Positions 1 through 64,000 of a stretch of 64,000 nt of DNA are shown piece after piece; position 1 is the stretch's first letter; each line of letters starts with the position of its first letter. A program made the translations under genes and the position numbers. Under the pieces are notes generated by a model. The model was given only the letters and a program-made list of their open reading frames with translations, made no database searches and was not told the DNA's origin. This DNA comes from Janibacter sp. Soil728 (GTDB taxonomy: Bacteria > Actinomycetota > Actinomycetes > Actinomycetales > Dermatophilaceae): NCBI RefSeq assembly GCF_001428305.1, contig NZ_LMRZ01000001.1, positions 186,289 through 250,288 of the forward strand, in the 5' to 3' direction.

Positions 1-1269
1 CAGCGAGGTCGTCGCCGACAGGCCGACCGGTGACAGGCACAGCTCACCGAGGGTCTGGATGACGAAGACGCCCACGAGGACCCACACCGGCGAGGTGGCG
101 CCGGGGAATGCCGCCGCGGCCGCCGACAGCACGACGAAGGACACGCCGGCGAGGATGACACCGGTGGCGAACTTCATCGGCGTGGACGGGAACCGACCGG
201 CCCGGCGCACCCACAGCAGGCCGAAGAGCGGGGCCAGCAGCATGATCGAGATCGGGTTGATCGACTGGAACCACTCCTCCGAGAAGTGGAAGCCGAGCGA
301 GTCCAGATCGGTCCGGTTGGCCGCGTAGGCAGCCATCTTGGACGCCGCCTGCTCGAAGATCATCCAGAAGAGCACCGCGCCGATCCACATCGGCAGGTAG
401 GCCGTGAGGTGGGTGCGCTCACGCGCCGTGACGGCCGTGCTGCGGAACATCACGACGAAGTACGAGATCGAGGCGACGACCGACAGGATCGAGATGGTGT
501 CGATGACGGCGCCGACCCAGCCGCCGCGCAGCAGGCGGGCGGCCACGAGGAGCACGGCGATGAGGACGAGCAGCCCCAGGCCGAGGAGCGGGGTGCGGGT
601 CCGGTCGCGCGGCTGCAGGGGGTTGGGGACGTCGTTGGAGACCGGGGCCAGCGCGCCGCGCCCGACCACATAGGCCACGAGGGCGAAGAGCATGCCGACC
701 GCGGCGGCGCTGAAGCCTGCGTGGTAGCCCCACTGGTCACGCAGGAAGGCCACGACGAAGGGGGCGAAGAAGGCGCCGATGTTGATCGACATGTAGAAGA
801 TGGTGAAGCCGGAGTCCTTGCGCGGGTCCCGCTCGCCGTAGAGGTGGCCGACCATCGTCGACACATTGGGCTTGAGCAGACCCGTGCCCAGGGCCACGAG
901 ACCGATGCCGAGCCACGACGTCGTTGCCGTCGGGATCGCGAGGCTGACGTGGCCGGCCATGATGACCACGCCACCGAGGAAGACCGACCGCTGCGCGCCG
1001 ATCACCCGGTCGGCGAGCCAGCCGCCCACGACGGAGAGCAGGTAGACCGCTGCGCCGTATGTCGCGACGACCGCCTCACCGAGGGGCTGGTCGAGGCCGA
1101 GTCCCCCGCTGGCCGCCGTGTCGACGATGTAGTACAGCAGGATCGCGCGCATCCCGTAGTAGGAGAAGCGCTCCCACAGCTCGATGTTGAAGAGCGTGGC
1201 CAGACCTCGGGGATGCCCGAGGAGGGTGCGTTCGGCCTGCGCGGACGGCGGTGTCGCGGCGGTGGTCAT
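1..1269 (-). CDS. POT-family proton/oligopeptide symporter (partial, C-terminus off window)
   Basis: The reading frame runs unbroken from an ATG at 1269, preceded by a GGAG Shine-Dalgarno site, to the window edge. That gives 423 codons without a stop. The N-terminus holds the family signature around ERFSYYGMRAIL, followed by alternating hydrophobic segments and a loop containing the GERDPRKDSGF stretch after helix 4. This is characteristic of proton-dependent di/tripeptide importers (DtpT/PTR2 type) in the cytoplasmic membrane. Family members are usually 450-500 residues, so only a short C-terminal piece should be missing. It is divergent from the phosphotransferase gene, with about 160 bp between them. 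Confidence 0.85.
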   Translation of the reverse strand, partial: MTTAATPPSAQAERTLLGHPRGLATLFNIELWERFSYYGMRAILLYYIVDTAASGGLGLDQPLGEAVVATYGAAVYLLSVVGGWLADRVIGAQRSVFLGGVVIMAGHVSLAIPTATTSWLGIGLVALGTGLLKPNVSTMVGHLYGERDPRKDSGFTIFYMSINIGAFFAPFVVAFLRDQWGYHAGFSAAAVGMLFALVAYVVGRGALAPVSNDVPNPLQPRDRTRTPLLGLGLLVLIAVLLVAARLLRGGWVGAVIDTISILSVVASISYFVVMFRSTAVTARERTHLTAYLPMWIGAVLFWMIFEQAASKMAAYAANRTDLDSLGFHFSEEWFQSINPISIMLLAPLFGLLWVRRAGRFPSTPMKFATGVILAGVSFVVLSAAAAAFPGATSPVWVLVGVFVIQTLGELCLSPVGLSATTSL

Positions 1270-1431
1270 GTATCTCCTTGGGTCCGGTGGTGACCGGACG
1301 TCGACGGCCCGGGCGCACGATCTGCACGACCCGGGGCAAAAACGCGGCCCACGTTACGCCCGTGGCTGGATGGGTCGGTCCATCGCCGGTAGGTTCGACG
1401 GCATGAACCTCGATTCAGGAACGACCTCCCG

Positions 1432-2496
1432 ATGAGCTCGGGTGCAGTGCGCCAGGAGGACGCCTTCGACGTGACGCGGGTGACGACCTGGCTGCGCGCG
1501 CAGGTCCCCGACGACCTCGCGGCCGAGCTCGAGGGCGATCCGCAGGTCCGCCAGTTCAACAGCGGCGCCTCCAACCTGACCTACGAGCTGCGGTGGCCCA
1601 CAAGGGCGCTCGTCCTGCGCCGGCCGCCCCACGGAGCGCTCGGGGGCTCTGCCCACAACATGCGCCGCGAGCACGACCTGCAGGCGGCCCTCGGCCCGGT
1701 CTACCCGCACGTGCCCGGCATGGTCGCGCTGTGCACCGACGACTCGGTCCTCGGCAGCGACTTCTACGTCATGGACAAGCTCGAGGGAGCCATCGTGGGC
1801 AAGGACCTGCCCGACGGGTTGAGCCTGACCCCCGAGCAGGCACGCGCGTTGTGCGACAACGCCCTGGCGGCCCTCATCGAGCTCCACGAGGTCGATGTCA
1901 GCACCGTCCCCGCGCTCGCCGACCTCGACCGGGGCGAGGGCTATGTCCACCGCCAGGTCGAAGGGTGGATCCGCCGCTATCGCGCAGCCGCCACCGATGA
2001 CGTCCCGGACTTCGAGGACGTCATGGTCTGGCTCGTCGAGCACGAACCGGCCGATCGGCCGCACGCCTTGATCCACAACGACTTCCGGCTCGACAACCTC
2101 GTGCTCGACCCCGACGACCCGACCCTCGTCGTCGGGGTCCTCGACTGGGAGCTGGCGACCGTCGGCGACCCGCTCATGGACCTCGGTGGGGCCCTGGCCT
2201 ACTGGGCCCAGGCCGACGACGACGAGACGATGCGCTCCCTTCGCCTGCAGCCGACCAACTTGCCGGGCATGCTCACCCGTGCCGAGATCGTCGAGCGGTA
2301 CTGCGCCGCACGGGGTTTGCAGGTGAGCGAGCGCGAGTGGGCCTTCTACGAGGTCTTCGGGCTCTTCCGCCTCGCCGGCATCGCCCAGCAGATCTACCAG
2401 CGTTACCGCGCGGGCAGCACGACCAACCCGCGCTTCGCCGTCTTCGGCCCGATGGTCACCTATCTCGACGCCCGCTGCCGATCCCTCATCGGTTGA
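1432..2496 (+). CDS. APH-like phosphotransferase family protein
   Basis: This 354-residue protein has the aminoglycoside/choline-kinase-like fold. The catalytic loop HNDFRLDN lies near residue 218 and is followed by the metal-binding DWELATVGDP segment. These are the Brenner-type motifs of the APH superfamily. Close actinobacterial relatives usually sit beside acyl-CoA dehydrogenases and short-chain dehydrogenases and resemble the kinase domain of ACAD10. An SDR gene does follow 34 bp downstream, so the two are probably co-transcribed. The substrate is not evident, and antibiotic resistance should not be assumed from the fold alone. Confidence 0.8.
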   Translation: MSSGAVRQEDAFDVTRVTTWLRAQVPDDLAAELEGDPQVRQFNSGASNLTYELRWPTRALVLRRPPHGALGGSAHNMRREHDLQAALGPVYPHVPGMVALCTDDSVLGSDFYVMDKLEGAIVGKDLPDGLSLTPEQARALCDNALAALIELHEVDVSTVPALADLDRGEGYVHRQVEGWIRRYRAAATDDVPDFEDVMVWLVEHEPADRPHALIHNDFRLDNLVLDPDDPTLVVGVLDWELATVGDPLMDLGGALAYWAQADDDETMRSLRLQPTNLPGMLTRAEIVERYCAARGLQVSEREWAFYEVFGLFRLAGIAQQIYQRYRAGSTTNPRFAVFGPMVTYLDARCRSLIG

Positions 2497-2530
2497 TCCG
2501 CCCCCCTTCGCCTCACCACAGGAGCACGAC

Positions 2531-3289
2531 ATGACCTTCACGACCCTCATCACCGGCGCCAGCTCGGGGCTGGGCGCCGAGATGGCCCGGCAGTTCGCCG
2601 CGCTCGGCCACGACCTGGCGCTCACCGCGCGCCGCACCGACCGCCTCGACGCGCTCAAGGCCAAGATCGCCGCCGCCCACCCCGACCGTCGGGTCGAGAC
2701 CTATGCGCTGGACGTCACCGACGACGACGCCGTCACGCGGGTCTTCGAGCAGGCGAAGGGAGACCTCGGTCGCCTCGATCGCGTCATCGTCAACGCCGGG
2801 CTGGGCAAGGGGGCGCCGTACGGCAAGGGCAGCCACTACGCCAACCGCGAGACGATCACGACCAATGTGCTCGGTGCCGCGATGCAGACCGAGGCCGCGA
2901 TGGCGATCTTCCGCGAGCAGAAGGCCGGTCACCTCGTGCTCATCTCCTCGGTCACCGCGCTGCGCGGCATGCCGAAGTCGATGACGACCTATGGCGCCTC
3001 CAAGGCCTTCCTCGCCTCGCTCGGCGAGGGCATCCGCAGCGAGATGATGGGCAAGCCCGACCTCGACATCGACGTCACCGTGCTCTACCCGGGGTACATC
3101 CGCACGGAGATGAACGAGAAGGTCGAGCAGAAGACGAAGTTCATGGTCGACACCGACATCGGCGTGCGTGCCATGGTCGTCGCGATCGAGGGGCGCAAGG
3201 CCAAGGCGCTCGTCCCCGCCAAGCCGTGGGTCGCTGTCGGTTCCGCGATGAAGGTGCTCCCGCTCTCGGTGGTGCGCAAGCTGCTCTGA
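2531..3289 (+). CDS. Short-chain dehydrogenase/reductase (classical SDR)
   Basis: This 252-residue classical SDR has the nucleotide-binding motif TGASSGLGAE near residue 8, an NAG motif near residue 90, a catalytic Ser in LISSVTAL, and YGASK carrying the active-site Tyr and Lys. It should be an NAD(P)-dependent oxidoreductase in the cytoplasm. The ATG lies after AGGAGCACGAC, a usable ribosome binding site. It follows the phosphotransferase gene by 34 bp in the same direction, suggesting a two-gene unit. The C-terminus is hydrophobic, as in several SDRs acting on lipid-like ketones, but the substrate is unknown. Confidence 0.85.
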   Translation: MTFTTLITGASSGLGAEMARQFAALGHDLALTARRTDRLDALKAKIAAAHPDRRVETYALDVTDDDAVTRVFEQAKGDLGRLDRVIVNAGLGKGAPYGKGSHYANRETITTNVLGAAMQTEAAMAIFREQKAGHLVLISSVTALRGMPKSMTTYGASKAFLASLGEGIRSEMMGKPDLDIDVTVLYPGYIRTEMNEKVEQKTKFMVDTDIGVRAMVVAIEGRKAKALVPAKPWVAVGSAMKVLPLSVVRKLL

Positions 3290-3300
3290 GCTGGAGGACC

Positions 3301-3352
3301 GCTCCGGCCGACCGTTGGTCCGCTCCGGTCGACCGTTGGTCCGCTCCGGTCG
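3301..3352. repeat. 21-bp tandem repeat, about 2.4 copies
   Basis: Two perfect adjacent copies of a 21-bp unit occupy 3309-3329 and 3330-3350. They begin CGACCGTTGG and end CCGCTCCGGT, and a third partial unit precedes them. The array lies in the 147-bp gap between the convergent SDR and WYL regulator genes. No hairpin with a U-tract is obvious, so its role as a terminator is unclear. Confidence 0.75.
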
Positions 3353-3436
3353 AAGGGGGACGACGGCGCCCGCCGAAGTCCTTCGTCTCCGCGCTGCCGG
3401 CGGTTGTCCTTCCTGACTTCGGCTTGATGTGCGCCG

Positions 3437-4426
3437 TCATCCCCCTTCGCCCTGCGCTGTCGGATCCCGTCGGGCTCGCACCTCGGCCACAGCGGCGGTG
3501 AAGGCGTCGATCGCGTCGGCGAGCCCCGGTCCGTCGACCACCGTCAGCCTCGCCCCCAGGTCGAAGGCCGCCATCGTCAGGTGTCGGGCGAGGTCGGCGA
3601 GGTCGTCGGCGTGCGACTCGAGGTCGGTGAGGCCCGGCCGGACCTCGGTGGCGACGCCGTAGGCCGGGGGCACCCGGCGGCGCACGGCCTCGACGTCAGC
3701 GGTCAACCGCACCCGGACCCGGTGCGCGTACCCGGCGCGGGTCACCGCCCGCCGCACGTGCTCGACGGCGTCGGGTGCCTCCCGAGGGGTGAAGCGGAAG
3801 GTCGACGCCCGCACCCCGGCCATCCGGTCCAGGCGGAAGGTGCGCCAGTCCTCCCTTCGCCCGTCCCACGCGAGCAGGTACCAGCGCCGACCGGTCGCGA
3901 CCAGGCGATAGGGCTCGACATCGCGCTCACTGTCCTCGCCCGTCCGCCCGGTGTACCCGAAGCGGGCCCGCACCCGGTCGCGGATCGCGTGCGCGAGGAC
4001 GACCAGCACTGCGGTGTCGACGTCGTCGGTGGCCCCCGGCAGCAGGGCGGTCGCGTCGGAGAGCGCCGCGACCTCGCCGCGCAGCCGGGGCGGCATGACC
4101 TGGTCGAGCTTGGTGAGTGCGCGGACAGCCGGCTCCCCGATCGCCGAGATCCCTTGTGCGCCAACGCGAAGGGCGACGGTCACCGCTACGACCTCGTCCT
4201 CCTCGAGCAGCAGCGGCGGCATCCGCCCGCCCGACCCGAGCCGGTAGCCGCCCCCGACGCCGGGGGTCGCCGCAACCGGGTAGCCGAGGTCGCGCAGCCG
4301 CTCGACGTCCCGGCGCAGGGTGCGGGTGGTCACGCCGAGCACCTCGACGAGCTCGGGTCCCGTCCACACGGATCGGGTCTCGAAGAGTCCCAGCAGGCGC
4401 AGCACACGTTCGGTCGTCTCGGCCAT
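3437..4426 (-). CDS. WYL-domain transcriptional regulator (YafY/DeoR-like HTH)
   Basis: This 329-residue regulator has an N-terminal winged helix (TTRTLRRDVERLRDLGYPV near residue 30), a central linker and a WYL domain in which RRWYLLAWDGRREDWRTFRLDRM is recognisable near residue 185. The ATG at 4426 was chosen over an upstream in-frame start because the MAETTERVLRLLGLF opening is typical of the family. WYL proteins sense small ligands or nucleic acid and repress or activate neighbours. The gene is divergent from the DinB gene, a plausible target. The C-terminal tail after residue 300 is poorly conserved. Confidence 0.85.
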   Translation of the reverse strand: MAETTERVLRLLGLFETRSVWTGPELVEVLGVTTRTLRRDVERLRDLGYPVAATPGVGGGYRLGSGGRMPPLLLEEDEVVAVTVALRVGAQGISAIGEPAVRALTKLDQVMPPRLRGEVAALSDATALLPGATDDVDTAVLVVLAHAIRDRVRARFGYTGRTGEDSERDVEPYRLVATGRRWYLLAWDGRREDWRTFRLDRMAGVRASTFRFTPREAPDAVEHVRRAVTRAGYAHRVRVRLTADVEAVRRRVPPAYGVATEVRPGLTDLESHADDLADLARHLTMAAFDLGARLTVVDGPGLADAIDAFTAAVAEVRARRDPTAQGEGG

Positions 4427-4536
4427 GGCTCCATCGTGCGCCCGATTGGTGACCAGAAGTGTCCTCAATTGCTCGGAGACTGGTTCATGGACGAAGGGAG
4501 GCCACCCCCTTCGCACGTCGACCCGAGGAGCACCTC

Positions 4537-5127
4537 ATGTACGCACCATCCGTCCACGACGAGATCACCGGCTACGCCGAGTATGTCGACCAGCAGCTCG
4601 AGGCGATCCGCGCCACCGCCCACGGCCTCACCGAGGAGCAGGCCCGCCTCACTCCCACGCGCTCGGCGCTGTCCATCGGTGGACTGATCAAGCACACGAG
4701 CTATGTCATCGCGGCTCCCGACGAGAAGCAGGGCTCCGTCGAGGAGGGCGGGGAGATCAGCGAGGACGCGTACGCGGCCTTCATGGACAACTTCGCCCTG
4801 CGTGACGACGAGAGCCTGGCCGCCACGATCGAGCTCTTCGATCGTCGACGCATCGCGGTGGTGCAGTGGATCCGCGACTGCGACCCGGACGCCGAGCAGA
4901 CTCTCCCCCCGGCCCCTTGGTACGGCCTGATGCACTCCTCGCCGGCGAGGATGCGCTACTCCTTCGTCCACTTCGTCGAGGAGCTGGCCCGGCACGCCGG
5001 TCACGCCGACATCATCCGCGAGGAGATCGACGGGGCCAACGCCCTCGAGCTGCTGCTCGCCGACACCGGCCGGGAGGCCACCCCCTTCGCCCAGCCGTGG
5101 TCCGCCTCGGAGCCGGCCACGACATGA
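4537..5127 (+). CDS. DinB/DUF664-family protein
   Basis: This 196-residue protein matches the DinB-like four-helix-bundle family. The pattern SIGGLIKHTSYV, with a conserved His near residue 53, and the later RYSFVHFVEELARHAGHADIIRE segment carry His residues typical of the metal-binding site. Members are often metal-dependent transferases such as mycothiol- or bacillithiol-linked enzymes, but this one cannot be assigned. The ATG at 4537 follows GAGGAG. The VOC gene starts 7 bp after the stop, so the pair is probably one transcript. A thiol-transfer or detoxification role is inference. Confidence 0.8.
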   Translation: MYAPSVHDEITGYAEYVDQQLEAIRATAHGLTEEQARLTPTRSALSIGGLIKHTSYVIAAPDEKQGSVEEGGEISEDAYAAFMDNFALRDDESLAATIELFDRRRIAVVQWIRDCDPDAEQTLPPAPWYGLMHSSPARMRYSFVHFVEELARHAGHADIIREEIDGANALELLLADTGREATPFAQPWSASEPATT

Positions 5128-5134
5128 TGGCCAC

Positions 5135-5764
5135 GTGAGGATCACCGGACTCGTCATCAGCTCCCCCGACGTCGCCGCTGCGCAGTCCGCGTGGCGGCGG
5201 CTCGGCACCATCGATCGCGATGTGCAGGTCGAGGAGGGCGATGCGGGCCTGGCCGCCCTGGTCCTCGGCGTCGACGACATCGCTGCGACCGAAGCGCTGC
5301 TCCAGCGGCGCGGACTCACGGGTGACACGGCCGGCCTCGACGTCGGCGGGCTCACGTGGCGACTCGCCCCCTCCACAGGGGGCGAACCGGCTGACCTCAC
5401 CCTCGACCACGTCGTCGTGCGCACCAGCGACCCGGAGCGAGCGGCTGCGGACTACGGTGCCCGACTCGGCATGGACCTGCGGCTCGACCGACGGCTGGAG
5501 GAGCACGGCTTCCGCGGGCTCTTCTTCCGCTGCGGCGACGCGGTGGTCGAGGTCGTGGCCCCGACGAAGGGGGTCGACGGTCCCGACGTCTTCGGCGGAC
5601 TGGCTTGGCGCACAAGCGATCTCGCAGCGACCCGCGAGCGCCTGATCACCGAAGGCGTGGAGGTCTCCGAGGTCCGGGTCGGCCGCAAGCCCGGCACCCA
5701 CGTCGCCACCGTCCGCGACCCCACCCTCGGCACCCCCACCCTCCTGATCTCTGCATTGCCATAG
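5135..5764 (+). CDS. VOC-superfamily (glyoxalase-like) protein, intact copy
   Basis: This 209-residue protein contains two beta-alpha-beta-beta-beta halves, beginning ITGLVISSPDVAAAQ and LDHVVVRTSDPERAAADY. This is the vicinal-oxygen-chelate layout. It starts at a GTG 7 bp after the DinB stop. A decayed homologue with the same orientation lies at 26.6 kb. Shared blocks are LDHVV, LDRRL-E-GF and WRTSDLxATRERLI. The two copies bracket the catabolic island. The stop codon TAG sits in the loop of a hairpin. The specific reaction (isomerase, dioxygenase or resistance protein) cannot be told. Confidence 0.8.
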   Translation: MRITGLVISSPDVAAAQSAWRRLGTIDRDVQVEEGDAGLAALVLGVDDIAATEALLQRRGLTGDTAGLDVGGLTWRLAPSTGGEPADLTLDHVVVRTSDPERAAADYGARLGMDLRLDRRLEEHGFRGLFFRCGDAVVEVVAPTKGVDGPDVFGGLAWRTSDLAATRERLITEGVEVSEVRVGRKPGTHVATVRDPTLGTPTLLISALP

Positions 5765-5775
5765 GGCAATGCAGA
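5750..5775 (+). terminator. Hairpin terminator containing the VOC stop codon in its loop
   Basis: Perfect 11-bp arms TCTGCATTGCC (5750-5760) and GGCAATGCAGA (5765-5775) flank a 4-nt loop ATAG that contains the TAG stop. There is no T-tract, as is common in high-GC actinobacteria. Confidence 0.7.
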
Positions 5776-5839
5776 CGAGCGGTCGCGAGCGAGCAACTTC
5801 CTGCGCTGGCGCGTAGTCGGTCACCAAGTTCACGCACTG

Positions 5840-5869
5840 TTGCTGTCGAGACCATGCAGCCGATAGGAT
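5840..5869 (+). promoter_or_regulatory. Predicted sigma70-type promoter of the 5904 gene
   Basis: A -35-like TTGCTG (5840-5845) and a -10-like TAGGAT (5864-5869) are separated by 18 bp. The 13-bp island palindrome begins 3 bp downstream, where it would cover the transcription start. That geometry is consistent with repression. Confidence 0.5.
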
Positions 5870-5872
5870 TTG

Positions 5873-5885
5873 AGATACAGTATTC
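5873..5885. promoter_or_regulatory. Island operator site 1 (GAATAC-N-GTATTC type)
   Basis: AGATAC-A-GTATTC matches the palindromic consensus GAATAC-N-GTATTC at all but two positions. It lies 18 bp upstream of the start codon at 5904. Related sites occur at four other promoters of the island. Confidence 0.6.
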
Positions 5886-5903
5886 AATTGCGAGAGGGGA
5901 GCC

Positions 5904-6344
5904 GTGCGCAACTTTTCGATCTCATGCGTGTACGACGGCCCCGGCGCGGAGCACGTTTTGGATCATGCCCGCCTCCTCGCGGCCTCGGCCTCGCAGCCCC
6001 TGACCGTGCTGGTCACCGGTCGGGTCCTCGGCGGCGCAGAGCCCGCGCTCGTCGAGGTTGATGGAACAGCCCTCCTGCGGACGGCCCACCTGGGTGACGC
6101 AGGAGCGGCTACCTTCATCCGCCAGCCGCTGGGAACGGCCACCCTGTCGTGGGCCCACGCGCATATGCACCGCCAGCCGCACGGGATGCTCCTCGTCGCC
6201 GATCGACGCCCGAGTTTGCCTCGGGGTCTGGGCTGGCTCCACCACGTCTGCGGAGACCTGAGCTCGCAGCTGGCCCACACCAGCGATCGGTGCGACTGCG
6301 GCTGGGAGGTCAGGGCCGTGCCGAGGTTACGTCAGGGCCGGTAG
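5904..6344 (+). CDS. Hypothetical protein, first gene of the island
   Basis: This is a 146-residue protein that I do not recognise. It starts at a GTG after a strong GAGGGGAG ribosome binding site. It has no signal peptide or membrane segment. It is rich in His and Ala with a C-terminal DRCDCGWEVR segment containing two close Cys residues. Its promoter carries operator site 1, which places it in the same putative regulon as the uptake and oxidation genes. Its 3' end overlaps the convergent SDR gene by 13 bp. Codon use looks like the rest of the island. It could be a small binding or accessory protein. Confidence 0.6.
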   Translation: MRNFSISCVYDGPGAEHVLDHARLLAASASQPLTVLVTGRVLGGAEPALVEVDGTALLRTAHLGDAGAATFIRQPLGTATLSWAHAHMHRQPHGMLLVADRRPSLPRGLGWLHHVCGDLSSQLAHTSDRCDCGWEVRAVPRLRQGR

Positions 6345-6931
6345 ACGAGCCCTGTTTCGCCACTCTCGACCGAACGAACGAAGGCCTGACCGACGGCGTG
6401 GTCGTCGACGGAGGGAAAGCCCGGAAAGGCAGCGTCGTAACGTTCGCGTGAGCCCGCGAGAACCGTCGGGCTCACGACGTTGATCCGGTGTTCACCCCAC
6501 AGCTCCAACGCCGTCGAGCGGACCCACGCCTCGATGGCGGCGTTGATGGCCGACGACACACTGCCGCCACGGACCGGCTGGTCGGACAACACCCCGCTCA
6601 CCAGGGTGAAGGAGCCGCCGACAGGGACGATCTCGCGCGCCTGCTGCACCAGCATGATCTGGCCCAGAAGCTTGCCCTCGAGGCCAGCCATCCACTTTTC
6701 CCTGTCCATGCTCTCCCATGGGCCGAAGGGGGTTCCCCCCACCGCCGAGACCACGGCGTCGGCCCGGCCCACCGAGGTGAGCAGACGCGCCACCGATCCC
6801 CGATCGCCCAGGTCCACCGGGTGGTCAGGCGCGGTGCGATGCGCCGCGACGACCTCGTGCCCCCGCCCCCTCAGCGCCGCCACCGCAGCGCGTCCAATGT
6901 CCCCGCTCGCTCCGACCACCAGGATCCGCAT
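6332..6931 (-). CDS. Atypical short-chain dehydrogenase lacking the Tyr-x3-Lys motif
   Basis: This 199-residue protein begins with the Rossmann motif VVGASGDIGRAA and has the SDR helix ending INVVSPTVL. Where classical SDRs have Tyr-x3-Lys, the sequence reads SSAINAAIEAW, so both catalytic residues are absent. The Ser of LVSGVLSD is present. A subset of small bacterial SDRs shows this pattern, and some may bind nucleotide without classical catalysis. The ATG at 6931 follows AAGGAG. The gene is divergent from the DsbA-like gene across operator site 2, so both are probably controlled together. Confidence 0.75.
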   Translation of the reverse strand: MRILVVGASGDIGRAAVAALRGRGHEVVAAHRTAPDHPVDLGDRGSVARLLTSVGRADAVVSAVGGTPFGPWESMDREKWMAGLEGKLLGQIMLVQQAREIVPVGGSFTLVSGVLSDQPVRGGSVSSAINAAIEAWVRSTALELWGEHRINVVSPTVLAGSRERYDAAFPGFPSVDDHAVGQAFVRSVESGETGLVYRP

Positions 6932-6952
6932 CGTCGATCTCCTTCGCCTCGA

Positions 6953-6981
6953 TTGTTTGAATACAGGATACTGGATATGAG
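6953..6981 (+). promoter_or_regulatory. Island operator site 2 within a predicted promoter of the DsbA-like gene
   Basis: GAATAC-A-GGATAC (6959-6971) matches the island palindrome with two mismatches in the right half. On the + strand it fills the spacer between TTGTTT (6953-6958) and TATGAG (6976-6981), which are 17 bp apart. It also lies about 30 bp upstream of the divergent SDR start at 6931. Confidence 0.5.
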
Positions 6982-6999
6982 ATCCCCTAGACTTGGGCC

Positions 7000-7719
7000 A
7001 TGACACGGACACCTGAAGACTTCTGCAATCAGCACCCGAGGGTCATCACCGTCTGGTCCGACATCGGCTGCCCGTGGGCGACGCTCGCCTTGCACACCCT
7101 GCGCACCACGGCGGCCACGAAGCGCCAGCCCCTGCTCGTCGATCACCGAGCCTTCCCACTCGAGCTCTACAACGCCCGGCCCACTCCCAAGCTGGTCCTG
7201 GACGCGGAGATCGTGGCCATAGGCGCGCGGATCCCGGGCGTGGGCCTACGACTGTGGGATCGCGACCAGGCGACCTACCCAGTGACGACACTGCTCGCCA
7301 TGGAAGCCGTCCAGGCAGCGAAGGCCCCCGATGTAGGCGGGCTCGCAGCCAGTGACCAACTGGACGCGGCTCTACGCCGGGCCATGTACCACGATCATCG
7401 CTGCATCAGCATCCTGTCGGAGGTCGAGCGGTCCGCACGGGAGTGCGACGAGGTCAACGTCGAGGCACTGCTGGAGGCGCTGCACTGTGGCAGCGCCCGC
7501 GCAGACGTGTACGCGCAGTGGATGCTTTCCCATGACGAGTCCGTCCAGGGCAGCCCGCAGATCATGACCGCGCAGGGCACCTCCCTGCACAACCCGGGAG
7601 TCACGTACAACTGGACCGCGCCGCCGACTGACGGCGGGCTGCCCCACTTCACCGCCTATGAGACGTCGTGGGCGCACGACCTGCTGGGCGAGACCTCCGC
7701 GGTGGTGGACGGCGGCTAG
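7000..7719 (+). CDS. DsbA/FrnE-family thioredoxin-fold protein
   Basis: This 239-residue protein has the DsbA-like opening TVWSDIGCPWATLALHTL near residue 16. There is a single Cys in CPWA rather than a CxxC pair. The putative cis-proline segment QGSPQIM occurs near residue 185. Such proteins include FrnE-type oxidoreductases and 2-hydroxychromene-2-carboxylate isomerases of aromatic catabolism. A glutathione- or mycothiol-linked isomerase role fits this neighbourhood but is inference. There is no signal peptide, so it is cytoplasmic. Its TAG stop overlaps the stop of the convergent DUF5519 gene in a shared CTAG at 7716-7719. Confidence 0.75.
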   Translation: MTRTPEDFCNQHPRVITVWSDIGCPWATLALHTLRTTAATKRQPLLVDHRAFPLELYNARPTPKLVLDAEIVAIGARIPGVGLRLWDRDQATYPVTTLLAMEAVQAAKAPDVGGLAASDQLDAALRRAMYHDHRCISILSEVERSARECDEVNVEALLEALHCGSARADVYAQWMLSHDESVQGSPQIMTAQGTSLHNPGVTYNWTAPPTDGGLPHFTAYETSWAHDLLGETSAVVDGG

Positions 7720-8165
7720 CTGCCCAGCGTCATGGCGTACTGCCAGGACTGCTGCACGAGCCACCAGACCACCTCGAGCTCCTGCCGATCGCGGGGGCCA
7801 TACACGAGCACCGGAGGCTGCGCGGGGTGACGGACCCCCCACCCGGACCGCTCGACCACGTCCATCAACTCCTGCTCCACCATCAGGTGCAAGCTGCTGT
7901 CGGAGTGTGGGTGGACGTGCGCGAACTCGCGTCCGCCCTGGAAGGCCGCCGGGTCCCTCGAGCCGATGCCCTCGGGCAGGTGCAGGGCGCGCGAGTGCGG
8001 GACCGAGACCAGCGTCGGGGCCATGAAGACATACGGCAGGGCTCGCATCCGCGACCACAGCTCCTCCTGGAGCATCACGGGGGCCACTTGGCTGCGCTGG
8101 CCGTGCGGCGCCGGACCGACAACGTGGGGCGCCTCGCCGACGCGATTCGGGAGCTCGATCGTCAC
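7716..8165 (-). CDS. DUF5519 / 'luciferase' domain-family small protein
   Basis: About 149 residues. The core FAHVHPHSDSSLHLM, followed by a Gly-Trp-Gly-x-x-His-Pro segment, VLVYGPRD and a C-terminal ELEVVWWLVQQSW helix, matches the family annotated as DUF5519 or luciferase domain. The name derives from a distant fungal relative and does not mean light emission. I place the start at GTG 8165, because AAGGAG lies 7 nt upstream. An in-frame ATG at 8201 has no Shine-Dalgarno site. The conserved His residues suggest metal or substrate binding. It is divergent from the Dabb-cyclase-nitrilase operon across operator site 3. Confidence 0.7.
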   Translation of the reverse strand: MTIELPNRVGEAPHVVGPAPHGQRSQVAPVMLQEELWSRMRALPYVFMAPTLVSVPHSRALHLPEGIGSRDPAAFQGGREFAHVHPHSDSSLHLMVEQELMDVVERSGWGVRHPAQPPVLVYGPRDRQELEVVWWLVQQSWQYAMTLGS

Positions 8166-8194
8166 CAGAGCACTCCTTGTTCGACGGACGGGGG

Positions 8195-8222
8195 TAGACA
8201 TGCAGATGAGATTCAGTATTCT
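8195..8222 (+). promoter_or_regulatory. Promoter with island operator site 3, upstream of the Dabb-cyclase-nitrilase operon
   Basis: TAGACA (8195-8200) and TATTCT (8217-8222) are 16 bp apart and closely match -35 and -10 elements. The palindrome AGATTC-A-GTATTC (8209-8221) overlaps the -10 box. It has three mismatches to GAATAC-N-GTATTC. The site lies 39 bp upstream of the ATG at 8261. Confidence 0.6.
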
Positions 8223-8260
8223 ATCTTTAGTAGTTCACCTCACACAAGGAGAAGGTCTTC

Positions 8261-8560
8261 ATGATTCGACACGTCTTCGCTTGGCAGGTGGCCGACGACG
8301 CCGACGGCGGCGAGGTCATCCAGTTGCTCACCGACTTCTCGAAGGAGGTCGACATGATCCGCTACTTCGAAATCGGAGCACACGCGGGCGAGCCGAACGA
8401 CAACGGGGACCCGTGGGACGGCGTCCTCATCACCGACTTCGACAGTTGGGGGGACCTCGAGGCGTACTCGAACCACCCCGCCCACCTCGTCCTCGTCGAG
8501 AAGCTGCTGCCCAAGGTCAAGGGCCGGGTCGTCGTCGACTTCCTGAAGGAGGACAAGTGA
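8261..8560 (+). CDS. Dabb-type stress-responsive alpha/beta-barrel protein
   Basis: This 99-residue protein opens MIRHVFAWQVADDADG and ends in a strand plus the helix HLVLVEKLLPKVKGRVVVDFL. That is the ferredoxin-like Dabb fold, which forms dimeric barrels. Dabb proteins in catabolic clusters often bind or cyclise small aromatic or polyketide-like intermediates. ATG 8261 follows AAGGAG. It overlaps the cyclase-family gene by GTGA (8557-8560), so translation is coupled. The acidic surface loops around EPNDNGDPWDG are notable. The substrate is unknown. Confidence 0.75.
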   Translation: MIRHVFAWQVADDADGGEVIQLLTDFSKEVDMIRYFEIGAHAGEPNDNGDPWDGVLITDFDSWGDLEAYSNHPAHLVLVEKLLPKVKGRVVVDFLKEDK

Positions 8561-9504
8561 GCACCACAGCCGACCAGCGACTCGCCAACATCCAGGTCGG
8601 GATCAGCCCGTACGGCCCCCACGACGAACTGGGAGCCCTCAACACGTTGACTCCCGAGCGCCAGGTCTCGATCATGGCCCGCGTCGACGCCTCCACGGTC
8701 TACGACCTGAGCGTCGACTACTTCGTCGGGATGCCGAGTTTCCAGGCCGCCGGCGATCCCGCTTACCAGATCTACATGAGCCACACCCCGAACGGGACAC
8801 TCGTCGACAACCTCAATGGCGCTGGCGAAGAGATCAACCGTCACGTCTGCTACTCGGGTGATGTGATCCTCATGTACACCCACACCGGGACCCATATCGA
8901 CGCGCTGAACCACTTCGGTGTGGACGGCAAGATCTACAACGGCTTCAGCGCCGAGGAGAACCTCGGCAGCAGGGCCTGGACCAAGGGTGGCGCCGAGCGC
9001 ATCCCCCCGATGATCGCCCGGGGTGTCCTCATCGACATTGCCACGACGAAGGGCGTCGACTGCCTCGACGACTCGTACCCGATCACCGTGGAGGACTGCC
9101 AAGAAGCCCTCGAGCGGGTGGGCCTCACCCTCGAGGAGGGCGACGTCGCGTTGATCCGCACCGGTCGTATGCGCTACTGGCCCGACGGGACCAAGACGCT
9201 CGGCAACCCTCCCGGCCTCAGCCTGGAGGCAGCGCGCTGGCTCACGTCCCAGGGCATCAGCACCATCGGATCTGACCAGGAGTGCGTCGAGGTCGGACCC
9301 TCCCAGCACGAGGACAACTGGCTGCCCGGCCACGGCCACTTCCTCACCGAGGCCGGCGTGCCGATGATCGAGCTGGCCAACCTCGAGGAACTGGCGGCGA
9401 ACGCGGTCAACGAGTTCTGCTTCATCGGCTCACCGATCCGCCTACGCGGGGCGTCGGGAACCCCCCTTCGCCCCTTGGCCCTCCCCCTGAGGGACGGGCG
9501 TTGA
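8557..9504 (+). CDS. Cyclase-family metal-dependent hydrolase (PF04199; kynurenine formamidase/isatin hydrolase fold)
   Basis: About 315 residues. The metal-binding signature HTGTHIDALNHFG sits at roughly residues 109-121. A second conserved block around IGSDQECVE and NWLPGHGHFL follows. Family members are Mn/Zn hydrolases that open amide or lactam bonds, such as N-formylkynurenine formamidase and isatin hydrolase. The true start is a GTG overlapping the Dabb stop; long in-frame upstream sequence is spurious. The nitrilase gene overlaps its stop by TTGA. In an island with a Mo-hydroxylase and a dioxygenase it could open a hydroxylated ring. That is inference. Confidence 0.8.
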   Translation: MSTTADQRLANIQVGISPYGPHDELGALNTLTPERQVSIMARVDASTVYDLSVDYFVGMPSFQAAGDPAYQIYMSHTPNGTLVDNLNGAGEEINRHVCYSGDVILMYTHTGTHIDALNHFGVDGKIYNGFSAEENLGSRAWTKGGAERIPPMIARGVLIDIATTKGVDCLDDSYPITVEDCQEALERVGLTLEEGDVALIRTGRMRYWPDGTKTLGNPPGLSLEAARWLTSQGISTIGSDQECVEVGPSQHEDNWLPGHGHFLTEAGVPMIELANLEELAANAVNEFCFIGSPIRLRGASGTPLRPLALPLRDGR

Positions 9505-10331
9505 GCACCGACCTCAAGGTTGCAGCAATCCAGGTCGCCCACGTCGACGACGAGGACCCGGACGCACGATGGGCCCGGACCAGCGAGCTGGTCCGGGCCC
9601 ATCGGCATCACGACCTCATCGTCCTGCCGGAGCTGTGGTCCAACGGGGCCTTCTCCCCCGCGGGCTGGGACGAGTCCGCCGAGCCTCTCGACGGGCCGCA
9701 CGTCCAACGGCTGGCCGATCTCGCACGTGAACTCGGGGTGACCCTGCACGGCGGGTCGTTCATCGAGCGGAGCATCGAGGCGGGCGCTGATGGAAGGCAC
9801 CTGTGGAACACGTCCGTCGTCCTCGGTCCGGACGGATCGCTACGCGCCGTCTACCGCAAGATTCACCGCTTCGGTTTCGGCGAGGGGGAACCGCTGCTCC
9901 TCGAGGCGGGGAGCGAACTGGCGACCTTCGACATGGGCGGCACGACCATAGGCCTGGCCACCTGCTACGACCTGCGCTTCCCGGAGCTGTTCCGCGCGTA
10001 TGTCGATCATGGCGTCGAGGTGTTCCTCGTCCCGGCGTCGTGGCCGGATGCACGGCGTGAGCACTGGCAGCTGCTCGGCCGGGCGCGTGCCCTCGAGAAC
10101 CAGGCCTGGGTCGTGCAAGTGAATGTCACCGGGGCCCACGGTGGGCTGGATATGGGTGGTCACAGCCAGGTGGTCGCCCCCATGGGCCGGGTCGTCGGGT
10201 CCCTCGACCGTGACGAAAGCTGCCTGAGCGCCGTGCTCGACCTCGAGGTTCTGCGCGCGGCCCGCGACAACTTCCCGGTCCTCGCCGACCGCCGCGTCGG
10301 CCGGCTGGATCGTGGCGGCGTCCGGACGTGA
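9501..10331 (+). CDS. Nitrilase-superfamily carbon-nitrogen hydrolase (amidase)
   Basis: This 276-residue enzyme has the complete Glu-Lys-Cys triad: E44 in VLPELW, K120 in YRKIHRFGFGEG and C155 in ATCYDLRFPELF. The Arg-Phe-Pro after the Cys is typical of the amidase branches (omega-amidase or carbamoylase-like) more than of true nitrilases. It starts at a rare TTG that overlaps the cyclase stop (TTGA), with a GAGGGACGGG stretch upstream. It is the last gene of the three-gene operon. It would release ammonia from an amide intermediate in the cytoplasm. It ends 17 bp before the convergent MFS gene. Confidence 0.85.
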   Translation: MSTDLKVAAIQVAHVDDEDPDARWARTSELVRAHRHHDLIVLPELWSNGAFSPAGWDESAEPLDGPHVQRLADLARELGVTLHGGSFIERSIEAGADGRHLWNTSVVLGPDGSLRAVYRKIHRFGFGEGEPLLLEAGSELATFDMGGTTIGLATCYDLRFPELFRAYVDHGVEVFLVPASWPDARREHWQLLGRARALENQAWVVQVNVTGAHGGLDMGGHSQVVAPMGRVVGSLDRDESCLSAVLDLEVLRAARDNFPVLADRRVGRLDRGGVRT

Positions 10332-10348
10332 CGTGCGCGGCGCCCGGG

Positions 10349-11539
10349 TCAAACCGTGAATGTCGGACGCGGGCGCTGCGCCAACCACACGACCACGCAG
10401 AAGCCCCCGAGGATCAAGAAGCTGAACTCGGGCGCTAGATGCGCCGTCGCCCGCGTCACGAGGATCGGGATCCCGAAGCCGAGGTAGGCGATCGCGTAGA
10501 AGCCCGCCGTCGCCGTGCCGGCCCGGCCCGGCGCGACCACGTCCGGGATGCGCGCCAGCCCACCTGACAGCGCGAGACCACCGCCGGACCCGAGCGCAAT
10601 GACGGCAGGAACGAGCAGGAGCTTGGCCGACTCGTTCACGGTCGCCGCAGCGGTGAGCGCCATGCCGATGGCGCCGAGCAGGCCGGCCATCGGCACCGCT
10701 CTCTCCCGCAGGCGTGCCTGCCAGGTGGAGACCACCGCGCCGGACCCGAGGGTCAACGCAGCCAGTCCCCCGGTCACGGCCACGGCGGCGACGGGCAGGC
10801 CCACGACGAGCGGCACCGCGTTGATGGCCGTGGCGGGGAACCCGAAGACGAAGAGCGCGGGAGGGGCCACCACCAGGAGCGCCCGACGACGGGCGCCGCT
10901 GCGGATCACGGGACCGCGCATCGCACGGCTCCCGTCCGATGCGACGCGCGCGGCTGGGACACCGACTGCAGTCCACCAGGCGATGAGAGCGCACGCGCCG
11001 GCGTGGATCAGGTAAGGGGCGAGCACCGGCCACGGCCACCACTCACCCCACAGGCCGGCGACGAGGGAACCGCCGGCGAAACCGCCACTCATGCACACCG
11101 CCGCGACCCGGGCCCCTCGCCCCGGCCCCCTGGTGGCGAGGAGCTGCTGGATCCACACGCTGGCCGACACGAAGACGGCACCGGCGGCGCCCCCCTGGAC
11201 CGCTCTGAGCGCGAAGAGGGCAACGACCGACGAGCCGGCAAGGGCGAAGCCCGTGGAGATCAGGGCCGCGACGAGACCCGCCGTGAGGACGACCCTGCGG
11301 GCCCCCCACCGGTCGGTCATGGCACCGGCCACGAGCACCGCGGGGATCAGGCCGATGGCGTAGACACCAAAGAGCCCGGCCGTCTGCTCGTCGGTGAGCC
11401 CCAGCTGCTGCTGGTGGACCAGCAGCAGCGGCACCGGGACATTGGTGCCGGCGGACACCGCGACGAGCAGGGCGCCCACCCGAACGACGTGCTGGGTCGA
11501 CGCCCGTGGGCCGGACTCGATCACCTTCCCGCTAAGCAC
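10349..11539 (-). CDS. MFS transporter
   Basis: About 396 residues with 12 predicted hydrophobic segments and the MFS motif DRWGARRVVL after helix 2. It is the last gene of the leftward operon that begins with the zinc dehydrogenase. The GTG at 11539 overlaps the FAD reductase gene by 8 bp. A second GTG at 11524, after GCGGGAAG, is an equally good start. It could import the substrate or export an intermediate. The island also has its own ABC importer, so efflux or a second substrate is possible. The family does not tell direction or specificity. Confidence 0.75.
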   Translation of the reverse strand: MLSGKVIESGPRASTQHVVRVGALLVAVSAGTNVPVPLLLVHQQQLGLTDEQTAGLFGVYAIGLIPAVLVAGAMTDRWGARRVVLTAGLVAALISTGFALAGSSVVALFALRAVQGGAAGAVFVSASVWIQQLLATRGPGRGARVAAVCMSGGFAGGSLVAGLWGEWWPWPVLAPYLIHAGACALIAWWTAVGVPAARVASDGSRAMRGPVIRSGARRRALLVVAPPALFVFGFPATAINAVPLVVGLPVAAVAVTGGLAALTLGSGAVVSTWQARLRERAVPMAGLLGAIGMALTAAATVNESAKLLLVPAVIALGSGGGLALSGGLARIPDVVAPGRAGTATAGFYAIAYLGFGIPILVTRATAHLAPEFSFLILGGFCVVVWLAQRPRPTFTV

Positions 11540-12734
11540 GCGCGAGCTCGGTGGCCAACTGTGCCGGCAGCTCGGCTCCCTCCGTGATGACGGCTCGCGC
11601 CTCTTCGAGGTCCTCGGGGCGACCGCGGGTGACGGCGCCGACGACGCGGCCCTGGCTCAACTGCCAGACGGTGAAGTCACCGTCGCGGTCGCCCGTGACG
11701 ACCTCCTGGTCGATGTCGCCAGCCAGACCCACGTACTCGAGGCTGGTCCAGTCGGCGATGTCGCTCCAGAAGTAGGGGAGCTCCGTGTGCTCCACGCCGT
11801 GCCCGAGCATGTTGCGGGCGGCCGTGCGCCCCTGTGCCTCGGCATGCCGCTCGTGCTCGATCCGCACGTGCCGTCCGTGCAGGACACTGTCGTACTCGCA
11901 GACGTCACCCGCGGAGAACACATGAGGGTCGCTCGTGGTCAACCGGGCGTCGCACAAGATGCCGCGGCTCGCACCGATCTCCAAGCCCGCACTGTGGGCG
12001 AGCTTGGTGTCCGGGACGGCACCGACACCGACGATGACGACGTCGGCCGGGACCTCGAGACCGTCGCTCGTGGCCACTGCGGTGACCCGCTCGTCCCCGA
12101 GGAAGGAGCTGACCTGGCCGCCGTGGTGGATCGTCACACCCTTTGCGCGGAGCAGGTCGTCGACGTGCTGGGCGACCTCACCACCGAAGCTCGTGGCGAG
12201 GCAGCGGTCCTCGAGCATGACCATCGTGCACTCGTGACCGAGCGCGCGCAGTGTGGCTGCGGCCTCGACGGCCACGAAGGAGCCCCCCACCAGGACGACC
12301 CGTCGCGGTCCGTCGAGCTCCTCGCGGACGTGCTGGGCGTTGAGCGGAGCACGCAGGTAGTGGACTCCGGGCAGGGTGGCTCCCTCCACGGGCAGGCGCC
12401 GGACCATCGCCCCGGTGGCCAGGAGGAGCTTGTCGTAGCCGACCTCCCTCTTGTTGGCCAGCCGCGCCACGCGCTGCTCAAGGTCGAGCGTCATCACCGG
12501 GGACCTCGTGAGGAGCGTGACGTCATGCTCGGCGTACCAGTCGTCGGGGACGACGCCCACCGGTGCATCGCCGCGCAGCAGGTCCTTGGTGATCGGCGGC
12601 CGGTGGTAGGGCGGGTGCAGCTCGCGCGTCACGAGAGTCACCGCGCCGGAGTATCCCTGCTCCCGCAGCTCGGTGGCCGCGCTCACCGAGGCGACCCCGC
12701 CCCCGATGATGAGCATGCCGCTGTCCTGGCTCAT
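11532..12734 (-). CDS. FAD-dependent ferredoxin/rubredoxin reductase (BphA4/RubB-like)
   Basis: This 400-residue pyridine-nucleotide-disulfide-type reductase has the FAD-binding LIIGGGVASVSAA at the N-terminus, an ATGA motif near residue 105, an NAD-binding VLVGGSFVAVEAA near residue 145, and FSAGDV in the second FAD segment. It ends in the reductase C-terminal domain seen in oxygenase-coupled reductases. It starts at ATG 12734, 4 bp after the rubredoxin stop. It should pass electrons from NAD(P)H to the adjacent rubredoxin and then to the Rieske oxygenase. No [2Fe-2S] ferredoxin gene for that role is visible here. Confidence 0.85.
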   Translation of the reverse strand: MSQDSGMLIIGGGVASVSAATELREQGYSGAVTLVTRELHPPYHRPPITKDLLRGDAPVGVVPDDWYAEHDVTLLTRSPVMTLDLEQRVARLANKREVGYDKLLLATGAMVRRLPVEGATLPGVHYLRAPLNAQHVREELDGPRRVVLVGGSFVAVEAAATLRALGHECTMVMLEDRCLATSFGGEVAQHVDDLLRAKGVTIHHGGQVSSFLGDERVTAVATSDGLEVPADVVIVGVGAVPDTKLAHSAGLEIGASRGILCDARLTTSDPHVFSAGDVCEYDSVLHGRHVRIEHERHAEAQGRTAARNMLGHGVEHTELPYFWSDIADWTSLEYVGLAGDIDQEVVTGDRDGDFTVWQLSQGRVVGAVTRGRPEDLEEARAVITEGAELPAQLATELARA

Positions 12735-12738
12735 GCGA

Positions 12739-12924
12739 TCAGTCCTCGTCGTAGGGCTCGTAGTCCGACTTGCGTGCGCCGCACACGGGGCACACCCACG
12801 AGTCGGGGATGTCCTCAAAAGCGGTGCCGGGCGGGATCCCGCCCTCGGGGTCGCCCTCGACCGGGTCGTAGATGTCGCCGCAGGCCATGCACATCCATTT
12901 CTGTCCCAGGATCGTCGTGCTCAT
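12739..12924 (-). CDS. Rubredoxin
   Basis: This 61-residue protein has two CxxC knuckles (C12/C15 and C45/C48), the IYDP motif and the acidic [12 protein letters not shown] motif. These are the features of one-iron rubredoxins. Its ATG overlaps the upstream stop by one base (TGATG). It lies between the orphan 105-residue gene and the FAD reductase. Rubredoxins usually serve alkane hydroxylases or oxidative-stress proteins. Here the only nearby oxygenase is the Rieske-type pair, so it is probably that enzyme's electron carrier. This needs biochemical proof. Confidence 0.92.
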
Positions 12925-13241
12925 CAGTCCTCCATCTCGGGTGTTTGGTTGGTCCATCGCGTGGCGCTGGGGTCCAGGAACTTCGACAGGTCCCGGTGGG
13001 TGAGCCAGGCCAGCGACTCGAGCTCGATGGCGTCGAGGTCGATCGTCTGCCGCGTCCGCAGATCCTCGATCCGCAGCCGGGTGCGCCCCGGCGGGCCGAC
13101 CACCTTGATGCTCACCACGGCGAACTCGTTGCGGACGACGAGACGGGACGGGTCACGGTTGGACATCTCGGCGATCAGGTTGTCGATGACCTGTGCCTCG
13201 GCGTCCGGCTCATCGTCTCCCAGCAGGTGGAACTCACTCAT
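12924..13241 (-). CDS. Uncharacterised small protein of the Rieske oxygenase operon
   Basis: This 105-residue acidic protein is one I do not recognise. It has a predicted helical N-terminus and a beta-rich middle ([14 protein letters not shown] and [11 protein letters not shown]). It ends in a helical segment with two Trp residues. It has no Cys, no signal peptide and no membrane segment, so it is not an iron-sulfur carrier. It starts 14 bp after the oxygenase beta-subunit stop and its own stop overlaps the rubredoxin start. This tight placement between oxygenase and electron carrier suggests an assembly, gating or third-subunit role. Confidence 0.65.
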
Positions 13242-13255
13242 GCTCGCTCACCGGC

Positions 13256-13774
13256 TCACAGCGGCAGGCCCAAGTTGCCCAGGTAGCCGTTGCGACTCAC
13301 GAGGTCGACCCGCTTGACGTGGATGCGCAGACCCTCGGCCGTACGCACGAGCTGGTGTTCGTAGGAGCCGGCGTAGACGTACTGGTCGCGGTAGCGAAAC
13401 TCCGTCACCACGAAGCGCGACCTCACCCGGATGAGGTCACCGTCCGGGTGACCGCCGGGGACGACCTCCTCGACGACGACATTGCTCACGAGGTGCGAGG
13501 AGACCGACGCCGGCTGCTGGGCGAAGGCGAGACCGCCCTCGAAGCGCCAGACGCGCTCGGTGAGCGTGCTGAAGCTGTCGTAGACGATGGATACCTTGCG
13601 GGAGGGGTCCTCCTCGGTACCCGAGGGGATCCAGTACGTGCAGTCGGCGGTGAAGAGGTGGAGCCACTCCGGGAAGGACCGGCTGTCGAGGAGGCTGGCC
13701 TCCCTGAAAAGGAACTGCTGGATCTCGTGCTGGAGGTCCGTCGAGGTCACCCATGCGGTCTCGGTCGTCGTCAC
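13256..13774 (-). CDS. Rieske aromatic-ring dioxygenase beta subunit
   Basis: This 172-residue protein has the SnoaL/NTF2-like fold of ring-hydroxylating dioxygenase small subunits. The typical opening is an EIQQFLFREASLLDSRSFPEW block. It is followed by TYWIPSGTEED and a C-terminal YRDQYVYAGSYEHQLVRT strand pair. It is structural, supporting the alpha3beta3 hexamer. Its GTG start overlaps the alpha-subunit stop (GTGA at 13771-13774). It lacks the catalytic metal ligands, as expected. Confidence 0.88.
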   Translation of the reverse strand: MTTTETAWVTSTDLQHEIQQFLFREASLLDSRSFPEWLHLFTADCTYWIPSGTEEDPSRKVSIVYDSFSTLTERVWRFEGGLAFAQQPASVSSHLVSNVVVEEVVPGGHPDGDLIRVRSRFVVTEFRYRDQYVYAGSYEHQLVRTAEGLRIHVKRVDLVSRNGYLGNLGLPL

Positions 13775-14988
13775 TTGCCCTCCTCCATCATCTCGCGCCA
13801 GCGGCCCAAGAAGGCTCGCTGAGGTACCTCGTCAGCCGAGCGGCCCACCTTCAGTCCTGTCTGCGGGTCCGTCGTCTCTCGGTGCAGTCCGCGCCGCATC
13901 AGGGCGAAGTCAGAGGAGCTCCGCGTGGCCTCAAGGCCACGCGTGACCCGGTCGAAGGCGACCTCGATGTCGTCACTCGACCCGAAGCCCGACGGGCCGT
14001 AGAAGATCTCGTGGTCCCGCAGGATCCGGTTGCGCGTCTCCTCGTCGGCACCCTTGGGGAAGATCGGGTAAAGGTAGACCCAGGTCTCGTCCACCGAGCG
14101 GGGCACGACGAGGCGCAGGTGTGCACCGACGAACGCAAGGCTCGGGAAGACGTTGAGGTTGAACGGGATGAGGTCGCCGATGGCGATGGCGTGCGAGTCC
14201 CCCTCCTTCGCTCCCTCGAGGGCGCCGTACTCGTGCACCGCGTGTCCGTTCTCGAGGTTGACGCCACGCCAGCTCTCATTGGTGCGCACGTTCTTCACCC
14301 AGGGGCTGGACTTGCCGTCGTTGCGGTCCTTGAGGATGTCCAGCCAGCTCTGGTGCGTGAAGGAGAAGTGGTAGGGGTCGATCGTGTTCTCGATCTGGAG
14401 CTTCCAGTTGCCGCGGAAGGCGACCTTGTGACCCTGCGCCGACAGCTCGATACCGTCCTCACCGACCTCGCTGATGTGGTCGAGGTAGACCCGGGCGTGG
14501 CCGAGGAAGTCCTCGAGGGGCGGCACTTCGTCGCTCAGGCTGGCGAAGATGAAGCCCCGGTAGCTCTCGACCTTGGCCACGTGCACCAGGCCGAAGGCGG
14601 ATTTGTCGAAGCCCTCGCCGTAGCCGTCGTCGAAGGGGACGCCGACGAGTCGACCTGCCGAGCTGTACGTCCAGCCGTGGTAGGAGCACCGGAAGAAGTT
14701 CGAGTTGCCGGTCTCCTGCTGGCACACGGCCGAGCCCCTGTGCCGGCAGCGGTTGAACATGACGCTGATGCCACCGTCATCCGAGCTGCGGCTGACGATG
14801 ACCGGCTGGTTCGCGATGTGAGCGGTCTTGTAGTCCCCCCCTTCGGGGATCTCGGACTCGTGCCCGACGTAGACCCACGTCTTGGAGAAGATCTGCTCCA
14901 TCTCGAGGTCGAAGATCTCCGGGTCCCGGTAGATCGCACCCGAGACCTCCCAGTCGTCGGTGATCAGCGTGCGTGGCTCAGCACTCAT
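13771..14988 (-). CDS. Rieske aromatic-ring dioxygenase alpha subunit
   Basis: This 405-residue protein has a Rieske [2Fe-2S] site C81-x-H83 ... C101-x2-H104. Its mononuclear iron site is NTIDPYHFSFTH, with D204 as the bridging Asp and H207 and H212 as ligands. Size and motifs fit the benzoate/anthranilate/toluate branch of two-subunit oxygenases, which dihydroxylate aromatic acids and release CO2 or ammonia in some members. The substrate cannot be assigned. It starts 34 bp after the zinc dehydrogenase stop. Beta subunit, orphan, rubredoxin and reductase genes follow in order. Confidence 0.9.
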   Translation of the reverse strand: MSAEPRTLITDDWEVSGAIYRDPEIFDLEMEQIFSKTWVYVGHESEIPEGGDYKTAHIANQPVIVSRSSDDGGISVMFNRCRHRGSAVCQQETGNSNFFRCSYHGWTYSSAGRLVGVPFDDGYGEGFDKSAFGLVHVAKVESYRGFIFASLSDEVPPLEDFLGHARVYLDHISEVGEDGIELSAQGHKVAFRGNWKLQIENTIDPYHFSFTHQSWLDILKDRNDGKSSPWVKNVRTNESWRGVNLENGHAVHEYGALEGAKEGDSHAIAIGDLIPFNLNVFPSLAFVGAHLRLVVPRSVDETWVYLYPIFPKGADEETRNRILRDHEIFYGPSGFGSSDDIEVAFDRVTRGLEATRSSSDFALMRRGLHRETTDPQTGLKVGRSADEVPQRAFLGRWREMMEEGK

Positions 14989-15022
14989 TAAAGGGCTCCT
15001 GCAGTGGTGTGTGGACGGGTCG

Positions 15023-16108
15023 TCAGCTCAGCGCGGGAATCACGCTGGATCGGATGTTCTGGGGGTCCCTGCCCGAGCCGGCCAGGGCATCCTCGGTCTG
15101 CTCGATCGTGTACTGCCCGGTGAGCAGCAGCTCAAGCGGATAACGACCGGACTCGATCAGGCGCAGGGTGGGCGGGACGACGCTCGCTGGCCGTCCCCGC
15201 ACCCCGCGGATTGTCAGGACCTTGGAGTTGAGAGCCTCGAGGATCGGCTTGGCCGTGCCGCCACCTGACTTCGGCAGACCGACCTGGACCAGCGTGGCCA
15301 AGTCGCCAGCGACGGCGACCGCCGTCTCGAGCGCGGCGCTCGAGTCGGCTGCGTTGATGACCGTGTCCGCGAGTTGCCCGTTCGTCAGATCACTGATTTG
15401 CGCCAGGACCTCCTGCGTGCTGCCCGTCACGAGGTGGTGCGCGCCGAGCTTGGCGGCGATGTCGAGACGGTGGGCGTCCTGCTCCTGCCCGACCACGATG
15501 ACCTTGCCGGCCCCTCGCTCGACCGCCCCGACGACGCAGGAGAGACCGTGCGGACCGGGTCCGACGATCACCGCCGTGCCGCCGGGGGGCAGGGCGCCGA
15601 CCGTCCCGGCCCAGTGCAGACCGTTGGCGATCGGGATGAAGAGCTGGACGAGGTCGGCGTCCACGTGCGGGGACACCTTGTGCACGATGGCCTGGGGGTG
15701 CAGGTAGAGGTAGTCGGCGTACCCGCCGTAGAGGCCGGAACCATCGTGGATGGACTTGCCGCCGTACCTGGGCACGACGCACATCTGGTAGGCGCCCGCG
15801 AGGCAGGCGCGGCACGTGCCGCATGGCAGGTACTCCTCGACGACGATGCGATCACCGGGCGTCAGCCCCCACCGGCGGGCGGCGACGTCGCCGATCTCCT
15901 CCACGGTCCCGACCAGCTCGTGCCCGAGCACCGTCGGGAGCTCGTAGTAGGGGTTGACCCCGTGGTATGCCGCGACGTCCGTGCCGCAGACCCCGGTTGC
16001 CTCGATCTTGAGCAGACCGTCGTCCGCCGTGATCTCAGGCAGGGGCAGCTCCTCGATGCGCAAGTCTCCTGGGCCGTACAGCACCGCAGCGCGACTGGTT
16101 CTCACCAT
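15023..16108 (-). CDS. Zinc-dependent medium-chain alcohol dehydrogenase
   Basis: This 361-residue MDR enzyme has catalytic-zinc residues in GVCGTD and the GHELVG segment, and the four-Cys structural zinc lobe in CGTCRACLAGAYQMC near residue 95. The Rossmann segment is VIVGPGPHGLSCVVGAVERG. It is the first gene of the leftward oxygenase operon and starts about 20 bp from operator site 4. The likely role is oxidation of an alcohol or cis-diol-derived intermediate. ATG 16108 follows AGGAGAG. An arene-diol dehydrogenase role is inferred from context only. Confidence 0.85.
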   Translation of the reverse strand: MVRTSRAAVLYGPGDLRIEELPLPEITADDGLLKIEATGVCGTDVAAYHGVNPYYELPTVLGHELVGTVEEIGDVAARRWGLTPGDRIVVEEYLPCGTCRACLAGAYQMCVVPRYGGKSIHDGSGLYGGYADYLYLHPQAIVHKVSPHVDADLVQLFIPIANGLHWAGTVGALPPGGTAVIVGPGPHGLSCVVGAVERGAGKVIVVGQEQDAHRLDIAAKLGAHHLVTGSTQEVLAQISDLTNGQLADTVINAADSSAALETAVAVAGDLATLVQVGLPKSGGGTAKPILEALNSKVLTIRGVRGRPASVVPPTLRLIESGRYPLELLLTGQYTIEQTEDALAGSGRDPQNIRSSVIPALS

Positions 16109-16128
16109 CTCAAACTCTCCTGTCGATA

Positions 16129-16158
16129 GAATGCAATATTCACTGTGATACAGTTCTC
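16129..16158. promoter_or_regulatory. Island operator site 4 between the two divergent oxidation operons
   Basis: GAATGC-A-ATATTC (16129-16141) matches the consensus palindrome with two mismatches. A weaker second copy, TGATAC-A-GTTCTC (16146-16158), follows 4 bp later. The region separates the dehydrogenase-dioxygenase operon (leftward) from the molybdenum hydroxylase operon (rightward), so one regulator could control both. Confidence 0.6.
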
Positions 16159-16234
16159 GTCAGTTGTCAACATCGAAGTGGATGGGCACCCCATCGGGTC
16201 CAGAGAGCCACTTCGGCGACTCATAGGAGGCCCC

Positions 16235-18604
16235 ATGCGGCAAGAACCCAGGCTTCGTCGGAACGGGGTCGGAGCCCGACGACCGCGCCACGAGGACGAG
16301 CGGCACCTGCACGGTCGCGGAAAGTTCGTGGCAGACCTCGACCTGCCCGGCGTCCAAGAGGTTGCCTTCCTGCGCAGCCAGGTCGCGCACGGCCGGCTGC
16401 TCGCGGTGACCAAGCCCGAGGGCATCGACGAGTCCCGCATCTGGACGGCCGAGGACCTGGCCCCCTTCGCCTTGCCGCTGACCGCCACCTCGACGCTGCC
16501 GGGGTTCCGCGCGGCCCCCCTACCCAACCTCGCGGAGGGCAAGGTGCGCTACGTCGGCGAGCCCGTCGCGCTCGCCATGGCCGGCTCCCGCGCCGAGGCG
16601 GAGGACCTGGCAGCCCTGATCGACGTGGACATTGAGGCGCTGCCGGCTGCCGTGCACATCGAGAACCTCACGGACCCTGACTCCCCCAGGGTCCACGACG
16701 AGTGGCCGGACAACATCTTCGCGACGACCCAGGGAACGGTGGGCGACGTCGACGTCGCCGCGGCCGAGGCCGCGGTATCGATCACCCGCGAGTACAAGCT
16801 CAACCGCCAAGCAGTCGTCCCGCTGGAGACGAGAGCGGTCGCCGCGCACTACGACCGCAACATCGACCAGCTCGTCGTGTGGTCCTCGACCCAGACACCG
16901 CACATGCTGCGGGACATGCTCGCGGAGCTGCTGAACATCGAGGGCCGTCGACTACGAGTCATCGCGCCCGACATGGGCGGTGGATTCGGGGCGAAGTGCT
17001 CGATCTACCCCGAAGAGGTGGCGCTCGCCGCCATCGCCCTTCAGGTCACACACCCCGTGCGGTGGATCGAGGACCGGTGGGAGGCCATGGTGGCGACCAC
17101 CCAGGCGCGTGACCACGCGTACCGGATCACCGCACACGCGTCTGCCGACGGACGCCTCCTCGGCGTCGAGGCCGACATCCGGGTGAACGCAGGCGCGTAC
17201 TCGGTCCACCCCTGGACGGCGACGATGGACGCGTCGATGTCGGCAGCGATGATCCCCGGGCCCTACCTGCTGGAGAACTACCGGTTCACCACGCACAGCC
17301 TCGCGAGCAACAAGGCACCCCTCGGCCCGTACCGGGGCGTCGCCCGCCCCGGAGCGTGCTTCGCCATCGAGCGCACGATCGACGACCTGGCCCACGAGTT
17401 GGGCCTCGAGCCGTGGGAGATGCGGGTGCGCAACATGGTGACACCTGACCTCATGCCCTTCACCTCTATCGCCCGCAAGGTCTACGACAGCGGCAACTAC
17501 CCCGAGGCAGTCCGCAGGGCGACACAGCTGATGGACCACGACGAGTGGCGCCGGCGCCAGGCAGACCGTCCCGTCTCGGGCCGGCGGCGCCTGGGCATCG
17601 GGTACGCCTCCTTCACCGAGCAAACGGCCCACGGCTGCATCGAGTGGGCGTCACGAGGGCTGGCCATCACCATCGGCAAGGAGGGCGCGCGCCTGGTCCT
17701 GGACTCCACCGGCGCCTTCACGCTCTACGTGGGGATCAAGAGTCACGGTCAAGGCCTGGAGACCACTCTCGGCCAGGTCATCAGCGAGGTCTTCGACATC
17801 GACCCGGCGTCGGTGACTGTCATCCACGGTGATACCGCGCTGACTCCGCGCGGGGACGGCACCTTCGCCTCCCGCTCGATGGTGATGGCAGGCGGCGCGT
17901 CCTTCGGGGCAGCGTCGCAGCTAGCGGAGAAGGTCCTCGCCATCGGGGCCGACCTGCTGAAGGTGGACGCCTCGACCCTGTCGTTCACCGACGGCAAGGT
18001 GGTAGGGGAGACCGGTGGGATCTCGCTGTCCCAGTTGGCGCGAGAGTTCCTCTTCACGCCGGACCACGTCCCCAATGTCGACGGAGGTCTCGAGGCGACG
18101 TACTTCTACCAACCCGAGGTCCAGACTGGCGCCTTCACCTACGCAACCCACGCGGCGGTCGTCGAGGTCGACCTCGACACGGGCGAGGTCGACCTCCTCG
18201 ACTACGGCGTCGTCGAGGACTGCGGCACCGTGGTCAACCCGCTGATCGTCGACGGCCAGATCATCGGTGGCGTCGCCCAGGGCCTGGGGTCCGCACTCCT
18301 CGAGGAACTCGTCTACGACGACGATGGCCAGCCCAAGAGCACCTCCTTCCTCGACTACCTCCTACCCGGACCGGTCGAAGTCCCGGAGCTGAAGATCGAA
18401 CACATGGAGACCCCTTCGCCCTACACCGTCTTCGGCATGAAGGGGGCGGGAGAGGGCGGCGCCATCGCCCCGCCAGCCGCCGTCGCCAATGCCGTCACCG
18501 ATGCGCTGAGGGAGTTCGGGGCACTGATCAACGAGACACCGGTGACCCCCGAGCGCGTGTGGCAGGCACTGCAGGTGGCCGACCGAGAGAGGAACGACGC
18601 ATGA
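16235..18604 (+). CDS. Molybdenum hydroxylase large (Moco-binding) subunit, xanthine dehydrogenase/CoxL family
   Basis: About 789 residues. The Moco-contacting GGGFGAK motif is near residue 247, GPYRGVARP near residue 365 and the catalytic Glu in MKGAGEGGAI near residue 740. True CO dehydrogenases carry AYxCSFR at the active-site loop. This protein has PYRGVARP, so it should hydroxylate an organic substrate, often a carbon beside a ring nitrogen. I chose ATG 16235 because AGGAGG lies just upstream. A further upstream in-frame start lacks one. The next gene overlaps its stop (ATGA). Confidence 0.88.
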   Translation: MRQEPRLRRNGVGARRPRHEDERHLHGRGKFVADLDLPGVQEVAFLRSQVAHGRLLAVTKPEGIDESRIWTAEDLAPFALPLTATSTLPGFRAAPLPNLAEGKVRYVGEPVALAMAGSRAEAEDLAALIDVDIEALPAAVHIENLTDPDSPRVHDEWPDNIFATTQGTVGDVDVAAAEAAVSITREYKLNRQAVVPLETRAVAAHYDRNIDQLVVWSSTQTPHMLRDMLAELLNIEGRRLRVIAPDMGGGFGAKCSIYPEEVALAAIALQVTHPVRWIEDRWEAMVATTQARDHAYRITAHASADGRLLGVEADIRVNAGAYSVHPWTATMDASMSAAMIPGPYLLENYRFTTHSLASNKAPLGPYRGVARPGACFAIERTIDDLAHELGLEPWEMRVRNMVTPDLMPFTSIARKVYDSGNYPEAVRRATQLMDHDEWRRRQADRPVSGRRRLGIGYASFTEQTAHGCIEWASRGLAITIGKEGARLVLDSTGAFTLYVGIKSHGQGLETTLGQVISEVFDIDPASVTVIHGDTALTPRGDGTFASRSMVMAGGASFGAASQLAEKVLAIGADLLKVDASTLSFTDGKVVGETGGISLSQLAREFLFTPDHVPNVDGGLEATYFYQPEVQTGAFTYATHAAVVEVDLDTGEVDLLDYGVVEDCGTVVNPLIVDGQIIGGVAQGLGSALLEELVYDDDGQPKSTSFLDYLLPGPVEVPELKIEHMETPSPYTVFGMKGAGEGGAIAPPAAVANAVTDALREFGALINETPVTPERVWQALQVADRERNDA

Positions 18605-19461
18605 AGCCAGGAGCATTTGATTACCACCGTCCCTCGACCGCTTCCGAGGCGGTGAGCATGCTCACCGAGCTCGGCGACGACGCGAAGATCCTCGCGGGGG
18701 GCCAGAGCCTGCTGCCGATCATGAACTTGCGGCTGGCCGAGCCCGCCCACCTGGTGGACATCTCGCGCGTCGGCGACCTGATGGGCGCCGACGAGGACAC
18801 GACGTCGGTCACCTTGGGTGCCGCGATCACCCACCAAGCCATCGAGGACGGCCTCGTCCCCGACCCGTGTTTGGGTCTGCTCACGACGGCCGCGGCAGGG
18901 ATCGGCTACCGCGCCATCCGGTGCCGCGGGACGGTCGGGGGGAGCCTCGCGCACGCCGACTCGGCCGCGGAGTGGCCGACTGTCCTCACGGCCATCGGTG
19001 CGGACGTGACCGTCCGGTCCGCTCAGGACGAGCGGACGGTGCCGCTGCGGGGGTTCTTCCACGGCTTCTTCACCACCTCGCTAGAGAGCGACGAGCTCAT
19101 CACCGCGGTCCACCTCCCGCGCTTCGCGAAGAGCACCCGGTGGGCCTTGGAGAAGACCAACCGCAAGGAAGGAGAGTTCGGCGAGTCGATGGCGGTTGCC
19201 ATCGTGTCCGAGGGAAGTGCCTCGATCTGGCTTGGCGCCGCCAAGGACGTCCCGGTGAACCTGGCACATGTTGAGACCCTGCTGGCGGACCACCCGGCAG
19301 ATCAGGTGCCCGCCCTGGGCGAGGTTCGCGACCGGGTCGCTGCGGACCTCGACCTCTCGGTACCGGAACTCGATCTGGCGCAACGTCACCGCCTCCAGAT
19401 CCACGCAGTAACCGTCCACCGCGCCCTCTCGCGCGCCCTGAGCCCGGAGGTGCCCGCATGA
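18601..19461 (+). CDS. Molybdenum hydroxylase medium (FAD-binding) subunit, CoxM-like
   Basis: This 286-residue protein has the two FAD pyrophosphate-binding segments of this family: AGGQSLLPIMNLRLA near residue 35 and RGTVGGSLAHADSAAEWP near residue 101. It accepts electrons from the [2Fe-2S] subunit and passes them to an acceptor. Its ATG overlaps the large-subunit stop, with GAGAGAGGAAC upstream. Its stop overlaps the small-subunit start, giving strict L-M-S gene order. No missing domain was seen. Confidence 0.88.
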   Translation: MKPGAFDYHRPSTASEAVSMLTELGDDAKILAGGQSLLPIMNLRLAEPAHLVDISRVGDLMGADEDTTSVTLGAAITHQAIEDGLVPDPCLGLLTTAAAGIGYRAIRCRGTVGGSLAHADSAAEWPTVLTAIGADVTVRSAQDERTVPLRGFFHGFFTTSLESDELITAVHLPRFAKSTRWALEKTNRKEGEFGESMAVAIVSEGSASIWLGAAKDVPVNLAHVETLLADHPADQVPALGEVRDRVAADLDLSVPELDLAQRHRLQIHAVTVHRALSRALSPEVPA

Positions 19462-19943
19462 GCACAGTCACCGTGAAGGTCAACGTCAACGGCACACCTC
19501 GCACTATCGAGGTGGAGTCGCGCACCTCCCTCGCCGATCTCCTCAGGGACCGGGTACGACTCACCGGCACGCACTTGGGGTGCGAGCAGGGGGTGTGCGG
19601 CAGTTGCACGGTCCTCATGGACGGACTCCCGGTCCGATCGTGCCTCACCCTGGCCGCGAGCTGCGACGGAGCAGAGGTCGTCACGGTGGAGGGCCTCGAC
19701 GACGCCGATGCCCACCGGTTGCGCCAACACTTCTCGACCGAAGGCGCCCTCCAGTGCGGCTTCTGCACCTCAGGCATGTTGGTCACCGGCTACGAGCTCG
19801 TACGCCGGCGCACCGAGATGGACCGCGATCAGGTCGCGTGTGCCTTGGCAGGCAACATCTGCCGGTGTACCGGCTACAACGGCATCATTCGGGCTGTCCA
19901 GAAGGCCAACGACGACGGCATGGCCGTCGACGACCTGACCTGA
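19458..19943 (+). CDS. Molybdenum hydroxylase small ([2Fe-2S]) subunit, CoxS-like
   Basis: This 161-residue protein has the plant-type cluster motif LGCEQGVCGSCTVLMDG in its N-terminal half. The second cluster domain carries QCGFCTSGM and ICRCTGYNGI. The eight Cys ligands are all present. It links the Moco subunit to the FAD subunit. Its ATG overlaps the medium-subunit stop by ATGA. A 34-bp gap separates it from the CoxG-like gene, still within the same operon. Confidence 0.92.
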   Translation: MSTVTVKVNVNGTPRTIEVESRTSLADLLRDRVRLTGTHLGCEQGVCGSCTVLMDGLPVRSCLTLAASCDGAEVVTVEGLDDADAHRLRQHFSTEGALQCGFCTSGMLVTGYELVRRRTEMDRDQVACALAGNICRCTGYNGIIRAVQKANDDGMAVDDLT

Positions 19944-19977
19944 GCCCCCACCATCATCCAAACGCTAGGAGCAGCGA

Positions 19978-20709
19978 ATGCAGTTCATCAGTACCTTCGA
20001 CATCCCGGCACCGATCTCGCAGGCCTGGGATCTCCTCGGAGACATCCCCCAGATCGCCCCCTGCCTTCCGGGCGCCACCGTCCGGCCGCTCTCGGACGAC
20101 ACTTACGAAGGTGACGTGGCCATCAAGGTGGGCCCCATCAAGGCGGGGTACTCCGGCACCGCGACGGTGACGGCCCGGGACGACCAGGCACATGTCATGA
20201 CCATCGAAGCGAGTGGGCGCGAGGGCAGCGGCAAGGGGTCGGCGGCAGCGACGATCACGCTGCGCCTCGCCCCAGTCAGTGACCAGGCCACGAGGGCGGA
20301 GGTGACTACCGACCTCACGATCACCGGAAAGCTGGCTCAGTTCGGGCGCAGCGCCCTCGCCGACGTGAGCCAGCGCCTGATGGACCAGTTCGCCGACAAC
20401 CTCGCACGACAGGCGCTGGGCACGGACACCGCGGCCCCCGCCGCGATGCCTACTGGCGCAGCACCGGCAGCGCGCACCGACCACGCGGTCGCCGCGCCCG
20501 GTACGTCCAACGAGCTCAACGCGCTCGCCCTGGCAGGCCCTCTCGCGCTGCGGGCACTACCGGTCCTCGGCGCCGGGCTCGTTGGCATCGTGCTGGGTGC
20601 CCTGTGGGGACGGGCGAAGGGTGCTCCCGCGGCCCCGATGTCGGCGCCCCTTCCGCCGTGGTACTTCACCATGCCGTCCGGTCAGGACAGCGTCCGCTTC
20701 CCGCTCTGA
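19978..20709 (+). CDS. CoxG-like SRPBCC protein with C-terminal membrane anchor
   Basis: This 243-residue protein begins with an SRPBCC domain of about 145 residues. The features IPAPISQAWDLLGDIPQIAPCLPGA and YEGDVAIKVGPIKAGYSGT are typical of CO dehydrogenase subunit G. A low-complexity Ala/Pro/Thr linker and a hydrophobic helix near residues 185-208 follow. CoxG homologues are thought to recruit or mature molybdenum hydroxylases at the membrane. This is the last gene of the Mo-hydroxylase operon and is followed directly by a strong hairpin terminator. Confidence 0.82.
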   Translation: MQFISTFDIPAPISQAWDLLGDIPQIAPCLPGATVRPLSDDTYEGDVAIKVGPIKAGYSGTATVTARDDQAHVMTIEASGREGSGKGSAAATITLRLAPVSDQATRAEVTTDLTITGKLAQFGRSALADVSQRLMDQFADNLARQALGTDTAAPAAMPTGAAPAARTDHAVAAPGTSNELNALALAGPLALRALPVLGAGLVGIVLGALWGRAKGAPAAPMSAPLPPWYFTMPSGQDSVRFPL

Positions 20710-20716
20710 CACGAGC

Positions 20717-20768
20717 GGGTATGGATCGGCCCCCCAGCGATGTATCGCTGGGGGGCCGATCCATACCC
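20717..20768. terminator. Very long bidirectional terminator hairpin
   Basis: The arms 20717-20741 and 20744-20768 form a 25-bp uninterrupted stem around a minimal centre; the left arm starts GGGTATGGATCGG. It sits between the convergent coxG-like and GntR genes, 7 bp from one stop and 8 bp from the other. It should end transcription from both sides. Confidence 0.88.
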
Positions 20769-20776
20769 GGGGAAGA

Positions 20777-21499
20777 TCAGCGATCCAGATCCTCGGGGTA
20801 GCCTTCAATGTCTTGTGAGGACAGGTAGACCTTGGTCGCCTCCCACGCTGCATTCAGGTGGGTCTCGAGCGCTTCGATCGCGCCGGCGCCGTCGCCGGCC
20901 TCGATCTTCTCCGTCAAGGTTGTGTGCTCGCAGTGCGCCGCGTGCAGTCGCTTGTCGGTGCGGCTGTTGATGACGTACCGCTCCGCCGTGTTCCACAGCA
21001 TGCAGAGGTGTCGGAACAGAAGGCCCTCCTTGCCGGCGGCGCGGAACAACGCGAAGTGGAAGGCCCTGTGCGCGTGCAGCATGTCCGGCGACGCCGCTGG
21101 CACACCTTGGTCGACAAGCTCCGCCATCCTGTCGAGCCAGTAACGCATGTCCTGCGCCACGTCACCGGGGTTGAGGGCCGCGCGTTCCGCCGCGAGATTT
21201 TCGATGCGGTTGAGCATGACAAAGGCGTCGTGGATGTCATTCCCGGACAGGGCGCTGATCACCGTGCCACGTCGTGGCACGTTCACCACGAGGGACTCCG
21301 CCTCGAGCTGCCGAACTGCCTCGCGCAGCGGAACCCGGCTGACGCCCAACTCCTCCGCCAACGAGTACACCGACAGGCGCTGATCAGGTTTCAGCTGCCC
21401 CAAAACGATCCGGTCGCGAATCTGCTCGGTGACGAATTCAGTTACCGTCGGGGGTGAAGCCGTTCCCGACCCGCCGCGCAACTCGTTGCGTGTGCTCAT
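20777..21499 (-). CDS. GntR-family (FCD domain) transcriptional regulator
   Basis: This 240-residue protein has an N-terminal winged helix with VYSLAEELGVSRVPLREAVRQLEAESLV near residues 45-72, typical of the FadR subfamily. The all-helical FCD effector domain carries a His/Asp metal-binding set in HRAFHFALF and HCEHTTL. It is the only transcription factor inside the island. The FadR subfamily commonly binds short palindromes with TAC/GTA-like halves, so it is the best candidate for the GAATAC-N-GTATTC sites. The ligand is probably a carboxylic acid of the pathway. The promoter region contains a different palindrome. Confidence 0.88.
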   Translation of the reverse strand: MSTRNELRGGSGTASPPTVTEFVTEQIRDRIVLGQLKPDQRLSVYSLAEELGVSRVPLREAVRQLEAESLVVNVPRRGTVISALSGNDIHDAFVMLNRIENLAAERAALNPGDVAQDMRYWLDRMAELVDQGVPAASPDMLHAHRAFHFALFRAAGKEGLLFRHLCMLWNTAERYVINSRTDKRLHAAHCEHTTLTEKIEAGDGAGAIEALETHLNAAWEATKVYLSSQDIEGYPEDLDR

Positions 21500-21544
21500 G
21501 TTTCCTCTCCTGACGTCGCCGGGAGGATCCCCCGCCCACTATCC

Positions 21545-21566
21545 CAACTATAGTTGTCTGTATACC
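21545..21566. promoter_or_regulatory. Palindrome upstream of the GntR gene
   Basis: CAACTATAGTTG (21545-21556) is a perfect 12-bp palindrome, followed by GTATAC (21560-21565), which resembles a half of the island operator. It lies about 45-65 bp upstream of the GntR start and may be an autoregulatory site. Confidence 0.45.
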
Positions 21567-21655
21567 AACCCGTCGTCTCTCACGCGCGCCATCAACCGCG
21601 GTTCTCTCGCAAGATACGGGAGCCACAGCGCGCAGGCGACCGGACGATGCAAATC

Positions 21656-21692
21656 GGTGGTGGTCCAAGAGCGCCACTCCCAGACCACCACC
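21656..21692 (-). terminator. Hairpin between the substrate-binding protein and GntR genes
   Basis: GGTGGTGGTC (21656-21665) and GACCACCACC (21683-21692) form a perfect 10-bp stem with a 17-nt loop. It lies just downstream of the ABC operon, in the orientation to end or attenuate that transcript before GntR. Confidence 0.5.
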
Positions 21693-21721
21693 AACCCATT
21701 GCTAACTGCTGGGGCACCTAC

Positions 21722-22987
21722 TCACTTGCCCTTGCCAATCGCCTCAGCCTTGTAGAACTTATCGACCGTCCACTTGCCGTCGGCCACCTGGAACACCGCG
21801 TACGAGCCGGGAACGGTGCCCGTCTCGTCGAAATCGACCGGTCCTGAGGCGCCGTCGTAGTCGATGTCCTCACCGGCCTTGAGCGCAGCAGCGCCCTCCT
21901 TGAAACTCGTGACCTTTTTGCCACTGCTGGAGACCTTCGGCAGGTTCTCCGCGATGCTCTCGCCGCACGTGCTGTCACCGGCCACTGCGGCGAGCGCCGC
22001 CAGGGTGAGCGCGTCGTAGGCGTTCTCCGCGAAGATCCCCGGCGCCTCTCCGTACTCCTTCTCGTACGCGGCGCTCAGGGCCTTGGCCTGCGGACGCTTC
22101 GCGTCCGCCTTCGCCGTGACCCCCGTCAGCCCGTCGGCCCAGTCCTTGCCCACGCCCGTGATCACGTCGTTCACGACGAGGTCGGCGGACACGATGACAT
22201 CCTTGCCGTGGACCCCGGCGTCACGCATCTCCTTGAGGATGGTCGTCGCCGACTCCTGGCCACCTGCGAGGTAGACGGCATCGGCCTTCGCACCCGTCGC
22301 CTGCTGGACGACCGACTGGTAGGACGCCTGGCCCGGGTTGTACTTGATGGTCTTGACGACCTTGCCGCCGGACTTGGTGAAGTTCTCCTCGGCCTTCTGT
22401 CCGGCCGTAATCGTCGACTGGTCGTTCTGGACGACGATGACGATGTCCTTCTTGCCCTCGTCCGTCAGGTACTGGGCGATCGCTTCACCGTCCGACGCGT
22501 CCGAGGCCACGGTGCGGAAGAGGTAGGTCCCCCCGACCGCATCGAAGTTCGTCGTTCCCGCGAACTGGGAGATGATTGGCACCTTGTAGCGCGTGGCCAC
22601 GCTGTCCATGGCAACGATGGGTCCGGAGGAGGGCCCGAGGATCACGGAGACCTTGTCCTTCTGCATCATGTCCGTTGCCGCACGCAGACCGACCTGAATG
22701 TCGGTCTTCTCGTCGGAGACGACGGTCGACGTCTTCCAGCCCTCGGGCAGCTCACCCGAAGCATTGACGTCGTTGATCGCGAGTTTGAAGGAGTTCTGCG
22801 AGACCTCGCCGAACTCCCCGAGCTCGCCCGTGAAGGCGGTCAGAACGCCGAACTTGAGGTCCGTCCCGCAGTCCTTGTCCGACGCGCCAGCGGTGCCGTT
22901 TGCCGACGCGCACGCCGACATCATCGACGCGAGGGCGAGGGCACCGACGCCTACTGCGGCGGTGCGCCGCTTCCCGTGGTTATTCAT
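21722..22987 (-). CDS. Branched-chain-amino-acid-type ABC importer, substrate-binding lipoprotein (LivJ/K family)
   Basis: This 421-residue protein has a positively charged N-terminus, a hydrophobic segment and a lipobox ending MSAC, with C26 as the lipidated residue. The mature part follows the type I periplasmic-binding fold: KFGVLTAFTGELGEFG, then LGPSSGPIVAMDSVATRYKVPIISQFAGT, then an NAYDALTLAA helix. Relatives bind branched-chain amino acids or, in catabolic clusters, aromatic acids. It is last in the five-gene importer operon. It would hold the pathway substrate on the outer face of the membrane. Confidence 0.88.
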   Translation of the reverse strand: MNNHGKRRTAAVGVGALALASMMSACASANGTAGASDKDCGTDLKFGVLTAFTGELGEFGEVSQNSFKLAINDVNASGELPEGWKTSTVVSDEKTDIQVGLRAATDMMQKDKVSVILGPSSGPIVAMDSVATRYKVPIISQFAGTTNFDAVGGTYLFRTVASDASDGEAIAQYLTDEGKKDIVIVVQNDQSTITAGQKAEENFTKSGGKVVKTIKYNPGQASYQSVVQQATGAKADAVYLAGGQESATTILKEMRDAGVHGKDVIVSADLVVNDVITGVGKDWADGLTGVTAKADAKRPQAKALSAAYEKEYGEAPGIFAENAYDALTLAALAAVAGDSTCGESIAENLPKVSSSGKKVTSFKEGAAALKAGEDIDYDGASGPVDFDETGTVPGSYAVFQVADGKWTVDKFYKAEAIGKGK

Positions 22988-23037
22988 CTGGTGGTTCTCC
23001 TACCTGTGTGTACTTCGTTGTACCTGGTGGGTGGTCA

Positions 23038-23727
23038 TCAATCGAGGGCGAGGGCCAGTGCCTGGTCGCCGCTCATGGCGGAGGCCGGTCCCTCGAACTT
23101 CACGGAGCCTTCTGCCAACACATACGCGCGGGCGGCTGCCGCTAGAACGGGCTCGGGGTTCTGCTCAACGATCCACACGATCGAAACCCCGGTTTGGGCG
23201 ATGTCGACGATCCAGTCCGTGAGGCTCGCCGAGGCAAGCGGGGAGAGTCCCGTCGTCGGCTCGTCGAGCAGGAGCAGCTGCGGTCGTCCCAGAACGGCCA
23301 TCGAGACGGCGAGTGCCTGACGCTCACCGCCGGAGAGGCTGCCCGCTGCCTGCTGAGAGCGGTCCCGCAGGATCGGGAACCGACCGAAGACGTCATCCAA
23401 GACATCCTTCGCCTGTGCCGCACCCGCCAGGTCGAGGTTCTCCTTGACGGACAGGTCACCGAAGACATTGCGTTCCTGAGGGACGTAGCCGATCCCTGCG
23501 CTGACGGCGCGGTACGGTCTCCACCCCGCCATGGTGGTGCCGTCGAGAGTCAGGGAGCCCCCCATGAAGGGGATCGCCGCCGACAGCGTCTTCATGAGAG
23601 TGGACTTTCCGGCGCCGTTGGGACCCAAGATGGCGACGAGCTCGCCGTCACCCACCTCGAAGTCCACACCGTGTAGGACCTGTGCCTTGCCGTAGCCGGA
23701 GACGAGGTCACGAGCTTGCAGATGCAT
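23038..23727 (-). CDS. ABC importer ATP-binding protein (LivF family)
   Basis: This 229-residue ATPase has Walker A GPNGAGKST near residue 34, the Q-loop region YVPQERNVF, signature LSGGERQ near residue 136 and Walker B LLLLDEPTTGLSP. The VPQxRxVF motif and the length identify the LivF rather than LivG branch. ATG 23727 overlaps the upstream livG-like gene by 20 bp. It ends about 50 bp before the binding-protein start. It forms a heterodimeric motor with the LivG-like subunit. Confidence 0.88.
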   Translation of the reverse strand: MHLQARDLVSGYGKAQVLHGVDFEVGDGELVAILGPNGAGKSTLMKTLSAAIPFMGGSLTLDGTTMAGWRPYRAVSAGIGYVPQERNVFGDLSVKENLDLAGAAQAKDVLDDVFGRFPILRDRSQQAAGSLSGGERQALAVSMAVLGRPQLLLLDEPTTGLSPLASASLTDWIVDIAQTGVSIVWIVEQNPEPVLAAAARAYVLAEGSVKFEGPASAMSGDQALALALD

Positions 23728-24478
23728 CTTTGGCCCTTCCGAGGTAAGCGTTGATGACGGCCTCATCGGCGGAGATGACGTCCGGCTCTCCGGAGGCGAT
23801 GAGGCCCCCCTGCGACATGACGTGGACGTAGTCGACGTTTTCGAAGAGGAAGCGCAGGTTGTGCTCGACGAGCAGGACCGTGGTCCCGTCGGCGTTGATC
23901 TCCTTGAGGGTCGTCGACAGCTGGTCCTGGTAGCCGCGGTCAAGACCCGCAGTGGGCTCGTCGAGCATGAGCAGCCGAGGCTCTCGCGCGAGCTGGCGGG
24001 CGATCTCGAGCATCCTCAGCTCACCCCCGCTCAACAAGTCGATGGTGCTGTCGGCGAGGTGCCCAAGCTTGAGCCGATCGAGCACCTCCTGCGCCGCGGC
24101 ACGGTGCCGCCGATTGGGGCCTGGCCGGAAAAGCGCACCGAAGAGGCCTTCGCGCACGTCGTCGAACATCACCTCGACGTTCTGGCTCACTGTCAGGCTC
24201 GGGAAACTGCGCGGCGCCTGGAAAGTCCGAGCAACCCCGATCTTGGAGATGCCGGCGACCCCGCCCAGACCGGCTAGGTCGTGCTCACCGATCCAGATGG
24301 CTCCGGAGCTCGGCTCGAGGACACCCGTGATGAGATTGAACATCGTGGTCTTGCCCGCACCGTTCGGGCCGATGAGCCCGGCGATACCGCCCGGCGCGAC
24401 GTCGAAGGTGACGTCGTCGACGGCGGTGACCCCTCCGAAGTGTTTGCTGGCGTGCTGGACGGAGATTCCGAGACTCAT
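23708..24478 (-). CDS. ABC importer ATP-binding protein (LivG family)
   Basis: This 256-residue ATPase has Walker A GPNGAGKTT, signature LLSGGELRMLEIARQLA, Walker B LLMLDEPTAGLD and the LivG-type FNLITGVLEP and RTFQAPRSFPSLTV stretches. The H-loop is VEHNLRFLF. Its ATG overlaps the livM-like stop by ATGA and its 3' end overlaps livF by 20 bp, so all subunits are made from one message. Confidence 0.88.
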   Translation of the reverse strand: MSLGISVQHASKHFGGVTAVDDVTFDVAPGGIAGLIGPNGAGKTTMFNLITGVLEPSSGAIWIGEHDLAGLGGVAGISKIGVARTFQAPRSFPSLTVSQNVEVMFDDVREGLFGALFRPGPNRRHRAAAQEVLDRLKLGHLADSTIDLLSGGELRMLEIARQLAREPRLLMLDEPTAGLDRGYQDQLSTTLKEINADGTTVLLVEHNLRFLFENVDYVHVMSQGGLIASGEPDVISADEAVINAYLGRAKDASASS

Positions 24479-25467
24479 GTGGTCGGCTCCTTCACGAAGG
24501 CCGTGGCTGTGGGCTTGGGCTCGTGGTCGGGTCCCGTTGATGTCCTCTTGGGACGCAGACCCCTGAGCAGCTGCGCAGCGCCGCCGGGGGCGAAGCGGAG
24601 CAGGAGGATGAGCAGGAGTCCCTCGAGGACGGCCTGCACCGCACCAGTCTTCTCGGCAATCGTCGGGTTCGTCGCCAACTGGCGCACGCTCTCCTGGAAG
24701 CCGATGAGGATCCCCGCGCCGAGGATGGCACCGAGGTTGGAGCCCACGCCGCCGAGGATGAGGGCGATGAACACCGTGAAGGTGACCTCGGCGTGGAAGA
24801 GGTCGGGGCTGGCGACCGTCGTGTACCAGAGATACATGGCACCGGCGGCACCGGAAATGCCCGCGCCGAGGAGGAAAGCCTGCAGACGGAGGCGGCGGAC
24901 GTTCTTGCCGGCCTGCACCGCCGCGATCTCGTCGTCCTGCAGGGCCAACAGGGCACGTCCGAAGGGTGCCCGAGTCACTCGGCTGACGATGAGCAGTGCG
25001 ACGATGACCAGTGCGGCGATGAGGCCGGCCAGGACCATCGGATAGGCCTCAGGCACTATCCGGGCACTCAACGGCTGCTCGATGCCGAGGAAACCCAGGG
25101 TCCCGTTGGTCACCGAGGTCGTGTTGGTCACGAGAGACCCGAACACCTCGGCGAAGGCGAAGGTCGTGAGGGCCAAGTACTCACCGCGCAGGCGTAGGCA
25201 TGGCCAGCCCGTGATCGCGGCGAAGAGGACGGCCGCGATCACCGCGCCGATCAGGCCCACCCATATCGGCTGGTCAAAGCCGAACTTGTATGTGTCGAAC
25301 TCCGTGGGAGGCGGCTGCGTGATAACCACATATGCGTATGCACCAGCGGTGAAGTACGCCACGATGCCAAAGTTGATCAGGCCGGCGTACCCCATCTGCA
25401 CGTTGAGTGCGAGGGCGAGGAGGGCGAAGATGCCCCCAAGCGTGATGGTCGCGATGATGAGGTCCAT
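24475..25467 (-). CDS. ABC importer permease (LivM family)
   Basis: This 330-residue membrane protein has about nine hydrophobic segments and the family pattern NVQMGYAGLINFGIVAYFTAGAY near residue 23. The cytoplasmic coupling loop FGRALLALQDDEIAA is near residue 168. It lies 1 bp after the livH-like stop. The C-terminal extension after about residue 295 is hydrophilic and Pro/Thr-rich. Together with the LivH-like protein it forms the channel. Confidence 0.88.
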   Translation of the reverse strand: MDLIIATITLGGIFALLALALNVQMGYAGLINFGIVAYFTAGAYAYVVITQPPPTEFDTYKFGFDQPIWVGLIGAVIAAVLFAAITGWPCLRLRGEYLALTTFAFAEVFGSLVTNTTSVTNGTLGFLGIEQPLSARIVPEAYPMVLAGLIAALVIVALLIVSRVTRAPFGRALLALQDDEIAAVQAGKNVRRLRLQAFLLGAGISGAAGAMYLWYTTVASPDLFHAEVTFTVFIALILGGVGSNLGAILGAGILIGFQESVRQLATNPTIAEKTGAVQAVLEGLLLILLLRFAPGGAAQLLRGLRPKRTSTGPDHEPKPTATAFVKEPTT

Positions 25468-25468
25468 G

Positions 25469-26329
25469 TCAGGCCACCCGCACCTTCTTGCCGAAGAGAC
25501 CCTGCGGCCGGAACAGCAACACGGCGATGATGATCAGGAAGGCCACGGCGGTGCGGTACCCCGAGGGAACGATCAGCGTTGACAGGTCCATGGCGATGCC
25601 GATGGTGAAGGCAGCGATCGCCACCCCGTAGACCGACCCCAGGCCAGCGAGGATGGACACTGCGAGGATCAGCAGGATCTGCGCGAAGGCCAAGTCCGTG
25701 GTGAGCGTGCCCATCATCCCCAGGCATACGCCGCCGAGGGCTGCTAGCGCGGAGGCAATGATCCACACGTCGCGCGTGGCTCGCCGCACATTGATGCCGC
25801 GGATCTCCGCCAGCTCACGGTTGTCGGCGATCGCCCGCACGGATGCCCCTGCCTGCGTCCGCGAGAGGAACAGGTGCAGCGCAAGGAAGGCCAGTCCCGC
25901 CAGAGCCACGATCGCCACCTGGTAGGGCGTGACGTTGACGCCGGCAACCTTCCAAGAGTCGAGTCGCGGGAGCGCGTAACTCTTCGTCCCAGGGCTGACG
26001 ACGATCTCGGTGATGCCCTGCAGGAGATATACCACGCCCACCGAAAGGATGAGGAGGATCTCGGGCCCTCTTGCCAGCATCGACTCGAACACCGTGCGAC
26101 CGATGAACCATCCGAGGCAGCCCACAGCCGCGATGCTCACGACAGCCGCGATGATGAAGTTCAACCCGACTTCAACACTCAGGTAGTAGGTCATCAGTGC
26201 GCCAACAGCCATGTACTCCGCGTGAGCGATGTTGAGGAACTTGTTCACCCGGCTCGTCAGAGCGAACCCAAGTGTTGCGATGAGGAGAAATGCGCCGCTA
26301 ACGACGCCGAACCAGAGGTAACTAAGCAT
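25469..26329 (-). CDS. ABC importer permease (LivH family)
   Basis: About 286 residues with eight or so hydrophobic segments. The LivH pattern RVNKFLNIAHAEYMAVGALMTYYL is near residue 27. The coupling segment GASVRAIADNRELAEIRGIN is near residue 160. I take ATG 26329 as the start. A TTG at 26338 in the same frame is possible, but its AAGG lies too close. It is first in the operon livH-M-G-F-K, with a promoter and operator site 5 directly upstream. The gene order matches importers of branched-chain amino acids, ureas or aromatic acids. Confidence 0.85.
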   Translation of the reverse strand: MLSYLWFGVVSGAFLLIATLGFALTSRVNKFLNIAHAEYMAVGALMTYYLSVEVGLNFIIAAVVSIAAVGCLGWFIGRTVFESMLARGPEILLILSVGVVYLLQGITEIVVSPGTKSYALPRLDSWKVAGVNVTPYQVAIVALAGLAFLALHLFLSRTQAGASVRAIADNRELAEIRGINVRRATRDVWIIASALAALGGVCLGMMGTLTTDLAFAQILLILAVSILAGLGSVYGVAIAAFTIGIAMDLSTLIVPSGYRTAVAFLIIIAVLLFRPQGLFGKKVRVA

Positions 26330-26348
26330 GCAGTCCAACCTGCCTTCT

Positions 26349-26361
26349 GAATACGGTATAC
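26349..26361. promoter_or_regulatory. Island operator site 5 upstream of the ABC importer operon
   Basis: GAATAC-G-GTATAC matches the consensus GAATAC-N-GTATTC with one mismatch, the best match in the window. It begins 20 bp upstream of the livH ATG and, as at site 1, lies 3 bp from the predicted -10 box. Confidence 0.65.
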
Positions 26362-26364
26362 GGA

Positions 26365-26393
26365 ATTGTGCATGAGGAAGGTCACACGGTCAA
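26365..26393 (-). promoter_or_regulatory. Predicted promoter of the ABC importer operon
   Basis: On the minus strand, TTGACC (26393-26388) and CACAAT (26370-26365) are separated by 17 bp. The operator follows 3 bp after the -10 element, the same spacing seen at the 5904 promoter. Confidence 0.5.
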
Positions 26394-26540
26394 CCCCTTC
26401 ACGACAGGTCCGAGACATCGCCGCGACGACATCCGTGTCGGCAATCCGGCGGCCTCAACCGCCAGGCCTACGTCGAGCGGGCCGACGCACCCGGCCCGAC
26501 CGCCCGCATCCCGGGTCTCGACAGGGCGGGTGCAATGGCG
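26394..26540. other. Non-coding or decayed segment at the right edge of the island
   Basis: No convincing gene lies between the importer promoter and the VOC remnant. Short open frames here do not resemble any family I know. The stretch is GC-rich without hairpins or repeats and is probably decayed coding DNA from the junction. Confidence 0.45.
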
Positions 26541-26704
26541 ACTAGAACTCCCTTCGCGCCGGACGGGATAGCGGACTAACGCTTGACCACGTCGTCGCGC
26601 ATCGGTGGTGTGGGCTGGACCGTCGACTCCAGGAGCAAGGCTTCGGCGGGCCCGTGTGGCGCACAAGCGATCTCGAGGCCACGCGCGAGCGCCTGATCCA
26701 GTAA
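26541..26704 (+). pseudogene. Decayed VOC (glyoxalase-like) gene remnant, homologue of 5135-5764
   Basis: Reading + from about 26582, the translation gives LDHVV, then LDRRLQEQGF, then WRTSDLEATRERLIQ and a stop. These blocks match the intact VOC protein at 5.1-5.8 kb (LDHVV, LDRRLEEHGF, WRTSDLAATRERLI) in the same order. About 18 and 30 residues between the blocks are missing. Nucleotide identity is obvious in the stretch GGCGCACAAGCGATCTCG. Only the second half of the gene remains, so it cannot be functional. It is in the same orientation as the intact copy, on the opposite side of the island. Confidence 0.8.
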
Positions 26705-26713
26705 CCCTCCTGA

Positions 26714-26773
26714 GTGCGCATCCCCTTGAGGTCGTGCGCACTCTGTGGCAATTTCCTCAAGGTCGTGCGCCAC
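26714..26773. repeat. Two copies of the dispersed 'DLKEMR' hairpin repeat
   Basis: On the minus strand, copy 1 (26714-26741) has arms GTGCGCA/TGCGCAC around a loop containing CGACCTCAAGG. Copy 2 (26745-26773) keeps the loop core but has arms GTGGC/GCCAC, so the pairing is preserved although the bases differ. Further copies lie in genes at 38.8 and 45.1 kb. Confidence 0.7.
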
Positions 26774-26808
26774 CCTGCACCTTTCGAGGGCGGGTGCAGA
26801 CTGGAGCC

Positions 26809-28071
26809 ATGGTCACCGCTGCACAGACCCTGCTGACCGACCTCGACGCCTTGGTCCCTGCGCACCTCGAGCTGTACAAGGACCTGCACAGCCACCCGGA
26901 GCTGAGCTTCCAGGAGCACCGCACCTCCGGGATCGTCGCCGACCGGCTGCGTGAGCTCGGCTACGAGGTGACGACCGACATCGGTCCGACCGGCCTGGTC
27001 GGGGTGCTGCGCAACGGCGAGGGCCCCACGGTCCTCTCCCGCGCGGACATGGATGCGCTGCCCGTGCTCGAGGAGAGCGGCCTGCCCTACGCCTCGACGG
27101 TCACCGCGATGGACACGGAGGGGCGCGAGGTCCCCGTCATGCACGCCTGCGGCCACGACATGCACGTCACCTGCCTGCTCGCCGCGGCGCAGCTGCTCGC
27201 GGAGCATCGCGAGACCTGGTCGGGCACCTTCATCGCCCTCTTCCAGCCTGCCGAGGAGGTGGGCACGGGCGCCGCCTCGATGGTCGAGGGCGGCCTGGCC
27301 ACCGCCATCCCGACTCCCGACGTGGCCCTGGGCCAGCACGTCATGGGACTGCCCCACGACACCGTCGCCAGCCGCCCCGGCCCGGCGATGTCGGCCGCCG
27401 ACAGCATCAGGATCACGGTGCACGGGCGTGGCACGCACGGGTCGATGCCGCACACGGGCATCGACGCCGTCCTGCTCGCGAGCTCGATCGTGGTGCGGCT
27501 GCAGGGGATCGTCGCGCGCGAGCTGGCGCCCGGTCAGTTCGGCGTCGTGACGGTCGGCAGCCTCCACGCAGGCTCCAAGAGCAATGTCATCCCCGCCCGG
27601 GCCACGCTCCTGCTCAACCTGCGCAGCTATGACGACGCGACCCGCGCCCAGCTGCGGGCGGCCGTCGAGCGGATCGTGCGGGCGGAGTGCGAGGCCTCCG
27701 GCTCGCCCACGCCGCCGGACATCGAGTACACCGATCCATTCCCGCTGACCGACAACTCCCCCGAGGTGCACGCGCGGGTGTCGGCGGCCTTCACCGAGCA
27801 CTTCGGGGACAAGGCCACCCCGATGGAGCCGTCCACGGGCAGCGAGGACTTCAGCGACATCCCGCGAGCTCTCGGTGCGCCGTACCTCTACTGGATCTGG
27901 GGCGGCTTCGACCCCGAGACCTACCATCGCGCGGAGGCCGAGGGCACGCTCAACTCGACGATCCCCGGCAACCACGCGAGCACCTTCGTCCCCGTCGCCG
28001 AGCCCACCCTGCGCACCGGCGCCAGCGCGATGACGGTGGCGGTCCTGGCCTACCTGGCGAAGGGGGCCTGA
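26809..28071 (+). CDS. M20-family metallopeptidase/amidohydrolase
   Basis: About 420 residues. The metal-binding motif ACGHDMH is near residue 114 and the catalytic EE pair sits in FQPAEEVGTG. The dimerisation domain carries GRGTHGSMPHTGID, and SEDFSD is near the C-terminus. This is the N-acyl-amino-acid amidohydrolase/IAA-amino-acid hydrolase (M20D) pattern. It would cleave an N-acylated amino acid or similar amide in the cytoplasm. ATG 26809 was chosen because homologues begin shortly before the DLHSHPELSFQEHRT block. The GGAG is rather close to it. The upstream in-frame extension comes from the VOC remnant and repeat. Confidence 0.85.
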   Translation: MVTAAQTLLTDLDALVPAHLELYKDLHSHPELSFQEHRTSGIVADRLRELGYEVTTDIGPTGLVGVLRNGEGPTVLSRADMDALPVLEESGLPYASTVTAMDTEGREVPVMHACGHDMHVTCLLAAAQLLAEHRETWSGTFIALFQPAEEVGTGAASMVEGGLATAIPTPDVALGQHVMGLPHDTVASRPGPAMSAADSIRITVHGRGTHGSMPHTGIDAVLLASSIVVRLQGIVARELAPGQFGVVTVGSLHAGSKSNVIPARATLLLNLRSYDDATRAQLRAAVERIVRAECEASGSPTPPDIEYTDPFPLTDNSPEVHARVSAAFTEHFGDKATPMEPSTGSEDFSDIPRALGAPYLYWIWGGFDPETYHRAEAEGTLNSTIPGNHASTFVPVAEPTLRTGASAMTVAVLAYLAKGA

Positions 28072-28143
28072 CCCCCTTCGTCCTCGGCGGGGCGGTTCAC
28101 CGCCCATTTGGTTGGTTGCGTCATGCAGGTATATAGTTGATGG

Positions 28144-28653
28144 GTGCACACAACCAACCCCGCCGTCGCGACCCACCTGCAGGAGACGCTGGGTCGGGTC
28201 TTCGGGCAGTTCGCCAGGATGATCGGGCGACGTCAGGCCACCGACCCGCAGGCCATGGGGCGCACGGACTACGTCCTGCTCGGCATCCTCGAGAACTGCC
28301 CGCACGAGGCCGGGATCCGCATCTCCAAGCTGGCCGCCGCCCTCGGGCACGACCTATCGACGATCAGCCGACGGGTCAGCCACCTCGAGGGGCAGGACCT
28401 CATCGAGCGCGCCCCCGACCCGAGCGACGGGCGCGCCTACACGGTGAGCCTCAGCCCTGCCGGCCGGACGGCGCTGCACGACGAGCGCATCGCCCGCACC
28501 GGTCTCCTGGGCGCGATCCTCGTCGACTGGCCAGAGGCGGACCTCGCCGACCTCGACCGTCTCCTCACCCGCCTCAGCGACGACCTCGCCACCGATGCCG
28601 AAGCCGCCCACCGCCCTTCGCCACTCCCCACCACCGCAAGGACCGCTTCATGA
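28144..28653 (+). CDS. MarR-family transcriptional regulator
   Basis: This 169-residue regulator has the winged helix ISKLAAALGHDLSTISRRVSHLEGQDLIERAPDPSDGRAYTVSLSPAG at residues 60-105, the MarR DxRD-like wing being DPSDGRAY. It starts at a GTG 3 bp after TTGATGG. Its stop overlaps the downstream exporter start (ATGA at 28650-28653). MarR proteins linked to DHA2 exporters normally repress their own operon and release on binding a phenolic or drug ligand. The AT-rich stretch GGTATATAGTTG at 28130 is a plausible operator/-10 region. Confidence 0.88.
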   Translation: MHTTNPAVATHLQETLGRVFGQFARMIGRRQATDPQAMGRTDYVLLGILENCPHEAGIRISKLAAALGHDLSTISRRVSHLEGQDLIERAPDPSDGRAYTVSLSPAGRTALHDERIARTGLLGAILVDWPEADLADLDRLLTRLSDDLATDAEAAHRPSPLPTTARTAS

Positions 28654-30284
28654 GCACGACAGCCCCCGCTCCCTACACGATGAGCAAGGAGCACCGGCGC
28701 GTCTTCATCGGGCTGATGCTCGGCATGCTCGTCGCCTCGGTCAGCCAGACCATCGTCGGTCCCGCACTGCCGCGCATCGTCGCCGAGCTCGGCGGCATGG
28801 ACCACTACAGCTGGGTCGCCACCGCGGCCATGCTCGTCTCCGCCGTCACCGTGCCGATCGTCGGCAAGCTGTCCGACCTCTACGGCCGCCGCACCTTCTA
28901 CATCGGCGGCATCATCGTCTTCATGGTCGGCACGATCTTCGCCGGCTTCGCCCAGAGCTTCTGGATGCTCGTCATCGCCCGTGGCATCCAAGGCCTCGGC
29001 ATGGGCACCCTGATGCCCCTGTCGCAGACCATCATCGGCGACATCATCCCGCCCCGTCAGCGCGGCAAGTACCAGGGCTTCATGGGCGCCGTCTTCGGCG
29101 TCACCTCGGTCGCCGGACCGCTGGCCGGCGGCGTCGTCACCGACCACCTGGGCTGGCGCTGGCTCTTCTTCGTCACCCTGCCGATCGGGCTGATCGCGCT
29201 GACCTTCATCGTCAAGTTCCTCCACATCCCGCACGAGCCACGCAAGGCGGTCATCGACTACAAGGGCATCGCGACCCTGTCGACCGCACTCGTCGCGCTG
29301 CTCGTCGCGGTCTCCTCCGGCGGCACGTCGTGGGCCTGGGGCTCGACCACCTCGCTCGCCCTCTTCGCCATCGCCATCGTCTCGGGCGTCGCCTTCGTCC
29401 TCATCCAGCTGCGCGCCGTGGAGCCGATCCTGCCGCTGCGCCTCTTCGCCGACCGCACGATCGCCCTGAGCCTGATCGCGTCCTTCGGTGTGGCCATCGT
29501 GATGTTCGGCTCGATCATCTACATCCCCGTCTACGCGCAGGGCGTCATCGGGGTCAACGCCACCAACTCCGGCCTGATCCTCATGCCGCTGATGCTCGGC
29601 TTCATCGTCTGCGGCATCCTCACCGGACTGCTCATCACCCGGACGGGCCACTACCGGCCCTTCATGCTCGCTGGCATCGCGATCATGGGCGGCGGTGTCT
29701 TCATGCTGACCCGCCTCACCCACGAGGCGACCGCCGGTCAGCTGACCCTGTCGATGGTCGTCCTCGGCATCGGGCTCGGCATGGCGATGCAGCAGTACAC
29801 GCTCATCGTGCAGAACGTCGTCTCGCGCAAGGACATGGGCGTGGCCACCGCGTCGACCCAGTTCTTCCGCAATGTCGGCTCGACCGTCGGCATCGCGGTC
29901 TACGGCACGATCATGGCCAGCGGCCTGGGTGAGCGGGTCGCCTCGCACCTGCCCGCCGGGCTCCCGTCCGACGCCACCTCGCACGTCGACGCCGGCGCCG
30001 TCCTGGACCCCACCGTGCTCAGCACGCTGCCCCCGCAGGTCGCCGACGCCGTGCGGTGGGGGCTGGCGCAGCAGCTCAGCGATGCCTTCATGATCGGTCT
30101 GCCGGTCCTGGCAGTCGTCTTCGTGGCAACGCTCTTCATCCCGCACACCCCGCTGCGCGAGAGCAACGAGGAGCACCCGGTCGAGGACGCGGGCCAGCAC
30201 GTGCTGGACGCCTACGCGTCGGAGTCGCCCGATGACGACCCCCGCAGCACCGAGCCCGCGATGGCGACGACCCCGCGGAGCTGA
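28650..30284 (+). CDS. DHA2 (EmrB/QacA-type) 14-TMS multidrug exporter
   Basis: This 544-residue protein has 14 predicted membrane segments. Motif A is GKLSDLYGRRTFY and motif C is GPLAGGVVTDHLGWRWLFFVTLPIG. RGIQGLGMGTLMPLSQTIIGD is typical of drug:H+ antiporters. The hydrophilic C-terminal tail of about 45 residues is Glu/Asp-rich. It is translationally coupled to the MarR regulator. It should export toxic organics in exchange for protons. The substrate is unknown. Confidence 0.88.
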   Translation: MSTTAPAPYTMSKEHRRVFIGLMLGMLVASVSQTIVGPALPRIVAELGGMDHYSWVATAAMLVSAVTVPIVGKLSDLYGRRTFYIGGIIVFMVGTIFAGFAQSFWMLVIARGIQGLGMGTLMPLSQTIIGDIIPPRQRGKYQGFMGAVFGVTSVAGPLAGGVVTDHLGWRWLFFVTLPIGLIALTFIVKFLHIPHEPRKAVIDYKGIATLSTALVALLVAVSSGGTSWAWGSTTSLALFAIAIVSGVAFVLIQLRAVEPILPLRLFADRTIALSLIASFGVAIVMFGSIIYIPVYAQGVIGVNATNSGLILMPLMLGFIVCGILTGLLITRTGHYRPFMLAGIAIMGGGVFMLTRLTHEATAGQLTLSMVVLGIGLGMAMQQYTLIVQNVVSRKDMGVATASTQFFRNVGSTVGIAVYGTIMASGLGERVASHLPAGLPSDATSHVDAGAVLDPTVLSTLPPQVADAVRWGLAQQLSDAFMIGLPVLAVVFVATLFIPHTPLRESNEEHPVEDAGQHVLDAYASESPDDDPRSTEPAMATTPRS

Positions 30285-30304
30285 GTCGCTCCCTTCGCCC
30301 GGCA

Positions 30305-30336
30305 CGGCCCCGTCCCCCACCCACGGGGCGGGGCCG
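30305..30336 (+). terminator. Terminator hairpin after the DHA2 exporter
   Basis: CGGCCCCG plus TCCCC on the left pairs with GGGGCGGGGCCG on the right, with one bulge and a loop of about 8 nt. It lies 20 bp after the exporter stop, before the convergent RluA-type gene. Confidence 0.65.
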
Positions 30337-30375
30337 AGCTCCACGGCGACCCACGCCAGAGTTACGTGCAGGTAG

Positions 30376-31290
30376 CTACGAGATCGGCAGCCGCCGGCCA
30401 CTGACGAAGCGACGCTCGCGGCCGTCGATCGGGTCCACGAGCTCCACGGTGCTGGCCAGGAGCTGCAGCGGCCGGGAGAAGTCGTCGATCGAGACGTCCT
30501 GCTCGACCGGGTAGAGCGGGTCGTTCACCATCGGGATGCCGAGGTCGTTCAGGTGGAGGCGCAGCTGGTGGGTCCGCCCCGTCTGCGGGGTCAGCCGGTA
30601 CACCGCCAGGTCGCCGACCCGGGACTCGACCTCGACGTGGGTCACCGCGTTGACCGGGGCATTGGGCACCACCTGGGCCTGCAGCACCCCACGCGTCTTG
30701 TGGATGTGGTTGCGGACCGTGAGGGGGAAGACCAGGTCCTCGCGCCAGGGCGCCAGCGCCAGGTAGGTCTTGCGCACCTGCCGGTCGGCGAAGAGCGTCT
30801 GGTACGGCCCGCGCCACCGGCGCTCCGTGGCCAGCATGAGGACGCCGGACGTCACCCGGTCCAGACGGTGCAGCGGGGAGAGCTCGGGCAGACCCAGCTC
30901 GTCACGCAGCCGGACCACCACGCTCTGCCGGACGTGCCGGCCTCGCGGGATCGTCGAGAGGAAGGGCGGCTTGTCCACGACGACGAGCCGCTCGTCGCGG
31001 TGGAGGACGGTCACCTCACCCGGCACCTCGGCCTCGTCGCGCAGGTCGCGGTGGAACCACACGAAGGTGTGCGGACGGTAGTCGTCGTGCGCCAGGACCG
31101 CGCGGCCGTCGTCGTAGACGAACCGTGCGTCGGCGAGCATCCCCGCCACGTCGACCTCGTCGGGGCTCTTGTCCCTCAACCAGTCGGCCATCGTCGACCA
31201 CGGACGTGGGCGGCCGTGGTCGAGGTCGGGCGTGCGCACCCATGCGGCACTGAGTCCGTGGCGGGCAGGGAGGGGTGAACGAGGTGGCAC
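30376..31290 (-). CDS. RluA-family pseudouridine synthase
   Basis: This 304-residue protein has the catalytic motif HRLDRVTSGVLML, whose Asp isomerises uridine. It is followed by RWRGPYQTLFADRQVRKTYLAL and the C-terminal QTGRTHQLRLHL. The N-terminal part before VVDKPPFLSTIPRG is the extension seen in actinobacterial members. There is no S4 domain. The start is taken as GTG 31290, matching the PPRSPLPARHGL opening of homologues, though no clear Shine-Dalgarno site is present. The target (rRNA or tRNA uridine) cannot be assigned. Confidence 0.85.
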   Translation of the reverse strand: MPPRSPLPARHGLSAAWVRTPDLDHGRPRPWSTMADWLRDKSPDEVDVAGMLADARFVYDDGRAVLAHDDYRPHTFVWFHRDLRDEAEVPGEVTVLHRDERLVVVDKPPFLSTIPRGRHVRQSVVVRLRDELGLPELSPLHRLDRVTSGVLMLATERRWRGPYQTLFADRQVRKTYLALAPWREDLVFPLTVRNHIHKTRGVLQAQVVPNAPVNAVTHVEVESRVGDLAVYRLTPQTGRTHQLRLHLNDLGIPMVNDPLYPVEQDVSIDDFSRPLQLLASTVELVDPIDGRERRFVSGRRLPIS

Positions 31291-31343
31291 ATTCGCGAGA
31301 CTAGGCGCTGCACCCCACGACGGCGAAGGGGGCGGAATGTTTC

Positions 31344-31365
31344 AGTTTCAACTACTGTTGAGACA
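31344..31365. promoter_or_regulatory. Operator-like inverted repeat upstream of pirin
   Basis: TCAAC (31348-31352) and GTTGA (31357-31361) flank TACT, and the symmetry extends imperfectly outward (AGTTTCAAC/GTTGAGACA). It lies about 30 bp upstream of the pirin ATG, where a repressor could block transcription. Confidence 0.5.
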
Positions 31366-31392
31366 GGTGACCGCAACCCGAAGGAGCACCCG

Positions 31393-32415
31393 ATGCCCGC
31401 CGTGACCGTCGACAACATCCTCACCCTGCCCCGGGTGATCCAGCCGCTGCCCTACTCGGTGTCCCGGCCGGTCCTGTCCGTGAGCACCGCGCCCAAGAGC
31501 TTCGAGGGCGAGGGCTTCCCTGTCCGTCGAGCCTTCGCGGGCGTCGACACGGCGCGCCTCGACCCCTTCATCCACATGGACCAGATGGGCGAGGTCGAGT
31601 ACGCCCCCGGTGAGGCACGCGGTACGAGCTGGCACCCGCACCGCGGCTTCGAGACCGTCACCTACATCATCGACGGCACCTTCGCCCACGAGGACACCCA
31701 CGGTGGCGGCGGCCTGATCACCGACGGCGACACCCAGTGGATGACCGCTGGCTCGGGGCTGCTGCACATCGAGGCCCCGCCGGAGGAGCTCGTCGTGAGC
31801 GGTGGTCTCTTCAACGGTCTGCAGCTGTGGGTCAACCTGCCCAGCCACCAGAAGATGTCCGACCCGAAGTACCAGGACATCCGCTCCGGCCAGGTCGGGC
31901 TGCTCTCCAGCCATGACGGCGGCGCGCTCCTGCGCATCATCGCCGGCGAGCTCGACGGGCACGCCGGCCCCGGGATCACCACCACGCCGATCTCGATGAT
32001 CCACACGACGATCGCGCCCGGCGCGCGGATGCACATCCCGTGGCCCGAGGACTTCAACGGCCTCGCCTACGTCCTGTCCGGGCGGGGTGTCGTCGGTCCC
32101 GACCGGCGACCGATCGGCGAGGGTCAGCTCGCTGTCTTCGGCGCGGGTGGCGCACTCGAGATCGCGGCGGACGACCGGCAGGACTCGCGCAGCCCGTCGC
32201 TCGAGGTGGTTCTTCTCGGGGGTCGGCCGATCCGTGAGCCGGTGGCCGCCTACGGTCCCTTCGTCATGAACACCCGCGAGGAGCTCGTCACCGCCTTCGA
32301 GGACTTCCAGGCCGGGCGCCTCGGCGTCATCCCCAAGACGCCCAAGGTGCGTCCCGCCCTGGAGATCGCCGAGGCCATGAAGCACGGCGGGCACCCCGGT
32401 CACGACGTCCTCTGA
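31393..32415 (+). CDS. Pirin-family bicupin protein
   Basis: This 340-residue protein has the N-terminal cupin metal site HPHRGFETVTYIIDG (two His) and the second pair in HIEAPPE. That gives the three-His/one-Glu iron site of pirins. The C-terminal cupin is less conserved, as usual. Pirins act as quercetin 2,3-dioxygenases or redox-linked regulators. ATG 31393 follows AAGGAG. An inverted repeat upstream suggests a dedicated repressor. A bidirectional terminator separates it from the convergent lipoprotein gene. Confidence 0.9.
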   Translation: MPAVTVDNILTLPRVIQPLPYSVSRPVLSVSTAPKSFEGEGFPVRRAFAGVDTARLDPFIHMDQMGEVEYAPGEARGTSWHPHRGFETVTYIIDGTFAHEDTHGGGGLITDGDTQWMTAGSGLLHIEAPPEELVVSGGLFNGLQLWVNLPSHQKMSDPKYQDIRSGQVGLLSSHDGGALLRIIAGELDGHAGPGITTTPISMIHTTIAPGARMHIPWPEDFNGLAYVLSGRGVVGPDRRPIGEGQLAVFGAGGALEIAADDRQDSRSPSLEVVLLGGRPIREPVAAYGPFVMNTREELVTAFEDFQAGRLGVIPKTPKVRPALEIAEAMKHGGHPGHDVL

Positions 32416-32424
32416 GCCCGCAGG

Positions 32425-32454
32425 TCCCCCTTCACCCAACCGGGAGAAGGGGGA
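32425..32454. terminator. Bidirectional terminator between pirin and the lipoprotein gene
   Basis: TCCCCCTTC (32425-32433) and GAAGGGGGA (32446-32454) form a perfect 9-bp stem with a 12-nt loop between the two convergent stops. Confidence 0.75.
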
Positions 32455-32901
32455 TCAGCGCGTCAGCTGCTGCAAGGAGACGTGCACCATGGCCGGGTCG
32501 CCCGGCTCGATGAGCACGAAGCGGCCCCACAGGCCGCCGTTGCCGGTCGAGGCGCTGCAGCCGCGGGTCTGCGGGCCGGCCTCGACGTCCCCGAGGAGCT
32601 CCTGGTGCATCTTGGGCACGAAGGACTGACGACCCACTCCGCCCATCGGCTCGCAGATCGCCTCCGCCTCGGCGCGCGGGGCCGTGAAGGTCAGCGCCCA
32701 CGCGTGCTCGCGGTCCGGCAGGTCCGACGACGTGATCGTGACATCGCTCGCCCCGGCCGGCAGGTCCAGCCCGGCCTGCTGCATGGCCTCGCCCGGGCTC
32801 GGCAGGTCCTCCGTGGGGTCCTGCCCACCGAAGGAGATCGTCGAGCAGGCACTGAGGGCCAGGGCCAGCACCCCGACGACGACGATGGTGCGCAGTGTCA
32901 C
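32455..32901 (-). CDS. Small secreted lipoprotein paired with the WXG100-like protein
   Basis: This 148-residue protein has a signal peptide ending in the lipobox LSAC, with C19 as the lipidated residue. It is followed by a globular part with Cys residues near CEPMGG and GCSAST. I do not recognise the family. It starts at a GTG that overlaps the upstream gene's stop (GTGA), so the two are translationally coupled. A lipoprotein fixed on the outer face of the membrane beside a putative secreted effector could be its immunity protein or partner. That is inference. Confidence 0.7.
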   Translation of the reverse strand: MTLRTIVVVGVLALALSACSTISFGGQDPTEDLPSPGEAMQQAGLDLPAGASDVTITSSDLPDREHAWALTFTAPRAEAEAICEPMGGVGRQSFVPKMHQELLGDVEAGPQTRGCSASTGNGGLWGRFVLIEPGDPAMVHVSLQQLTR

Positions 32902-34013
32902 TGGATCTCCCCTGAGGTCGACATGGTCGAGGACTCACCGTACATCTCGAACTCCTTCGCGATCCCTGCCCTGTGCAGGGCCGCCAGCTGGGCATCGCTC
33001 ACCGTGAGCGGTCCGATCCCGGTCTCCTTGGACCCGTCCCAGTTGTACTGGTCCTGATAGGTGACGGCCGTGCTCATCTCGTAGCGGTACGGCCCGCCGG
33101 GCTCGCTCGGCGGGTAGACCGTGACCGACCCGGTCTGGCTGTACTCCATGCCACCCGTGGCATAGAACCAGTCGGCGCTCTCGTCGGGGCCGATGTAGTA
33201 GGAGTCCCAGGGCGTGCTCACGGGATAGGTCACCGGCCCGGTGATCCCTCGCGACCTGGCATCGTCCACCGCGTCCCCCGCCAGGTCCTGGCGCTGGCTC
33301 GCCGCCTGGGAGTCCAGCCCGGGGACGTCCTCGAGCATCTGGTCGACGTCCTGCTCCAGGGGCTCCCCGCCGTTGTCGAGGAAGTGGTCGAGGTTCTGCG
33401 ACGCGTTGGGCCAGTCGTCGGCCTTGAGGTCCGCACCGATGCGCGCCGCTCGGTGCGTCGCGTGGTCCACGGGTCCGGCGAACTCCGAGTCGTGCTCGCC
33501 CGCACCGCCGTCCACGGGCGTCCACGGCGGTGGCTCCGGGTCCTCGTCCAGAGAGGTCCCCGGGACGGGCTCCCCGAGCGCGGGGCCGGGGTCCGGCCGC
33601 TCCTCACCGGGCAGGCCTTCGGGCGTGCGCTTGCGGCCGTTCCACTCGTCGCGATCCGGGCGGTTCTCGTTCTCGGTGCGCGCGTCGCCCGGTGCCTCGC
33701 GGCCGCGGTCACCCGGCTCCTGCCGGTCCCGCTGGCCGGAGGACCCACCACTCGCCCCGTCCTGCTCCTCCGCCTGCTGCAGGGCAAGTCGCGCGCAGGC
33801 GCGCAGTCGTTCGGCCGCCGAACCCGTGGCCGTCGCCACCTGCTGCCAGCTGCTGCCGAACTGCTCCATGTCGGGACCGGACCACGCATCCATCAACAGG
33901 GTCAGCATCCCCGACCCTCGTGGTGCGATGTCGGCGAGGAGCTCCGCCTGCTGACCCAGCGCCTGGCTGATGTGTCGCAGTCTCGCTGTGTCCGCTCCAT
34001 GGCTGACCGGCAT
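32898..34013 (-). CDS. WXG100-like N-terminal domain protein with a long acidic linker and conserved C-terminal domain
   Basis: 371 residues. Residues 1-95 form a helical hairpin with a WSG turn (AWSGPDMEQFGSSW), as in ESX/type VII substrates. A charged Pro/Gly/Arg-rich linker spans about residues 95-190. The C-terminal region from about 250 (PVSTPWDSYYIGPDESADW, then YNWDGSKETGIGPLTVSDAQLAALHRAGIAKEF) resembles the end domain of many actinobacterial secreted WXG-type proteins. ATG 34013 follows AAGGGGGG. No ESX secretion genes are in the window. It may be an effector, adhesin or surface protein. Confidence 0.65.
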   Translation of the reverse strand: MPVSHGADTARLRHISQALGQQAELLADIAPRGSGMLTLLMDAWSGPDMEQFGSSWQQVATATGSAAERLRACARLALQQAEEQDGASGGSSGQRDRQEPGDRGREAPGDARTENENRPDRDEWNGRKRTPEGLPGEERPDPGPALGEPVPGTSLDEDPEPPPWTPVDGGAGEHDSEFAGPVDHATHRAARIGADLKADDWPNASQNLDHFLDNGGEPLEQDVDQMLEDVPGLDSQAASQRQDLAGDAVDDARSRGITGPVTYPVSTPWDSYYIGPDESADWFYATGGMEYSQTGSVTVYPPSEPGGPYRYEMSTAVTYQDQYNWDGSKETGIGPLTVSDAQLAALHRAGIAKEFEMYGESSTMSTSGEIQ

Positions 34014-34115
34014 GGTTCCCCCCTTCGACGATGTCGGGACCAACCTACGAAGGTCGCGCCGTCGTCTCCATGGGGAGGACTCCCCGACCCGAGGCGTCCG
34101 CCACGGCGAGCGCGG

Positions 34116-35201
34116 TCAGGCGAAGGGGTCCCGCCCTCGTTTGAGCGCGGCCTGCGCCTTGCCGGCCTTGCCGGTCGCCGCCCACCGCTTGCGAGCGGCA
34201 GAGCGGGCGGCCGGGTCGGTGCGCATGGCGATCCACTCGGCCTCGCGCTGCAGCTTGCCCCAGCTGTGCCACCGCCGCTCGTCCAGGTCACCGTCGGCGA
34301 GCGCGGCGCGCACCGCGCACCCCGGCTCGCTCTCGTGCCCGCAGTCGCTGAAGCGGCACGCCGCGACGAGCTGCTCGACGTCGGGGAAGGCGAGCGCCAC
34401 CCCTTCGCCGTCCTCGTGCAGGCCGATCGACCGCAATCCGGGGGTGTCGATGAGCACCCCGCCGTCCGTGAGCGGGATCAGCTCGCGCGCGGTCGTCGTG
34501 TGCCGACCCTTGCCGTCCTGCCGTGTGCCCGAGACGACCTGGAGTGGTTGCCCCGCGAGGACGTTGACGAGCGTGGACTTACCCGCCCCCGACTGACCGA
34601 TGAGGGCCGTCGTGCCGCCGGCGAGCATCGCGGCAAGGTCCTCGACCCCTTCGCCGGTCTCGGCCGAGACGGCGAGGACGCTCACCCCGGGCGCCGCCGC
34701 CTCGACCTCCGCGATCGTGGCATCCGGGTCGAAGGCCAGGTCCGCCTTGGTGAGCACCACCAGCGGTTGGGCACCCGACTCCCACGCGACGACGAGGTAG
34801 CGCTCGATCGTCGAGAGGTTGACCCGGGTCTCGAAGGGCACCGCCACGAGCACGTGGTCGAGGTTGGCGGCCATGACCTGGGCATCCGAGCGCTCCCCGG
34901 CGGCCTTGCGCACGATCGAGGTGCGGCGCGGCAGGACCACCCGCACGATGTCGCCGTCGGGGCGCCGCTCCAGACCCACCCAGTCACCGGTCGTCGGTTG
35001 GTCCTCCAGGGCAGCCCCGGCGGGCAGACGCACGAGTGCGGGGACGAGCCCACTGCAGGTGTGCACGGTGACGCGGCCGCGGTCGACGCGCCCCACGCGA
35101 CCCGCCTCGACATCGAAGGGGGTCACCCCCTGGGCGTCCTCGAAGGCACTCTCGCAGGCGGCATCCCAGCCCAGACTCGTCAGATCGATCATGGTGGTCA
35201 T
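34116..35201 (-). CDS. rsgA: Ribosome small-subunit-dependent GTPase A
   Basis: This 361-residue circularly permuted GTPase has an N-terminal OB fold. The G4 motif LTKADL precedes the Walker A GQSGAGKSTLVN and the G3 DTPGLRS. A C-terminal zinc knuckle CRFSDCGHESEPGC follows. This order of G motifs (G4-G1-G3) is diagnostic. It helps mature the 30S ribosomal subunit. ATG 35201 was chosen; a GTG three codons upstream and an ATG three codons downstream are alternatives. The basic C-terminal tail (KRWAATGKAGKAQAALKR) is common in actinobacterial members. Confidence 0.92.
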   Translation of the reverse strand: MTTMIDLTSLGWDAACESAFEDAQGVTPFDVEAGRVGRVDRGRVTVHTCSGLVPALVRLPAGAALEDQPTTGDWVGLERRPDGDIVRVVLPRRTSIVRKAAGERSDAQVMAANLDHVLVAVPFETRVNLSTIERYLVVAWESGAQPLVVLTKADLAFDPDATIAEVEAAAPGVSVLAVSAETGEGVEDLAAMLAGGTTALIGQSGAGKSTLVNVLAGQPLQVVSGTRQDGKGRHTTTARELIPLTDGGVLIDTPGLRSIGLHEDGEGVALAFPDVEQLVAACRFSDCGHESEPGCAVRAALADGDLDERRWHSWGKLQREAEWIAMRTDPAARSAARKRWAATGKAGKAQAALKRGRDPFA

Positions 35202-35254
35202 CCCCACCACGGTGGCATCGGGCCCCTGCCCACCGCCACCGAATTACGAGCGGC

Positions 35255-35764
35255 TCAGGCGCGTCGGCGCCGGCTCAGCCAGAGGACCAGCCCGACGGCG
35301 AGGATGACGACCGCGAAGCAGCAGAGCATCGAACCGAAGGTGCCCATGACGATTCCGCCGATGGACATGTCGTCGCCGACGACGAAGGGCGCCGTGCAGC
35401 TGACCGTGTAGTCGCCTGCCGTGTCCGCCTCGAAGGACATGACCCGCTCGAAGCTCTTCCCGCCCCAGCTCGCCGAGGACTCACCGGTGGAGGTGTCGGT
35501 GACCATCGCTGCGTCCGGTCCCGTGACCGTGCAGCTGGCGCCCTGCGTCTGCGACCACACCGCGCGGGAGTCGCCCTGCGCGAGCTGCACGACCTGCGGG
35601 GCCGTCTGCTCGGGCTGGTCGGCGAGGTCCAGGAGCGGTCGGACGCCCAAGAAGCCGCCCACCGCGCACATCAGGAGTGAGACGAGCAGGAGCACCGAGC
35701 CGACGATGAGCACCCATGGGCGACCCCGCTCGGCCGGCTGCGGCGAGTACTGCGGAAAACTCAT
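35255..35764 (-). CDS. Hypothetical two-TM membrane protein
   Basis: This 169-residue protein has a short Pro-rich N-terminus and a membrane segment at about 18-42. An extracytoplasmic domain with two Cys residues (SCTVTG and SCTAP) follows, then a second membrane segment near 140-163 and a basic tail RRRR. No family is recognised. Its ATG overlaps the stop of the anti-sigma-type ATPase gene (ATGA). The pairing may mean that it senses envelope conditions for that regulator, but this is speculation. Confidence 0.65.
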   Translation of the reverse strand: MSFPQYSPQPAERGRPWVLIVGSVLLLVSLLMCAVGGFLGVRPLLDLADQPEQTAPQVVQLAQGDSRAVWSQTQGASCTVTGPDAAMVTDTSTGESSASWGGKSFERVMSFEADTAGDYTVSCTAPFVVGDDMSIGGIVMGTFGSMLCCFAVVILAVGLVLWLSRRRRA

Positions 35765-36240
35765 GGGCCGACCCTACGGCGGGACGGCCCGCCCAGCGCG
35801 GCCCACACGGTGGTCTGCCGCTCGTCGCGCTGCACGCCCCACTCGTGGGCGATGCTGCGCACGATCCGCAGGCCGCGACCGGACGTGGCCCACATCTGGC
35901 GCGGGGCCGGGGCCGGCTCGGTCTCGGCGCCGCCGTCGCTGACCTCGATCTCGACGGAGTCGCCGCGGGCCTTCCAGTGGATGCGCACCGTCCGGTCCGA
36001 GAGCGGAGCGGCATGGCGAAGGGAGTTGGTCACGAGCTCGGTGGCCACCAGCTCTGCCTCGCTGACGATCTCGTCGGAGACCCCGCGCGCGGTGAGGTCC
36101 AGGGCGATCGCCTCGCGGACCCTGGTGACGGTCTGCAGCTCCCAGCGGGCACGGATGGTGCGCGCCTGACCACGGCCGATGTCACCGCCGAAGGAGTCAA
36201 CGGTGCGCGCGGCGCCCATGCCGTCGTGTGCCTGGCCCAT
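35761..36240 (-). CDS. Anti-sigma-factor-type serine kinase/ATPase (HATPase_c, RsbW/SpoIIAB-like)
   Basis: This 159-residue protein has the GHKL fold. The N-box is ELVATELVTNSLRHA near residue 65, the G1 box EIEVSDGG and the G2 box TSGRGLRIVRSIA. These bind ATP. Single-domain proteins of this type in actinobacteria bind alternative sigma factors or phosphorylate anti-sigma antagonists. No sigma factor or antagonist is adjacent. The start may lie at the first ATG or seven residues later. Confidence 0.82.
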   Translation of the reverse strand: MGQAHDGMGAARTVDSFGGDIGRGQARTIRARWELQTVTRVREAIALDLTARGVSDEIVSEAELVATELVTNSLRHAAPLSDRTVRIHWKARGDSVEIEVSDGGAETEPAPAPRQMWATSGRGLRIVRSIAHEWGVQRDERQTTVWAALGGPSRRRVGP

Positions 36241-36341
36241 GATCTGCAGGGGTCCCTTCGTCGCGGTCGCTGGCTAGGTCATTGTCCCTGCTCCGGCGGT
36301 GCGGCCCAACCCAGCCACGCCGAGGGCCTACGCTGACCGCC

Positions 36342-37226
36342 ATGGGTAAGGCATCTCGTCGTAAGAAGGACGCACAGGGCAAGACCACCAAGGTCGCCCC
36401 TGCGCCCTATGTGGCACGCCCCTTCGAGGGGCTGCCGGGCGAGCCCGACTGGGTCGCCGCCTACGAGATCCTCCCGGCGGCGACGGCTGTCCTGACGCTC
36501 AAGGCGGGTGCCGTCCCCGAGGGCTCGCCCGCGACGGTCACCCTCGCGAGCGTCCTGCCGATGGCCTGGCCGGCACTGCGCCGCCAGGACGGCGAGGTCC
36601 TCATCGCCAGCCAGTCCGGCTCCAGCAGCAGCGACCCGAGCCGCGACCTCGCGCAGGCACTGCTCACCGCGCTCGCCACCGAGCCGGGCGCCCCGATCCC
36701 GCAGCTGCCGCGCACCACCGTGGAGACGCCGCGGCTGCAGGAGCTCGTCGACACCGACGCTCCCTTCGAGATCACCGTCCACGACGGCTTCGACTTCTGG
36801 GTCGACGGTCAGGAGCTGACCGGTGAGGCCGCCGCGTCGCTCGAGCAGGCCAACGAGTCGGTCGTGCCGACCTCCCCGATCGCCGGCACCCCGAGCAGCT
36901 ACTGGTGCCGCATCGGCGAGCGCACCTACATCCGTCACGTCCTCGCCGACGACGAGGACACCGCGACCACGGCCCTCGCCCGGCTCCACGCGAAGGGGGA
37001 GGCGCACCTCGACGAGGAGCGTCGCCTCCTCGGCGCCTTCCGCGCCGGTGGTCTGCTCGTCCCCGTGTGGGAGGTCCCCGCCGACTCCGAGCCGTCGGAG
37101 CACGAGGGCGCGGTCGCCGACTTCGCCGCGCGGTACGCCACTGCTGTCGCAACCACCGACGAGCTCACTGCCGAGGAGCGCCGGGCCCGGTCCGGCCTGC
37201 TCTCGCGGCAGGTGACGCTGCGCTGA
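36342..37226 (+). CDS. DUF5926-family protein
   Basis: This 294-residue protein opens MGKASRRKK and contains PYVARPFEGLPGEPDWVAAYEILPAAT, the hallmark of an actinobacteria-specific family (DUF5926). In other species the gene is sometimes loosely labelled SecA-related. The basic N-terminus and Ala/Glu-rich body have no membrane segment. The ATG is preceded by CGCTGACCGCC. It lies 2 bp before the glycosyltransferase gene, so they may be co-transcribed. Function is not known. Confidence 0.8.
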   Translation: MGKASRRKKDAQGKTTKVAPAPYVARPFEGLPGEPDWVAAYEILPAATAVLTLKAGAVPEGSPATVTLASVLPMAWPALRRQDGEVLIASQSGSSSSDPSRDLAQALLTALATEPGAPIPQLPRTTVETPRLQELVDTDAPFEITVHDGFDFWVDGQELTGEAAASLEQANESVVPTSPIAGTPSSYWCRIGERTYIRHVLADDEDTATTALARLHAKGEAHLDEERRLLGAFRAGGLLVPVWEVPADSEPSEHEGAVADFAARYATAVATTDELTAEERRARSGLLSRQVTLR

Positions 37227-37228
37227 TC

Positions 37229-37930
37229 ATGTCCGCGGGAGTGGCCGCGATCGTCCCGGCCAAGGACGAGGCAGATCGCGTCGCCGCGACCGTCACGGCC
37301 CTCCTCGCGCTGGACGTCGTCGACCTCGTCGTCGTCGTCGACGACGGGTCGACCGATGCCACCGCCGCGGTCGCCGCCGATGCGGAGGCCGTCGTCGTGC
37401 GCCACCCGGCCAACCGGGGCAAGGCCGCAGCCCTCGAGACGGGCGTCGCGCGACTCGTCGAGGAGGAGACCCGCACCGGCTCCGATCCGCACGTCCTGCT
37501 CTTCGCCGACGCCGACCTCGGCGACTCGGCAGCCAACCTCGAGCCGCTGCTGCTCCCGGTCCTTGCCGGCACCGCCGACCTGGCCGTCGCCAACATCCCC
37601 AGGAGTGCCTCCTCGCTCGGGTCCGGACGCGTGGTGCGGCTGGCCCGGGCCCAGATCGAGGCGATGACGGGCCGCACGATCGAGCAGCCGCTGAACGGCA
37701 TGCGCGCCATGACCCGGGAGACCTTCGCCGACGCGACACCGCTGGCGAGCGGCTGGGGTGTCGAGGCCGCGATGCTCGTCGACGTCCTGCGAGCCGGCCG
37801 CCGGGTCGTCGAGGTCCCCATCGAGCTGACCCATCGGCGCACCGGCAACGACCTCTCGGGACGCCTGCACCGGGCCAAGCAGCTGCGCGATGTCTCGACC
37901 GCGCTGCTCGCCCGTCGTTTCCTGTCGTGA
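37229..37930 (+). CDS. Family 2 glycosyltransferase
   Basis: This 233-residue protein has the GT-A fold. AAIVPAKDEADRVAATV is at the N-terminus, DDGSTDAT near residue 40 and the metal-binding DADLGD near residue 93. A later QPLNGMRAMTRETF segment holds acceptor-loop residues. Short GT2 proteins of this type transfer sugars from nucleotide-sugars to polyprenyl phosphate. Its stop overlaps the start of the GT-C membrane enzyme (GTGA), which would use such a lipid-linked sugar. This supports a two-step cell-envelope glycan route. Confidence 0.85.
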   Translation: MSAGVAAIVPAKDEADRVAATVTALLALDVVDLVVVVDDGSTDATAAVAADAEAVVVRHPANRGKAAALETGVARLVEEETRTGSDPHVLLFADADLGDSAANLEPLLLPVLAGTADLAVANIPRSASSLGSGRVVRLARAQIEAMTGRTIEQPLNGMRAMTRETFADATPLASGWGVEAAMLVDVLRAGRRVVEVPIELTHRRTGNDLSGRLHRAKQLRDVSTALLARRFLS

Positions 37931-39504
37931 CGGACGCCCGCACCGATCGCGATCCGCTGGGGCTCGTCCTGCTCGCGGCCGCGATCGGGCTGCTGCTGCT
38001 CGTCGGGGTCAGTGGCACCTCGCTCGCGCTGCCGCCTCTCGGGAGGCACGGCTGGGCACCACCGAGCCTGCCCTGGCAGCTCGGCGGCTGGACCGTCGTC
38101 GCACTGCAGACCGTGGGCTACCTCCTCGGCGGGCTCTCGCTGTGGCGGCACGTGCGGCGGCCCACCCCCCTTCGTCTGCGGTGGTGGCAGCTCGCGCTGC
38201 TCGCCGCGCTGATCCTGCTCACGGCTCCCTTCGGCACCGCGGACCACACCAACTACGCCGCCTACGGGCGCATCCTCGTCGAGGGCGGCGACCCGTGGTC
38301 GGTGGTCCCGGCCGACTGGCGAGGCGGTATCGACCCCGTCGTCAGTCGGGTGCAGGACCCGTGGCAGGAGGCGACGAGCGTCTACGGCCCGGTCGGCACC
38401 TGGCTCATGGGTCTGTCGGCGTGGCTGGGCGGAGAGGTCGCCCGTCAGGTCGTGTGGGTCTGGCAGGTCCTGGTCGTGGCGGCCTGGCTCGGCACCCGCG
38501 AGCTGCTCGTCCGTCTCGGGCCCGCTCGCTCGACCGTCGATCGCTGGTGGACGACCAATGTCGTCGTGCTCGGCGCCGGCGTCCTCGGCGCGCACGTCGA
38601 CATGCTGGCCGTCTGCGCGATGGCGGCTGCTCTCGGACTCGGGCTGGCCCGCCGGCCGCTGCTGGCCGGGCTCGCGACGGGTCTCGCCGCCAGCACCAAG
38701 CTGACTGCGGGCGTCGTCGGCATCGCGCTGCTCTGGGCGCTCGTCGCCGAGCGCAGGCACCCGCAGGCCCCCCCACCTGCGCACGACCTCAAGGAGATGC
38801 GCCCGAACCGCACTGCCCCGGCGCACGACCTCAAGGAGATGCGGTTGGGAGGAGTGGCTCGGCTGGTCATCGGCGCGCTTCTCCTCCTCGTCCCGGCTCA
38901 TCTGGTCATCGGGTGGCAGGCCCTGGGTCGGATCGTGCAGGCCGGCGGCGGCATCTCCTACGCCATGCCGTGGCGGGCGGTCTACACGGCGCTGGACCTG
39001 GTGATGAGCGAGCCGGCCGCCCGGTCGGCGACCACGTGGATCGCCGCCGTCGGGTGCGTCCTGATCGCGCTCGCCCTGTGGCGCCTCACCGACGCACTGA
39101 CCGAGATCCTCGCGGTCCGCGTGCTCTTCGTCCTCACGACCGCCTACTCGCTCGGGGCCGGCTACGTCCTGCCCTGGTACGAGCTGCCGCAGTGGCTCGC
39201 GACGGCGGCGCTCGTCGGTCTGCTGTCGACCGAGGGCTGGCGCCGCTTCCGTCCGCTCCTGCTGCTGCTCGTGGCCCGATCGGTCGTGCTCGCGCTGGCC
39301 TATGTCCCCGGACGAGTCCACCTGCCCGACGACATCGAGGCGGTGACCCTGGGGTTCCGCTTCGTCGCGTCACCGCTGATGACGCTGGCCGTGTGGGTCG
39401 CTCTGTGGATCATGTGGCGTCGCGCTGCCCAGACCACAGGACGAGCAGCGCCGGGCCGAGGACCAACGCCGCAGCAGCCGGGATCGCCGTACCCGAGTCG
39501 TTGA
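37927..39504 (+). CDS. GT-C membrane glycosyltransferase, polyprenyl-phosphomannose-dependent (MptA/B-like), with DLKEMR repeat insert
   Basis: This 525-residue protein has about 12 membrane segments. The early extracellular loop contains FGTADHTNYAAYGRILVEGGDPW, the expected site of catalytic acidic residues. It resembles the alpha-1,6-mannosyltransferases that build mannans from polyprenyl-phosphomannose. At about residues 284-306, between two membrane helices, are two in-frame copies of PAHDLKEMR encoded by the dispersed repeat. The C-terminal 30 residues are low-complexity and are encoded over the 3' end of the convergent gene at 39410. A GTG start overlaps the GT2 stop. Confidence 0.8.
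   Translation: MTDARTDRDPLGLVLLAAAIGLLLLVGVSGTSLALPPLGRHGWAPPSLPWQLGGWTVVALQTVGYLLGGLSLWRHVRRPTPLRLRWWQLALLAALILLTAPFGTADHTNYAAYGRILVEGGDPWSVVPADWRGGIDPVVSRVQDPWQEATSVYGPVGTWLMGLSAWLGGEVARQVVWVWQVLVVAAWLGTRELLVRLGPARSTVDRWWTTNVVVLGAGVLGAHVDMLAVCAMAAALGLGLARRPLLAGLATGLAASTKLTAGVVGIALLWALVAERRHPQAPPPAHDLKEMRPNRTAPAHDLKEMRLGGVARLVIGALLLLVPAHLVIGWQALGRIVQAGGGISYAMPWRAVYTALDLVMSEPAARSATTWIAAVGCVLIALALWRLTDALTEILAVRVLFVLTTAYSLGAGYVLPWYELPQWLATAALVGLLSTEGWRRFRPLLLLLVARSVVLALAYVPGRVHLPDDIEAVTLGFRFVASPLMTLAVWVALWIMWRRAAQTTGRAAPGRGPTPQQPGSPYPSR
38778..38843. repeat. Two in-gene copies of the dispersed 'DLKEMR' repeat
   Basis: Copies at 38778-38802 and 38821-38843 share GCGCACGACCTCAAGGAGAT and are spaced 18 bp apart. 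Both are read in the same frame (HDLKEMR) inside the GT-C mannosyltransferase-like gene. The first copy keeps TGCGC arms able to pair. Confidence 0.8.
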
Positions 39505-41563
39505 GCAGGAAGCCCACGGTGAGCGCCACGACCAGCCCGATGAGCCCGACGCGCAGGGCCGGGTAGGCCTCGAAGATCGGCTGCAACCGTTGCCCCGCAA
39601 CGCTCCCCGGTCGAGCGAGGACCCAGATGAGGGCGATCAGCGCGACCGGCACGAGCAGCGCAGCGCGCTCCGGGCCGAGGAGCAGGTCGACATTGGTCTG
39701 CAGCTTGCGTCCGACGATGCCCCAGGCGTCACCGTCGAGCAGGCTCTGGAAGAACCGCCCCAGGTGGGTGCGCTTCTCCTCGGGGCGCAGCCAGTCCGCG
39801 CCCGCCATGGCGAGGAAGCCGACCCCGGTGGCCACCGCGATACCCAGCAGCCTGGGCCAGGTCAGACGCACCCCGGCGACCGCGAGGACGAGGTAGCCGA
39901 CCGACGGGATGAGGGCCAGGGCCCCGCCCCCGTCAGCGCCCAGCCACGCGTCGACGACGAAGGTCGTCAGACCCACGACCGCGACCACGACGACAGCCAG
40001 GCGTCGGCGCCCTTGCCCCAGCAGCGGGTCGGCGAGTGCTGCCATGAGCAGGAAGGCGGCGGCGACGAAGATCGCGAAGGGGACATTGCCGAAGCCGTGG
40101 AAGCGGCCACCGTCCAGGGGCAGCAGCCCGAGGACGGACAGCATCGTCATCCGTCCGCCCGCGAGGAGCAGGTCACCGGCGAGCAGGAGGAAGGTCACGG
40201 CGCTCACCACCCCGACGCTGATCAGAGCAGCGGCTGGGCCCTCGGCCCGCCAGCGCAGGGCCGACCACCGCAGGGCCGCCCAGACCACCGCGAGCGCCAG
40301 GGCGAGCAGGGTCAGGTCGATGACCGTCAGGCGCAGGACGAAGGCCGTCATGGGTCGGGTCGAGTCGAACCAGCGGGTCAGGGTGACCAGGTAGGTGGAC
40401 GCCGGGACCGCCATCGCCGCCAGCCCGACGAGCCCCACCCCGCGGCTCACCACCGGGCGCCAGCGCCGAGGACCGAAGCCCCACGCCAGCCCCGCGGCGG
40501 CGAGCAGGGCAACCAGCCCGATGCCGAAGCCGCGGAAGAAGGGCGGGATGACCTCGTCTGCCGCTCGCAGCTGGGCGTCGTCGTCGACGAGGGAGGCGAT
40601 CCGGTCGTCGACGGGCGACGCGTCGGCGACCGGGACCAGCTGGCGGCCCGCGAGGCCCTCCGGCACGCTCATCCCGGCAGTCGTGAGCACCGTGTGGGTC
40701 ACATCGGCGACCTGGGCCATCTCGTCGCGCGTCGTCGAGTCGGAGTGCAGCCACCCGGGACGGATTCCCGCGCCGGCCATGGCGAGGACCCGCAGGCCCG
40801 GCTGGCCACCGTCGTCGGACAGGCCCGCGAGGACGATGACGGTCTGCGAGTCGGCCCCCGCGACGACGTCGGCGACGACCGCATCGACCGCCGCGACCTC
40901 GCGGGTGCGGACCTCGCCGGGCTGCGGGGCGGACACCGGTGGCGCGCCGGCGAGGGTGATCGCACAGGTCTCGTTGATCCCGGGCTCGCCGCTGGGCACC
41001 ACCCCGTCGCGGTCCGCCATCGCGAGCACGGCGCCGGCGCCGCTGCCGGCGATGCACCCTCCGGCCTCGCGGACGGCCGTGCCGAGGGTGCCGATCTGCG
41101 CCTTGAAGCCTTGGGCCGCAACCCCCTTCGACAGGTCCTGCCAGTAGCCACGGTCCAACTCGACCGCGGTGAGCTCGGGGCCGGACTCGGGGAGGGAGGG
41201 CAGCGGGCCGCAGTGCGGCAGCGCCCGGGGGTGGGCTCGCAGCTCCTCGCGGGTGACATCGCGGGGTACGGCGGCGCGGTTGCCGGCAGAGAGCCCGAGC
41301 CAGCCGTCGGCCGGGCAGGAGGTGAAGTAGGTGGAGCGGACGTTGAGGTTGGTGATGGCCGCGCTGCCGGCGAAGGAGTGGATGGCCGGCGTGGCCTCGG
41401 CCGTGACATCGCTCCACGACAGGCCCGGCGCACCGATGACGATGACATCGCGTGGCTCCTGCGCGGCCGCCGACGACGGTGCGAGCACCCCGAGGAGCAC
41501 GAGCAGCGGGAGCACCAGCGCGAGCACACCTCCGGGACGAAGGGAGTGCCGCGCGCTCATCAT
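39410..41563 (-). CDS. Membrane protein with alkaline-phosphatase-like extracytoplasmic domain
   Basis: This 717-residue protein has a signal peptide ending APSSAAAQ. An extracytoplasmic domain spans about residues 37-330 (VIVIGAPGLSWSDVT, then SADGW-like WLGLSAGNRA, then VADVTHTVL). Nine or more membrane helices follow from about 345. The ectodomain resembles alkaline-phosphatase-superfamily folds, but I cannot assign the metal ligands. Related actinobacterial proteins are uncharacterised. It sits between glycosyltransferase genes and may modify envelope glycans or lipids. Its last 31 codons overlap the convergent GT-C gene. Confidence 0.7.
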   Translation of the reverse strand: MMSARHSLRPGGVLALVLPLLVLLGVLAPSSAAAQEPRDVIVIGAPGLSWSDVTAEATPAIHSFAGSAAITNLNVRSTYFTSCPADGWLGLSAGNRAAVPRDVTREELRAHPRALPHCGPLPSLPESGPELTAVELDRGYWQDLSKGVAAQGFKAQIGTLGTAVREAGGCIAGSGAGAVLAMADRDGVVPSGEPGINETCAITLAGAPPVSAPQPGEVRTREVAAVDAVVADVVAGADSQTVIVLAGLSDDGGQPGLRVLAMAGAGIRPGWLHSDSTTRDEMAQVADVTHTVLTTAGMSVPEGLAGRQLVPVADASPVDDRIASLVDDDAQLRAADEVIPPFFRGFGIGLVALLAAAGLAWGFGPRRWRPVVSRGVGLVGLAAMAVPASTYLVTLTRWFDSTRPMTAFVLRLTVIDLTLLALALAVVWAALRWSALRWRAEGPAAALISVGVVSAVTFLLLAGDLLLAGGRMTMLSVLGLLPLDGGRFHGFGNVPFAIFVAAAFLLMAALADPLLGQGRRRLAVVVVAVVGLTTFVVDAWLGADGGGALALIPSVGYLVLAVAGVRLTWPRLLGIAVATGVGFLAMAGADWLRPEEKRTHLGRFFQSLLDGDAWGIVGRKLQTNVDLLLGPERAALLVPVALIALIWVLARPGSVAGQRLQPIFEAYPALRVGLIGLVVALTVGFLLNDSGTAIPAAAALVLGPALLVLWSGQRDAT

Positions 41564-41619
41564 GTGCCCACCGTAGTGACCTGCACGGTCTGCGAGCGTG
41601 CGTCGGACACAATGGCGGC

Positions 41620-42891
41620 ATGTCTCGCGTGAGCCGTCCCCACCTCCTGCTGGGAGTCGTGCTCTTCGTGCTCATCGCCGCGTGGCCGATCGCGAAGTTC
41701 CTCCTGCTCTTCCCCCAGGACCAGTGGCAGGTCGACGTGCAGGTCTACCGCGAGGGAGGGATCTCGGTGCTGCAGGGGCGCGACATCTACGCGCAGATGA
41801 CCCAGCCGCCGCAGCTGCTGCCCTTCACCTACCCGCCGATCGCGGCCTTCCTCTCCGTACCGCTGGCCTTCGTCCCCTTCCCCGTCGCGGCTTGGGGATG
41901 GACGATCACCCAGCTGCTCGCCAATGTCGCGATCACGTGGATCGCGTGGTTCCGGCTGCGGGAGCGGGTCGGCGTCTGGGCGCCGGTGCTCGTCGGGGTC
42001 GTCGCGGCCGGGTTCCTGTGGACCCAGCCGGTCGGCGACGGGATCCGCTTCGCCCAGGTCAACGCCTTCCTCGTGCTCGCCTGCCTGCTCGACCTGCAGC
42101 GTCCGCGCTCCCGGTGGCTCGCCAAGGTCCCGCCCGGCGCCCTCGTCGGCATGGCGATGGCGATCAAGCTGACCCCCGGCGTCTTCGTCATCCACTACCT
42201 GCTGGGCAGGCGTTGGCGCGAGGCCGGCTGGGCGATCGGGACCGCGACCTTCGTCTCCCTCGCTGCGTGGGCCGCGCTGCCGCAGGCCTCCTTCGCCTTC
42301 TGGGGCGGCGCACTGTCCGACCCGACCCGGCTGGGCCCCAACGACGGCTCGGCCAACCAGGCCTTCCGTGCGACGCTGCTGCGCCGCGGGCTCGACGGCG
42401 CCGAGCTGACCCTGGCCTGGGCACCGTGGCTGCTCGTCATGGGCGTCATCGTCTTCTGGGTCGCCCACCGAGCCCACCGTCAGGGCGACTGGATCGCCGA
42501 GGCCGGGGCGGTCGGCCTGGCCGGGTTCCTGCTCTCACCCGTCTCCTGGGTGCACCACCTGCACTGGATCATGGTCATCGTCCCGGCGATCCTCGGCTGG
42601 TCGGTCCTGCGTTCGCGACCGGACTGGCGCCGAGTGGTCGCCGCCGCCACCGTCATCGCGTGGTTCGTCTGCACGATGCCCTTCTGGGGGGTGCTGTGGA
42701 CGCGCGAAGGGAGGGACCCACGCTGGTTCGGCGACCTCCTGATCGAGGGCAATGTCATCGGCAGCGTCGTCGTCCTCGCGCTGCTCGCCTGGGCGGTGCG
42801 ACGGACCGGTCGCGAGCTGGCGGCCGGTGAGGTCACCCCGGCGCTCCACCCGGCACGGACAACCGGATCCACCGTCGCGGCCGGTGACTAG
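41620..42891 (+). CDS. GT87-family (DUF2029) membrane glycosyltransferase
   Basis: This 423-residue protein has 9-11 membrane segments. The conserved first loop VDVQVYREGGISVLQGRDIY carries the probable catalytic Asp, and PFTYPPIAAFLSVPLA follows. SVSWVHHLHWIM-like features lie near residue 310. GT87 enzymes such as mycobacterial alpha-1,2-mannosyltransferases use polyprenyl-phosphomannose to add branches. It is divergent from the alkaline-phosphatase-like gene with 56 bp between them. With the GT2/GT-C pair it suggests a local mannan-type glycan locus. Confidence 0.82.
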   Translation: MSRVSRPHLLLGVVLFVLIAAWPIAKFLLLFPQDQWQVDVQVYREGGISVLQGRDIYAQMTQPPQLLPFTYPPIAAFLSVPLAFVPFPVAAWGWTITQLLANVAITWIAWFRLRERVGVWAPVLVGVVAAGFLWTQPVGDGIRFAQVNAFLVLACLLDLQRPRSRWLAKVPPGALVGMAMAIKLTPGVFVIHYLLGRRWREAGWAIGTATFVSLAAWAALPQASFAFWGGALSDPTRLGPNDGSANQAFRATLLRRGLDGAELTLAWAPWLLVMGVIVFWVAHRAHRQGDWIAEAGAVGLAGFLLSPVSWVHHLHWIMVIVPAILGWSVLRSRPDWRRVVAAATVIAWFVCTMPFWGVLWTREGRDPRWFGDLLIEGNVIGSVVVLALLAWAVRRTGRELAAGEVTPALHPARTTGSTVAAGD

Positions 42892-42900
42892 GGTGACGCC

Positions 42901-43308
42901 ATGAGTGCCGTCGAGATCGCCCTGCTGTGCGGTCTCGTCCTCGCGATCGTCGCCGTCGCCGCCCTCATGGCGCGGGTCCGCTCGCTCACCGACCGCGTCG
43001 CGGTCCTCGAGGACCGCTCGCCCGTCGGGCGCGGCGACCTCGCCGCACTTCGTCATGACATCGCGCAGGCCCTGCGACACGTGGCGGTCGTGCGCTACGA
43101 CGCCTTCGGCGACATGGGCGGCCGGCTCTCCTTCTCCGCCGCGATCATCGACGACACCGGCGACGGACTCGTCCTCAGCAGCATCCACGGCCGCGGGGAG
43201 TCGCGCACCTACGCCAAGGGCGTCGTCGGTGGCGACGCCGATGCCACCCTCACCCCCGAAGAGCGCCAGGCGCTCGCCGCGGCCCGCACCGGGTCGCCAG
43301 ATGCCTGA
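42901..43308 (+). CDS. DUF4446-family protein
   Basis: This 135-residue protein has one N-terminal membrane helix (about residues 5-25) and a coiled region. The domain core is VVRYDAFGDMGGRLSFSAAIIDDTGDGLVLSSIHGRGESRTYAKGV, which identifies DUF4446. The function is unknown. It lies 10 bp after the GT87 stop and 22 bp before pheA, so it may be in one operon with either. Confidence 0.85.
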   Translation: MSAVEIALLCGLVLAIVAVAALMARVRSLTDRVAVLEDRSPVGRGDLAALRHDIAQALRHVAVVRYDAFGDMGGRLSFSAAIIDDTGDGLVLSSIHGRGESRTYAKGVVGGDADATLTPEERQALAAARTGSPDA

Positions 43309-43330
43309 CCGCACGTCCCCAGGAGGAGAC

Positions 43331-44263
43331 ATGACCCGCTACGCCTACCTCGGTCCCGAGGGCACGTTCACCCAGCAGGCACTCCTGTCGTGGGTGGCGG
43401 ACAGCAATCACGAGCAGGTGCCGCTGGGCTCGGTGGACGCAGCACTGGACGCGCTGCGGGCCGGTGACGTGGACGCTGCGGTGGTCCCGATCGAGAACTC
43501 CGTCGAAGGGGGCGTCTCGGCCACCCTCGACGCCCTCGCCTCGGGCGATCCCCTCGTCGTCGTCGGCGAGGTGCTCGTGCCGATCACCTTCGTCGCGTGC
43601 GCGCGGCCGGGTACGACGCTGGCGAGGGCTCGGGCCATCGGCACGCACAGCCACGCCTGGGCGCAGGTGCGCGGGTGGGCGGGCAAGACCGTGTCGCAGG
43701 CGATCTACGTGCCGACCCTGTCGACCGCGTCGGCCGCCAAGGATCTCGCGGAGCACCCTGACGACCTCGGGTACGACATCGCTGTGTGCGCCCAGATCGC
43801 GGCCGAGCACTTCGGTCTGGACGTGCTCGCGCACGACATCGGTGACATGACCAACGCGGTGACCCGCTTCGTCATCGTCGCTCGACCCGAGTGGCAGCCC
43901 GCGCCGACCGGGCGCGACAAGACGACGGTCGTGCTCTTCCAGCGCAGCGACCGCGCCGGTGGCCTGCTCGAGCTGCTCGAGCAGTTCTCGGTGCGCGGGA
44001 TCAACATGACCCGTCTCGAGTCGCGGCCGACCAAGGACTCCATGGGTTCCTACTGCTTCTCGATCGACCTCGAGGGGCACGTGCAGGACGAGCGCGTCGG
44101 AGCGGCCCTGATGAGCCTGCACCGCATCTGCGCCGATGTCCGCTTCCTCGGCTCCTACCCCGCGGCCTCGGACGTCGAGATCACGATCGACCCGATCGCG
44201 ACCGACCGTGCCTTCGTCGCCGCCCGCGAGTGGCTGGACCGGCTGCGCCGCCTCGGCGACTGA
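43331..44263 (+). CDS. pheA: Prephenate dehydratase
   Basis: This 310-residue enzyme opens YAYLGPEGTFTQQALLSW. It has the conserved PIENSVEGGVSATLDAL and the active-site stretch around MTNAVTRFVIVA. A C-terminal ACT domain carries the GGLLELLEQFSVRGINMTRLESRP and GSYCFSIDLEGH motifs, which bind phenylalanine for feedback inhibition. It converts prephenate to phenylpyruvate. ATG 43331 follows AGGAGGAGAC. There is no chorismate mutase domain. A strong bidirectional hairpin follows. Confidence 0.93.
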   Translation: MTRYAYLGPEGTFTQQALLSWVADSNHEQVPLGSVDAALDALRAGDVDAAVVPIENSVEGGVSATLDALASGDPLVVVGEVLVPITFVACARPGTTLARARAIGTHSHAWAQVRGWAGKTVSQAIYVPTLSTASAAKDLAEHPDDLGYDIAVCAQIAAEHFGLDVLAHDIGDMTNAVTRFVIVARPEWQPAPTGRDKTTVVLFQRSDRAGGLLELLEQFSVRGINMTRLESRPTKDSMGSYCFSIDLEGHVQDERVGAALMSLHRICADVRFLGSYPAASDVEITIDPIATDRAFVAAREWLDRLRRLGD

Positions 44264-44310
44264 GTTTCCGGGCCGTTCACCACCGACCCGTCACGGGTTC
44301 CACGCGCCCC

Positions 44311-44373
44311 TGCCGTTGCTCCGTACTTTGTGCCACGTCCATCGACGGTGGCACAAAGTACGGAGCAACGGCA
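44311..44373. terminator. Perfect 26-bp-stem bidirectional terminator
   Basis: Arms 44311-44336 and 44348-44373 are perfect reverse complements (starting TGCCGTTGCTCC) with an 11-nt loop. It lies between the convergent pheA and esterase stops. The stem is unusually AT-rich for this genome in its centre (ACTTTGTG). Confidence 0.85.
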
Positions 44374-44397
44374 GAGTCAGGACAGAACACTGAGCGC

Positions 44398-45366
44398 TCA
44401 GCCCCTGGCGAGCAGGCTCTCGCACCAGTCGAGCAACCGGGCCAGGAGCGCGGCGGACTCGGGCAGGCTCGGGTCCGACAGGTACGAGTGCCACATCCCC
44501 TCGGCCAGCACGAGGTCGGCCTCGCCACCCGCCGCCCGCCACGCCGTGTGGATCTGCGCTGTGTCCGACATGAAGAGGTCGCGGGTCCCGGTCGTGAAGA
44601 TCGCCGGCGGCAGTGCCTCACCGCCCCAGTCCGCGTGCACGGGCGACACGAGCGGGTCGCGGAGATCCGCATCTCCCGCATATGCCTTCGCGAAGAGCTG
44701 CTGCTGCCCGCGCCAGCGCAGGTAGGCGTCACGGCCCTCGTTGACGCGGTAGCTGTCCCCCTCCCCGGCCAGGTCACCGAAGGGGGTCAACGCCACCACC
44801 CCGAGCGGCAGCGGCGGCCCGTCGCCAGCCGTCCGCAGCTCCCGGATCCGTTGCAGCACACCGAGCGCGAGATTTGCACCGGCGGACACGCCACCGAGCA
44901 GCACTCGCGGCCCACGCTCCTCAACACCTGCCAGGTAGGCCTCGAGGCAGACATCGATGGCCACCGGGAAGCGAGCCTCGGGCGCGAGTGGGTACTCCAC
45001 CGAGACGACCGGTCGCTCGAGCCCGGCTGCGAGCCGCAGCCCGGTCCCGTCGCGCGCCGACCCCCAGCAGAAGCCGCCGCCGTGGATCCACAGCACCCAC
45101 GCGTCGTCGCCCCCAGCGCGCATCTCCTTGAGGTCGGGCGCGTCAGCAGCCGTCATGACCAGGTGGCCGCGCGCGCCCTCCTCGATCGTCACACCCAGTG
45201 CCGCCCGATCGGTCTCGAAGCCCGCGATCCGCTGCTTCGCCCCCTTCGTCCGCAGCCACCTGGTGATCCGCGGCGTGATCGGCCAGCGGTGGATGGTGTT
45301 GTCCGCCTCCGCTCCCGCAGCGACGGCCACCGAGCTCACGGTCCGAGGGAAGGGCGGCAGCCTCAC
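44398..45366 (-). CDS. HSL-family alpha/beta-hydrolase esterase, with DLKEMR repeat insert
   Basis: This 322-residue protein has the oxyanion HGGGFCWG near residue 94, the nucleophile elbow GGVSAGANLAL and the late catalytic His in EGMWHSYLS. This is the hormone-sensitive-lipase/acetyl-esterase pattern. It contains DLKEMR at about residues 77-82, contributed by the dispersed repeat, in a loop before the oxyanion strand. The GTG start overlaps the acyltransferase stop (GTGA). It is the third gene of a patatin-acyltransferase-esterase operon, probably for lipid turnover. Confidence 0.82.
   Translation of the reverse strand: MRLPPFPRTVSSVAVAAGAEADNTIHRWPITPRITRWLRTKGAKQRIAGFETDRAALGVTIEEGARGHLVMTAADAPDLKEMRAGGDDAWVLWIHGGGFCWGSARDGTGLRLAAGLERPVVSVEYPLAPEARFPVAIDVCLEAYLAGVEERGPRVLLGGVSAGANLALGVLQRIRELRTAGDGPPLPLGVVALTPFGDLAGEGDSYRVNEGRDAYLRWRGQQQLFAKAYAGDADLRDPLVSPVHADWGGEALPPAIFTTGTRDLFMSDTAQIHTAWRAAGGEADLVLAEGMWHSYLSDPSLPESAALLARLLDWCESLLARG
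45116..45143. repeat. In-gene copy of the dispersed 'DLKEMR' repeat
   Basis: On the minus strand it reads CCGACCTCAAGGAGATGCG flanked by GCGC/GCGC arms. It is translated as PDLKEMR in the esterase gene, the same frame used in the GT-C gene. Confidence 0.72.
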
Positions 45367-46391
45367 AGGTGCTCCCGCCCGCTGATGCGGCCGTCGACCC
45401 AGTGGTTGACCTCACCCCACCGCGCATCGAGCCACTCCGCGACCTCACCCGTATCGGTGGGCACGTCCTCGCTGCGGTAGGTGCGGCCGCGGATGAGCAG
45501 CCGGTTGCGGAAGGGGACATTGCGGATGACCGCGGCCGGCCCCGAGATCATGTCGAGCCCGGTGTGCGCGATGACCATGACATCGGCATCCGGGGCATGC
45601 TGGCGGATCGAGGCGACCCCCCGCGAGCGCGCCTCGAGCACCCAGGGACGGGCGACGGCCGCGGCGAGGCGGTCGGCCTCCCCCCTCGCCCGCAGGTCAC
45701 GCACCTGGTCCTCGTGCCGGTCGCGGGTCCAGTTGCGCCCCTCGGGGAAGATCAGCATCGCGTCCTTGGCGGACAGCGTCGCGGCCAGGTCGGCGACCCC
45801 CTTGGTCCGGTCGTCGCCCGCCCCGGAGCGCGAGGGCACGAAGTAGGAGTCGAGGCGCTGCAGGACCATGGAGATGCCCGGGTCCCAGAGCATCGCGTCG
45901 GCGAGGACGATCCTGGGGATCCGGCCGGCGGTGGATGCCAGCAGCCACGCGATGGCCAGCGAGTCGGCCGGCCCCGCGTGCCGCGAGATGACGACGAGCG
46001 GGTGACCGGGGCGCCCCACCGTCAGCTCGCCCTCGATCTCGATGTGGAAGCCGACCACGCGCCTGGCGGTGAAGAGCACATTGCGCAGCGCCCGCTGGAT
46101 CAGCGCGAAGTGGTCCTCGTCCCAGGTCGGGCTGGTCCCTCGCGGCGAGCGCACCCGCAGGTACCAGCACTCGACGACGAGCCCGATGTCCTCCCACATG
46201 ACGTACACGGCGAGGAAGAGGCAGCGCAGGATCGCCAGCCGCCGGTCCCAGGGCCACAGGAGGAGGAGGAAGGGCACGAGCAGCAGGAAGACGAGGGACA
46301 TGACGACCCCGACGAAGGGGATGATCGCCTGCACCACCATGCGCAGCCAGAGCGGCGGCGCCGGGAGCGAAGGGAGAGAGCTGATCCTCAT
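45363..46391 (-). CDS. PlsC-family 1-acyl-glycerol-phosphate-type acyltransferase
   Basis: This 342-residue protein has an N-terminal membrane region (about residues 12-50). The acyltransferase motif I is ISRHAGPADS (His-x4-Asp), with motif III in IFPEGRNWTRDRHEDQ near residue 200. Such enzymes acylate lysophospholipids or related lipids. The start at ATG 46391 overlaps the patatin stop (ATGA), and its own stop overlaps the esterase start. Coupling of a phospholipase-like protein with an acyltransferase suggests membrane-lipid remodelling. Confidence 0.82.
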   Translation of the reverse strand: MRISSLPSLPAPPLWLRMVVQAIIPFVGVVMSLVFLLLVPFLLLLWPWDRRLAILRCLFLAVYVMWEDIGLVVECWYLRVRSPRGTSPTWDEDHFALIQRALRNVLFTARRVVGFHIEIEGELTVGRPGHPLVVISRHAGPADSLAIAWLLASTAGRIPRIVLADAMLWDPGISMVLQRLDSYFVPSRSGAGDDRTKGVADLAATLSAKDAMLIFPEGRNWTRDRHEDQVRDLRARGEADRLAAAVARPWVLEARSRGVASIRQHAPDADVMVIAHTGLDMISGPAAVIRNVPFRNRLLIRGRTYRSEDVPTDTGEVAEWLDARWGEVNHWVDGRISGREHL

Positions 46392-47212
46392 CGCGTGGTC
46401 CCCTCGAGATAGGCGCTCGTCGCATCGAAGGCTCGGGCCATGCGGTCCTCGACCTTGGCCACGGTCGCCTGGCCACGCAGCACCGCAGTCGGGGTCTTGT
46501 CGATCCCGCTGGGCAGGACGTGCAGCCGCACCGAGTCGGGCACCTCGGCGATCTCCTCGACGAAGCGGTGCCGTCGGGCGATCTCGAAGGCGACGAGGCC
46601 GACGTCGAGCGGGTTGGTCGGCGCGCTGAGCGGCTGCTCCACCCGCCCGACCTGCAGCACGTGGATGTCGGTGGCGCCGAGTGCGATGGCCCGACCGACG
46701 GGGATCGAGTGCACGAGCCCACCGTCGTAGTAGTGCGCCCCGTCGATCTCGACGGGCGCGAAGAGGCCCGGCACGGCGCAGCTGGCGGCCACCGCCGGCC
46801 CGATCTCGCCGGCCGTGAACCATCGCGAGGCCGAGCTCTCGATCTCGGCCGCGACGCACTGGAAGGGCACCGGCAGATCCTCGATGAGGTCGATCCCGAG
46901 GTGGCGAGCGACGAGGTCGGGGATCAGGCCGCGACGCATGACGTGGGTGCGGTACTTGGCGAAGCGGGCGGCCTGCCGCACCGGGTTCTCGCCCATCTCA
47001 CCGGACCGGACGACATCGCGCCACAGCTCCTCGAGCCGGGCGACCCCGTCCACGCTCGGGTCGGCAGCGACGAAGGCACCGTTGACCGAACCGATGCTCG
47101 TCCCGACGACGAGGTCGGGGGTGATGCCCTGGGCGAGCAGCGCCTGCAGCATGCCCACCTGGGTCGCTCCGAGGACGCCGCCGCCACCGAGGACGAAGGC
47201 AGTCATGGGCAT
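46388..47212 (-). CDS. Patatin-like phospholipase
   Basis: This 274-residue protein has the glycine-rich oxyanion loop GGGGVLGATQVG at residues 9-20. The nucleophile motif is GTSIGSVNG near residue 37, and the Asp of the dyad is in DGGLVHSIP near residue 166. This is the RssA/YlbK-type patatin fold. It would hydrolyse acyl ester bonds in lipids. It is the first gene of the lipid operon and lies 10 bp after the stop of the transglutaminase gene, which is in the same direction. Confidence 0.87.
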   Translation of the reverse strand: MPMTAFVLGGGGVLGATQVGMLQALLAQGITPDLVVGTSIGSVNGAFVAADPSVDGVARLEELWRDVVRSGEMGENPVRQAARFAKYRTHVMRRGLIPDLVARHLGIDLIEDLPVPFQCVAAEIESSASRWFTAGEIGPAVAASCAVPGLFAPVEIDGAHYYDGGLVHSIPVGRAIALGATDIHVLQVGRVEQPLSAPTNPLDVGLVAFEIARRHRFVEEIAEVPDSVRLHVLPSGIDKTPTAVLRGQATVAKVEDRMARAFDATSAYLEGTTR

Positions 47213-47222
47213 GGGCGCCAGA

Positions 47223-48230
47223 TTACTTCGGCGGGGCGTCAGCGCGTGGGTCGGACCCGTCCTGAGGGATGACGTCCACGCCGACCTTCAGGCTGGAGCC
47301 ACCCCCTTCGCCGAAGATCACGCCCTTGAGCGGCGAGACATCCCGGAAGTCTCGCCCCCACCCGGTGACGATGTAGCGCGAGTCGGCGAAGTGGTTGTTG
47401 GTCGGGTCGAGGTCGACCCAGTCCCCCTCCGGCGTCATCGCGGCGACCCAGGCGTGCGAGGCGTCCGAACCCGCGAGCTTGACCTCCCCGGCCGGGGGGC
47501 GCGTCTCGATGTACCCCGAGACATAGCGCCCGGGGATGCCGACCGCCCGCAGGCAGCCGGCGGCGAGGTGGGCGAAGTCCTGGCAGACGCCTTCGCGCTG
47601 GGCGAGCAGCTCCGGCAGCGTCGTCTTGACGCTCGTCGTGCCCTTGGCATAGGTGAAGTCGCGGTAGATGTCGGCGTAGAGGGCCACGAGCCCCTCGCCG
47701 AAGGGCCGGTCCGGCGGGAGGATCCCCGCGGAGTAGGCCACGACCTCGGGCGCGATCTCGACCAGCTGGGAGGGCAGCAGGTACTGGGCCGCCTCGGCCC
47801 GGTCCAGCCCTTCACCCGCGGCGACGAGCTCGGCCACCTCGGCGACCGTCCACGCGTTGAGCCGATCCATGTCCGGCGCTGGCCACTCGATCTCCATGAG
47901 GCTGCGCTTGTAGACGTCGAGCACCGTGTGCGGGGTGCGCACCTCGTAGAAGCTCGAGTGGTTGCCGAAGTGGTCCACGTGCTCGGTGAGGATGTGCGGC
48001 TCAGGCGTGATCTCGACGGTGTGCCCGATGATCCGCTGCTGATCGGTCTCCCTCGGGCGCAACAGCGCCCGACCGAAGGAGTCGGTCACGTACTCCTCGT
48101 AGGTGTAGGTCGTGCGGTGGCGCACCTCGTACTGCCGAAGGGTGTGGTGCTCCGGCTTGATGACGGGGACCAGAGGGTCCCCGGTGACGACCGGCTCGGG
48201 GGCCGGGGGGCGGGAGGGTGTGGCGCTCAC
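47223..48230 (-). CDS. Transglutaminase-like cysteine protease-fold protein
   Basis: About 335 residues. The N-terminal beta-domain has HTLRQYEVRHRTTYTYEEYVTDSFGRALLRPR. The transglutaminase core has the catalytic Cys in REGVCQDFAHLAAGCLRAVGIPGRYVSGY near residue 215. The His is in SHAWVAAM and the Asp in WVDLDPTNN. The GTG start overlaps the ATP-grasp gene stop (GTGA). This pair (transglutaminase with circularly permuted ATP-grasp and alpha-E) is a widespread predicted peptide-ligation or peptide-tag system without a known product. Confidence 0.87.
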   Translation of the reverse strand: MSATPSRPPAPEPVVTGDPLVPVIKPEHHTLRQYEVRHRTTYTYEEYVTDSFGRALLRPRETDQQRIIGHTVEITPEPHILTEHVDHFGNHSSFYEVRTPHTVLDVYKRSLMEIEWPAPDMDRLNAWTVAEVAELVAAGEGLDRAEAAQYLLPSQLVEIAPEVVAYSAGILPPDRPFGEGLVALYADIYRDFTYAKGTTSVKTTLPELLAQREGVCQDFAHLAAGCLRAVGIPGRYVSGYIETRPPAGEVKLAGSDASHAWVAAMTPEGDWVDLDPTNNHFADSRYIVTGWGRDFRDVSPLKGVIFGEGGGSSLKVGVDVIPQDGSDPRADAPPK

Positions 48231-50821
48231 CAGGACCCCTCCCCGCCGTTCCACTGGACCCACTGGACGCTGCGCCCCGGCTCCTTGCGGCTGAAGTACG
48301 CGCCATCGATCGCCTGGTGCGCCGAGCGCAGATCGCCACCCACCTGCCCCAGGGCCGCAGCGAGCGGTCGGTGCCCGTCGGTGAAGAGCTCGTCGAGGTC
48401 GAGCCCGGCGATCCGGTCCGCGAGCCCGCGGACCGCGGGGAGCGCGGCCTCGTCCTCGATGAGCTCGAGGTCCTCGACGAGCCGCTGGACCTGGAAGGCG
48501 ACCGAGCGCGGGTTGCTCACGTCGCGCAGCAGCAGGTCGACCGCGGCCTGCAGCGCGGACATCGCACCGAGCCCGGCGGTCAGGCGGCGGCGATAGGTGA
48601 TGACCGACTCGGCGGCGAGCAGCGCCGACTCCGTGGTCGTCCCCTCGACGACCGGGGTGCGCTCGACCGCCAGGACGCTCGCGAGCAAGCGGATCGTCTG
48701 CTGGGCGCGCTCGACCCGCTTGCCGGCGTCGGCGAAGGCCCACGCCGGGTCGCGGACCAACGACTCGACGCCGATCCCGGCGAGCGCCAGGAGGCCCTCG
48801 ATGGTCTCCATGAGCAGCTCCTGCAGGTCGTCCTGCGGGACGCTGTGCTGCAGGGTCCGCTCGAGGCGGGACATGACCAGCCAGGTGTCGACGGAGAGGG
48901 TCTCGCGCACGGACTGGGCCGCGATCACCGCCCGGTGGGTGCTGTAGGCGACCGACCCGACGATGCGGGGCTCGAGGGTGAGCTCGCGCAGGTAGGGCAG
49001 GGGGTCCTCGCGGCGTGCCTGTCCCTCGTCACCGATGAACCCGGGGTGGACCGACATGACCTCGGTGACCGCCTCGAGGATCGCGAGCATCGCCGTGTGG
49101 CCGGTGGTGCCCGGGCGGGCGGCGTGGTCGTCGACGAGGTTGTCGGCCACCCGCAGCAGTCGGGCCGCGGCCTCGGCCCGCTCGGCGTAGCGACCCATCC
49201 AGTACAGGTCCGCCGCGACGCGGGGCGAGGGTGCGGCGTAGCCGGACGGCGAGCTGCCCTCGAGCAGGCTCGGGACGCTGTGGATCTCGCCCTCGCGGGG
49301 TGTGGTGTCGGAGTCGACGCGGACCCACACGTCCTTGCTCGTGGCGCCGGTGAGGCTCGAGACCGTCCCGGAGTCGGGGCGCACGGCGACCCTGCCGAGG
49401 CCGCCGGGCATGACCGCGTAGTCGTCCTCGTCGGCGACGGCGAAGGTCCGCAGGACCACGCTGCGCGGCTCGAGGCCACCGGCAGTGACGACCGGTGCGC
49501 TCGACATCGTCATCGGGTCCTGGGCCGTCCAGCGCCAGGGCTCGGACTGGATGCGCATGGCCAGCTCGTCGCGCTCCTGCGCCGTGAGCTCCCAGCCGTA
49601 GACGCTGTTGGTGTTGCCCGTGCGGGAGGCCGGCTTGACGACGAGGCTCCCCAGCTGGTTGACGATGTGGCTGAGGTGCGTGGGGTCGCCGCCCCACCAG
49701 GTCTGCGTCGACGCGAGTCTGAGGTCCTCACCGAGCACCTGGCGGCAGATCTGCGGCAGGTACGGGATGAGCGCGGGGTTCTCCAGGACGCCGGAGGAGA
49801 CCGGGTTGACGATCGAGACATTGCCCAGGCGGGCGGCCTCGACGACACCGGGCAGCCCCAGGCGGGAGTCACCGCGCAGGTCGAGCTGGTCGATGGCGTC
49901 ACCCTCGATGCGCCGCATGATGACGTCGACCGGGGAGAGCCCGCTGGTCGTGCGCATCCAGATCCGGCCGTCACGACTGACCAGGTCCTCGGACTCGACC
50001 ACCGGCACACCGAGCACGGTCGACTGGAGCGCCTCGTCGAAGGCGGTGTCGCTCAGGGCACCGGGGGTGAGGATGACGATGCGCGGCATGTCGTCGGTCT
50101 CCGGGGCCGCGGCCACCAGCGCCTTCTGCACCTGGTAGAAGAACCCGCGCAGGCGGGCCAGGTCGACCCTGCGGTGCAGATCGGGCAGGACGCGGGCGAT
50201 GATCCGGCGGTTGGCCATCGCGAAGCCGGCGCCGCTGGGGGCCTGCGTCCGGTCGGCGAAGACCTGCCAGGTCCCGTTGCGGTCGCGGGCGAGGTCCATC
50301 GCCGGCATGACGAGCTGCTTCGGCCCGGGCAGGCGGATGCCGTCGGCCTGGGGCAGCCACCCGTCGTGCCCGTAGACGGCCGCTCCGGGCAGGGTTCCCG
50401 AGCGCACGAGCCGCTGCTCCCCGCTGAGGTCCGTCAGCAGGGCGTCCAGCAGCACGGCCCGCTGCCGCACCCCTTGCTCGAGGCGGCTCCACTCGCTGGG
50501 CCCGAAGGTCAGCGGGAGGGGGTCGAGGTCCCACTCGCGCGGCTCGGTGGGGATCTGGCGGCCCTCGGGGGCCTCGCTGTCCTCCGGGGAGACCCCGGCG
50601 CCGTAGGTGATGCCGTCATCGGCGACGAAGCGTCGGGTGGCCGAGCGCGCCGCGAGCAGTGCGGGCAGGCCGGCCTCGGCAATCTGGTCGGCGAGGGGCT
50701 GGGAGGCCTCGCGGACCCCGTCGAGGGTGACGAGCTCGTCGACTCCCTCGCTGCTCGTGACCACCTCGCGGTAGTCGTCGATCAGGTCGAGGTGTTGGTC
50801 ACCGAGGGCCACAGAGGACAT
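48227..50821 (-). CDS. Circularly permuted ATP-grasp fused to alpha-E domain
   Basis: This 864-residue fusion has an N-terminal circularly permuted ATP-grasp amidoligase at about residues 30-480. Its recognisable parts are ITYGAG, QAPSGAGFAMANRRIIARVLPDL and SLVVKPASRTGNTNSVYG. The alpha-helical alpha-E domain spans about residues 550-850 (RVAADLYWMGRYAERAEAAARLLRVADN). In many bacteria these are separate genes. ATP-grasp amidoligases form amide bonds using ATP, so peptide ligation is predicted. The transglutaminase gene follows in overlap. The real substrate is unknown. Confidence 0.87.
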   Translation of the reverse strand: MSSVALGDQHLDLIDDYREVVTSSEGVDELVTLDGVREASQPLADQIAEAGLPALLAARSATRRFVADDGITYGAGVSPEDSEAPEGRQIPTEPREWDLDPLPLTFGPSEWSRLEQGVRQRAVLLDALLTDLSGEQRLVRSGTLPGAAVYGHDGWLPQADGIRLPGPKQLVMPAMDLARDRNGTWQVFADRTQAPSGAGFAMANRRIIARVLPDLHRRVDLARLRGFFYQVQKALVAAAPETDDMPRIVILTPGALSDTAFDEALQSTVLGVPVVESEDLVSRDGRIWMRTTSGLSPVDVIMRRIEGDAIDQLDLRGDSRLGLPGVVEAARLGNVSIVNPVSSGVLENPALIPYLPQICRQVLGEDLRLASTQTWWGGDPTHLSHIVNQLGSLVVKPASRTGNTNSVYGWELTAQERDELAMRIQSEPWRWTAQDPMTMSSAPVVTAGGLEPRSVVLRTFAVADEDDYAVMPGGLGRVAVRPDSGTVSSLTGATSKDVWVRVDSDTTPREGEIHSVPSLLEGSSPSGYAAPSPRVAADLYWMGRYAERAEAAARLLRVADNLVDDHAARPGTTGHTAMLAILEAVTEVMSVHPGFIGDEGQARREDPLPYLRELTLEPRIVGSVAYSTHRAVIAAQSVRETLSVDTWLVMSRLERTLQHSVPQDDLQELLMETIEGLLALAGIGVESLVRDPAWAFADAGKRVERAQQTIRLLASVLAVERTPVVEGTTTESALLAAESVITYRRRLTAGLGAMSALQAAVDLLLRDVSNPRSVAFQVQRLVEDLELIEDEAALPAVRGLADRIAGLDLDELFTDGHRPLAAALGQVGGDLRSAHQAIDGAYFSRKEPGRSVQWVQWNGGEGSW

Positions 50822-50894
50822 GCTTCGACACTAACGCGCTCGGCGCCTGCGACCGCAACGCCGTCACCCGCTCGCACCGTGGGGCGAAGGGGGG

Positions 50895-52124
50895 TCAGTC
50901 CCGTTGGCCGTGGCCCCCGCCGACCTCGGTGTCGATCCAGACCAGCCGGTGGTCGCTCGTCGGGAAGGGGTAGCTGCCGGTGAGGCGCGACAGCGGGTCC
51001 TCGCTCGTGGGCCAGAAGACCCGGGCGTCACGGATCGGCAGGTCCCGGCTCGGCAGCACGTAGTCGACGCGGATGTTGCCCGGCGGCTCGGCGAAGTCGG
51101 CGGTGTCCTGCGCCGGGTCACCGACGTGCTCGGTGTTGATGCCGCCCTGCTGCTCGCTGGCCTCGACCGCGCCCTCGCTCGTGGGGGTCCTGGAGGTGTT
51201 GACCCGCGGGTGGTCGAGGAGCTGGTGGATCGCGTCGTCGGTGCTGTCGCCGTCGTTGGGGTCGGCGTTCTGGTCGCCCGCGATGACGAAGCTGGTGCCC
51301 TGCGAGAGGCCGCCTCGGCCCCCTTCGTCGTCACGGATCCAGCGCGCCTGCCGGCCGCCGCTCACGTAGTCGGCCCAGAAGCGGATCTCGTCGGCGTTGC
51401 GCCGACCGTTGCGGTCCTCGGGCCCGTCGAAGGTGGGGGGCGTCGGGTGGCTGGTGAGGAAGTGGACGGTCCGGTTGCCGATCTCGATCGGCAGGTCCCA
51501 GTGGCTCTTGGAGCTCAGCCGCAGGTCGGCCTGCTCGGCGGGCGAGTAGAAGTCCGTGGGGATGCGGTTGCCCGGCATCGCCTGCCACTTCAGCTGCTGG
51601 AAGGTGCGCACCTTGCGGGTGTCGATCGGGTACTTGCTGTAGACGACCATCCCGTACTGCCCGGGGAAGAGCCCGAAGCCGTAGGCGTCATCGCCACCAC
51701 CGACCCGACCGTCGTTGTTGAGGTCGTGGCCGCTCGGCACGCCCGTGTTGCTCGGCGCGATGTAGTGGTACGGGTACTCCACCGGGTCGGCGCCGCGCTG
51801 GCCGACGGCCAGGTAGTTGTCGCGGAAGAGCTCGGCGGCCTCCGGCGAGTAGTCGAACTCGTTGACCAGGACGACGTCGGGGTCGACCCGCTGGATCGTC
51901 TCGGCGACATTGCGCGCCTGCTCGTTGTCGGGGGTCGCCAGGTCCTGCTCCAGCTGGCCCTCGGTCCCGCGGTTGAGCGAGGCGTTGAAAGTCGCGAAGC
52001 GCACCGCCTGCGTGTGCTGCCCGTCCCCCTGCCGCGCCGGGCGGTCATGTGCGAGAGCGGGGCTCGCGGTCAGCGCGAGCGCGGCGGCGCCGGTCAGCGC
52101 CGCATACCTGTGGAGTCGGGTCAT
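50895..52124 (-). CDS. Secreted endonuclease/exonuclease/phosphatase-family hydrolase
   Basis: This 409-residue protein has a signal peptide ending SPALA (about residue 25). The EEP fold begins VRFATFNASLNR, with metal Glu in LVNEFDYSPEAAELF and the pair AGDQNADPNDGDS. The C-terminal catalytic motif is TSDHRLVWID. Residues 134-145 read DLNNDGRVGGGD, a dockerin/EF-hand-type calcium loop inserted in the enzyme. Substrates could be extracellular nucleic acid, phospholipid or inositol phosphate. It is divergent from the ArsR regulator. Confidence 0.82.
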   Translation of the reverse strand: MTRLHRYAALTGAAALALTASPALAHDRPARQGDGQHTQAVRFATFNASLNRGTEGQLEQDLATPDNEQARNVAETIQRVDPDVVLVNEFDYSPEAAELFRDNYLAVGQRGADPVEYPYHYIAPSNTGVPSGHDLNNDGRVGGGDDAYGFGLFPGQYGMVVYSKYPIDTRKVRTFQQLKWQAMPGNRIPTDFYSPAEQADLRLSSKSHWDLPIEIGNRTVHFLTSHPTPPTFDGPEDRNGRRNADEIRFWADYVSGGRQARWIRDDEGGRGGLSQGTSFVIAGDQNADPNDGDSTDDAIHQLLDHPRVNTSRTPTSEGAVEASEQQGGINTEHVGDPAQDTADFAEPPGNIRVDYVLPSRDLPIRDARVFWPTSEDPLSRLTGSYPFPTSDHRLVWIDTEVGGGHGQRD

Positions 52125-52191
52125 GCGGGTGACGTTAGGTGCGAAGGGAGAACACCGCCTGACGAGAGCACGAACACTCATCTACAAATAC

Positions 52192-52213
52192 CTCTTTGCA
52201 AACATCTCTTTGC
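52192..52213 (+). promoter_or_regulatory. Direct-repeat operator upstream of the ArsR gene
   Basis: CTCTTTGC occurs at 52192-52199 and 52206-52213, spaced 14 bp, and the first copy is part of the palindrome TTTGCAAA (52195-52202). It lies 18-39 bp upstream of the ArsR ATG. It probably controls both the ArsR-MFS operon and the divergent secreted hydrolase. Confidence 0.55.
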
Positions 52214-52230
52214 GGTCTATCCTCGCTCCC

Positions 52231-52824
52231 ATGGACTCCGTCATCCCCGATGTCACCCAGCTGCGCGCGCTCTCCCACCCGGTGCGCATGCGGCTGCTCG
52301 GCATGCTGCGCACCCTCGGCCCGGCCACCGCCAGCCAGGTGGCCCGCCGCCTCGGCCTCAACTCGGGCGCGACGAGCTACCACCTGCGCCAGCTCGCCGA
52401 GCACGGCTTCATCGAGGAGGCACCCGAGCTGGGCAACAAGCGGGAGCGGTGGTGGCGGGCGGCCAGCCTGATGACCTCCGTCCGGGACGAGGACGTCACC
52501 ACGGACGAAGGGAGGGACGCCACCGATGCCTTCCACCAGCTGGCCGTGACCCACTCGGCGAGCCGGATGCAGGCGGCCGCGGCCCGGCGGGGTGGCGACA
52601 GCGACGAGTGGCGTCCGCTCACCTCGATCAGCGACCTGCAGGTACCGGTGACGGCCGAGCAGGCGGCGGCGATCCAGTCCCGCTTCGAGCGGCTCGTCTG
52701 GGAGGTGCTCGAGGAGCATCCGCCCACGCCGGGCGCCCTGGAGGACGGTCAGCGCCGCTATGCGGTCATCGTCTCGAGCTTCCCCACCGAGGACGAGGCC
52801 GCCTGGGAGGGCAGCGATGACTGA
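52231..52824 (+). CDS. ArsR-type winged-helix regulator
   Basis: This 197-residue protein has the N-terminal HTH LRALSHPVRMRLLGMLRTLGPATASQVARRLGLNSGATSYHLRQLAEHGFI (residues 10-60), characteristic of ArsR/SmtB-like proteins. The C-terminal part is helical with no Cys metal site, so it is unlikely to sense arsenic or cadmium. The ATG follows TCGCTCCC, with weak Shine-Dalgarno pairing. It overlaps the MFS gene by 8 bp and is probably its regulator. Confidence 0.85.
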   Translation: MDSVIPDVTQLRALSHPVRMRLLGMLRTLGPATASQVARRLGLNSGATSYHLRQLAEHGFIEEAPELGNKRERWWRAASLMTSVRDEDVTTDEGRDATDAFHQLAVTHSASRMQAAAARRGGDSDEWRPLTSISDLQVPVTAEQAAAIQSRFERLVWEVLEEHPPTPGALEDGQRRYAVIVSSFPTEDEAAWEGSDD

Positions 52825-54166
52825 GCACCCCCCGTTCCCTGAGCACCCCCCGTTCCGTGAGGAGGTCGCCCCGCGACCGTCTCGAAGGGCGCTCTCCCCC
52901 ACCGCCGCCCGTCGCGTCTTCCTCACCCTCACCGCGACCCGCTGGCTGCCGATCGGCTTCGTCGTGGGCCTGTTCACCCTGTGGCAGCTCGAGCGGGGGC
53001 TGACCCTCGCCCAGGCGCTGACCGCATCCGCCGTCATGGGGATCGCCGTCCTGGCCCTGGAGCTGCCGACCTCGGGCTTCGCCGACGCGCTCGGGCGCCG
53101 TCCGGTGCTCATCACGGCCGCGGTCGCCAATGTCGCGTCGATGCTCGCGCTGCTGGTGGCACACTCCTTCGCCGCCTTCGTCGTGGCCTCGGTGCTCACC
53201 GGGATCTTCCGCGCGCTCGACTCGGGACCTCTGGAGGCCTGGTACGTCGACACGGTCCATGCCAGCAACCCCGGAGCCGACGTCGACCAGGACCTCTCCC
53301 GCTCCACGTCGATGCTCGGCCTGGCGATCGCCGGTGGCGCACTCCTCTCGGGCGGTCTCGTCGCTTGGCATCCGGTCGAGTCGCACTCCGCCCTGTGGCT
53401 GCCGATCGTCGTCTGCCTGGTCCTGTCCGTCGTGCACCTGATCGCCGTCGTCGTCCTCATGCGTGAGCCCACGACCCACCTGGACTCGTCCGGGCTGGCG
53501 CGGGCGGCGCAGTCGGCCCGCGACACCCCGGGGGTCATCGGGTCCGGGCTGCGGCTGCTGTGGCACAACCCCGTGCTGCGCGGGCTCGTGCTGCTCGAGT
53601 GCTTCTGGAGCACCGCGATGATCGCGAGCGAGGCCCTCACCCCGGTGCGCATGGCAGAGCTGCTCGGCAGCGAGGAGCGAGCCGGCGTCGTCATGGGGCC
53701 GCTCGCGGCGGGTGCCTGGGCCGTCTTCGCGGTCGGCGCGTGGTTGTGCGGCAAGTCGTCGGCGCGCTGGGGTGTGGCCCGCGCCGCCATCCTCGGTCGG
53801 GTGGTCCACAGCGTGCTGACGATCGGCATGGCGCTGGCCATGGGACCGGTCGGCCTCGTCGTCGCCCACCTGCTCGTCTACACCGCGCACGGCATGCAAG
53901 GCCCCGCCTACAGTGCTCTGCTGCACCGCGAGGCGAGCGCGAGCAACCGCTCGACGGTGCTGTCCTTGGCCTCGATGTCCGCCTTCGGGTTCACGGCCCT
54001 GACGATGCCGCTGGCCGGTCTGCTGGCGCAGAGCGTCTCGACGCCGGCAGCCATGGCGGCCGCGGGCGCCTTCGGCCTCGGTGGCGTCTGGTGCCTGCTG
54101 CCCGCCCTGCGCGCCGAGCGTTCCCGCCCGGCACGCGTCGCGGCGCTCAGAGCGTGCGGGAGATGA
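52817..54166 (+). CDS. MFS transporter of the ArsR operon
   Basis: This 449-residue protein has 12 predicted membrane segments. The MFS motif is GFADALGRRPVLI near residue 90. A hydrophilic, Pro-rich N-terminus contains the duplicate EHPPF-PEHPPF, produced by a tandem 18-bp repeat. It overlaps the ArsR gene by 8 bp. Its C-terminus overlaps the convergent acyl-CoA dehydrogenase gene by 20 bp. It is likely a drug or metabolite exporter. The substrate is not known. Confidence 0.8.
   Translation: MTEHPPFPEHPPFREEVAPRPSRRALSPTAARRVFLTLTATRWLPIGFVVGLFTLWQLERGLTLAQALTASAVMGIAVLALELPTSGFADALGRRPVLITAAVANVASMLALLVAHSFAAFVVASVLTGIFRALDSGPLEAWYVDTVHASNPGADVDQDLSRSTSMLGLAIAGGALLSGGLVAWHPVESHSALWLPIVVCLVLSVVHLIAVVVLMREPTTHLDSSGLARAAQSARDTPGVIGSGLRLLWHNPVLRGLVLLECFWSTAMIASEALTPVRMAELLGSEERAGVVMGPLAAGAWAVFAVGAWLCGKSSARWGVARAAILGRVVHSVLTIGMALAMGPVGLVVAHLLVYTAHGMQGPAYSALLHREASASNRSTVLSLASMSAFGFTALTMPLAGLLAQSVSTPAAMAAAGAFGLGGVWCLLPALRAERSRPARVAALRACGR
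52823..52858. repeat. Tandem 18-bp repeat in the N-terminus of the MFS gene
   Basis: Two consecutive copies of GAGCACCCCCCGTTCC plus two bases encode EHPPFP and EHPPFR. They probably arose by slippage. Confidence 0.7.
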
Positions 54167-55310
54167 GCTCCTTCATGATCTCGTTGGTCCCGCCGTAGAT
54201 CTTCTGCACGCGGGCCGCGGCGTACAGGCGTGCGATCGGGTACTCCATCATGTAGCCGTACCCGCCGAAGAGCTGCAGGCAGCGGTCGATGACATCGCAC
54301 TGCACATCGGTCGTCCAGTACTTCGCCCGCGAGGCGGTGGCCGCGTCGAGCGTGCCGTCGATGTGCAGACCGATGCAGAAGTCGAGGAAGGTGCGCGCGG
54401 CGAGGACGTCGGTGCTCACCTCGGCGAGGGTGAAGCGGGTGTTCTGGAAGGCCGAGATCGGCTTGCCGAAGGCGGTGCGCTCCTTGGTGTACGACGTGGC
54501 GAGATCGACCGCGAGGTCCGCTGATGCGACGGCACCCACCGCGATCGCCAGCCGCTCCTGCGGCAGCTGCGCCATGAGCTGGTAGAAGCCCTGCCCCTCC
54601 TCCTCGCCGAGGAGGTTGGCAACCGGGACGCGCATGTCGGTGAAGGAGAGCTCACGGGTGTCCTGCCCGTGCATCCCGATCTTGTGCAGCACCCGGCCCC
54701 GCTCGAAGCCGTCCAGACCGTCGACCTCGGCCACGATGAGCGAGATGCCCTGTGCCCCAGAGCCACCCGTGCGGGCGACGACGACCACGAGGCCGGCGTG
54801 CGAGGAGTTGGTGATGAAGGTCTTGGAGCCGTTGACGACGAAGTCGTCGCCATCGCGCTTGGCCGTGGTCTTGATGTTCTGCAGGTCCGAGCCCGTGCCG
54901 GGCTCGGTCATCGCGACGGCACCGATCAGCTCACCGGAGGCCATGCGCGGCAGCCACTTCTGCTTCTGCTCCTCGCTGCCGTAGGTCAGCACGTAGTGGG
55001 CGACGATCGAGGAGTGCACGGAGTACCCGAGCGCGTCGTCACCGGCCCGCCCCTGCTCCCAGATCACCGCGGCCTCGTGGGCGAAGCTGCCCCCTCCGCC
55101 GCCGTACTCCTCGGGGATCGAGATGCACAGCAGCCCCGCTGCACCCGCCGCCAGCCAGGTCTCCTTGTCGACCTGGTGCTGCTCGGCGAAGCGCTCCTGG
55201 TGGGGAGTCACCTCACGGCTGAAGAAGGTGCGCGCCAGGTCGCAGACATCGGACACCTCGTCCTTCATCCACGGCGAGACATAGGGCTGGGGCTGGAGGA
55301 TCTCGGGCAT
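54147..55310 (-). CDS. Acyl-CoA dehydrogenase
   Basis: This 387-residue FAD enzyme has AMTEPGTGSDLQNIKTTA (FAD-binding, near residue 125), FVVNGSKTFITNSSHAGLVVVVART, the C-terminal LQLFGGYGYMMEYPIARLYAAARVQKIYGGTNEIMKELI, and QNTRFTLAEV. It catalyses the first step of beta-oxidation or branched-chain acyl-CoA oxidation. ATG 55310 follows GAGAGG. The gene order ACAD, CoA transferase, FadB/J, FadA, all leftward, forms a degradation block, although an 82-bp repeat lies between the first two. Confidence 0.88.
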   Translation of the reverse strand: MPEILQPQPYVSPWMKDEVSDVCDLARTFFSREVTPHQERFAEQHQVDKETWLAAGAAGLLCISIPEEYGGGGGSFAHEAAVIWEQGRAGDDALGYSVHSSIVAHYVLTYGSEEQKQKWLPRMASGELIGAVAMTEPGTGSDLQNIKTTAKRDGDDFVVNGSKTFITNSSHAGLVVVVARTGGSGAQGISLIVAEVDGLDGFERGRVLHKIGMHGQDTRELSFTDMRVPVANLLGEEEGQGFYQLMAQLPQERLAIAVGAVASADLAVDLATSYTKERTAFGKPISAFQNTRFTLAEVSTDVLAARTFLDFCIGLHIDGTLDAATASRAKYWTTDVQCDVIDRCLQLFGGYGYMMEYPIARLYAAARVQKIYGGTNEIMKELISRTL

Positions 55311-55344
55311 CGTTGCCTCTCTCGATGGGTGGACGGTCTGGGGA

Positions 55345-55426
55345 TCTCGAGGCTCGGCCGCAGGCGGCCTCACACCTCGATCAACGTTGGTCGAGGTGCG
55401 AGGAGCTCTGCGACGAAGCCTCGAGA
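55345..55426. repeat. 82-bp imperfect-palindrome dispersed repeat (REP/MITE-like)
   Basis: The outer arms TCTCGAGGCT (55345-55354) and AGCCTCGAGA (55417-55426) are perfect complements. The core (55373-55398) is a 26-bp near-perfect palindrome beginning CACCTCGATCAACG. It covers the 3' end of the CoA transferase gene. This type of element, with CACCTCGA(C/T)CAACG, is familiar from high-GC actinobacteria; copy number here cannot be judged. Confidence 0.75.
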
Positions 55427-56274
55427 CCCGGTGAGCGAAGTGCGGTCAGCGGGATGTCGTGCTCGTCCGCCCAGGTCTGCCAGTCAGCAGCGGGGCGCTC
55501 GGCGAAGACCGCCTCGAGGCGCTCCCGGGTGCAGTCCTGCGGCTCGAGACGAAGGGCGGTGAGCAGCGCCGTCGTGAAGTGCGGCTCGAGCGCCGCGAGC
55601 GCGATCTTGCCCTCGGCGGTGTCGTAGATGCCGTAGGCCGGCAGACCACCACCGAGCAACGCGCCCGGAGCGGTCAGGCCGTGGGCCAGCGGGCGCGACA
55701 TCGTGTGGGCGAGGTCGGACAGGGGCACCTCGCGGCGCACCCCTTCCCCGAGGCGAGCCCGGGCGACGAGCGCTGCCGAGGCCTCGGCAGCGGCCCGCTC
55801 GGACCCGGCGAGGTCGACCACGAGGGCGGTGGGCATGCTCCCTTCGCCCAGCAGCCCGGTACCGGCCTGGTAGGTGAGGTCGTGACCGGCGATCTCCGCC
55901 TGGTCACCGGGGTAGCCGACGATGTCGACCTGGCAGACCTGCGGGTGACTCGCGTGCACGGACTCGAAGTCCAGCCCGAGGCGCGCGAGCGCCGACGGAC
56001 GGGAGGAGGTGACGAAGATGTCGGCGGTGGCCAGCAGCTTGTCGAGCACGGCGCGCCCGGCCGGCGACTTCAGGTCGACCCGACGCACCTCCTGCCCGAC
56101 GTGCAGCTCGTCGTAGTACGCCTTGGCGAACTGCTCCATCGGGTCCCCGCTCGGCGGGAGGACCGTGACGACGCTCGCCCCCTGCCCGGCCAGCCGCGAG
56201 ACTGCGGCCGGACCGGGCAGGTTGATGGCGATCGACAGGACCGTGACACCTGCCAGAGGTCCTGTCTCGGACAT
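55381..56274 (-). CDS. CaiB/BaiF-family CoA transferase (class III), tail from a repeat
   Basis: This 297-residue protein opens PLAGVTVLSIAINLPGPAAVSRLAGQGASVVTVLPPSGDP and has the catalytic-type Asp region VDLKSPAGRAVLDKLLATADIFVTSSRPSALARLGL. Class III CoA transferases and 2-methylacyl-CoA racemases share this form. The last residues, SSQSSSHLDQR, are encoded by the 82-bp repeat, so the natural end has been replaced or extended. The family is usually 300-400 residues, so it may be truncated. It lies 5 bp after the FadB/J stop. Confidence 0.8.
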   Translation of the reverse strand: MSETGPLAGVTVLSIAINLPGPAAVSRLAGQGASVVTVLPPSGDPMEQFAKAYYDELHVGQEVRRVDLKSPAGRAVLDKLLATADIFVTSSRPSALARLGLDFESVHASHPQVCQVDIVGYPGDQAEIAGHDLTYQAGTGLLGEGSMPTALVVDLAGSERAAAEASAALVARARLGEGVRREVPLSDLAHTMSRPLAHGLTAPGALLGGGLPAYGIYDTAEGKIALAALEPHFTTALLTALRLEPQDCTRERLEAVFAERPAADWQTWADEHDIPLTALRSPGLEASSQSSSHLDQR

Positions 56275-56279
56275 GTCGC

Positions 56280-58454
56280 TCAGGCCTCGTCCACGAGGGT
56301 GCCCTTGGCGGCACGCTCGGTGAGCCAGGCGCTCGGGCGGAACCGCTCACCGTAGGTGTCGGCGAGCTCGTCGGCCCGAGCGACGAAGCCGGCCAGGCCC
56401 CCTTCGTAGTTGGTCATGAAGGTCGCCGGACCACCGGTGTGCGGCGGGAAGCCGATACCGAAGATGCCGCCGATGTTGGCCGACACGGCGTCCGTGAGGA
56501 CACCGTCCTCGAAGCAGCCGGCCGTCTCCAGCGCCATGATGAAGAGGTACCGGTCCTGCAGGTCCTCGAAGGGGATCTCGGTGCCCTTGCCGTACCGCTC
56601 ACGCAGCTCGGGCCACAGGACCTTGGGCCCCTCCACCGGGTAGTCGTACAGACCAGCACCGGCTGCGCGGCCCTTGCGACCCAGCCCGACCATCGTGTCG
56701 ATGAGCTCCTCGCCCGGACCCTTGGGCAGGGTCTTGCCCTCCGCGGCGGCGGCCTTGTCGGCCTCCGCACGGATGTGCTGGGTCAGGGTCAGCGAGACCT
56801 CGTCGAGCATCGCCAGCGGCGGGGCCGGGAAGCCGGCCTGCGTCGCGGCCCGCTCGACGAACTGCGGGTCGATGCCCTCGGCGAGCGCGGTCGCGCCCTC
56901 GAGGATCAGCGTGCCGAAGACGCGGCTGGTGTAGAAGCCACGGCCGTCACCGACGACGATCGGGATCTTGCGGATCTGCTGCACGATGTCGATCGCCCGG
57001 GCGGCAGCCTCGTCGGAGGTCTGCTCACCGCGGATGATCTCGACGAGCTGCATCTTGTCCACGGGGGAGAAGAAGTGCAGGCCGATGAAGTCCTTCGGAC
57101 GGCTGGAGAAGCCCTGGAGCGAGGTGATCGGCAGGGTCGAGGTGTTGGAGCACAGGAGCGTCTCCGGACCGACGACGGCCTCAATTTCAGAGAAGACCTT
57201 CTCCTTGAGGTCGTAGTCCTCGAAGACGGCCTCGATGACGGCGTCGACGCCGGCCAGGTCGGCCACGTCGGTGCTCGGCGTGATGCGAGCCAAGACCGTG
57301 TCGGCCTTGGCCTGGTCCATCTTGCCGCGCTCGACACCCTTGGCCAGCAGCTTCTCGGAGTAGCTCTTGCCCTTGGCTGCGCCCTCGGCCGTGACGTCCT
57401 TGAGGATGACCTCGATGCCGGACATGGCGGCGGAGTAGGCGATGCCTGCTCCCATCATGCCGGCGCCGATGACGCCGATCTTGGCGACGGGACGCTTCTC
57501 GACGCCCGACGGACGCAGCTTGCCGCTGCTGATCGTCTGCATGTCGAAGAAGAAGGCCTGGATCATGGCCGTCGACTCACGACCCGCGGCGAGCTCGGTG
57601 AGGTAGCGCGACTCGATGCGGCTGGCGGTGTCGAAGTCGACCTGCGAGCCCTCGACCGCGGCCGACATGATCGCGCGGGGCGACTTGGTCGGGGCGCCCT
57701 TGAGGGTCTTGCGCAGGTTGGCGGGGAAGGCGGGCAGGTTGGCCGCGAACTTGGGGACCGACGGGGTGCCGCCCGGGATCCGGTAGCCCTTGACGTCCCA
57801 GGGCTTCACAGCCGCGGCCTCGTCGTCCTTGTGCTCACGGATCCACTGCTTGGCAGCGGGGACGAGCTCCTCGCGGGTGGCGACGAGCTGGTCGATGACG
57901 CCCTTGTCCAGCGCGGCTGCGGGGTTGCGCTGCTGACCCTGCAGGAGCCAGCCCATGAGGGCCTCCTGGATGCCGAGCATCCGCACGAGGCGCGTGACGC
58001 CGCCGCCGCCGGGGAGCAGGCCGAGGCCGACCTCGGGCAGGCCCAGCTTGATCTTGGGGTCGTCGACGGCGATGCGGTGGTGGGTCGCGAGCGCGATCTC
58101 GAGGCCGCCACCGAGTGCAGCACCGTTGATGGCGGCGACGACCGGCTTGCCGAGCTGCTCCAGGCGACGCAGCTGCGACTTGATGCCCTCGATCTCGGCG
58201 AAGAACTCACCGGCGGTCTCAGGGGTGGTGCTCTGCAGGTCGGTGAGGTTGCCACCCGCGAAGAAGGTCTTCTTCGCGGAGGTCAGCACGACACCGGTGA
58301 TGTCGTCACGCTCTGCCTCGAGCCGGTCGATGGTCTCGCCCATCGCGGCCTTGTAGGTGGCGTTCATCGTGTTGGCGCCCGCGTCGGGGTCGTCCATCGT
58401 CAGGGTGACGATGCCCTCGTCGTCGCGCTCGTAACGGATCATGTTCTCGCTCAT
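56280..58454 (-). CDS. fadB: Fatty-acid oxidation complex alpha subunit (enoyl-CoA hydratase/3-hydroxyacyl-CoA dehydrogenase)
   Basis: This 724-residue bifunctional enzyme has an N-terminal crotonase domain (GAALGGGLEIALATHHRIA, residues about 110-130). The NAD-binding domain begins IGVIGAGMMGAGIAYSAAMSG near residue 330. The 3-hydroxyacyl-CoA dehydrogenase motif is GLHFFSPVDKMQLVEIIRGEQTS, and C-terminal repeats follow. It hydrates enoyl-CoA and oxidises 3-hydroxyacyl-CoA. ATG 58454 was chosen after AGGAACCGAAG. The thiolase gene precedes it by 25 bp, the common FadB/FadA arrangement. Confidence 0.9.
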   Translation of the reverse strand: MSENMIRYERDDEGIVTLTMDDPDAGANTMNATYKAAMGETIDRLEAERDDITGVVLTSAKKTFFAGGNLTDLQSTTPETAGEFFAEIEGIKSQLRRLEQLGKPVVAAINGAALGGGLEIALATHHRIAVDDPKIKLGLPEVGLGLLPGGGGVTRLVRMLGIQEALMGWLLQGQQRNPAAALDKGVIDQLVATREELVPAAKQWIREHKDDEAAAVKPWDVKGYRIPGGTPSVPKFAANLPAFPANLRKTLKGAPTKSPRAIMSAAVEGSQVDFDTASRIESRYLTELAAGRESTAMIQAFFFDMQTISSGKLRPSGVEKRPVAKIGVIGAGMMGAGIAYSAAMSGIEVILKDVTAEGAAKGKSYSEKLLAKGVERGKMDQAKADTVLARITPSTDVADLAGVDAVIEAVFEDYDLKEKVFSEIEAVVGPETLLCSNTSTLPITSLQGFSSRPKDFIGLHFFSPVDKMQLVEIIRGEQTSDEAAARAIDIVQQIRKIPIVVGDGRGFYTSRVFGTLILEGATALAEGIDPQFVERAATQAGFPAPPLAMLDEVSLTLTQHIRAEADKAAAAEGKTLPKGPGEELIDTMVGLGRKGRAAGAGLYDYPVEGPKVLWPELRERYGKGTEIPFEDLQDRYLFIMALETAGCFEDGVLTDAVSANIGGIFGIGFPPHTGGPATFMTNYEGGLAGFVARADELADTYGERFRPSAWLTERAAKGTLVDEA

Positions 58455-58479
58455 GGTTCTTCGGTTCCTATCCGCTGGT

Positions 58480-59700
58480 TCAGACGCGCTCGACGATGGT
58501 GGCAATGCCCATGCCACCGCCGATGCAGAGGGTGGCGATACCGCGCTCGAGGTCCCGGCGCTCGAGCTCGTCGACGAGCGTGCCGAGGATCATCGCCCCC
58601 GTGGCACCGAGGGGGTGGCCCATGGCGATCGCGCCGCCGTTGACGTTGGTCTGGTCCTCGCTCCAGCCCATGTCGCGCATGAGCTTCAGCGCCACCGCGG
58701 CGAAGGCCTCGTTGATCTCGACCAGGTCGATGTCCTTGGCGGTCATGCCGACGCGGTCCAGCGCCTTGCGGCAGGCCGGGGCCGGGCCGGTGAGCATGAT
58801 CGTCGGCTCGGAACCGATGACGGCCGTGGAGATGATGCGGGCCCGGGGGGTCAGGCCCATCTCCTGGCCGGTCTTCTCGTTGCCGATGAGCATCAGCGAG
58901 GCACCGTCGACGATCCCGGAAGAGTTGCCGGCGTGGTGGACGTGGTTGATCCGGTCGACCGTGTGGTACTTCTCGAGTGCCACGGAGTCGAAGCCGCCCT
59001 GCTCGCCGATCCCGGCGAAGGAGGGCTTGAGGCCACCGAGCGAGTCGACGCTCGTGCCGGGACGGATCGTCTCGTCGCGGGCGAGGATGGTGATGCCGCT
59101 GGCGTCCTTGACCGGGATGACGGACTTGTCGAAGTAGCCGGCGTCCCACGCGGCGGCCGCGCGGGCGTGCGACTGGGCTGCGAAGCGGTCGACCTCGGCG
59201 CGGTCGATGCCTTCCACCGTCGCGATGAGGTCGGCGCCGATGCCCTGGGGGACGAAGTCGGTCGCGAGCGCGGTGGCCGGGTCCATCGCCCAGGCCCCGC
59301 CGTCGCTGGCCATGGGCACGCGGGACATCGACTCGACGCCACCGGCGAGGAAGAGGTCCTCGAAGCCGGAGCGGACCCGGGCGGCGACCTGGTTGATGGC
59401 CTCGAGGCCGGAGCCGCAGAAGCGGTTGAGCTGCACGCCGGCGACGGGCTCGGGGTAGCCGGCCTTGAGGGCGGCGATCCGCGGGAGGACGGCACCCTGG
59501 TCACCGACCGGGGAGACGATGCCCATGACGAGGTCGTCGATCTGGGCAGCGTCGAGGCCGGGGTTGCGCTCACGCACGGCGTTCAGGAGACCGACGGTCA
59601 GGTCGATCGGCTTCACCTCGTGGAGGGAGCCTGAGGACTTCCCCTTCCCACGGGGGGTGCGGACGGCGTCATAGATGACGGCCTGGGGCTGCTCGGGCAT
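58480..59700 (-). CDS. fadA: Acetyl-CoA acetyltransferase / 3-ketoacyl-CoA thiolase
   Basis: This 406-residue thiolase has the active-site Cys in [12 protein letters not shown] near residue 93. The catalytic His is in [15 protein letters not shown], and the second Cys is in TLCIGGGMG near the C-terminus. It cleaves 3-ketoacyl-CoA in the last step of beta-oxidation. It is first in the leftward block. It starts at ATG 59700 after GAAGGAGC and is divergent from the TetR gene. Confidence 0.93.
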
Positions 59701-59751
59701 GGACCGGCTCCTTCGGTGAAACGATGGTTTTCAGTCACCCTACGCACTCGT

Positions 59752-59784
59752 TGAACACCTGTGCAATGGTGTGCAAAGAGTTCA
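59752..59784. promoter_or_regulatory. Candidate TetR operator between fadA and tetR
   Basis: TGAAC and GTTCA halves (59753 and 59780 areas) flank a pair of direct repeats TGTGCA at 59760 and 59770. It lies between the divergent FadA and TetR starts and could control both. Confidence 0.45.
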
Positions 59785-59808
59785 CCATCACATCGAAGGG
59801 AGGTCCCC

Positions 59809-60390
59809 ATGAGTTCACGGGCCACTGCAGCGGGTGACACCCGCGAGCGGATCCGCAGCGCCGCGCTGGCCCTCTTCGCCGAGCGAGGTGTCGCGGCGAC
59901 CAGCCTGCGCGAGGTCGCCCGGTCCGCAGGGGTCGCCCCGGGACTGGTCGGCCACTACTTCGGGAGCAAGGACGGTCTGCAGGAGGCCGTCGAGGACTGG
60001 GTCGTCGGGCTCTTCAGCGAGACCTTGGGCGCGGTCCCCCTCGAGGGGACGGTGACCGAGGTGGTCGCGGCACGCGACTCGGCAGTCAACGGGATGTTTG
60101 CCCGCAACCCGCACGCCGTCGACTACCTGCGGCGGGTCGTCGTCACCCCCGGCGCGGGTGATGCCCGGCTGGTGCGCAAGATCCTCGCCGAGCAGGTCGC
60201 CCAGACCGAGCACCTGCGCGACCACGGGATCGGAGCCAGTCAGGCGCCCGTCACGGAGCAGGCTGTGACGGTGCTGGTGCGCCAGCTCGGCGCCTGGCTG
60301 CTCCAGCCGGCCCTCGGCCGGCTGTGGGCGCTGTCAGGGGCGCAGGGCCCCGAGCCGCAGGTGCACGTCACCATCCGTCCCGGCCCCTGA
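59809..60390 (+). CDS. TetR-family transcriptional regulator
   Basis: This 193-residue protein has the TetR HTH RIRSAALALFAERGVAATSLREVARSAGVAPGLVGHYFGSKDGLQEAV at residues 11-59 and a helical C-terminal ligand domain. It starts at ATG 59809 after GGGAGG. It is divergent from the fadA-led beta-oxidation operon and is the likely acyl-CoA-responsive repressor. FadR-type TetR proteins of this kind are common, but the ligand here is unknown. Confidence 0.87.
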   Translation: MSSRATAAGDTRERIRSAALALFAERGVAATSLREVARSAGVAPGLVGHYFGSKDGLQEAVEDWVVGLFSETLGAVPLEGTVTEVVAARDSAVNGMFARNPHAVDYLRRVVVTPGAGDARLVRKILAEQVAQTEHLRDHGIGASQAPVTEQAVTVLVRQLGAWLLQPALGRLWALSGAQGPEPQVHVTIRPGP

Positions 60391-60424
60391 GGAGGGTGCG
60401 AGGCAACCCTCTCGATGGGCCCTC

Positions 60425-60562
60425 TCAGGCCTTGGGGTCGGCGTTCTGCGGGCACTGGCACCAGCGGTCGGCCGGAACCTGGGCGCGCACGTCCGCGACG
60501 TGCTCACCGCATCCGGACCAGGTCGTCTTGCCACAGCTGCCGCACTGGACGGGCATGCACAT
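60425..60562 (-). CDS. Small Cys-rich protein (45 aa)
   Basis: A short gene encodes a 45-residue protein opening MCMPVQCGSCGKTTWSGCGEH, with seven Cys residues. It has CGSCGK and SGCG near the start and WCQC near the end, a likely small zinc-binding fold. I know very similar short proteins from other actinobacteria, annotated only as hypothetical. Start ATG 60562 is preceded by AAGGGAAG. It is convergent with the TetR gene, with a 34-bp gap. The function is unknown. Confidence 0.72.
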   Translation of the reverse strand: MCMPVQCGSCGKTTWSGCGEHVADVRAQVPADRWCQCPQNADPKA

Positions 60563-60694
60563 CGCGGGCCACTTCCCTTCGTCGAGTTCCCGTCCAGCCT
60601 AGAGGGCGCAAGGCCGGATCCCATGATGGTGGGCATGGCACACGACTTCTGACGGCCGCCTCGCGGTGGGGCCGCCTCGCAGTAAGGTCTGAGC

Positions 60695-61243
60695 ATGACC
60701 GAGCGCAGCACCTACCTCCTCGTCGACGGGGAAAACATCGACGCCACCCTGGGGGTCTCGGTCCTCGGACGGCGCCCCGAGCCGCAGGAGCGGCCGCGGT
60801 GGAACACGCTGCTGGACTACACCGAGGCGGCCTGGGGCCAGCCGGTCAAGGGCCTGTTCTTCCTCGCCGTCGCCGGTGAGCTGCCCGCCTCCTTCGTCCA
60901 GGCCCTGCTCGCGATGGGCTACCGCCCCGTCCCGCTGCGCGGCGAGGGCAAGGTCGTCGACATCGCGATCCAGCGCACGGCCGAGGCGCTCATCGAGCGC
61001 GACGCCGACGTCATGCTCGTCAGCCACGACAACGACTTCACCCCCCAGATGGAGGCGCTGGCCCAGGACGACGACCGTCGCGTCGGCATCGTCGGCTTCA
61101 GCGAGTTCATGGCGACCGGGCTCAAGCAGGTCCCGGGGGTGGAGTTCTTCGACCTCGAGTACGACGTCTCTGCCTTCAAGAGCCGCCTGCCGCGCGTCCG
61201 CGTCATCGAGATCGACGACTTCGACCCGCTCGAGTTCATCTGA
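60695..61243 (+). CDS. NYN-domain (PIN-like) ribonuclease-family protein
   Basis: This 182-residue protein begins TYLLVDGENIDATLG, with the acidic D-x-E-N motif of the NYN/LabA-like PIN fold. Other acidic residues are in DIAIQRTAEALIERDADVMLVSHDNDFTPQMEAL. These line the metal-dependent nuclease site. It probably cleaves RNA or binds it. ATG 60695 follows GTCTGAGC, a weak site. The next gene starts 17 bp after its stop and may be co-transcribed. Confidence 0.82.
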   Translation: MTERSTYLLVDGENIDATLGVSVLGRRPEPQERPRWNTLLDYTEAAWGQPVKGLFFLAVAGELPASFVQALLAMGYRPVPLRGEGKVVDIAIQRTAEALIERDADVMLVSHDNDFTPQMEALAQDDDRRVGIVGFSEFMATGLKQVPGVEFFDLEYDVSAFKSRLPRVRVIEIDDFDPLEFI

Positions 61244-61260
61244 TCGAAGGGGGCCCCGCC

Positions 61261-61860
61261 GTGGGCATCGTCTACACCGACATCGCCGTGTCCGCCGACG
61301 GGTTCGCCGCCGGGCCGCGCCAGAGCGAGCAGGCCCCCATGGGCGAGATCGCCGAGGGCGCGCTCCACGCGTGGATGTTCGACGCCCCCGAGGAGAACCA
61401 GGCCGAGATCGACGCGATCCTCGACTCGGGCGCGACGGTCATGGGGCGCAACATGTTCGGTCCCGTCCGTGGCGAGTGGGACCGTGACTGGCGGGGCTGG
61501 TGGGGAGACGAACCGCCGTACCACGGGCCCGTCTTCGTGCTCACGCACTTCCCCCACGAACCGATCGAGATGGCGGGCGGCACGACCTTCCACTTCGTCA
61601 CCGACGGCATCGAGGTGGCGCTCGAGCGGGCGCGCGCCGCGGCGGGCGACCGCAACATCTCCGTGGCAGGTGGGGCGAGCACGGTCAACCAGTTCCTCGC
61701 CGCCGGGCTGCTCGACGAGCTGCGCCTCCACGTGACGGCGAGTGTCCTGGGTGCCGGGGAGCGACTCTTCGAGGGCGTCCCGCCGCAGCGGCTCGAGCGG
61801 GTGTCGGTCCGGACCACCTCGCTCGTCACGCACGTGACCTATCGCCCGGTGCGCAGCTGA
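61261..61860 (+). CDS. Dihydrofolate reductase-family protein (RibD C-terminal-like)
   Basis: This 199-residue protein opens VYTDIAVSADGFAAGP, then has VMGRNMFGPVRG and FHFVTDGIEVALERARAAAGDRNISVAGGASTVNQFLAAGLLDELRLHV. That is the DHFR-like fold of RibD reductases and related NADPH enzymes. It lacks the residues needed to call it a true DHFR. A GTG start at 61261 follows CGAAGGGGG, which may act as the ribosome site. The real substrate is unknown. Confidence 0.82.
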   Translation: MGIVYTDIAVSADGFAAGPRQSEQAPMGEIAEGALHAWMFDAPEENQAEIDAILDSGATVMGRNMFGPVRGEWDRDWRGWWGDEPPYHGPVFVLTHFPHEPIEMAGGTTFHFVTDGIEVALERARAAAGDRNISVAGGASTVNQFLAAGLLDELRLHVTASVLGAGERLFEGVPPQRLERVSVRTTSLVTHVTYRPVRS

Positions 61861-61880
61861 TCGCTGGCTGCACCGAGAGT

Positions 61881-61988
61881 TACCTGCGGGTACGACTACC
61901 AGTTGTCCAATCACGGCCGATGCGAAGCCCGGAATTCCGGGGTTCCTGATCGCCACCCTCCATCAACTGCACGTCGTACCCGCGAGTA
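61881..61988. repeat. Structured intergenic element: long inverted repeat with an internal palindrome
   Basis: Arms 61881-61905 and 61964-61988 are complementary at about 20 of 25 positions and share GCGGGTACGAC. Between them is a perfect 14-bp palindrome, CCCGGAATTCCGGG (61928-61941). It lies in the 161-bp gap between two convergent genes. It may be a terminator-like structure, a small RNA or a mobile repeat. Confidence 0.6.
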
Positions 61989-62021
61989 GTCGAGGTCACC
62001 TCGCGGGCGCGGGCCGTCTGC

Positions 62022-62309
62022 TCACCTGTCGCGCAGGGCCAGGAGCGCTGCGGCGAGCATCCCCACCCCGAGCACCATGACCAGGAGGCCGACGAGCAGC
62101 ATGGCGCCCGCTCCGGTGTCCAGCGAGCCGTTGGTCATGACGTACCCGAGGCCACCGCACAGGAGGACCAGGACACCACCCATGAGGACGAAGACCCCGA
62201 GGACCGCCAGCACGATTCCGGCGGCCCTGCGCCCGCTTCGGTCCGGGGTGGGTGGGGTCGCCGGATGGGGCAACCCGGGCCCCGGCCCGGGCGCCGGAGG
62301 CACGCTCAT
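62022..62309 (-). CDS. Small two-TM membrane protein
   Basis: This 95-residue protein has a Pro-rich N-terminus and two hydrophobic helices (about residues 28-55 and 65-90), ending LLALRDR. No family is recognised. ATG 62309 overlaps the acyltransferase stop (ATGA). It may anchor or support the neighbouring acyltransferase. Confidence 0.62.
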   Translation of the reverse strand: MSVPPAPGPGPGLPHPATPPTPDRSGRRAAGIVLAVLGVFVLMGGVLVLLCGGLGYVMTNGSLDTGAGAMLLVGLLVMVLGVGMLAAALLALRDR

Positions 62310-63223
62310 CCGCGACCCAGGGCGCGGCTCAGGTTGCGCCGACGGCTTCCTTTCTCGGACGGCGCGACGCTCGTGACGCCCGCGCCCGGGGCCCCAGGCC
62401 CCTCCGCGCTCCGGTAGAAGCGGTCCTTCGCGGTCAGGGCATCCAGCCGGTGGCACCACTCGGCCCGCTCCTGCGCGCTCGTGGCGGCATCGAGCTCGGC
62501 CTCCAGCCTCTCGGGGTCGAGTACGCCCGGGCCCGGGCGGTAGATGAACTCGTCGCCCGCGTGCTTCTGGCTCTTGAGGGTCTGCGCGCGGGTGTAGGTG
62601 TGCACGGACGGTCGTGTCCAGAAGATGTCGGAGCCGACGACCCTCGCCGGCGAGCCGGCCGCCGACGCGTTGGACGGGACGTCCTTGGTCAGCACCGACC
62701 TGGCCCCTAGGATGGATCCGGAGCCGATGTGCGCGCCCTTGAGGATCAATGACTCCTGCCCCAACCACACGTGGTCGCCCACCCAGATCGAGCGGCTGGG
62801 GTTGATCCGCTCGTGCGTCGTGGCGGAGTAGACGAGGTGCGGGTCCGCGGTGCGGAAGGTCACCTCGTGGGAAAACATCGCGTCGGCGCCGATGATGACG
62901 TGGGTGCGCTCGCTCGGCAGTGCTCGTGCAGGGCTGGTGAAGGACGCGTTGGGTCCGAGGTAGAGGACCGACTCGTTGTAGGTGGTGACCTTGATCTGGG
63001 TCGTCCGGTTGGAGGCCCGGATGTGGATGACCGAGTCGTTGCCCCGGAAGCGCAGGGTGCAGCTCTTCAGCTTGGCGCCGTCCTCGACGTAGAGCACATT
63101 GCCCGTGCCGAAGAAGGCGATCGAGCTGGACTGGAAGGACGAGCCCTCCGTCTCGCGCAGGTGGACGACGTTGTCGCGCACCTGCGCGACGTCGTCGTAG
63201 GACCTGATGACCTCTTTGATCAT
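62306..63223 (-). CDS. Hexapeptide-repeat (left-handed beta-helix) acyltransferase
   Basis: This 305-residue protein has a central run of hexapeptide-type turns (IGADAMFSHEVTF, then SIWVGDHVWLGQESLILKGAHIGSGSILGARSVLTKDVPSNASAAGSPARVV). This is the LbH fold of O-acetyltransferases such as CysE- or WbbJ-like enzymes. It is followed by a C-terminal extension of about 100 residues rich in charge. ATG 63223 overlaps the enoyl-CoA hydratase stop by ATGA. It may acetylate a cell-envelope sugar. The acceptor is not known. Confidence 0.78.
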   Translation of the reverse strand: MIKEVIRSYDDVAQVRDNVVHLRETEGSSFQSSSIAFFGTGNVLYVEDGAKLKSCTLRFRGNDSVIHIRASNRTTQIKVTTYNESVLYLGPNASFTSPARALPSERTHVIIGADAMFSHEVTFRTADPHLVYSATTHERINPSRSIWVGDHVWLGQESLILKGAHIGSGSILGARSVLTKDVPSNASAAGSPARVVGSDIFWTRPSVHTYTRAQTLKSQKHAGDEFIYRPGPGVLDPERLEAELDAATSAQERAEWCHRLDALTAKDRFYRSAEGPGAPGAGVTSVAPSEKGSRRRNLSRALGRG

Positions 63224-64000
63224 CGGCGACCAGCCCCCACCCACTCGTCGTAGAAGTCCGGCATCTGCGAGGCACGTCCGGCGAACTCCGGATCCCGCTT
63301 GCCGAGGAAGGCAGCCACACCCTCCTTGCCGTCTCCGACGCTCGTGTGCCACATGGCCAGCGAGTCGACCCGGTGGGCCTCGACGGGGTGGTCCTGGGCG
63401 GCGTTGCGGCGCAGCATCTGTCGGGCCAGTGCGACGGCGACGGGGGACCTCCCCTTCGTCCAGCGATCGGCGAGCGCCCGGGCAGCCGTGAGCAGGTCCT
63501 CGGGCTGGTGCGGCCCCTGGGTCAGGCCCACGTCGACCGTGGCCTGCGCGTCGAGGATGTCGGCGGAGAGCACGAGGTCGAGGGCTGCCGGAAGACCGAC
63601 GATCCGCGGGAGGAACCACGACGACGCGGCCTCCGGCACGATGCCGATGCGCCCGAAGACGAAACCGACCCGGGCCCTGCTCGACACCAGGCGGGCGTCC
63701 ATGGCGAGCGTCATCGTCGCTCCGATGCCCACCGCAGCACCGTTGATCGCGGCGATGACCGGCTTGCGGCAGTCGTGGATCGCCAGCGTGACCCGTCCGC
63801 CGGTGTCGCGCACCCCGGCGATGAGGGCGGGGTCGTCGAGCCGGTCCATGTCGGCCAGCGACGGGCTCATCGTCTCGTCGAGACCGAAGACGTTGCCGTC
63901 CGTTGTCAGGTCCATGCCGGCGCAGAAGGCCCGCCCCGCGCCGGTGACGATGATGGCTCGCACGGTGTCGTCGTCGTTGACCTCGCGGAAGGTCCGCTCG
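63220..64000 (-). CDS. Enoyl-CoA hydratase/isomerase (partial, N-terminus off window)
   Basis: The crotonase-fold frame continues past the right window edge and its start is not visible. Seen residues include GAGRAFCAGMDL, the oxyanion region AINGAAVGIGATMTLAMDARL, FGRIGIVPEAASSWFLPRIVG and the C-terminal EGVAAFLGKRDPEF. The Glu of PEAASSW is the family's catalytic position. It hydrates or isomerises an acyl-CoA. It overlaps the acyltransferase start. Confidence 0.87.
   Translation of the reverse strand, partial: ERTFREVNDDDTVRAIIVTGAGRAFCAGMDLTTDGNVFGLDETMSPSLADMDRLDDPALIAGVRDTGGRVTLAIHDCRKPVIAAINGAAVGIGATMTLAMDARLVSSRARVGFVFGRIGIVPEAASSWFLPRIVGLPAALDLVLSADILDAQATVDVGLTQGPHQPEDLLTAARALADRWTKGRSPVAVALARQMLRRNAAQDHPVEAHRVDSLAMWHTSVGDGKEGVAAFLGKRDPEFAGRASQMPDFYDEWVGAGRR

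Follow-up and report, generated by a model that had tools for sequence, protein, structure and literature searches.

Six candidate operators of a predicted local GntR/FCD repressor in a catabolic gene island of Janibacter sp. Soil728

Genes and candidate sites of the island

The window, by which we mean the whole 64-kb stretch of DNA analysed here, carries a gene set of about 20 kb (Table 1) that probably serves the breakdown of a nitrogen-containing aromatic compound. The closest solved relative of the molybdenum hydroxylase L subunit is quinoline 2-oxidoreductase (PDB 1t3q, E 1.7e-148). The gene order from the ADH to the reductase is conserved in four of eight related clusters, and the 105-aa protein in the ferredoxin position of this group had no Pfam match. 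Searches for the GntR orthologue in the family (E 1e-25; 1/186), for the Rieske alpha subunit in the order (sampled, 1e-90; 1/396) and for GntR in the class (sampled, 1e-35; 1/394) each returned the window genome alone, and a plasmid search gave 19 records with Rieske alpha relatives, every one below 60%. The island is rare and probably acquired, and it resembles N-heteroaromatic catabolism.

Table 1. Genes and candidate operator sites in and beside the island
Feature	Position	Strand	Remarks
WYL regulator	3437-4516		beside island
S1	5859..5885		upstream of 5904-6344 gene; 13-mer at 5873-5885; relatives-only matrices: 13-mer 12.9, 20-mer 8.4
146-aa protein	5904..6344	+	downstream of S1; no Pfam or NCBIfam match
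SDR/NAD-dependent epimerase-like protein	6332..6931	-	Pfam
S2	6959..6978		between divergent 6332-6931(-) and 7000-7719(+); 20-mer 14.8, 13-mer 15.8
DsbA-like protein (weak)	7000..7719	+	Pfam DSBA 0.0037, below cut-off
Luciferase-domain protein	7716..8201	-	Pfam PF17648
S3	8202..8228		between 7716-8201(-) and 8261-8560(+); overlapping 20-mer registers 8202 and 8209, 7 bp apart, score 14.9 and 13.4
Dabb-domain protein, cyclase (PF04199), carbon-nitrogen hydrolase	8261..10331	+	after S3; Pfam; inner starts approximate
ADH, Rieske oxygenase alpha and beta, 105-aa protein, ferredoxin reductase, MFS transporter	10349..16108	-	after S4; Pfam
S4	16122..16141		separates the divergent ADH-Rieske (-) and Mo-hydroxylase (+) operons; 20-mer 20.0
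Molybdenum hydroxylase L, M, S subunits and CoxG	16235..20709	+	after S4; Pfam
GntR/FCD regulator, 240 aa	20777..21499	-	Pfam PF00392 E 2.1e-17, PF07729 E 2.6e-13; predicted repressor of S1-S6
S6	21546..21565		precedes gntR (minus strand, start 21499) by 47-66 bp; 20-mer 13.0, 13-mer just 6.1
Branched-chain-type ABC transporter: two permeases, two ATPases, binding protein	21722..26329	-	after S5; Pfam
S5	26349..26375		upstream of ABC-transporter operon (start 26329, minus strand)

A sequence-only reading had listed five words fitting GAATAC-N-GTATTC with one to three mismatches, and all five are present, at 5873-5885, 6959-6971, 8209-8221, 16129-16141 and 26349-26361 (S1 to S5, with 2, 2, 3, 2 and 1 mismatches). 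It had placed all of them between start codons, but S1 has the stop codon at 5764 on one side and the start codon at 5904 on the other. S6, a weaker site, was absent from that list; it has an additional register with a GTATAC core at 21553-21572. Genome-wide tests in the home genome used patterns, and matrix tests covered the window and a sample of nine 20-kb stretches (180 kb) in which the maximum 20-mer score was 11.4. The score of S4, whose position is conserved in relatives, is the highest in the window, and that of S1 is the lowest of the six sites and below the background maximum. S6 exceeds this maximum, but off-cluster 20-mer matches in the relatives' 45-60 kb regions reach 13.1-16.5, as high as the scores of S2, S3, S5 and S6. 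Taken individually, S1 and S6 are weak sites.

Where promoters are readable, the sites stand after or across -10 boxes, which would imply repression. In promoter scoring, the 13-mer of S1 starts 3 bp past the -10 box TAGGAT, S4 directly follows the TTGACA-17-CACAGT of the ADH promoter (+0) and S5 overlaps TTGACC-17-CACAAT, and no convincing promoter was obtained at S2; two sites had earlier been said to lie exactly 3 bp after a -10 box, and in this scoring only S1 does so. In the window and five relatives, the promoter that points away from the Mo-hydroxylase gene consists of TTGACA, a spacer of 17-18 bp and a -10 box, and the operator follows this box at a distance of 0 to +6 bp.

The motif in orthologous clusters

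We compared eight clusters whose GntR is an orthologue of the window's, at 53-58% identity; they come from Amycolatopsis, Pseudonocardia, Streptomyces and two more genomes. Of 68 loci, the motif work took in the six that were full-length and at 53-58%, and excluded the partial L026 together with 61 loci at greater distance. De novo discovery on 16 stretches without any window sequence, picked after matches had already been seen in many of them, yielded GAATACAGTATTC, or GAAGATAGAATTCTATCTTC at 20 bp, which is the same motif as the 13-mer of the sequence-only reading. The comparison of upstream regions that this reading had proposed as a check came out in its favour: the matrix from relatives alone recovers the window's sites, the top 11 positions of the 20-bp matrix in the 64-kb window all falling at S1-S5 and the weaker S6. 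Leave-one-genome-out matrices had their top match within a cluster gap in all eight GntR-orthologue loci, and a window-only 13-mer matrix had its top match at a cluster site in seven of the eight, the exception being P. spinosispora. A site is found upstream of gntR in six relatives, that of P. acaciae reaching only rank 4 in its own leave-one-out scan, and none was found there in P. spinosispora and P. acidicola.

The true centre of the motif is probably a G-N4-C hexamer, from which the 13-mer is offset; the 13-bp palindrome occurs as claimed, and its framing is better given as a 20-bp palindrome centred on this hexamer. G8 and C13 are present in 14/14 relatives' sites, with the core GAATTC in 10, GAAAAC in two, and GAATAC and GAATCC in one each. 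The window's copies have diverged from this consensus, several showing overlapping registers 7 bp apart, and their cores in the best register lose the G/C pair at some sites (S1 GGATTT, S3 AGATTC).

In the relatives' whole genomes the 13-mer is not exclusive, because at up to three mismatches it outnumbers the reversed control by a factor of 1.5 to 2.4 in five of six; the A. rubida genome has at least 17 distinct places at up to two mismatches, mostly outside the cluster among the matches listed. Five distant GntR loci (44-48% identical, about 20 kb each) gave no leave-one-out matrix match above 9.5, and we read them as paralogues with a different regulon. Scattered 13-mer matches at up to two mismatches in nine distant loci, in a scan of all 68, are read as background.

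The regulator and competing explanations

FCD effector domains with six helices define the VanR group, and those with seven FadR. The C-terminal domain of the window GntR has six helices in an AlphaFold model (pLDDT 87), which places this FCD regulator in the VanR group. Foldseek matches of the model include 7u5q, PmiR, Atu1419, TM0439, McbR and AlkR, and PmiR of Pseudomonas aeruginosa (PDB 7xp0, 7xp1) is, in a comparison by sequence profile, the closest solved chain (E 3.3e-27). H148, H192 and H214 are invariant across six aligned orthologues, whereas the Asp position of the ligand set given for metal-binding FCD domains in the available part of the Atu1419 report (three His plus Asp/Asn; PMC7797058) is, by alignment to 7xp0, an invariant His here (H144), unlike in Atu1419. 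The recognition-helix stretch SRVPLRE is retained in 8/8 orthologues; distant GntRs have the core SRVPLREA in common, yet are without the motif. The 28 proteins of the window that were compared include two regulators, GntR and WYL, and homologues in all eight loci exist only for GntR. The operator in its own promoter region in most relatives, with a weaker copy in the window, suggests an autoregulated local repressor.

It seems scarcely credible that the sites are five loose matches chosen by eye from chance occurrences. The plain window count of the 13-mer is admittedly only mildly unusual (7 at up to three mismatches against 2.94 expected, with 7 or more in 4/100 shuffles), S3 needs three mismatches, and the whole-genome count at that threshold is at background level (101 places against 94 for the control). 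However, at up to two mismatches the whole 3.64-Mb genome has four places, namely S1, S2, S4 and S5, all in the island (for the reversed control the count alone was taken, likewise four); instead of many equally good sites at unrelated promoters, the outcome that the sequence-only reading had named as speaking against it, no further such place exists in the home genome. An IUPAC pattern built from S1-S5 has five exact genome-wide matches, solely those sites, a result which is circular and shows exclusivity, and with one mismatch it gives 23 further match rows against 16 for the control. Five three-mismatch places outside the island, hand-picked among the matches listed, have a best relatives-only 20-mer score of 8.1; the place with this score lies upstream of a gene with what we take to be an ArsR-like start, and another is presumably within 16S rRNA. 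The best common 13-bp palindrome of the six island gaps (half-site GAATAC) scores 50 as the sum of the best five, against a mean of 43.6 and a maximum of 47 in 400 Markov-simulated promoter sets (0/400 as good), and the matrix devoid of window sequence also speaks against chance. Several sites touch or overlap -10-like hexamers, as expected if the words were mere AT-rich -10 elements looking palindromic in GC-rich DNA, but we judge this highly improbable: the conserved block is 20 bp and lies downstream of the -10 box in six promoters, both arms are kept across genera, the home-genome sample stays at or below its maximum given above, and none of 2000 column-permuted 20-mer matrices of the same composition attains the observed mean across the six island gaps (11/2000 permuted 13-mer matrices equal the observed value).

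Real operators might also be read by another regulator, which we regard as quite improbable. Candidates include the WYL protein, which adjoins the island but showed no homologue in any of the eight loci at the thresholds applied, and the relatives' second GntR (26-27%), which adjoins the first in four of eight (SID10853, P. acaciae, P. spinosispora and A. rubida). In the window region, G1277 and G1278, all of which have sites, tblastn did not detect this second GntR, and the two further GntRs of A. taiwanensis (29-31%) lie at a distance of about 17 kb. Words like TTGTATACAA lie in the Mo-hydroxylase/ADH gap of three of the four clusters that carry the second GntR, whereas the clusters of the other loci have none. 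A single such word occurs in A. taiwanensis at 50958, outside the cluster.

The reading that we favour, with good though not full confidence, is that S1-S6 are operators of the island's own VanR-type GntR/FCD repressor. That one motif stands ahead of the island's gene groups and recurs in similar clusters from other soil bacteria points to a single local repressor, and the control by GntR that the sequence-only reading proposed is supported by the relatives-only matrix and by the GntR homologues in all eight loci. Our confidence is lowered by the 13-mer excess in relatives' genomes and by the helix core shared with distant GntRs. We infer that a GntR dimer would bind an imperfect 20-bp palindrome, with core G and C four bases apart, and, positioned just after or across the -10 box, would block RNA polymerase. 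One repressor would thus silence uptake, Mo-hydroxylase, Rieske oxygenase, cyclase-nitrilase and accessory genes together with gntR itself, until freed by an inducer. This would be a substrate or intermediate, probably an N-heteroaromatic or the acid formed from it.

Known GntR regulons and significance

The island would be a further case of an already known kind, the local GntR/FCD repressor regulon. Atu1419, as described in the available part of its report (PDB 6z74, 6za3; PMC7797058), is a VanR-group FCD/GntR repressor of hydroxycinnamate genes in Agrobacterium fabrum with the operator ATGTATACAT, of G-N4-C geometry, in which the G is read by Arg45. It shares with the window GntR the FCD fold and, by our prediction, the local regulation of a catabolic region and of its own promoter region, and with the island a G-N4-C core, several palindromes per region and a similar placement of these, overlapping the -10 box or between -35 and -10. 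In contrast to Atu1419, with its GTATAC core, the core in the window clade is mostly GAATTC, the conserved arms reach 20 bp, six candidate operators extend across about 20 kb, and the substrate class is probably another. The FadR-subfamily regulons of Suvorova et al. 2015, in the part of that work considered (PMC4494728), resemble the island in their palindromic AT-rich operators, single sites for divergent operons and additional half-site boxes at a distance of 7-12 nt from the centre. Their TKGT/ACMA boxes, however, are lacking at most island-type sites, GTATAC occurring in the window only in S5 and S6, in one register; none of the 14 relatives' sites has the GT-N2/3-AC core, and the G...C pair is retained at N4 spacing.

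A more tentative, and in our view unlikely, extension is that these sites form a distinct GntR operator class (GT/AC to GA/TC cores, overlapping palindromes 7 bp apart), with two dimers or a tetramer per site bridging the 20-kb island, and that repressor and operators moved between actinobacterial families as a unit. Among the titles listed by literature searches, none concerned this operator or GntR/FCD clade. Our analysis provides a defined regulon to test, consisting of one regulator, the coordinates of six candidate operators and an operator sequence predicted for a small GntR/FCD clade, in which operators are still recognisable though the repressor has diverged to the identities given above. 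The regulon would join a transporter and hydrolases with two redox enzyme systems as one unit of an uncharacterised, probably N-heteroaromatic, pathway, and the inducer could therefore be used as a lead to its substrate.

Candidate operator sites shared with related clusters

The sequence-only reading placed five 13-bp palindromic words (S1 to S5) at island promoters and proposed that the GntR/FCD regulator encoded there (GntR) controls the island through them. These words exist as described, with 2, 2, 3, 2 and 1 mismatches to GAATACNGTATTC, respectively. In the window (69.8% G+C), we obtained 7 matches with at most three mismatches to GAATACNGTATTC versus 2.94 expected, and 4/100 shuffles equalled that number; the bare match count is poor evidence. 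With at most two mismatches, the whole 3.64-Mb genome has 4 matching places, every one S1, S2, S4 or S5, and the reversed pattern used as background control likewise has 4 (count only). At three mismatches, 101 places are level with the control (94). The best common 13-bp palindrome of six island gaps has the half-site GAATAC and scores 50, simulated sets (n=400) scoring at most 47.

A scan of species genomes gave 68 GntR loci, of which six full-length ones at 53–58% were used, and 390 genomes of the Pseudonocardia acaciae family gave 12 matches, including five of those six. Combined, the scans yielded eight orthologues at 53–58% identity, all near a Mo-hydroxylase and four also near ADH-Rieske-reductase genes, and five distant GntRs at 44–48%. 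Expectation-maximisation on 16 upstream stretches of the eight relatives, excluding window sequence, gave a 13-bp motif, GAATACAGTATTC, and a 20-bp motif, GAAGATAGAATTCTATCTTC; 6/8 Mo-hydroxylase and 6/8 gntR stretches contained confident sites. The 16 had been picked after 13-mer matches were already seen in many of them. The proposed control of the island is supported by the relatives-only 12-site matrix, whose 11 top 20-mer positions in the 64-kb window fall at S1 to S5 and at a sixth site, S6, in the gntR promoter region; the six top positions of its 13-mer version fall at S1 to S5. The mean best 20-mer score over the six gaps, 13.8, was reached by none of 2000 column-permuted matrices, and the 13-mer result was equalled by 11 of 2000. 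Because top scores in 180 kb of background from the same genome are 11.4 (20-mer) and 13.0 (13-mer), a range that includes S1 (20-mer, 8.4), S3 (13-mer, 12.3) and S6 (13-mer, 6.1), the six sites are outstanding as a set and these three are not so singly.

Upstream regions of the orthologous clusters also agree with this reading: leave-one-genome-out matrices placed the top match inside a cluster gap in 8/8 loci, two of which, those of P. spinosispora and P. acidicola, had contributed no sites. The P. acaciae gntR site ranked fourth, and off-cluster matches of 13.1 to 16.5 occurred in Amycolatopsis taiwanensis, P. acaciae, P. spinosispora and genome G1278. No match in the five distant loci (each about 20 kb) exceeded 9.5. 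A window-only 13-mer matrix ranked a cluster site top in 7/8 loci, the exception being P. spinosispora. In 5/6 whole genomes of relatives, 13-mers with three mismatches are 1.5 to 2.4 times as frequent as the reversed control, so the word is not exclusive to the clusters. This excess (A. rubida among the genomes counted) contrasts with the window's genome.

Architecture of the candidate operators and the proposed regulator

A5, G8, A9, A10 and C13 are invariant in 14/14 relatives' sites in the 20-mer alignment, whose register comes from the same fit. G8 and C13 lie four bases apart. The same spacing separates G3 and C8 in ATGTATACAT, the sequence to which the VanR-type repressor Atu1419 binds, its Arg45 reading G3 (PMC7797058). 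The Arg of the SRVPLRE stretch may correspond to Arg45, the two being equated by motif rather than printed alignment. SRVPLRE is present in 8/8 orthologues and also in the five distant GntRs without the motif, so specificity must partly lie outside it. Some registers of window cores lack the core G or C (GGATTT in S1, AGATTC in S3). The 13-mer covers the core hexamer and a single outer arm, and two 13-mers overlapping at a 7-bp offset form one 20-mer. Suvorova et al. (PMC4494728) describe weaker half-sites 7–12 nt off centre in many GntR operators and a usual FadR-subfamily core, GT-N2/3-AC, which is mostly absent from the sites here.

The GntR AlphaFold model (mean pLDDT 87) has FCD structure matches including Atu1419, PmiR, TM0439 and McbR. 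Residue 144 is His where the 7xp0 FCD has Asp, and is invariant in six aligned orthologues; by sequence, H144, H148, H192 and H214 could form a four-His metal site.

A second GntR gene (26–27%) adjoins the first in 4/8 relatives, and TTGTATACAA-like words occur in the Mo-hydroxylase/ADH gap in three of these four clusters, perhaps a second inducer input. The second GntR is not the common reader of the motif, because the window region, G1277 and G1278 have sites and, by tblastn, lack it.

Promoters and gene content

The promoter directed away from the Mo-hydroxylase has a common layout in the window and in five relatives: TTGACA, a 17- or 18-bp spacer, a -10 hexamer and, after 0–6 bp, the operator. 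These promoters are the top-scoring ones of a simple scan run without control. In A. taiwanensis this promoter has no ADH downstream. Operator and -10 overlap in S5 and in the G1277 and G1278 Mo-hydroxylase promoters; at S2, S6 and several relatives' gntR sites, the scan gave no convincing promoter. GntR on operators after or across the -10 would be where a repressor would block polymerase.

Gene calls combined ORFs, codon composition and Pfam. A gene for an isochorismatase-family hydrolase separates operator and ADH in P. acaciae. In the window, ADH is the first gene, and the island has its cyclase and nitrilase-type genes at other positions.

Features of the island and of related loci
Feature	Position	Strand	Remark
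Inverted repeat	5750–5775		island's left edge; perfect 11 bp, 4-nt loop, spans glyoxalase gene's stop
S1	5873–5885
S2	6959–6971
S3	8209–8221
S4	16129–16141
S5	26349–26361
S6	21546–21565
Gene 1, 146 aa	5904–6344	+	own candidate operator S1; no Pfam or NCBIfam match
Gene 2, SDR		-
Gene 3, DsbA-like		+	weak match
Gene 4, luciferase-domain		-
Genes 5, Dabb-cyclase-nitrilase		+
Genes 6, ADH-Rieske alpha-beta-(ferredoxin position)-reductase-MFS		-
Genes 7, Mo-hydroxylase L-M-S-CoxG		+
Inverted repeat	20716–20769		perfect 26 bp, 2-nt loop, where coxG and gntR ends converge; probably a bidirectional terminator
Gene 8, gntR	20777–21499	-
Last, ABC transporter		-
Second GntR, L018	9319–10002
Second GntR, L019	11415–12095
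Second GntR, L021	11460–12182
Isochorismatase-family hydrolase, P. acaciae (L019)	16740–17330		Pfam 2.1e-37
GntR fragment, Rhodococcus wratislaviensis (L026)	9881–10261		73% identity, residues 24–86 only

Origin and function of the island

G+C is 64.7–68.5% in segments spanning 5700–26340 and 70.4–71.4% outside. The island was probably acquired, because at the limits used GntR was found in 1/186 family genomes and 1/394 sampled from the class, and the Rieske alpha in 1/396 sampled from the order, each time the window's own genome alone. The R. wratislaviensis fragment is perhaps a remnant; comparison of other window proteins over 20 kb of that locus gave no further match.

The kind of system is already known; among the titles listed by the literature searches, none describes this regulon and operator. 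Quinoline 2-oxidoreductase, the nearest solved relative of the Mo-hydroxylase, suggests an N-heteroaromatic substrate. Very likely, GntR regulates this island, presumably by binding and repression at these sites and in response to an inducer.
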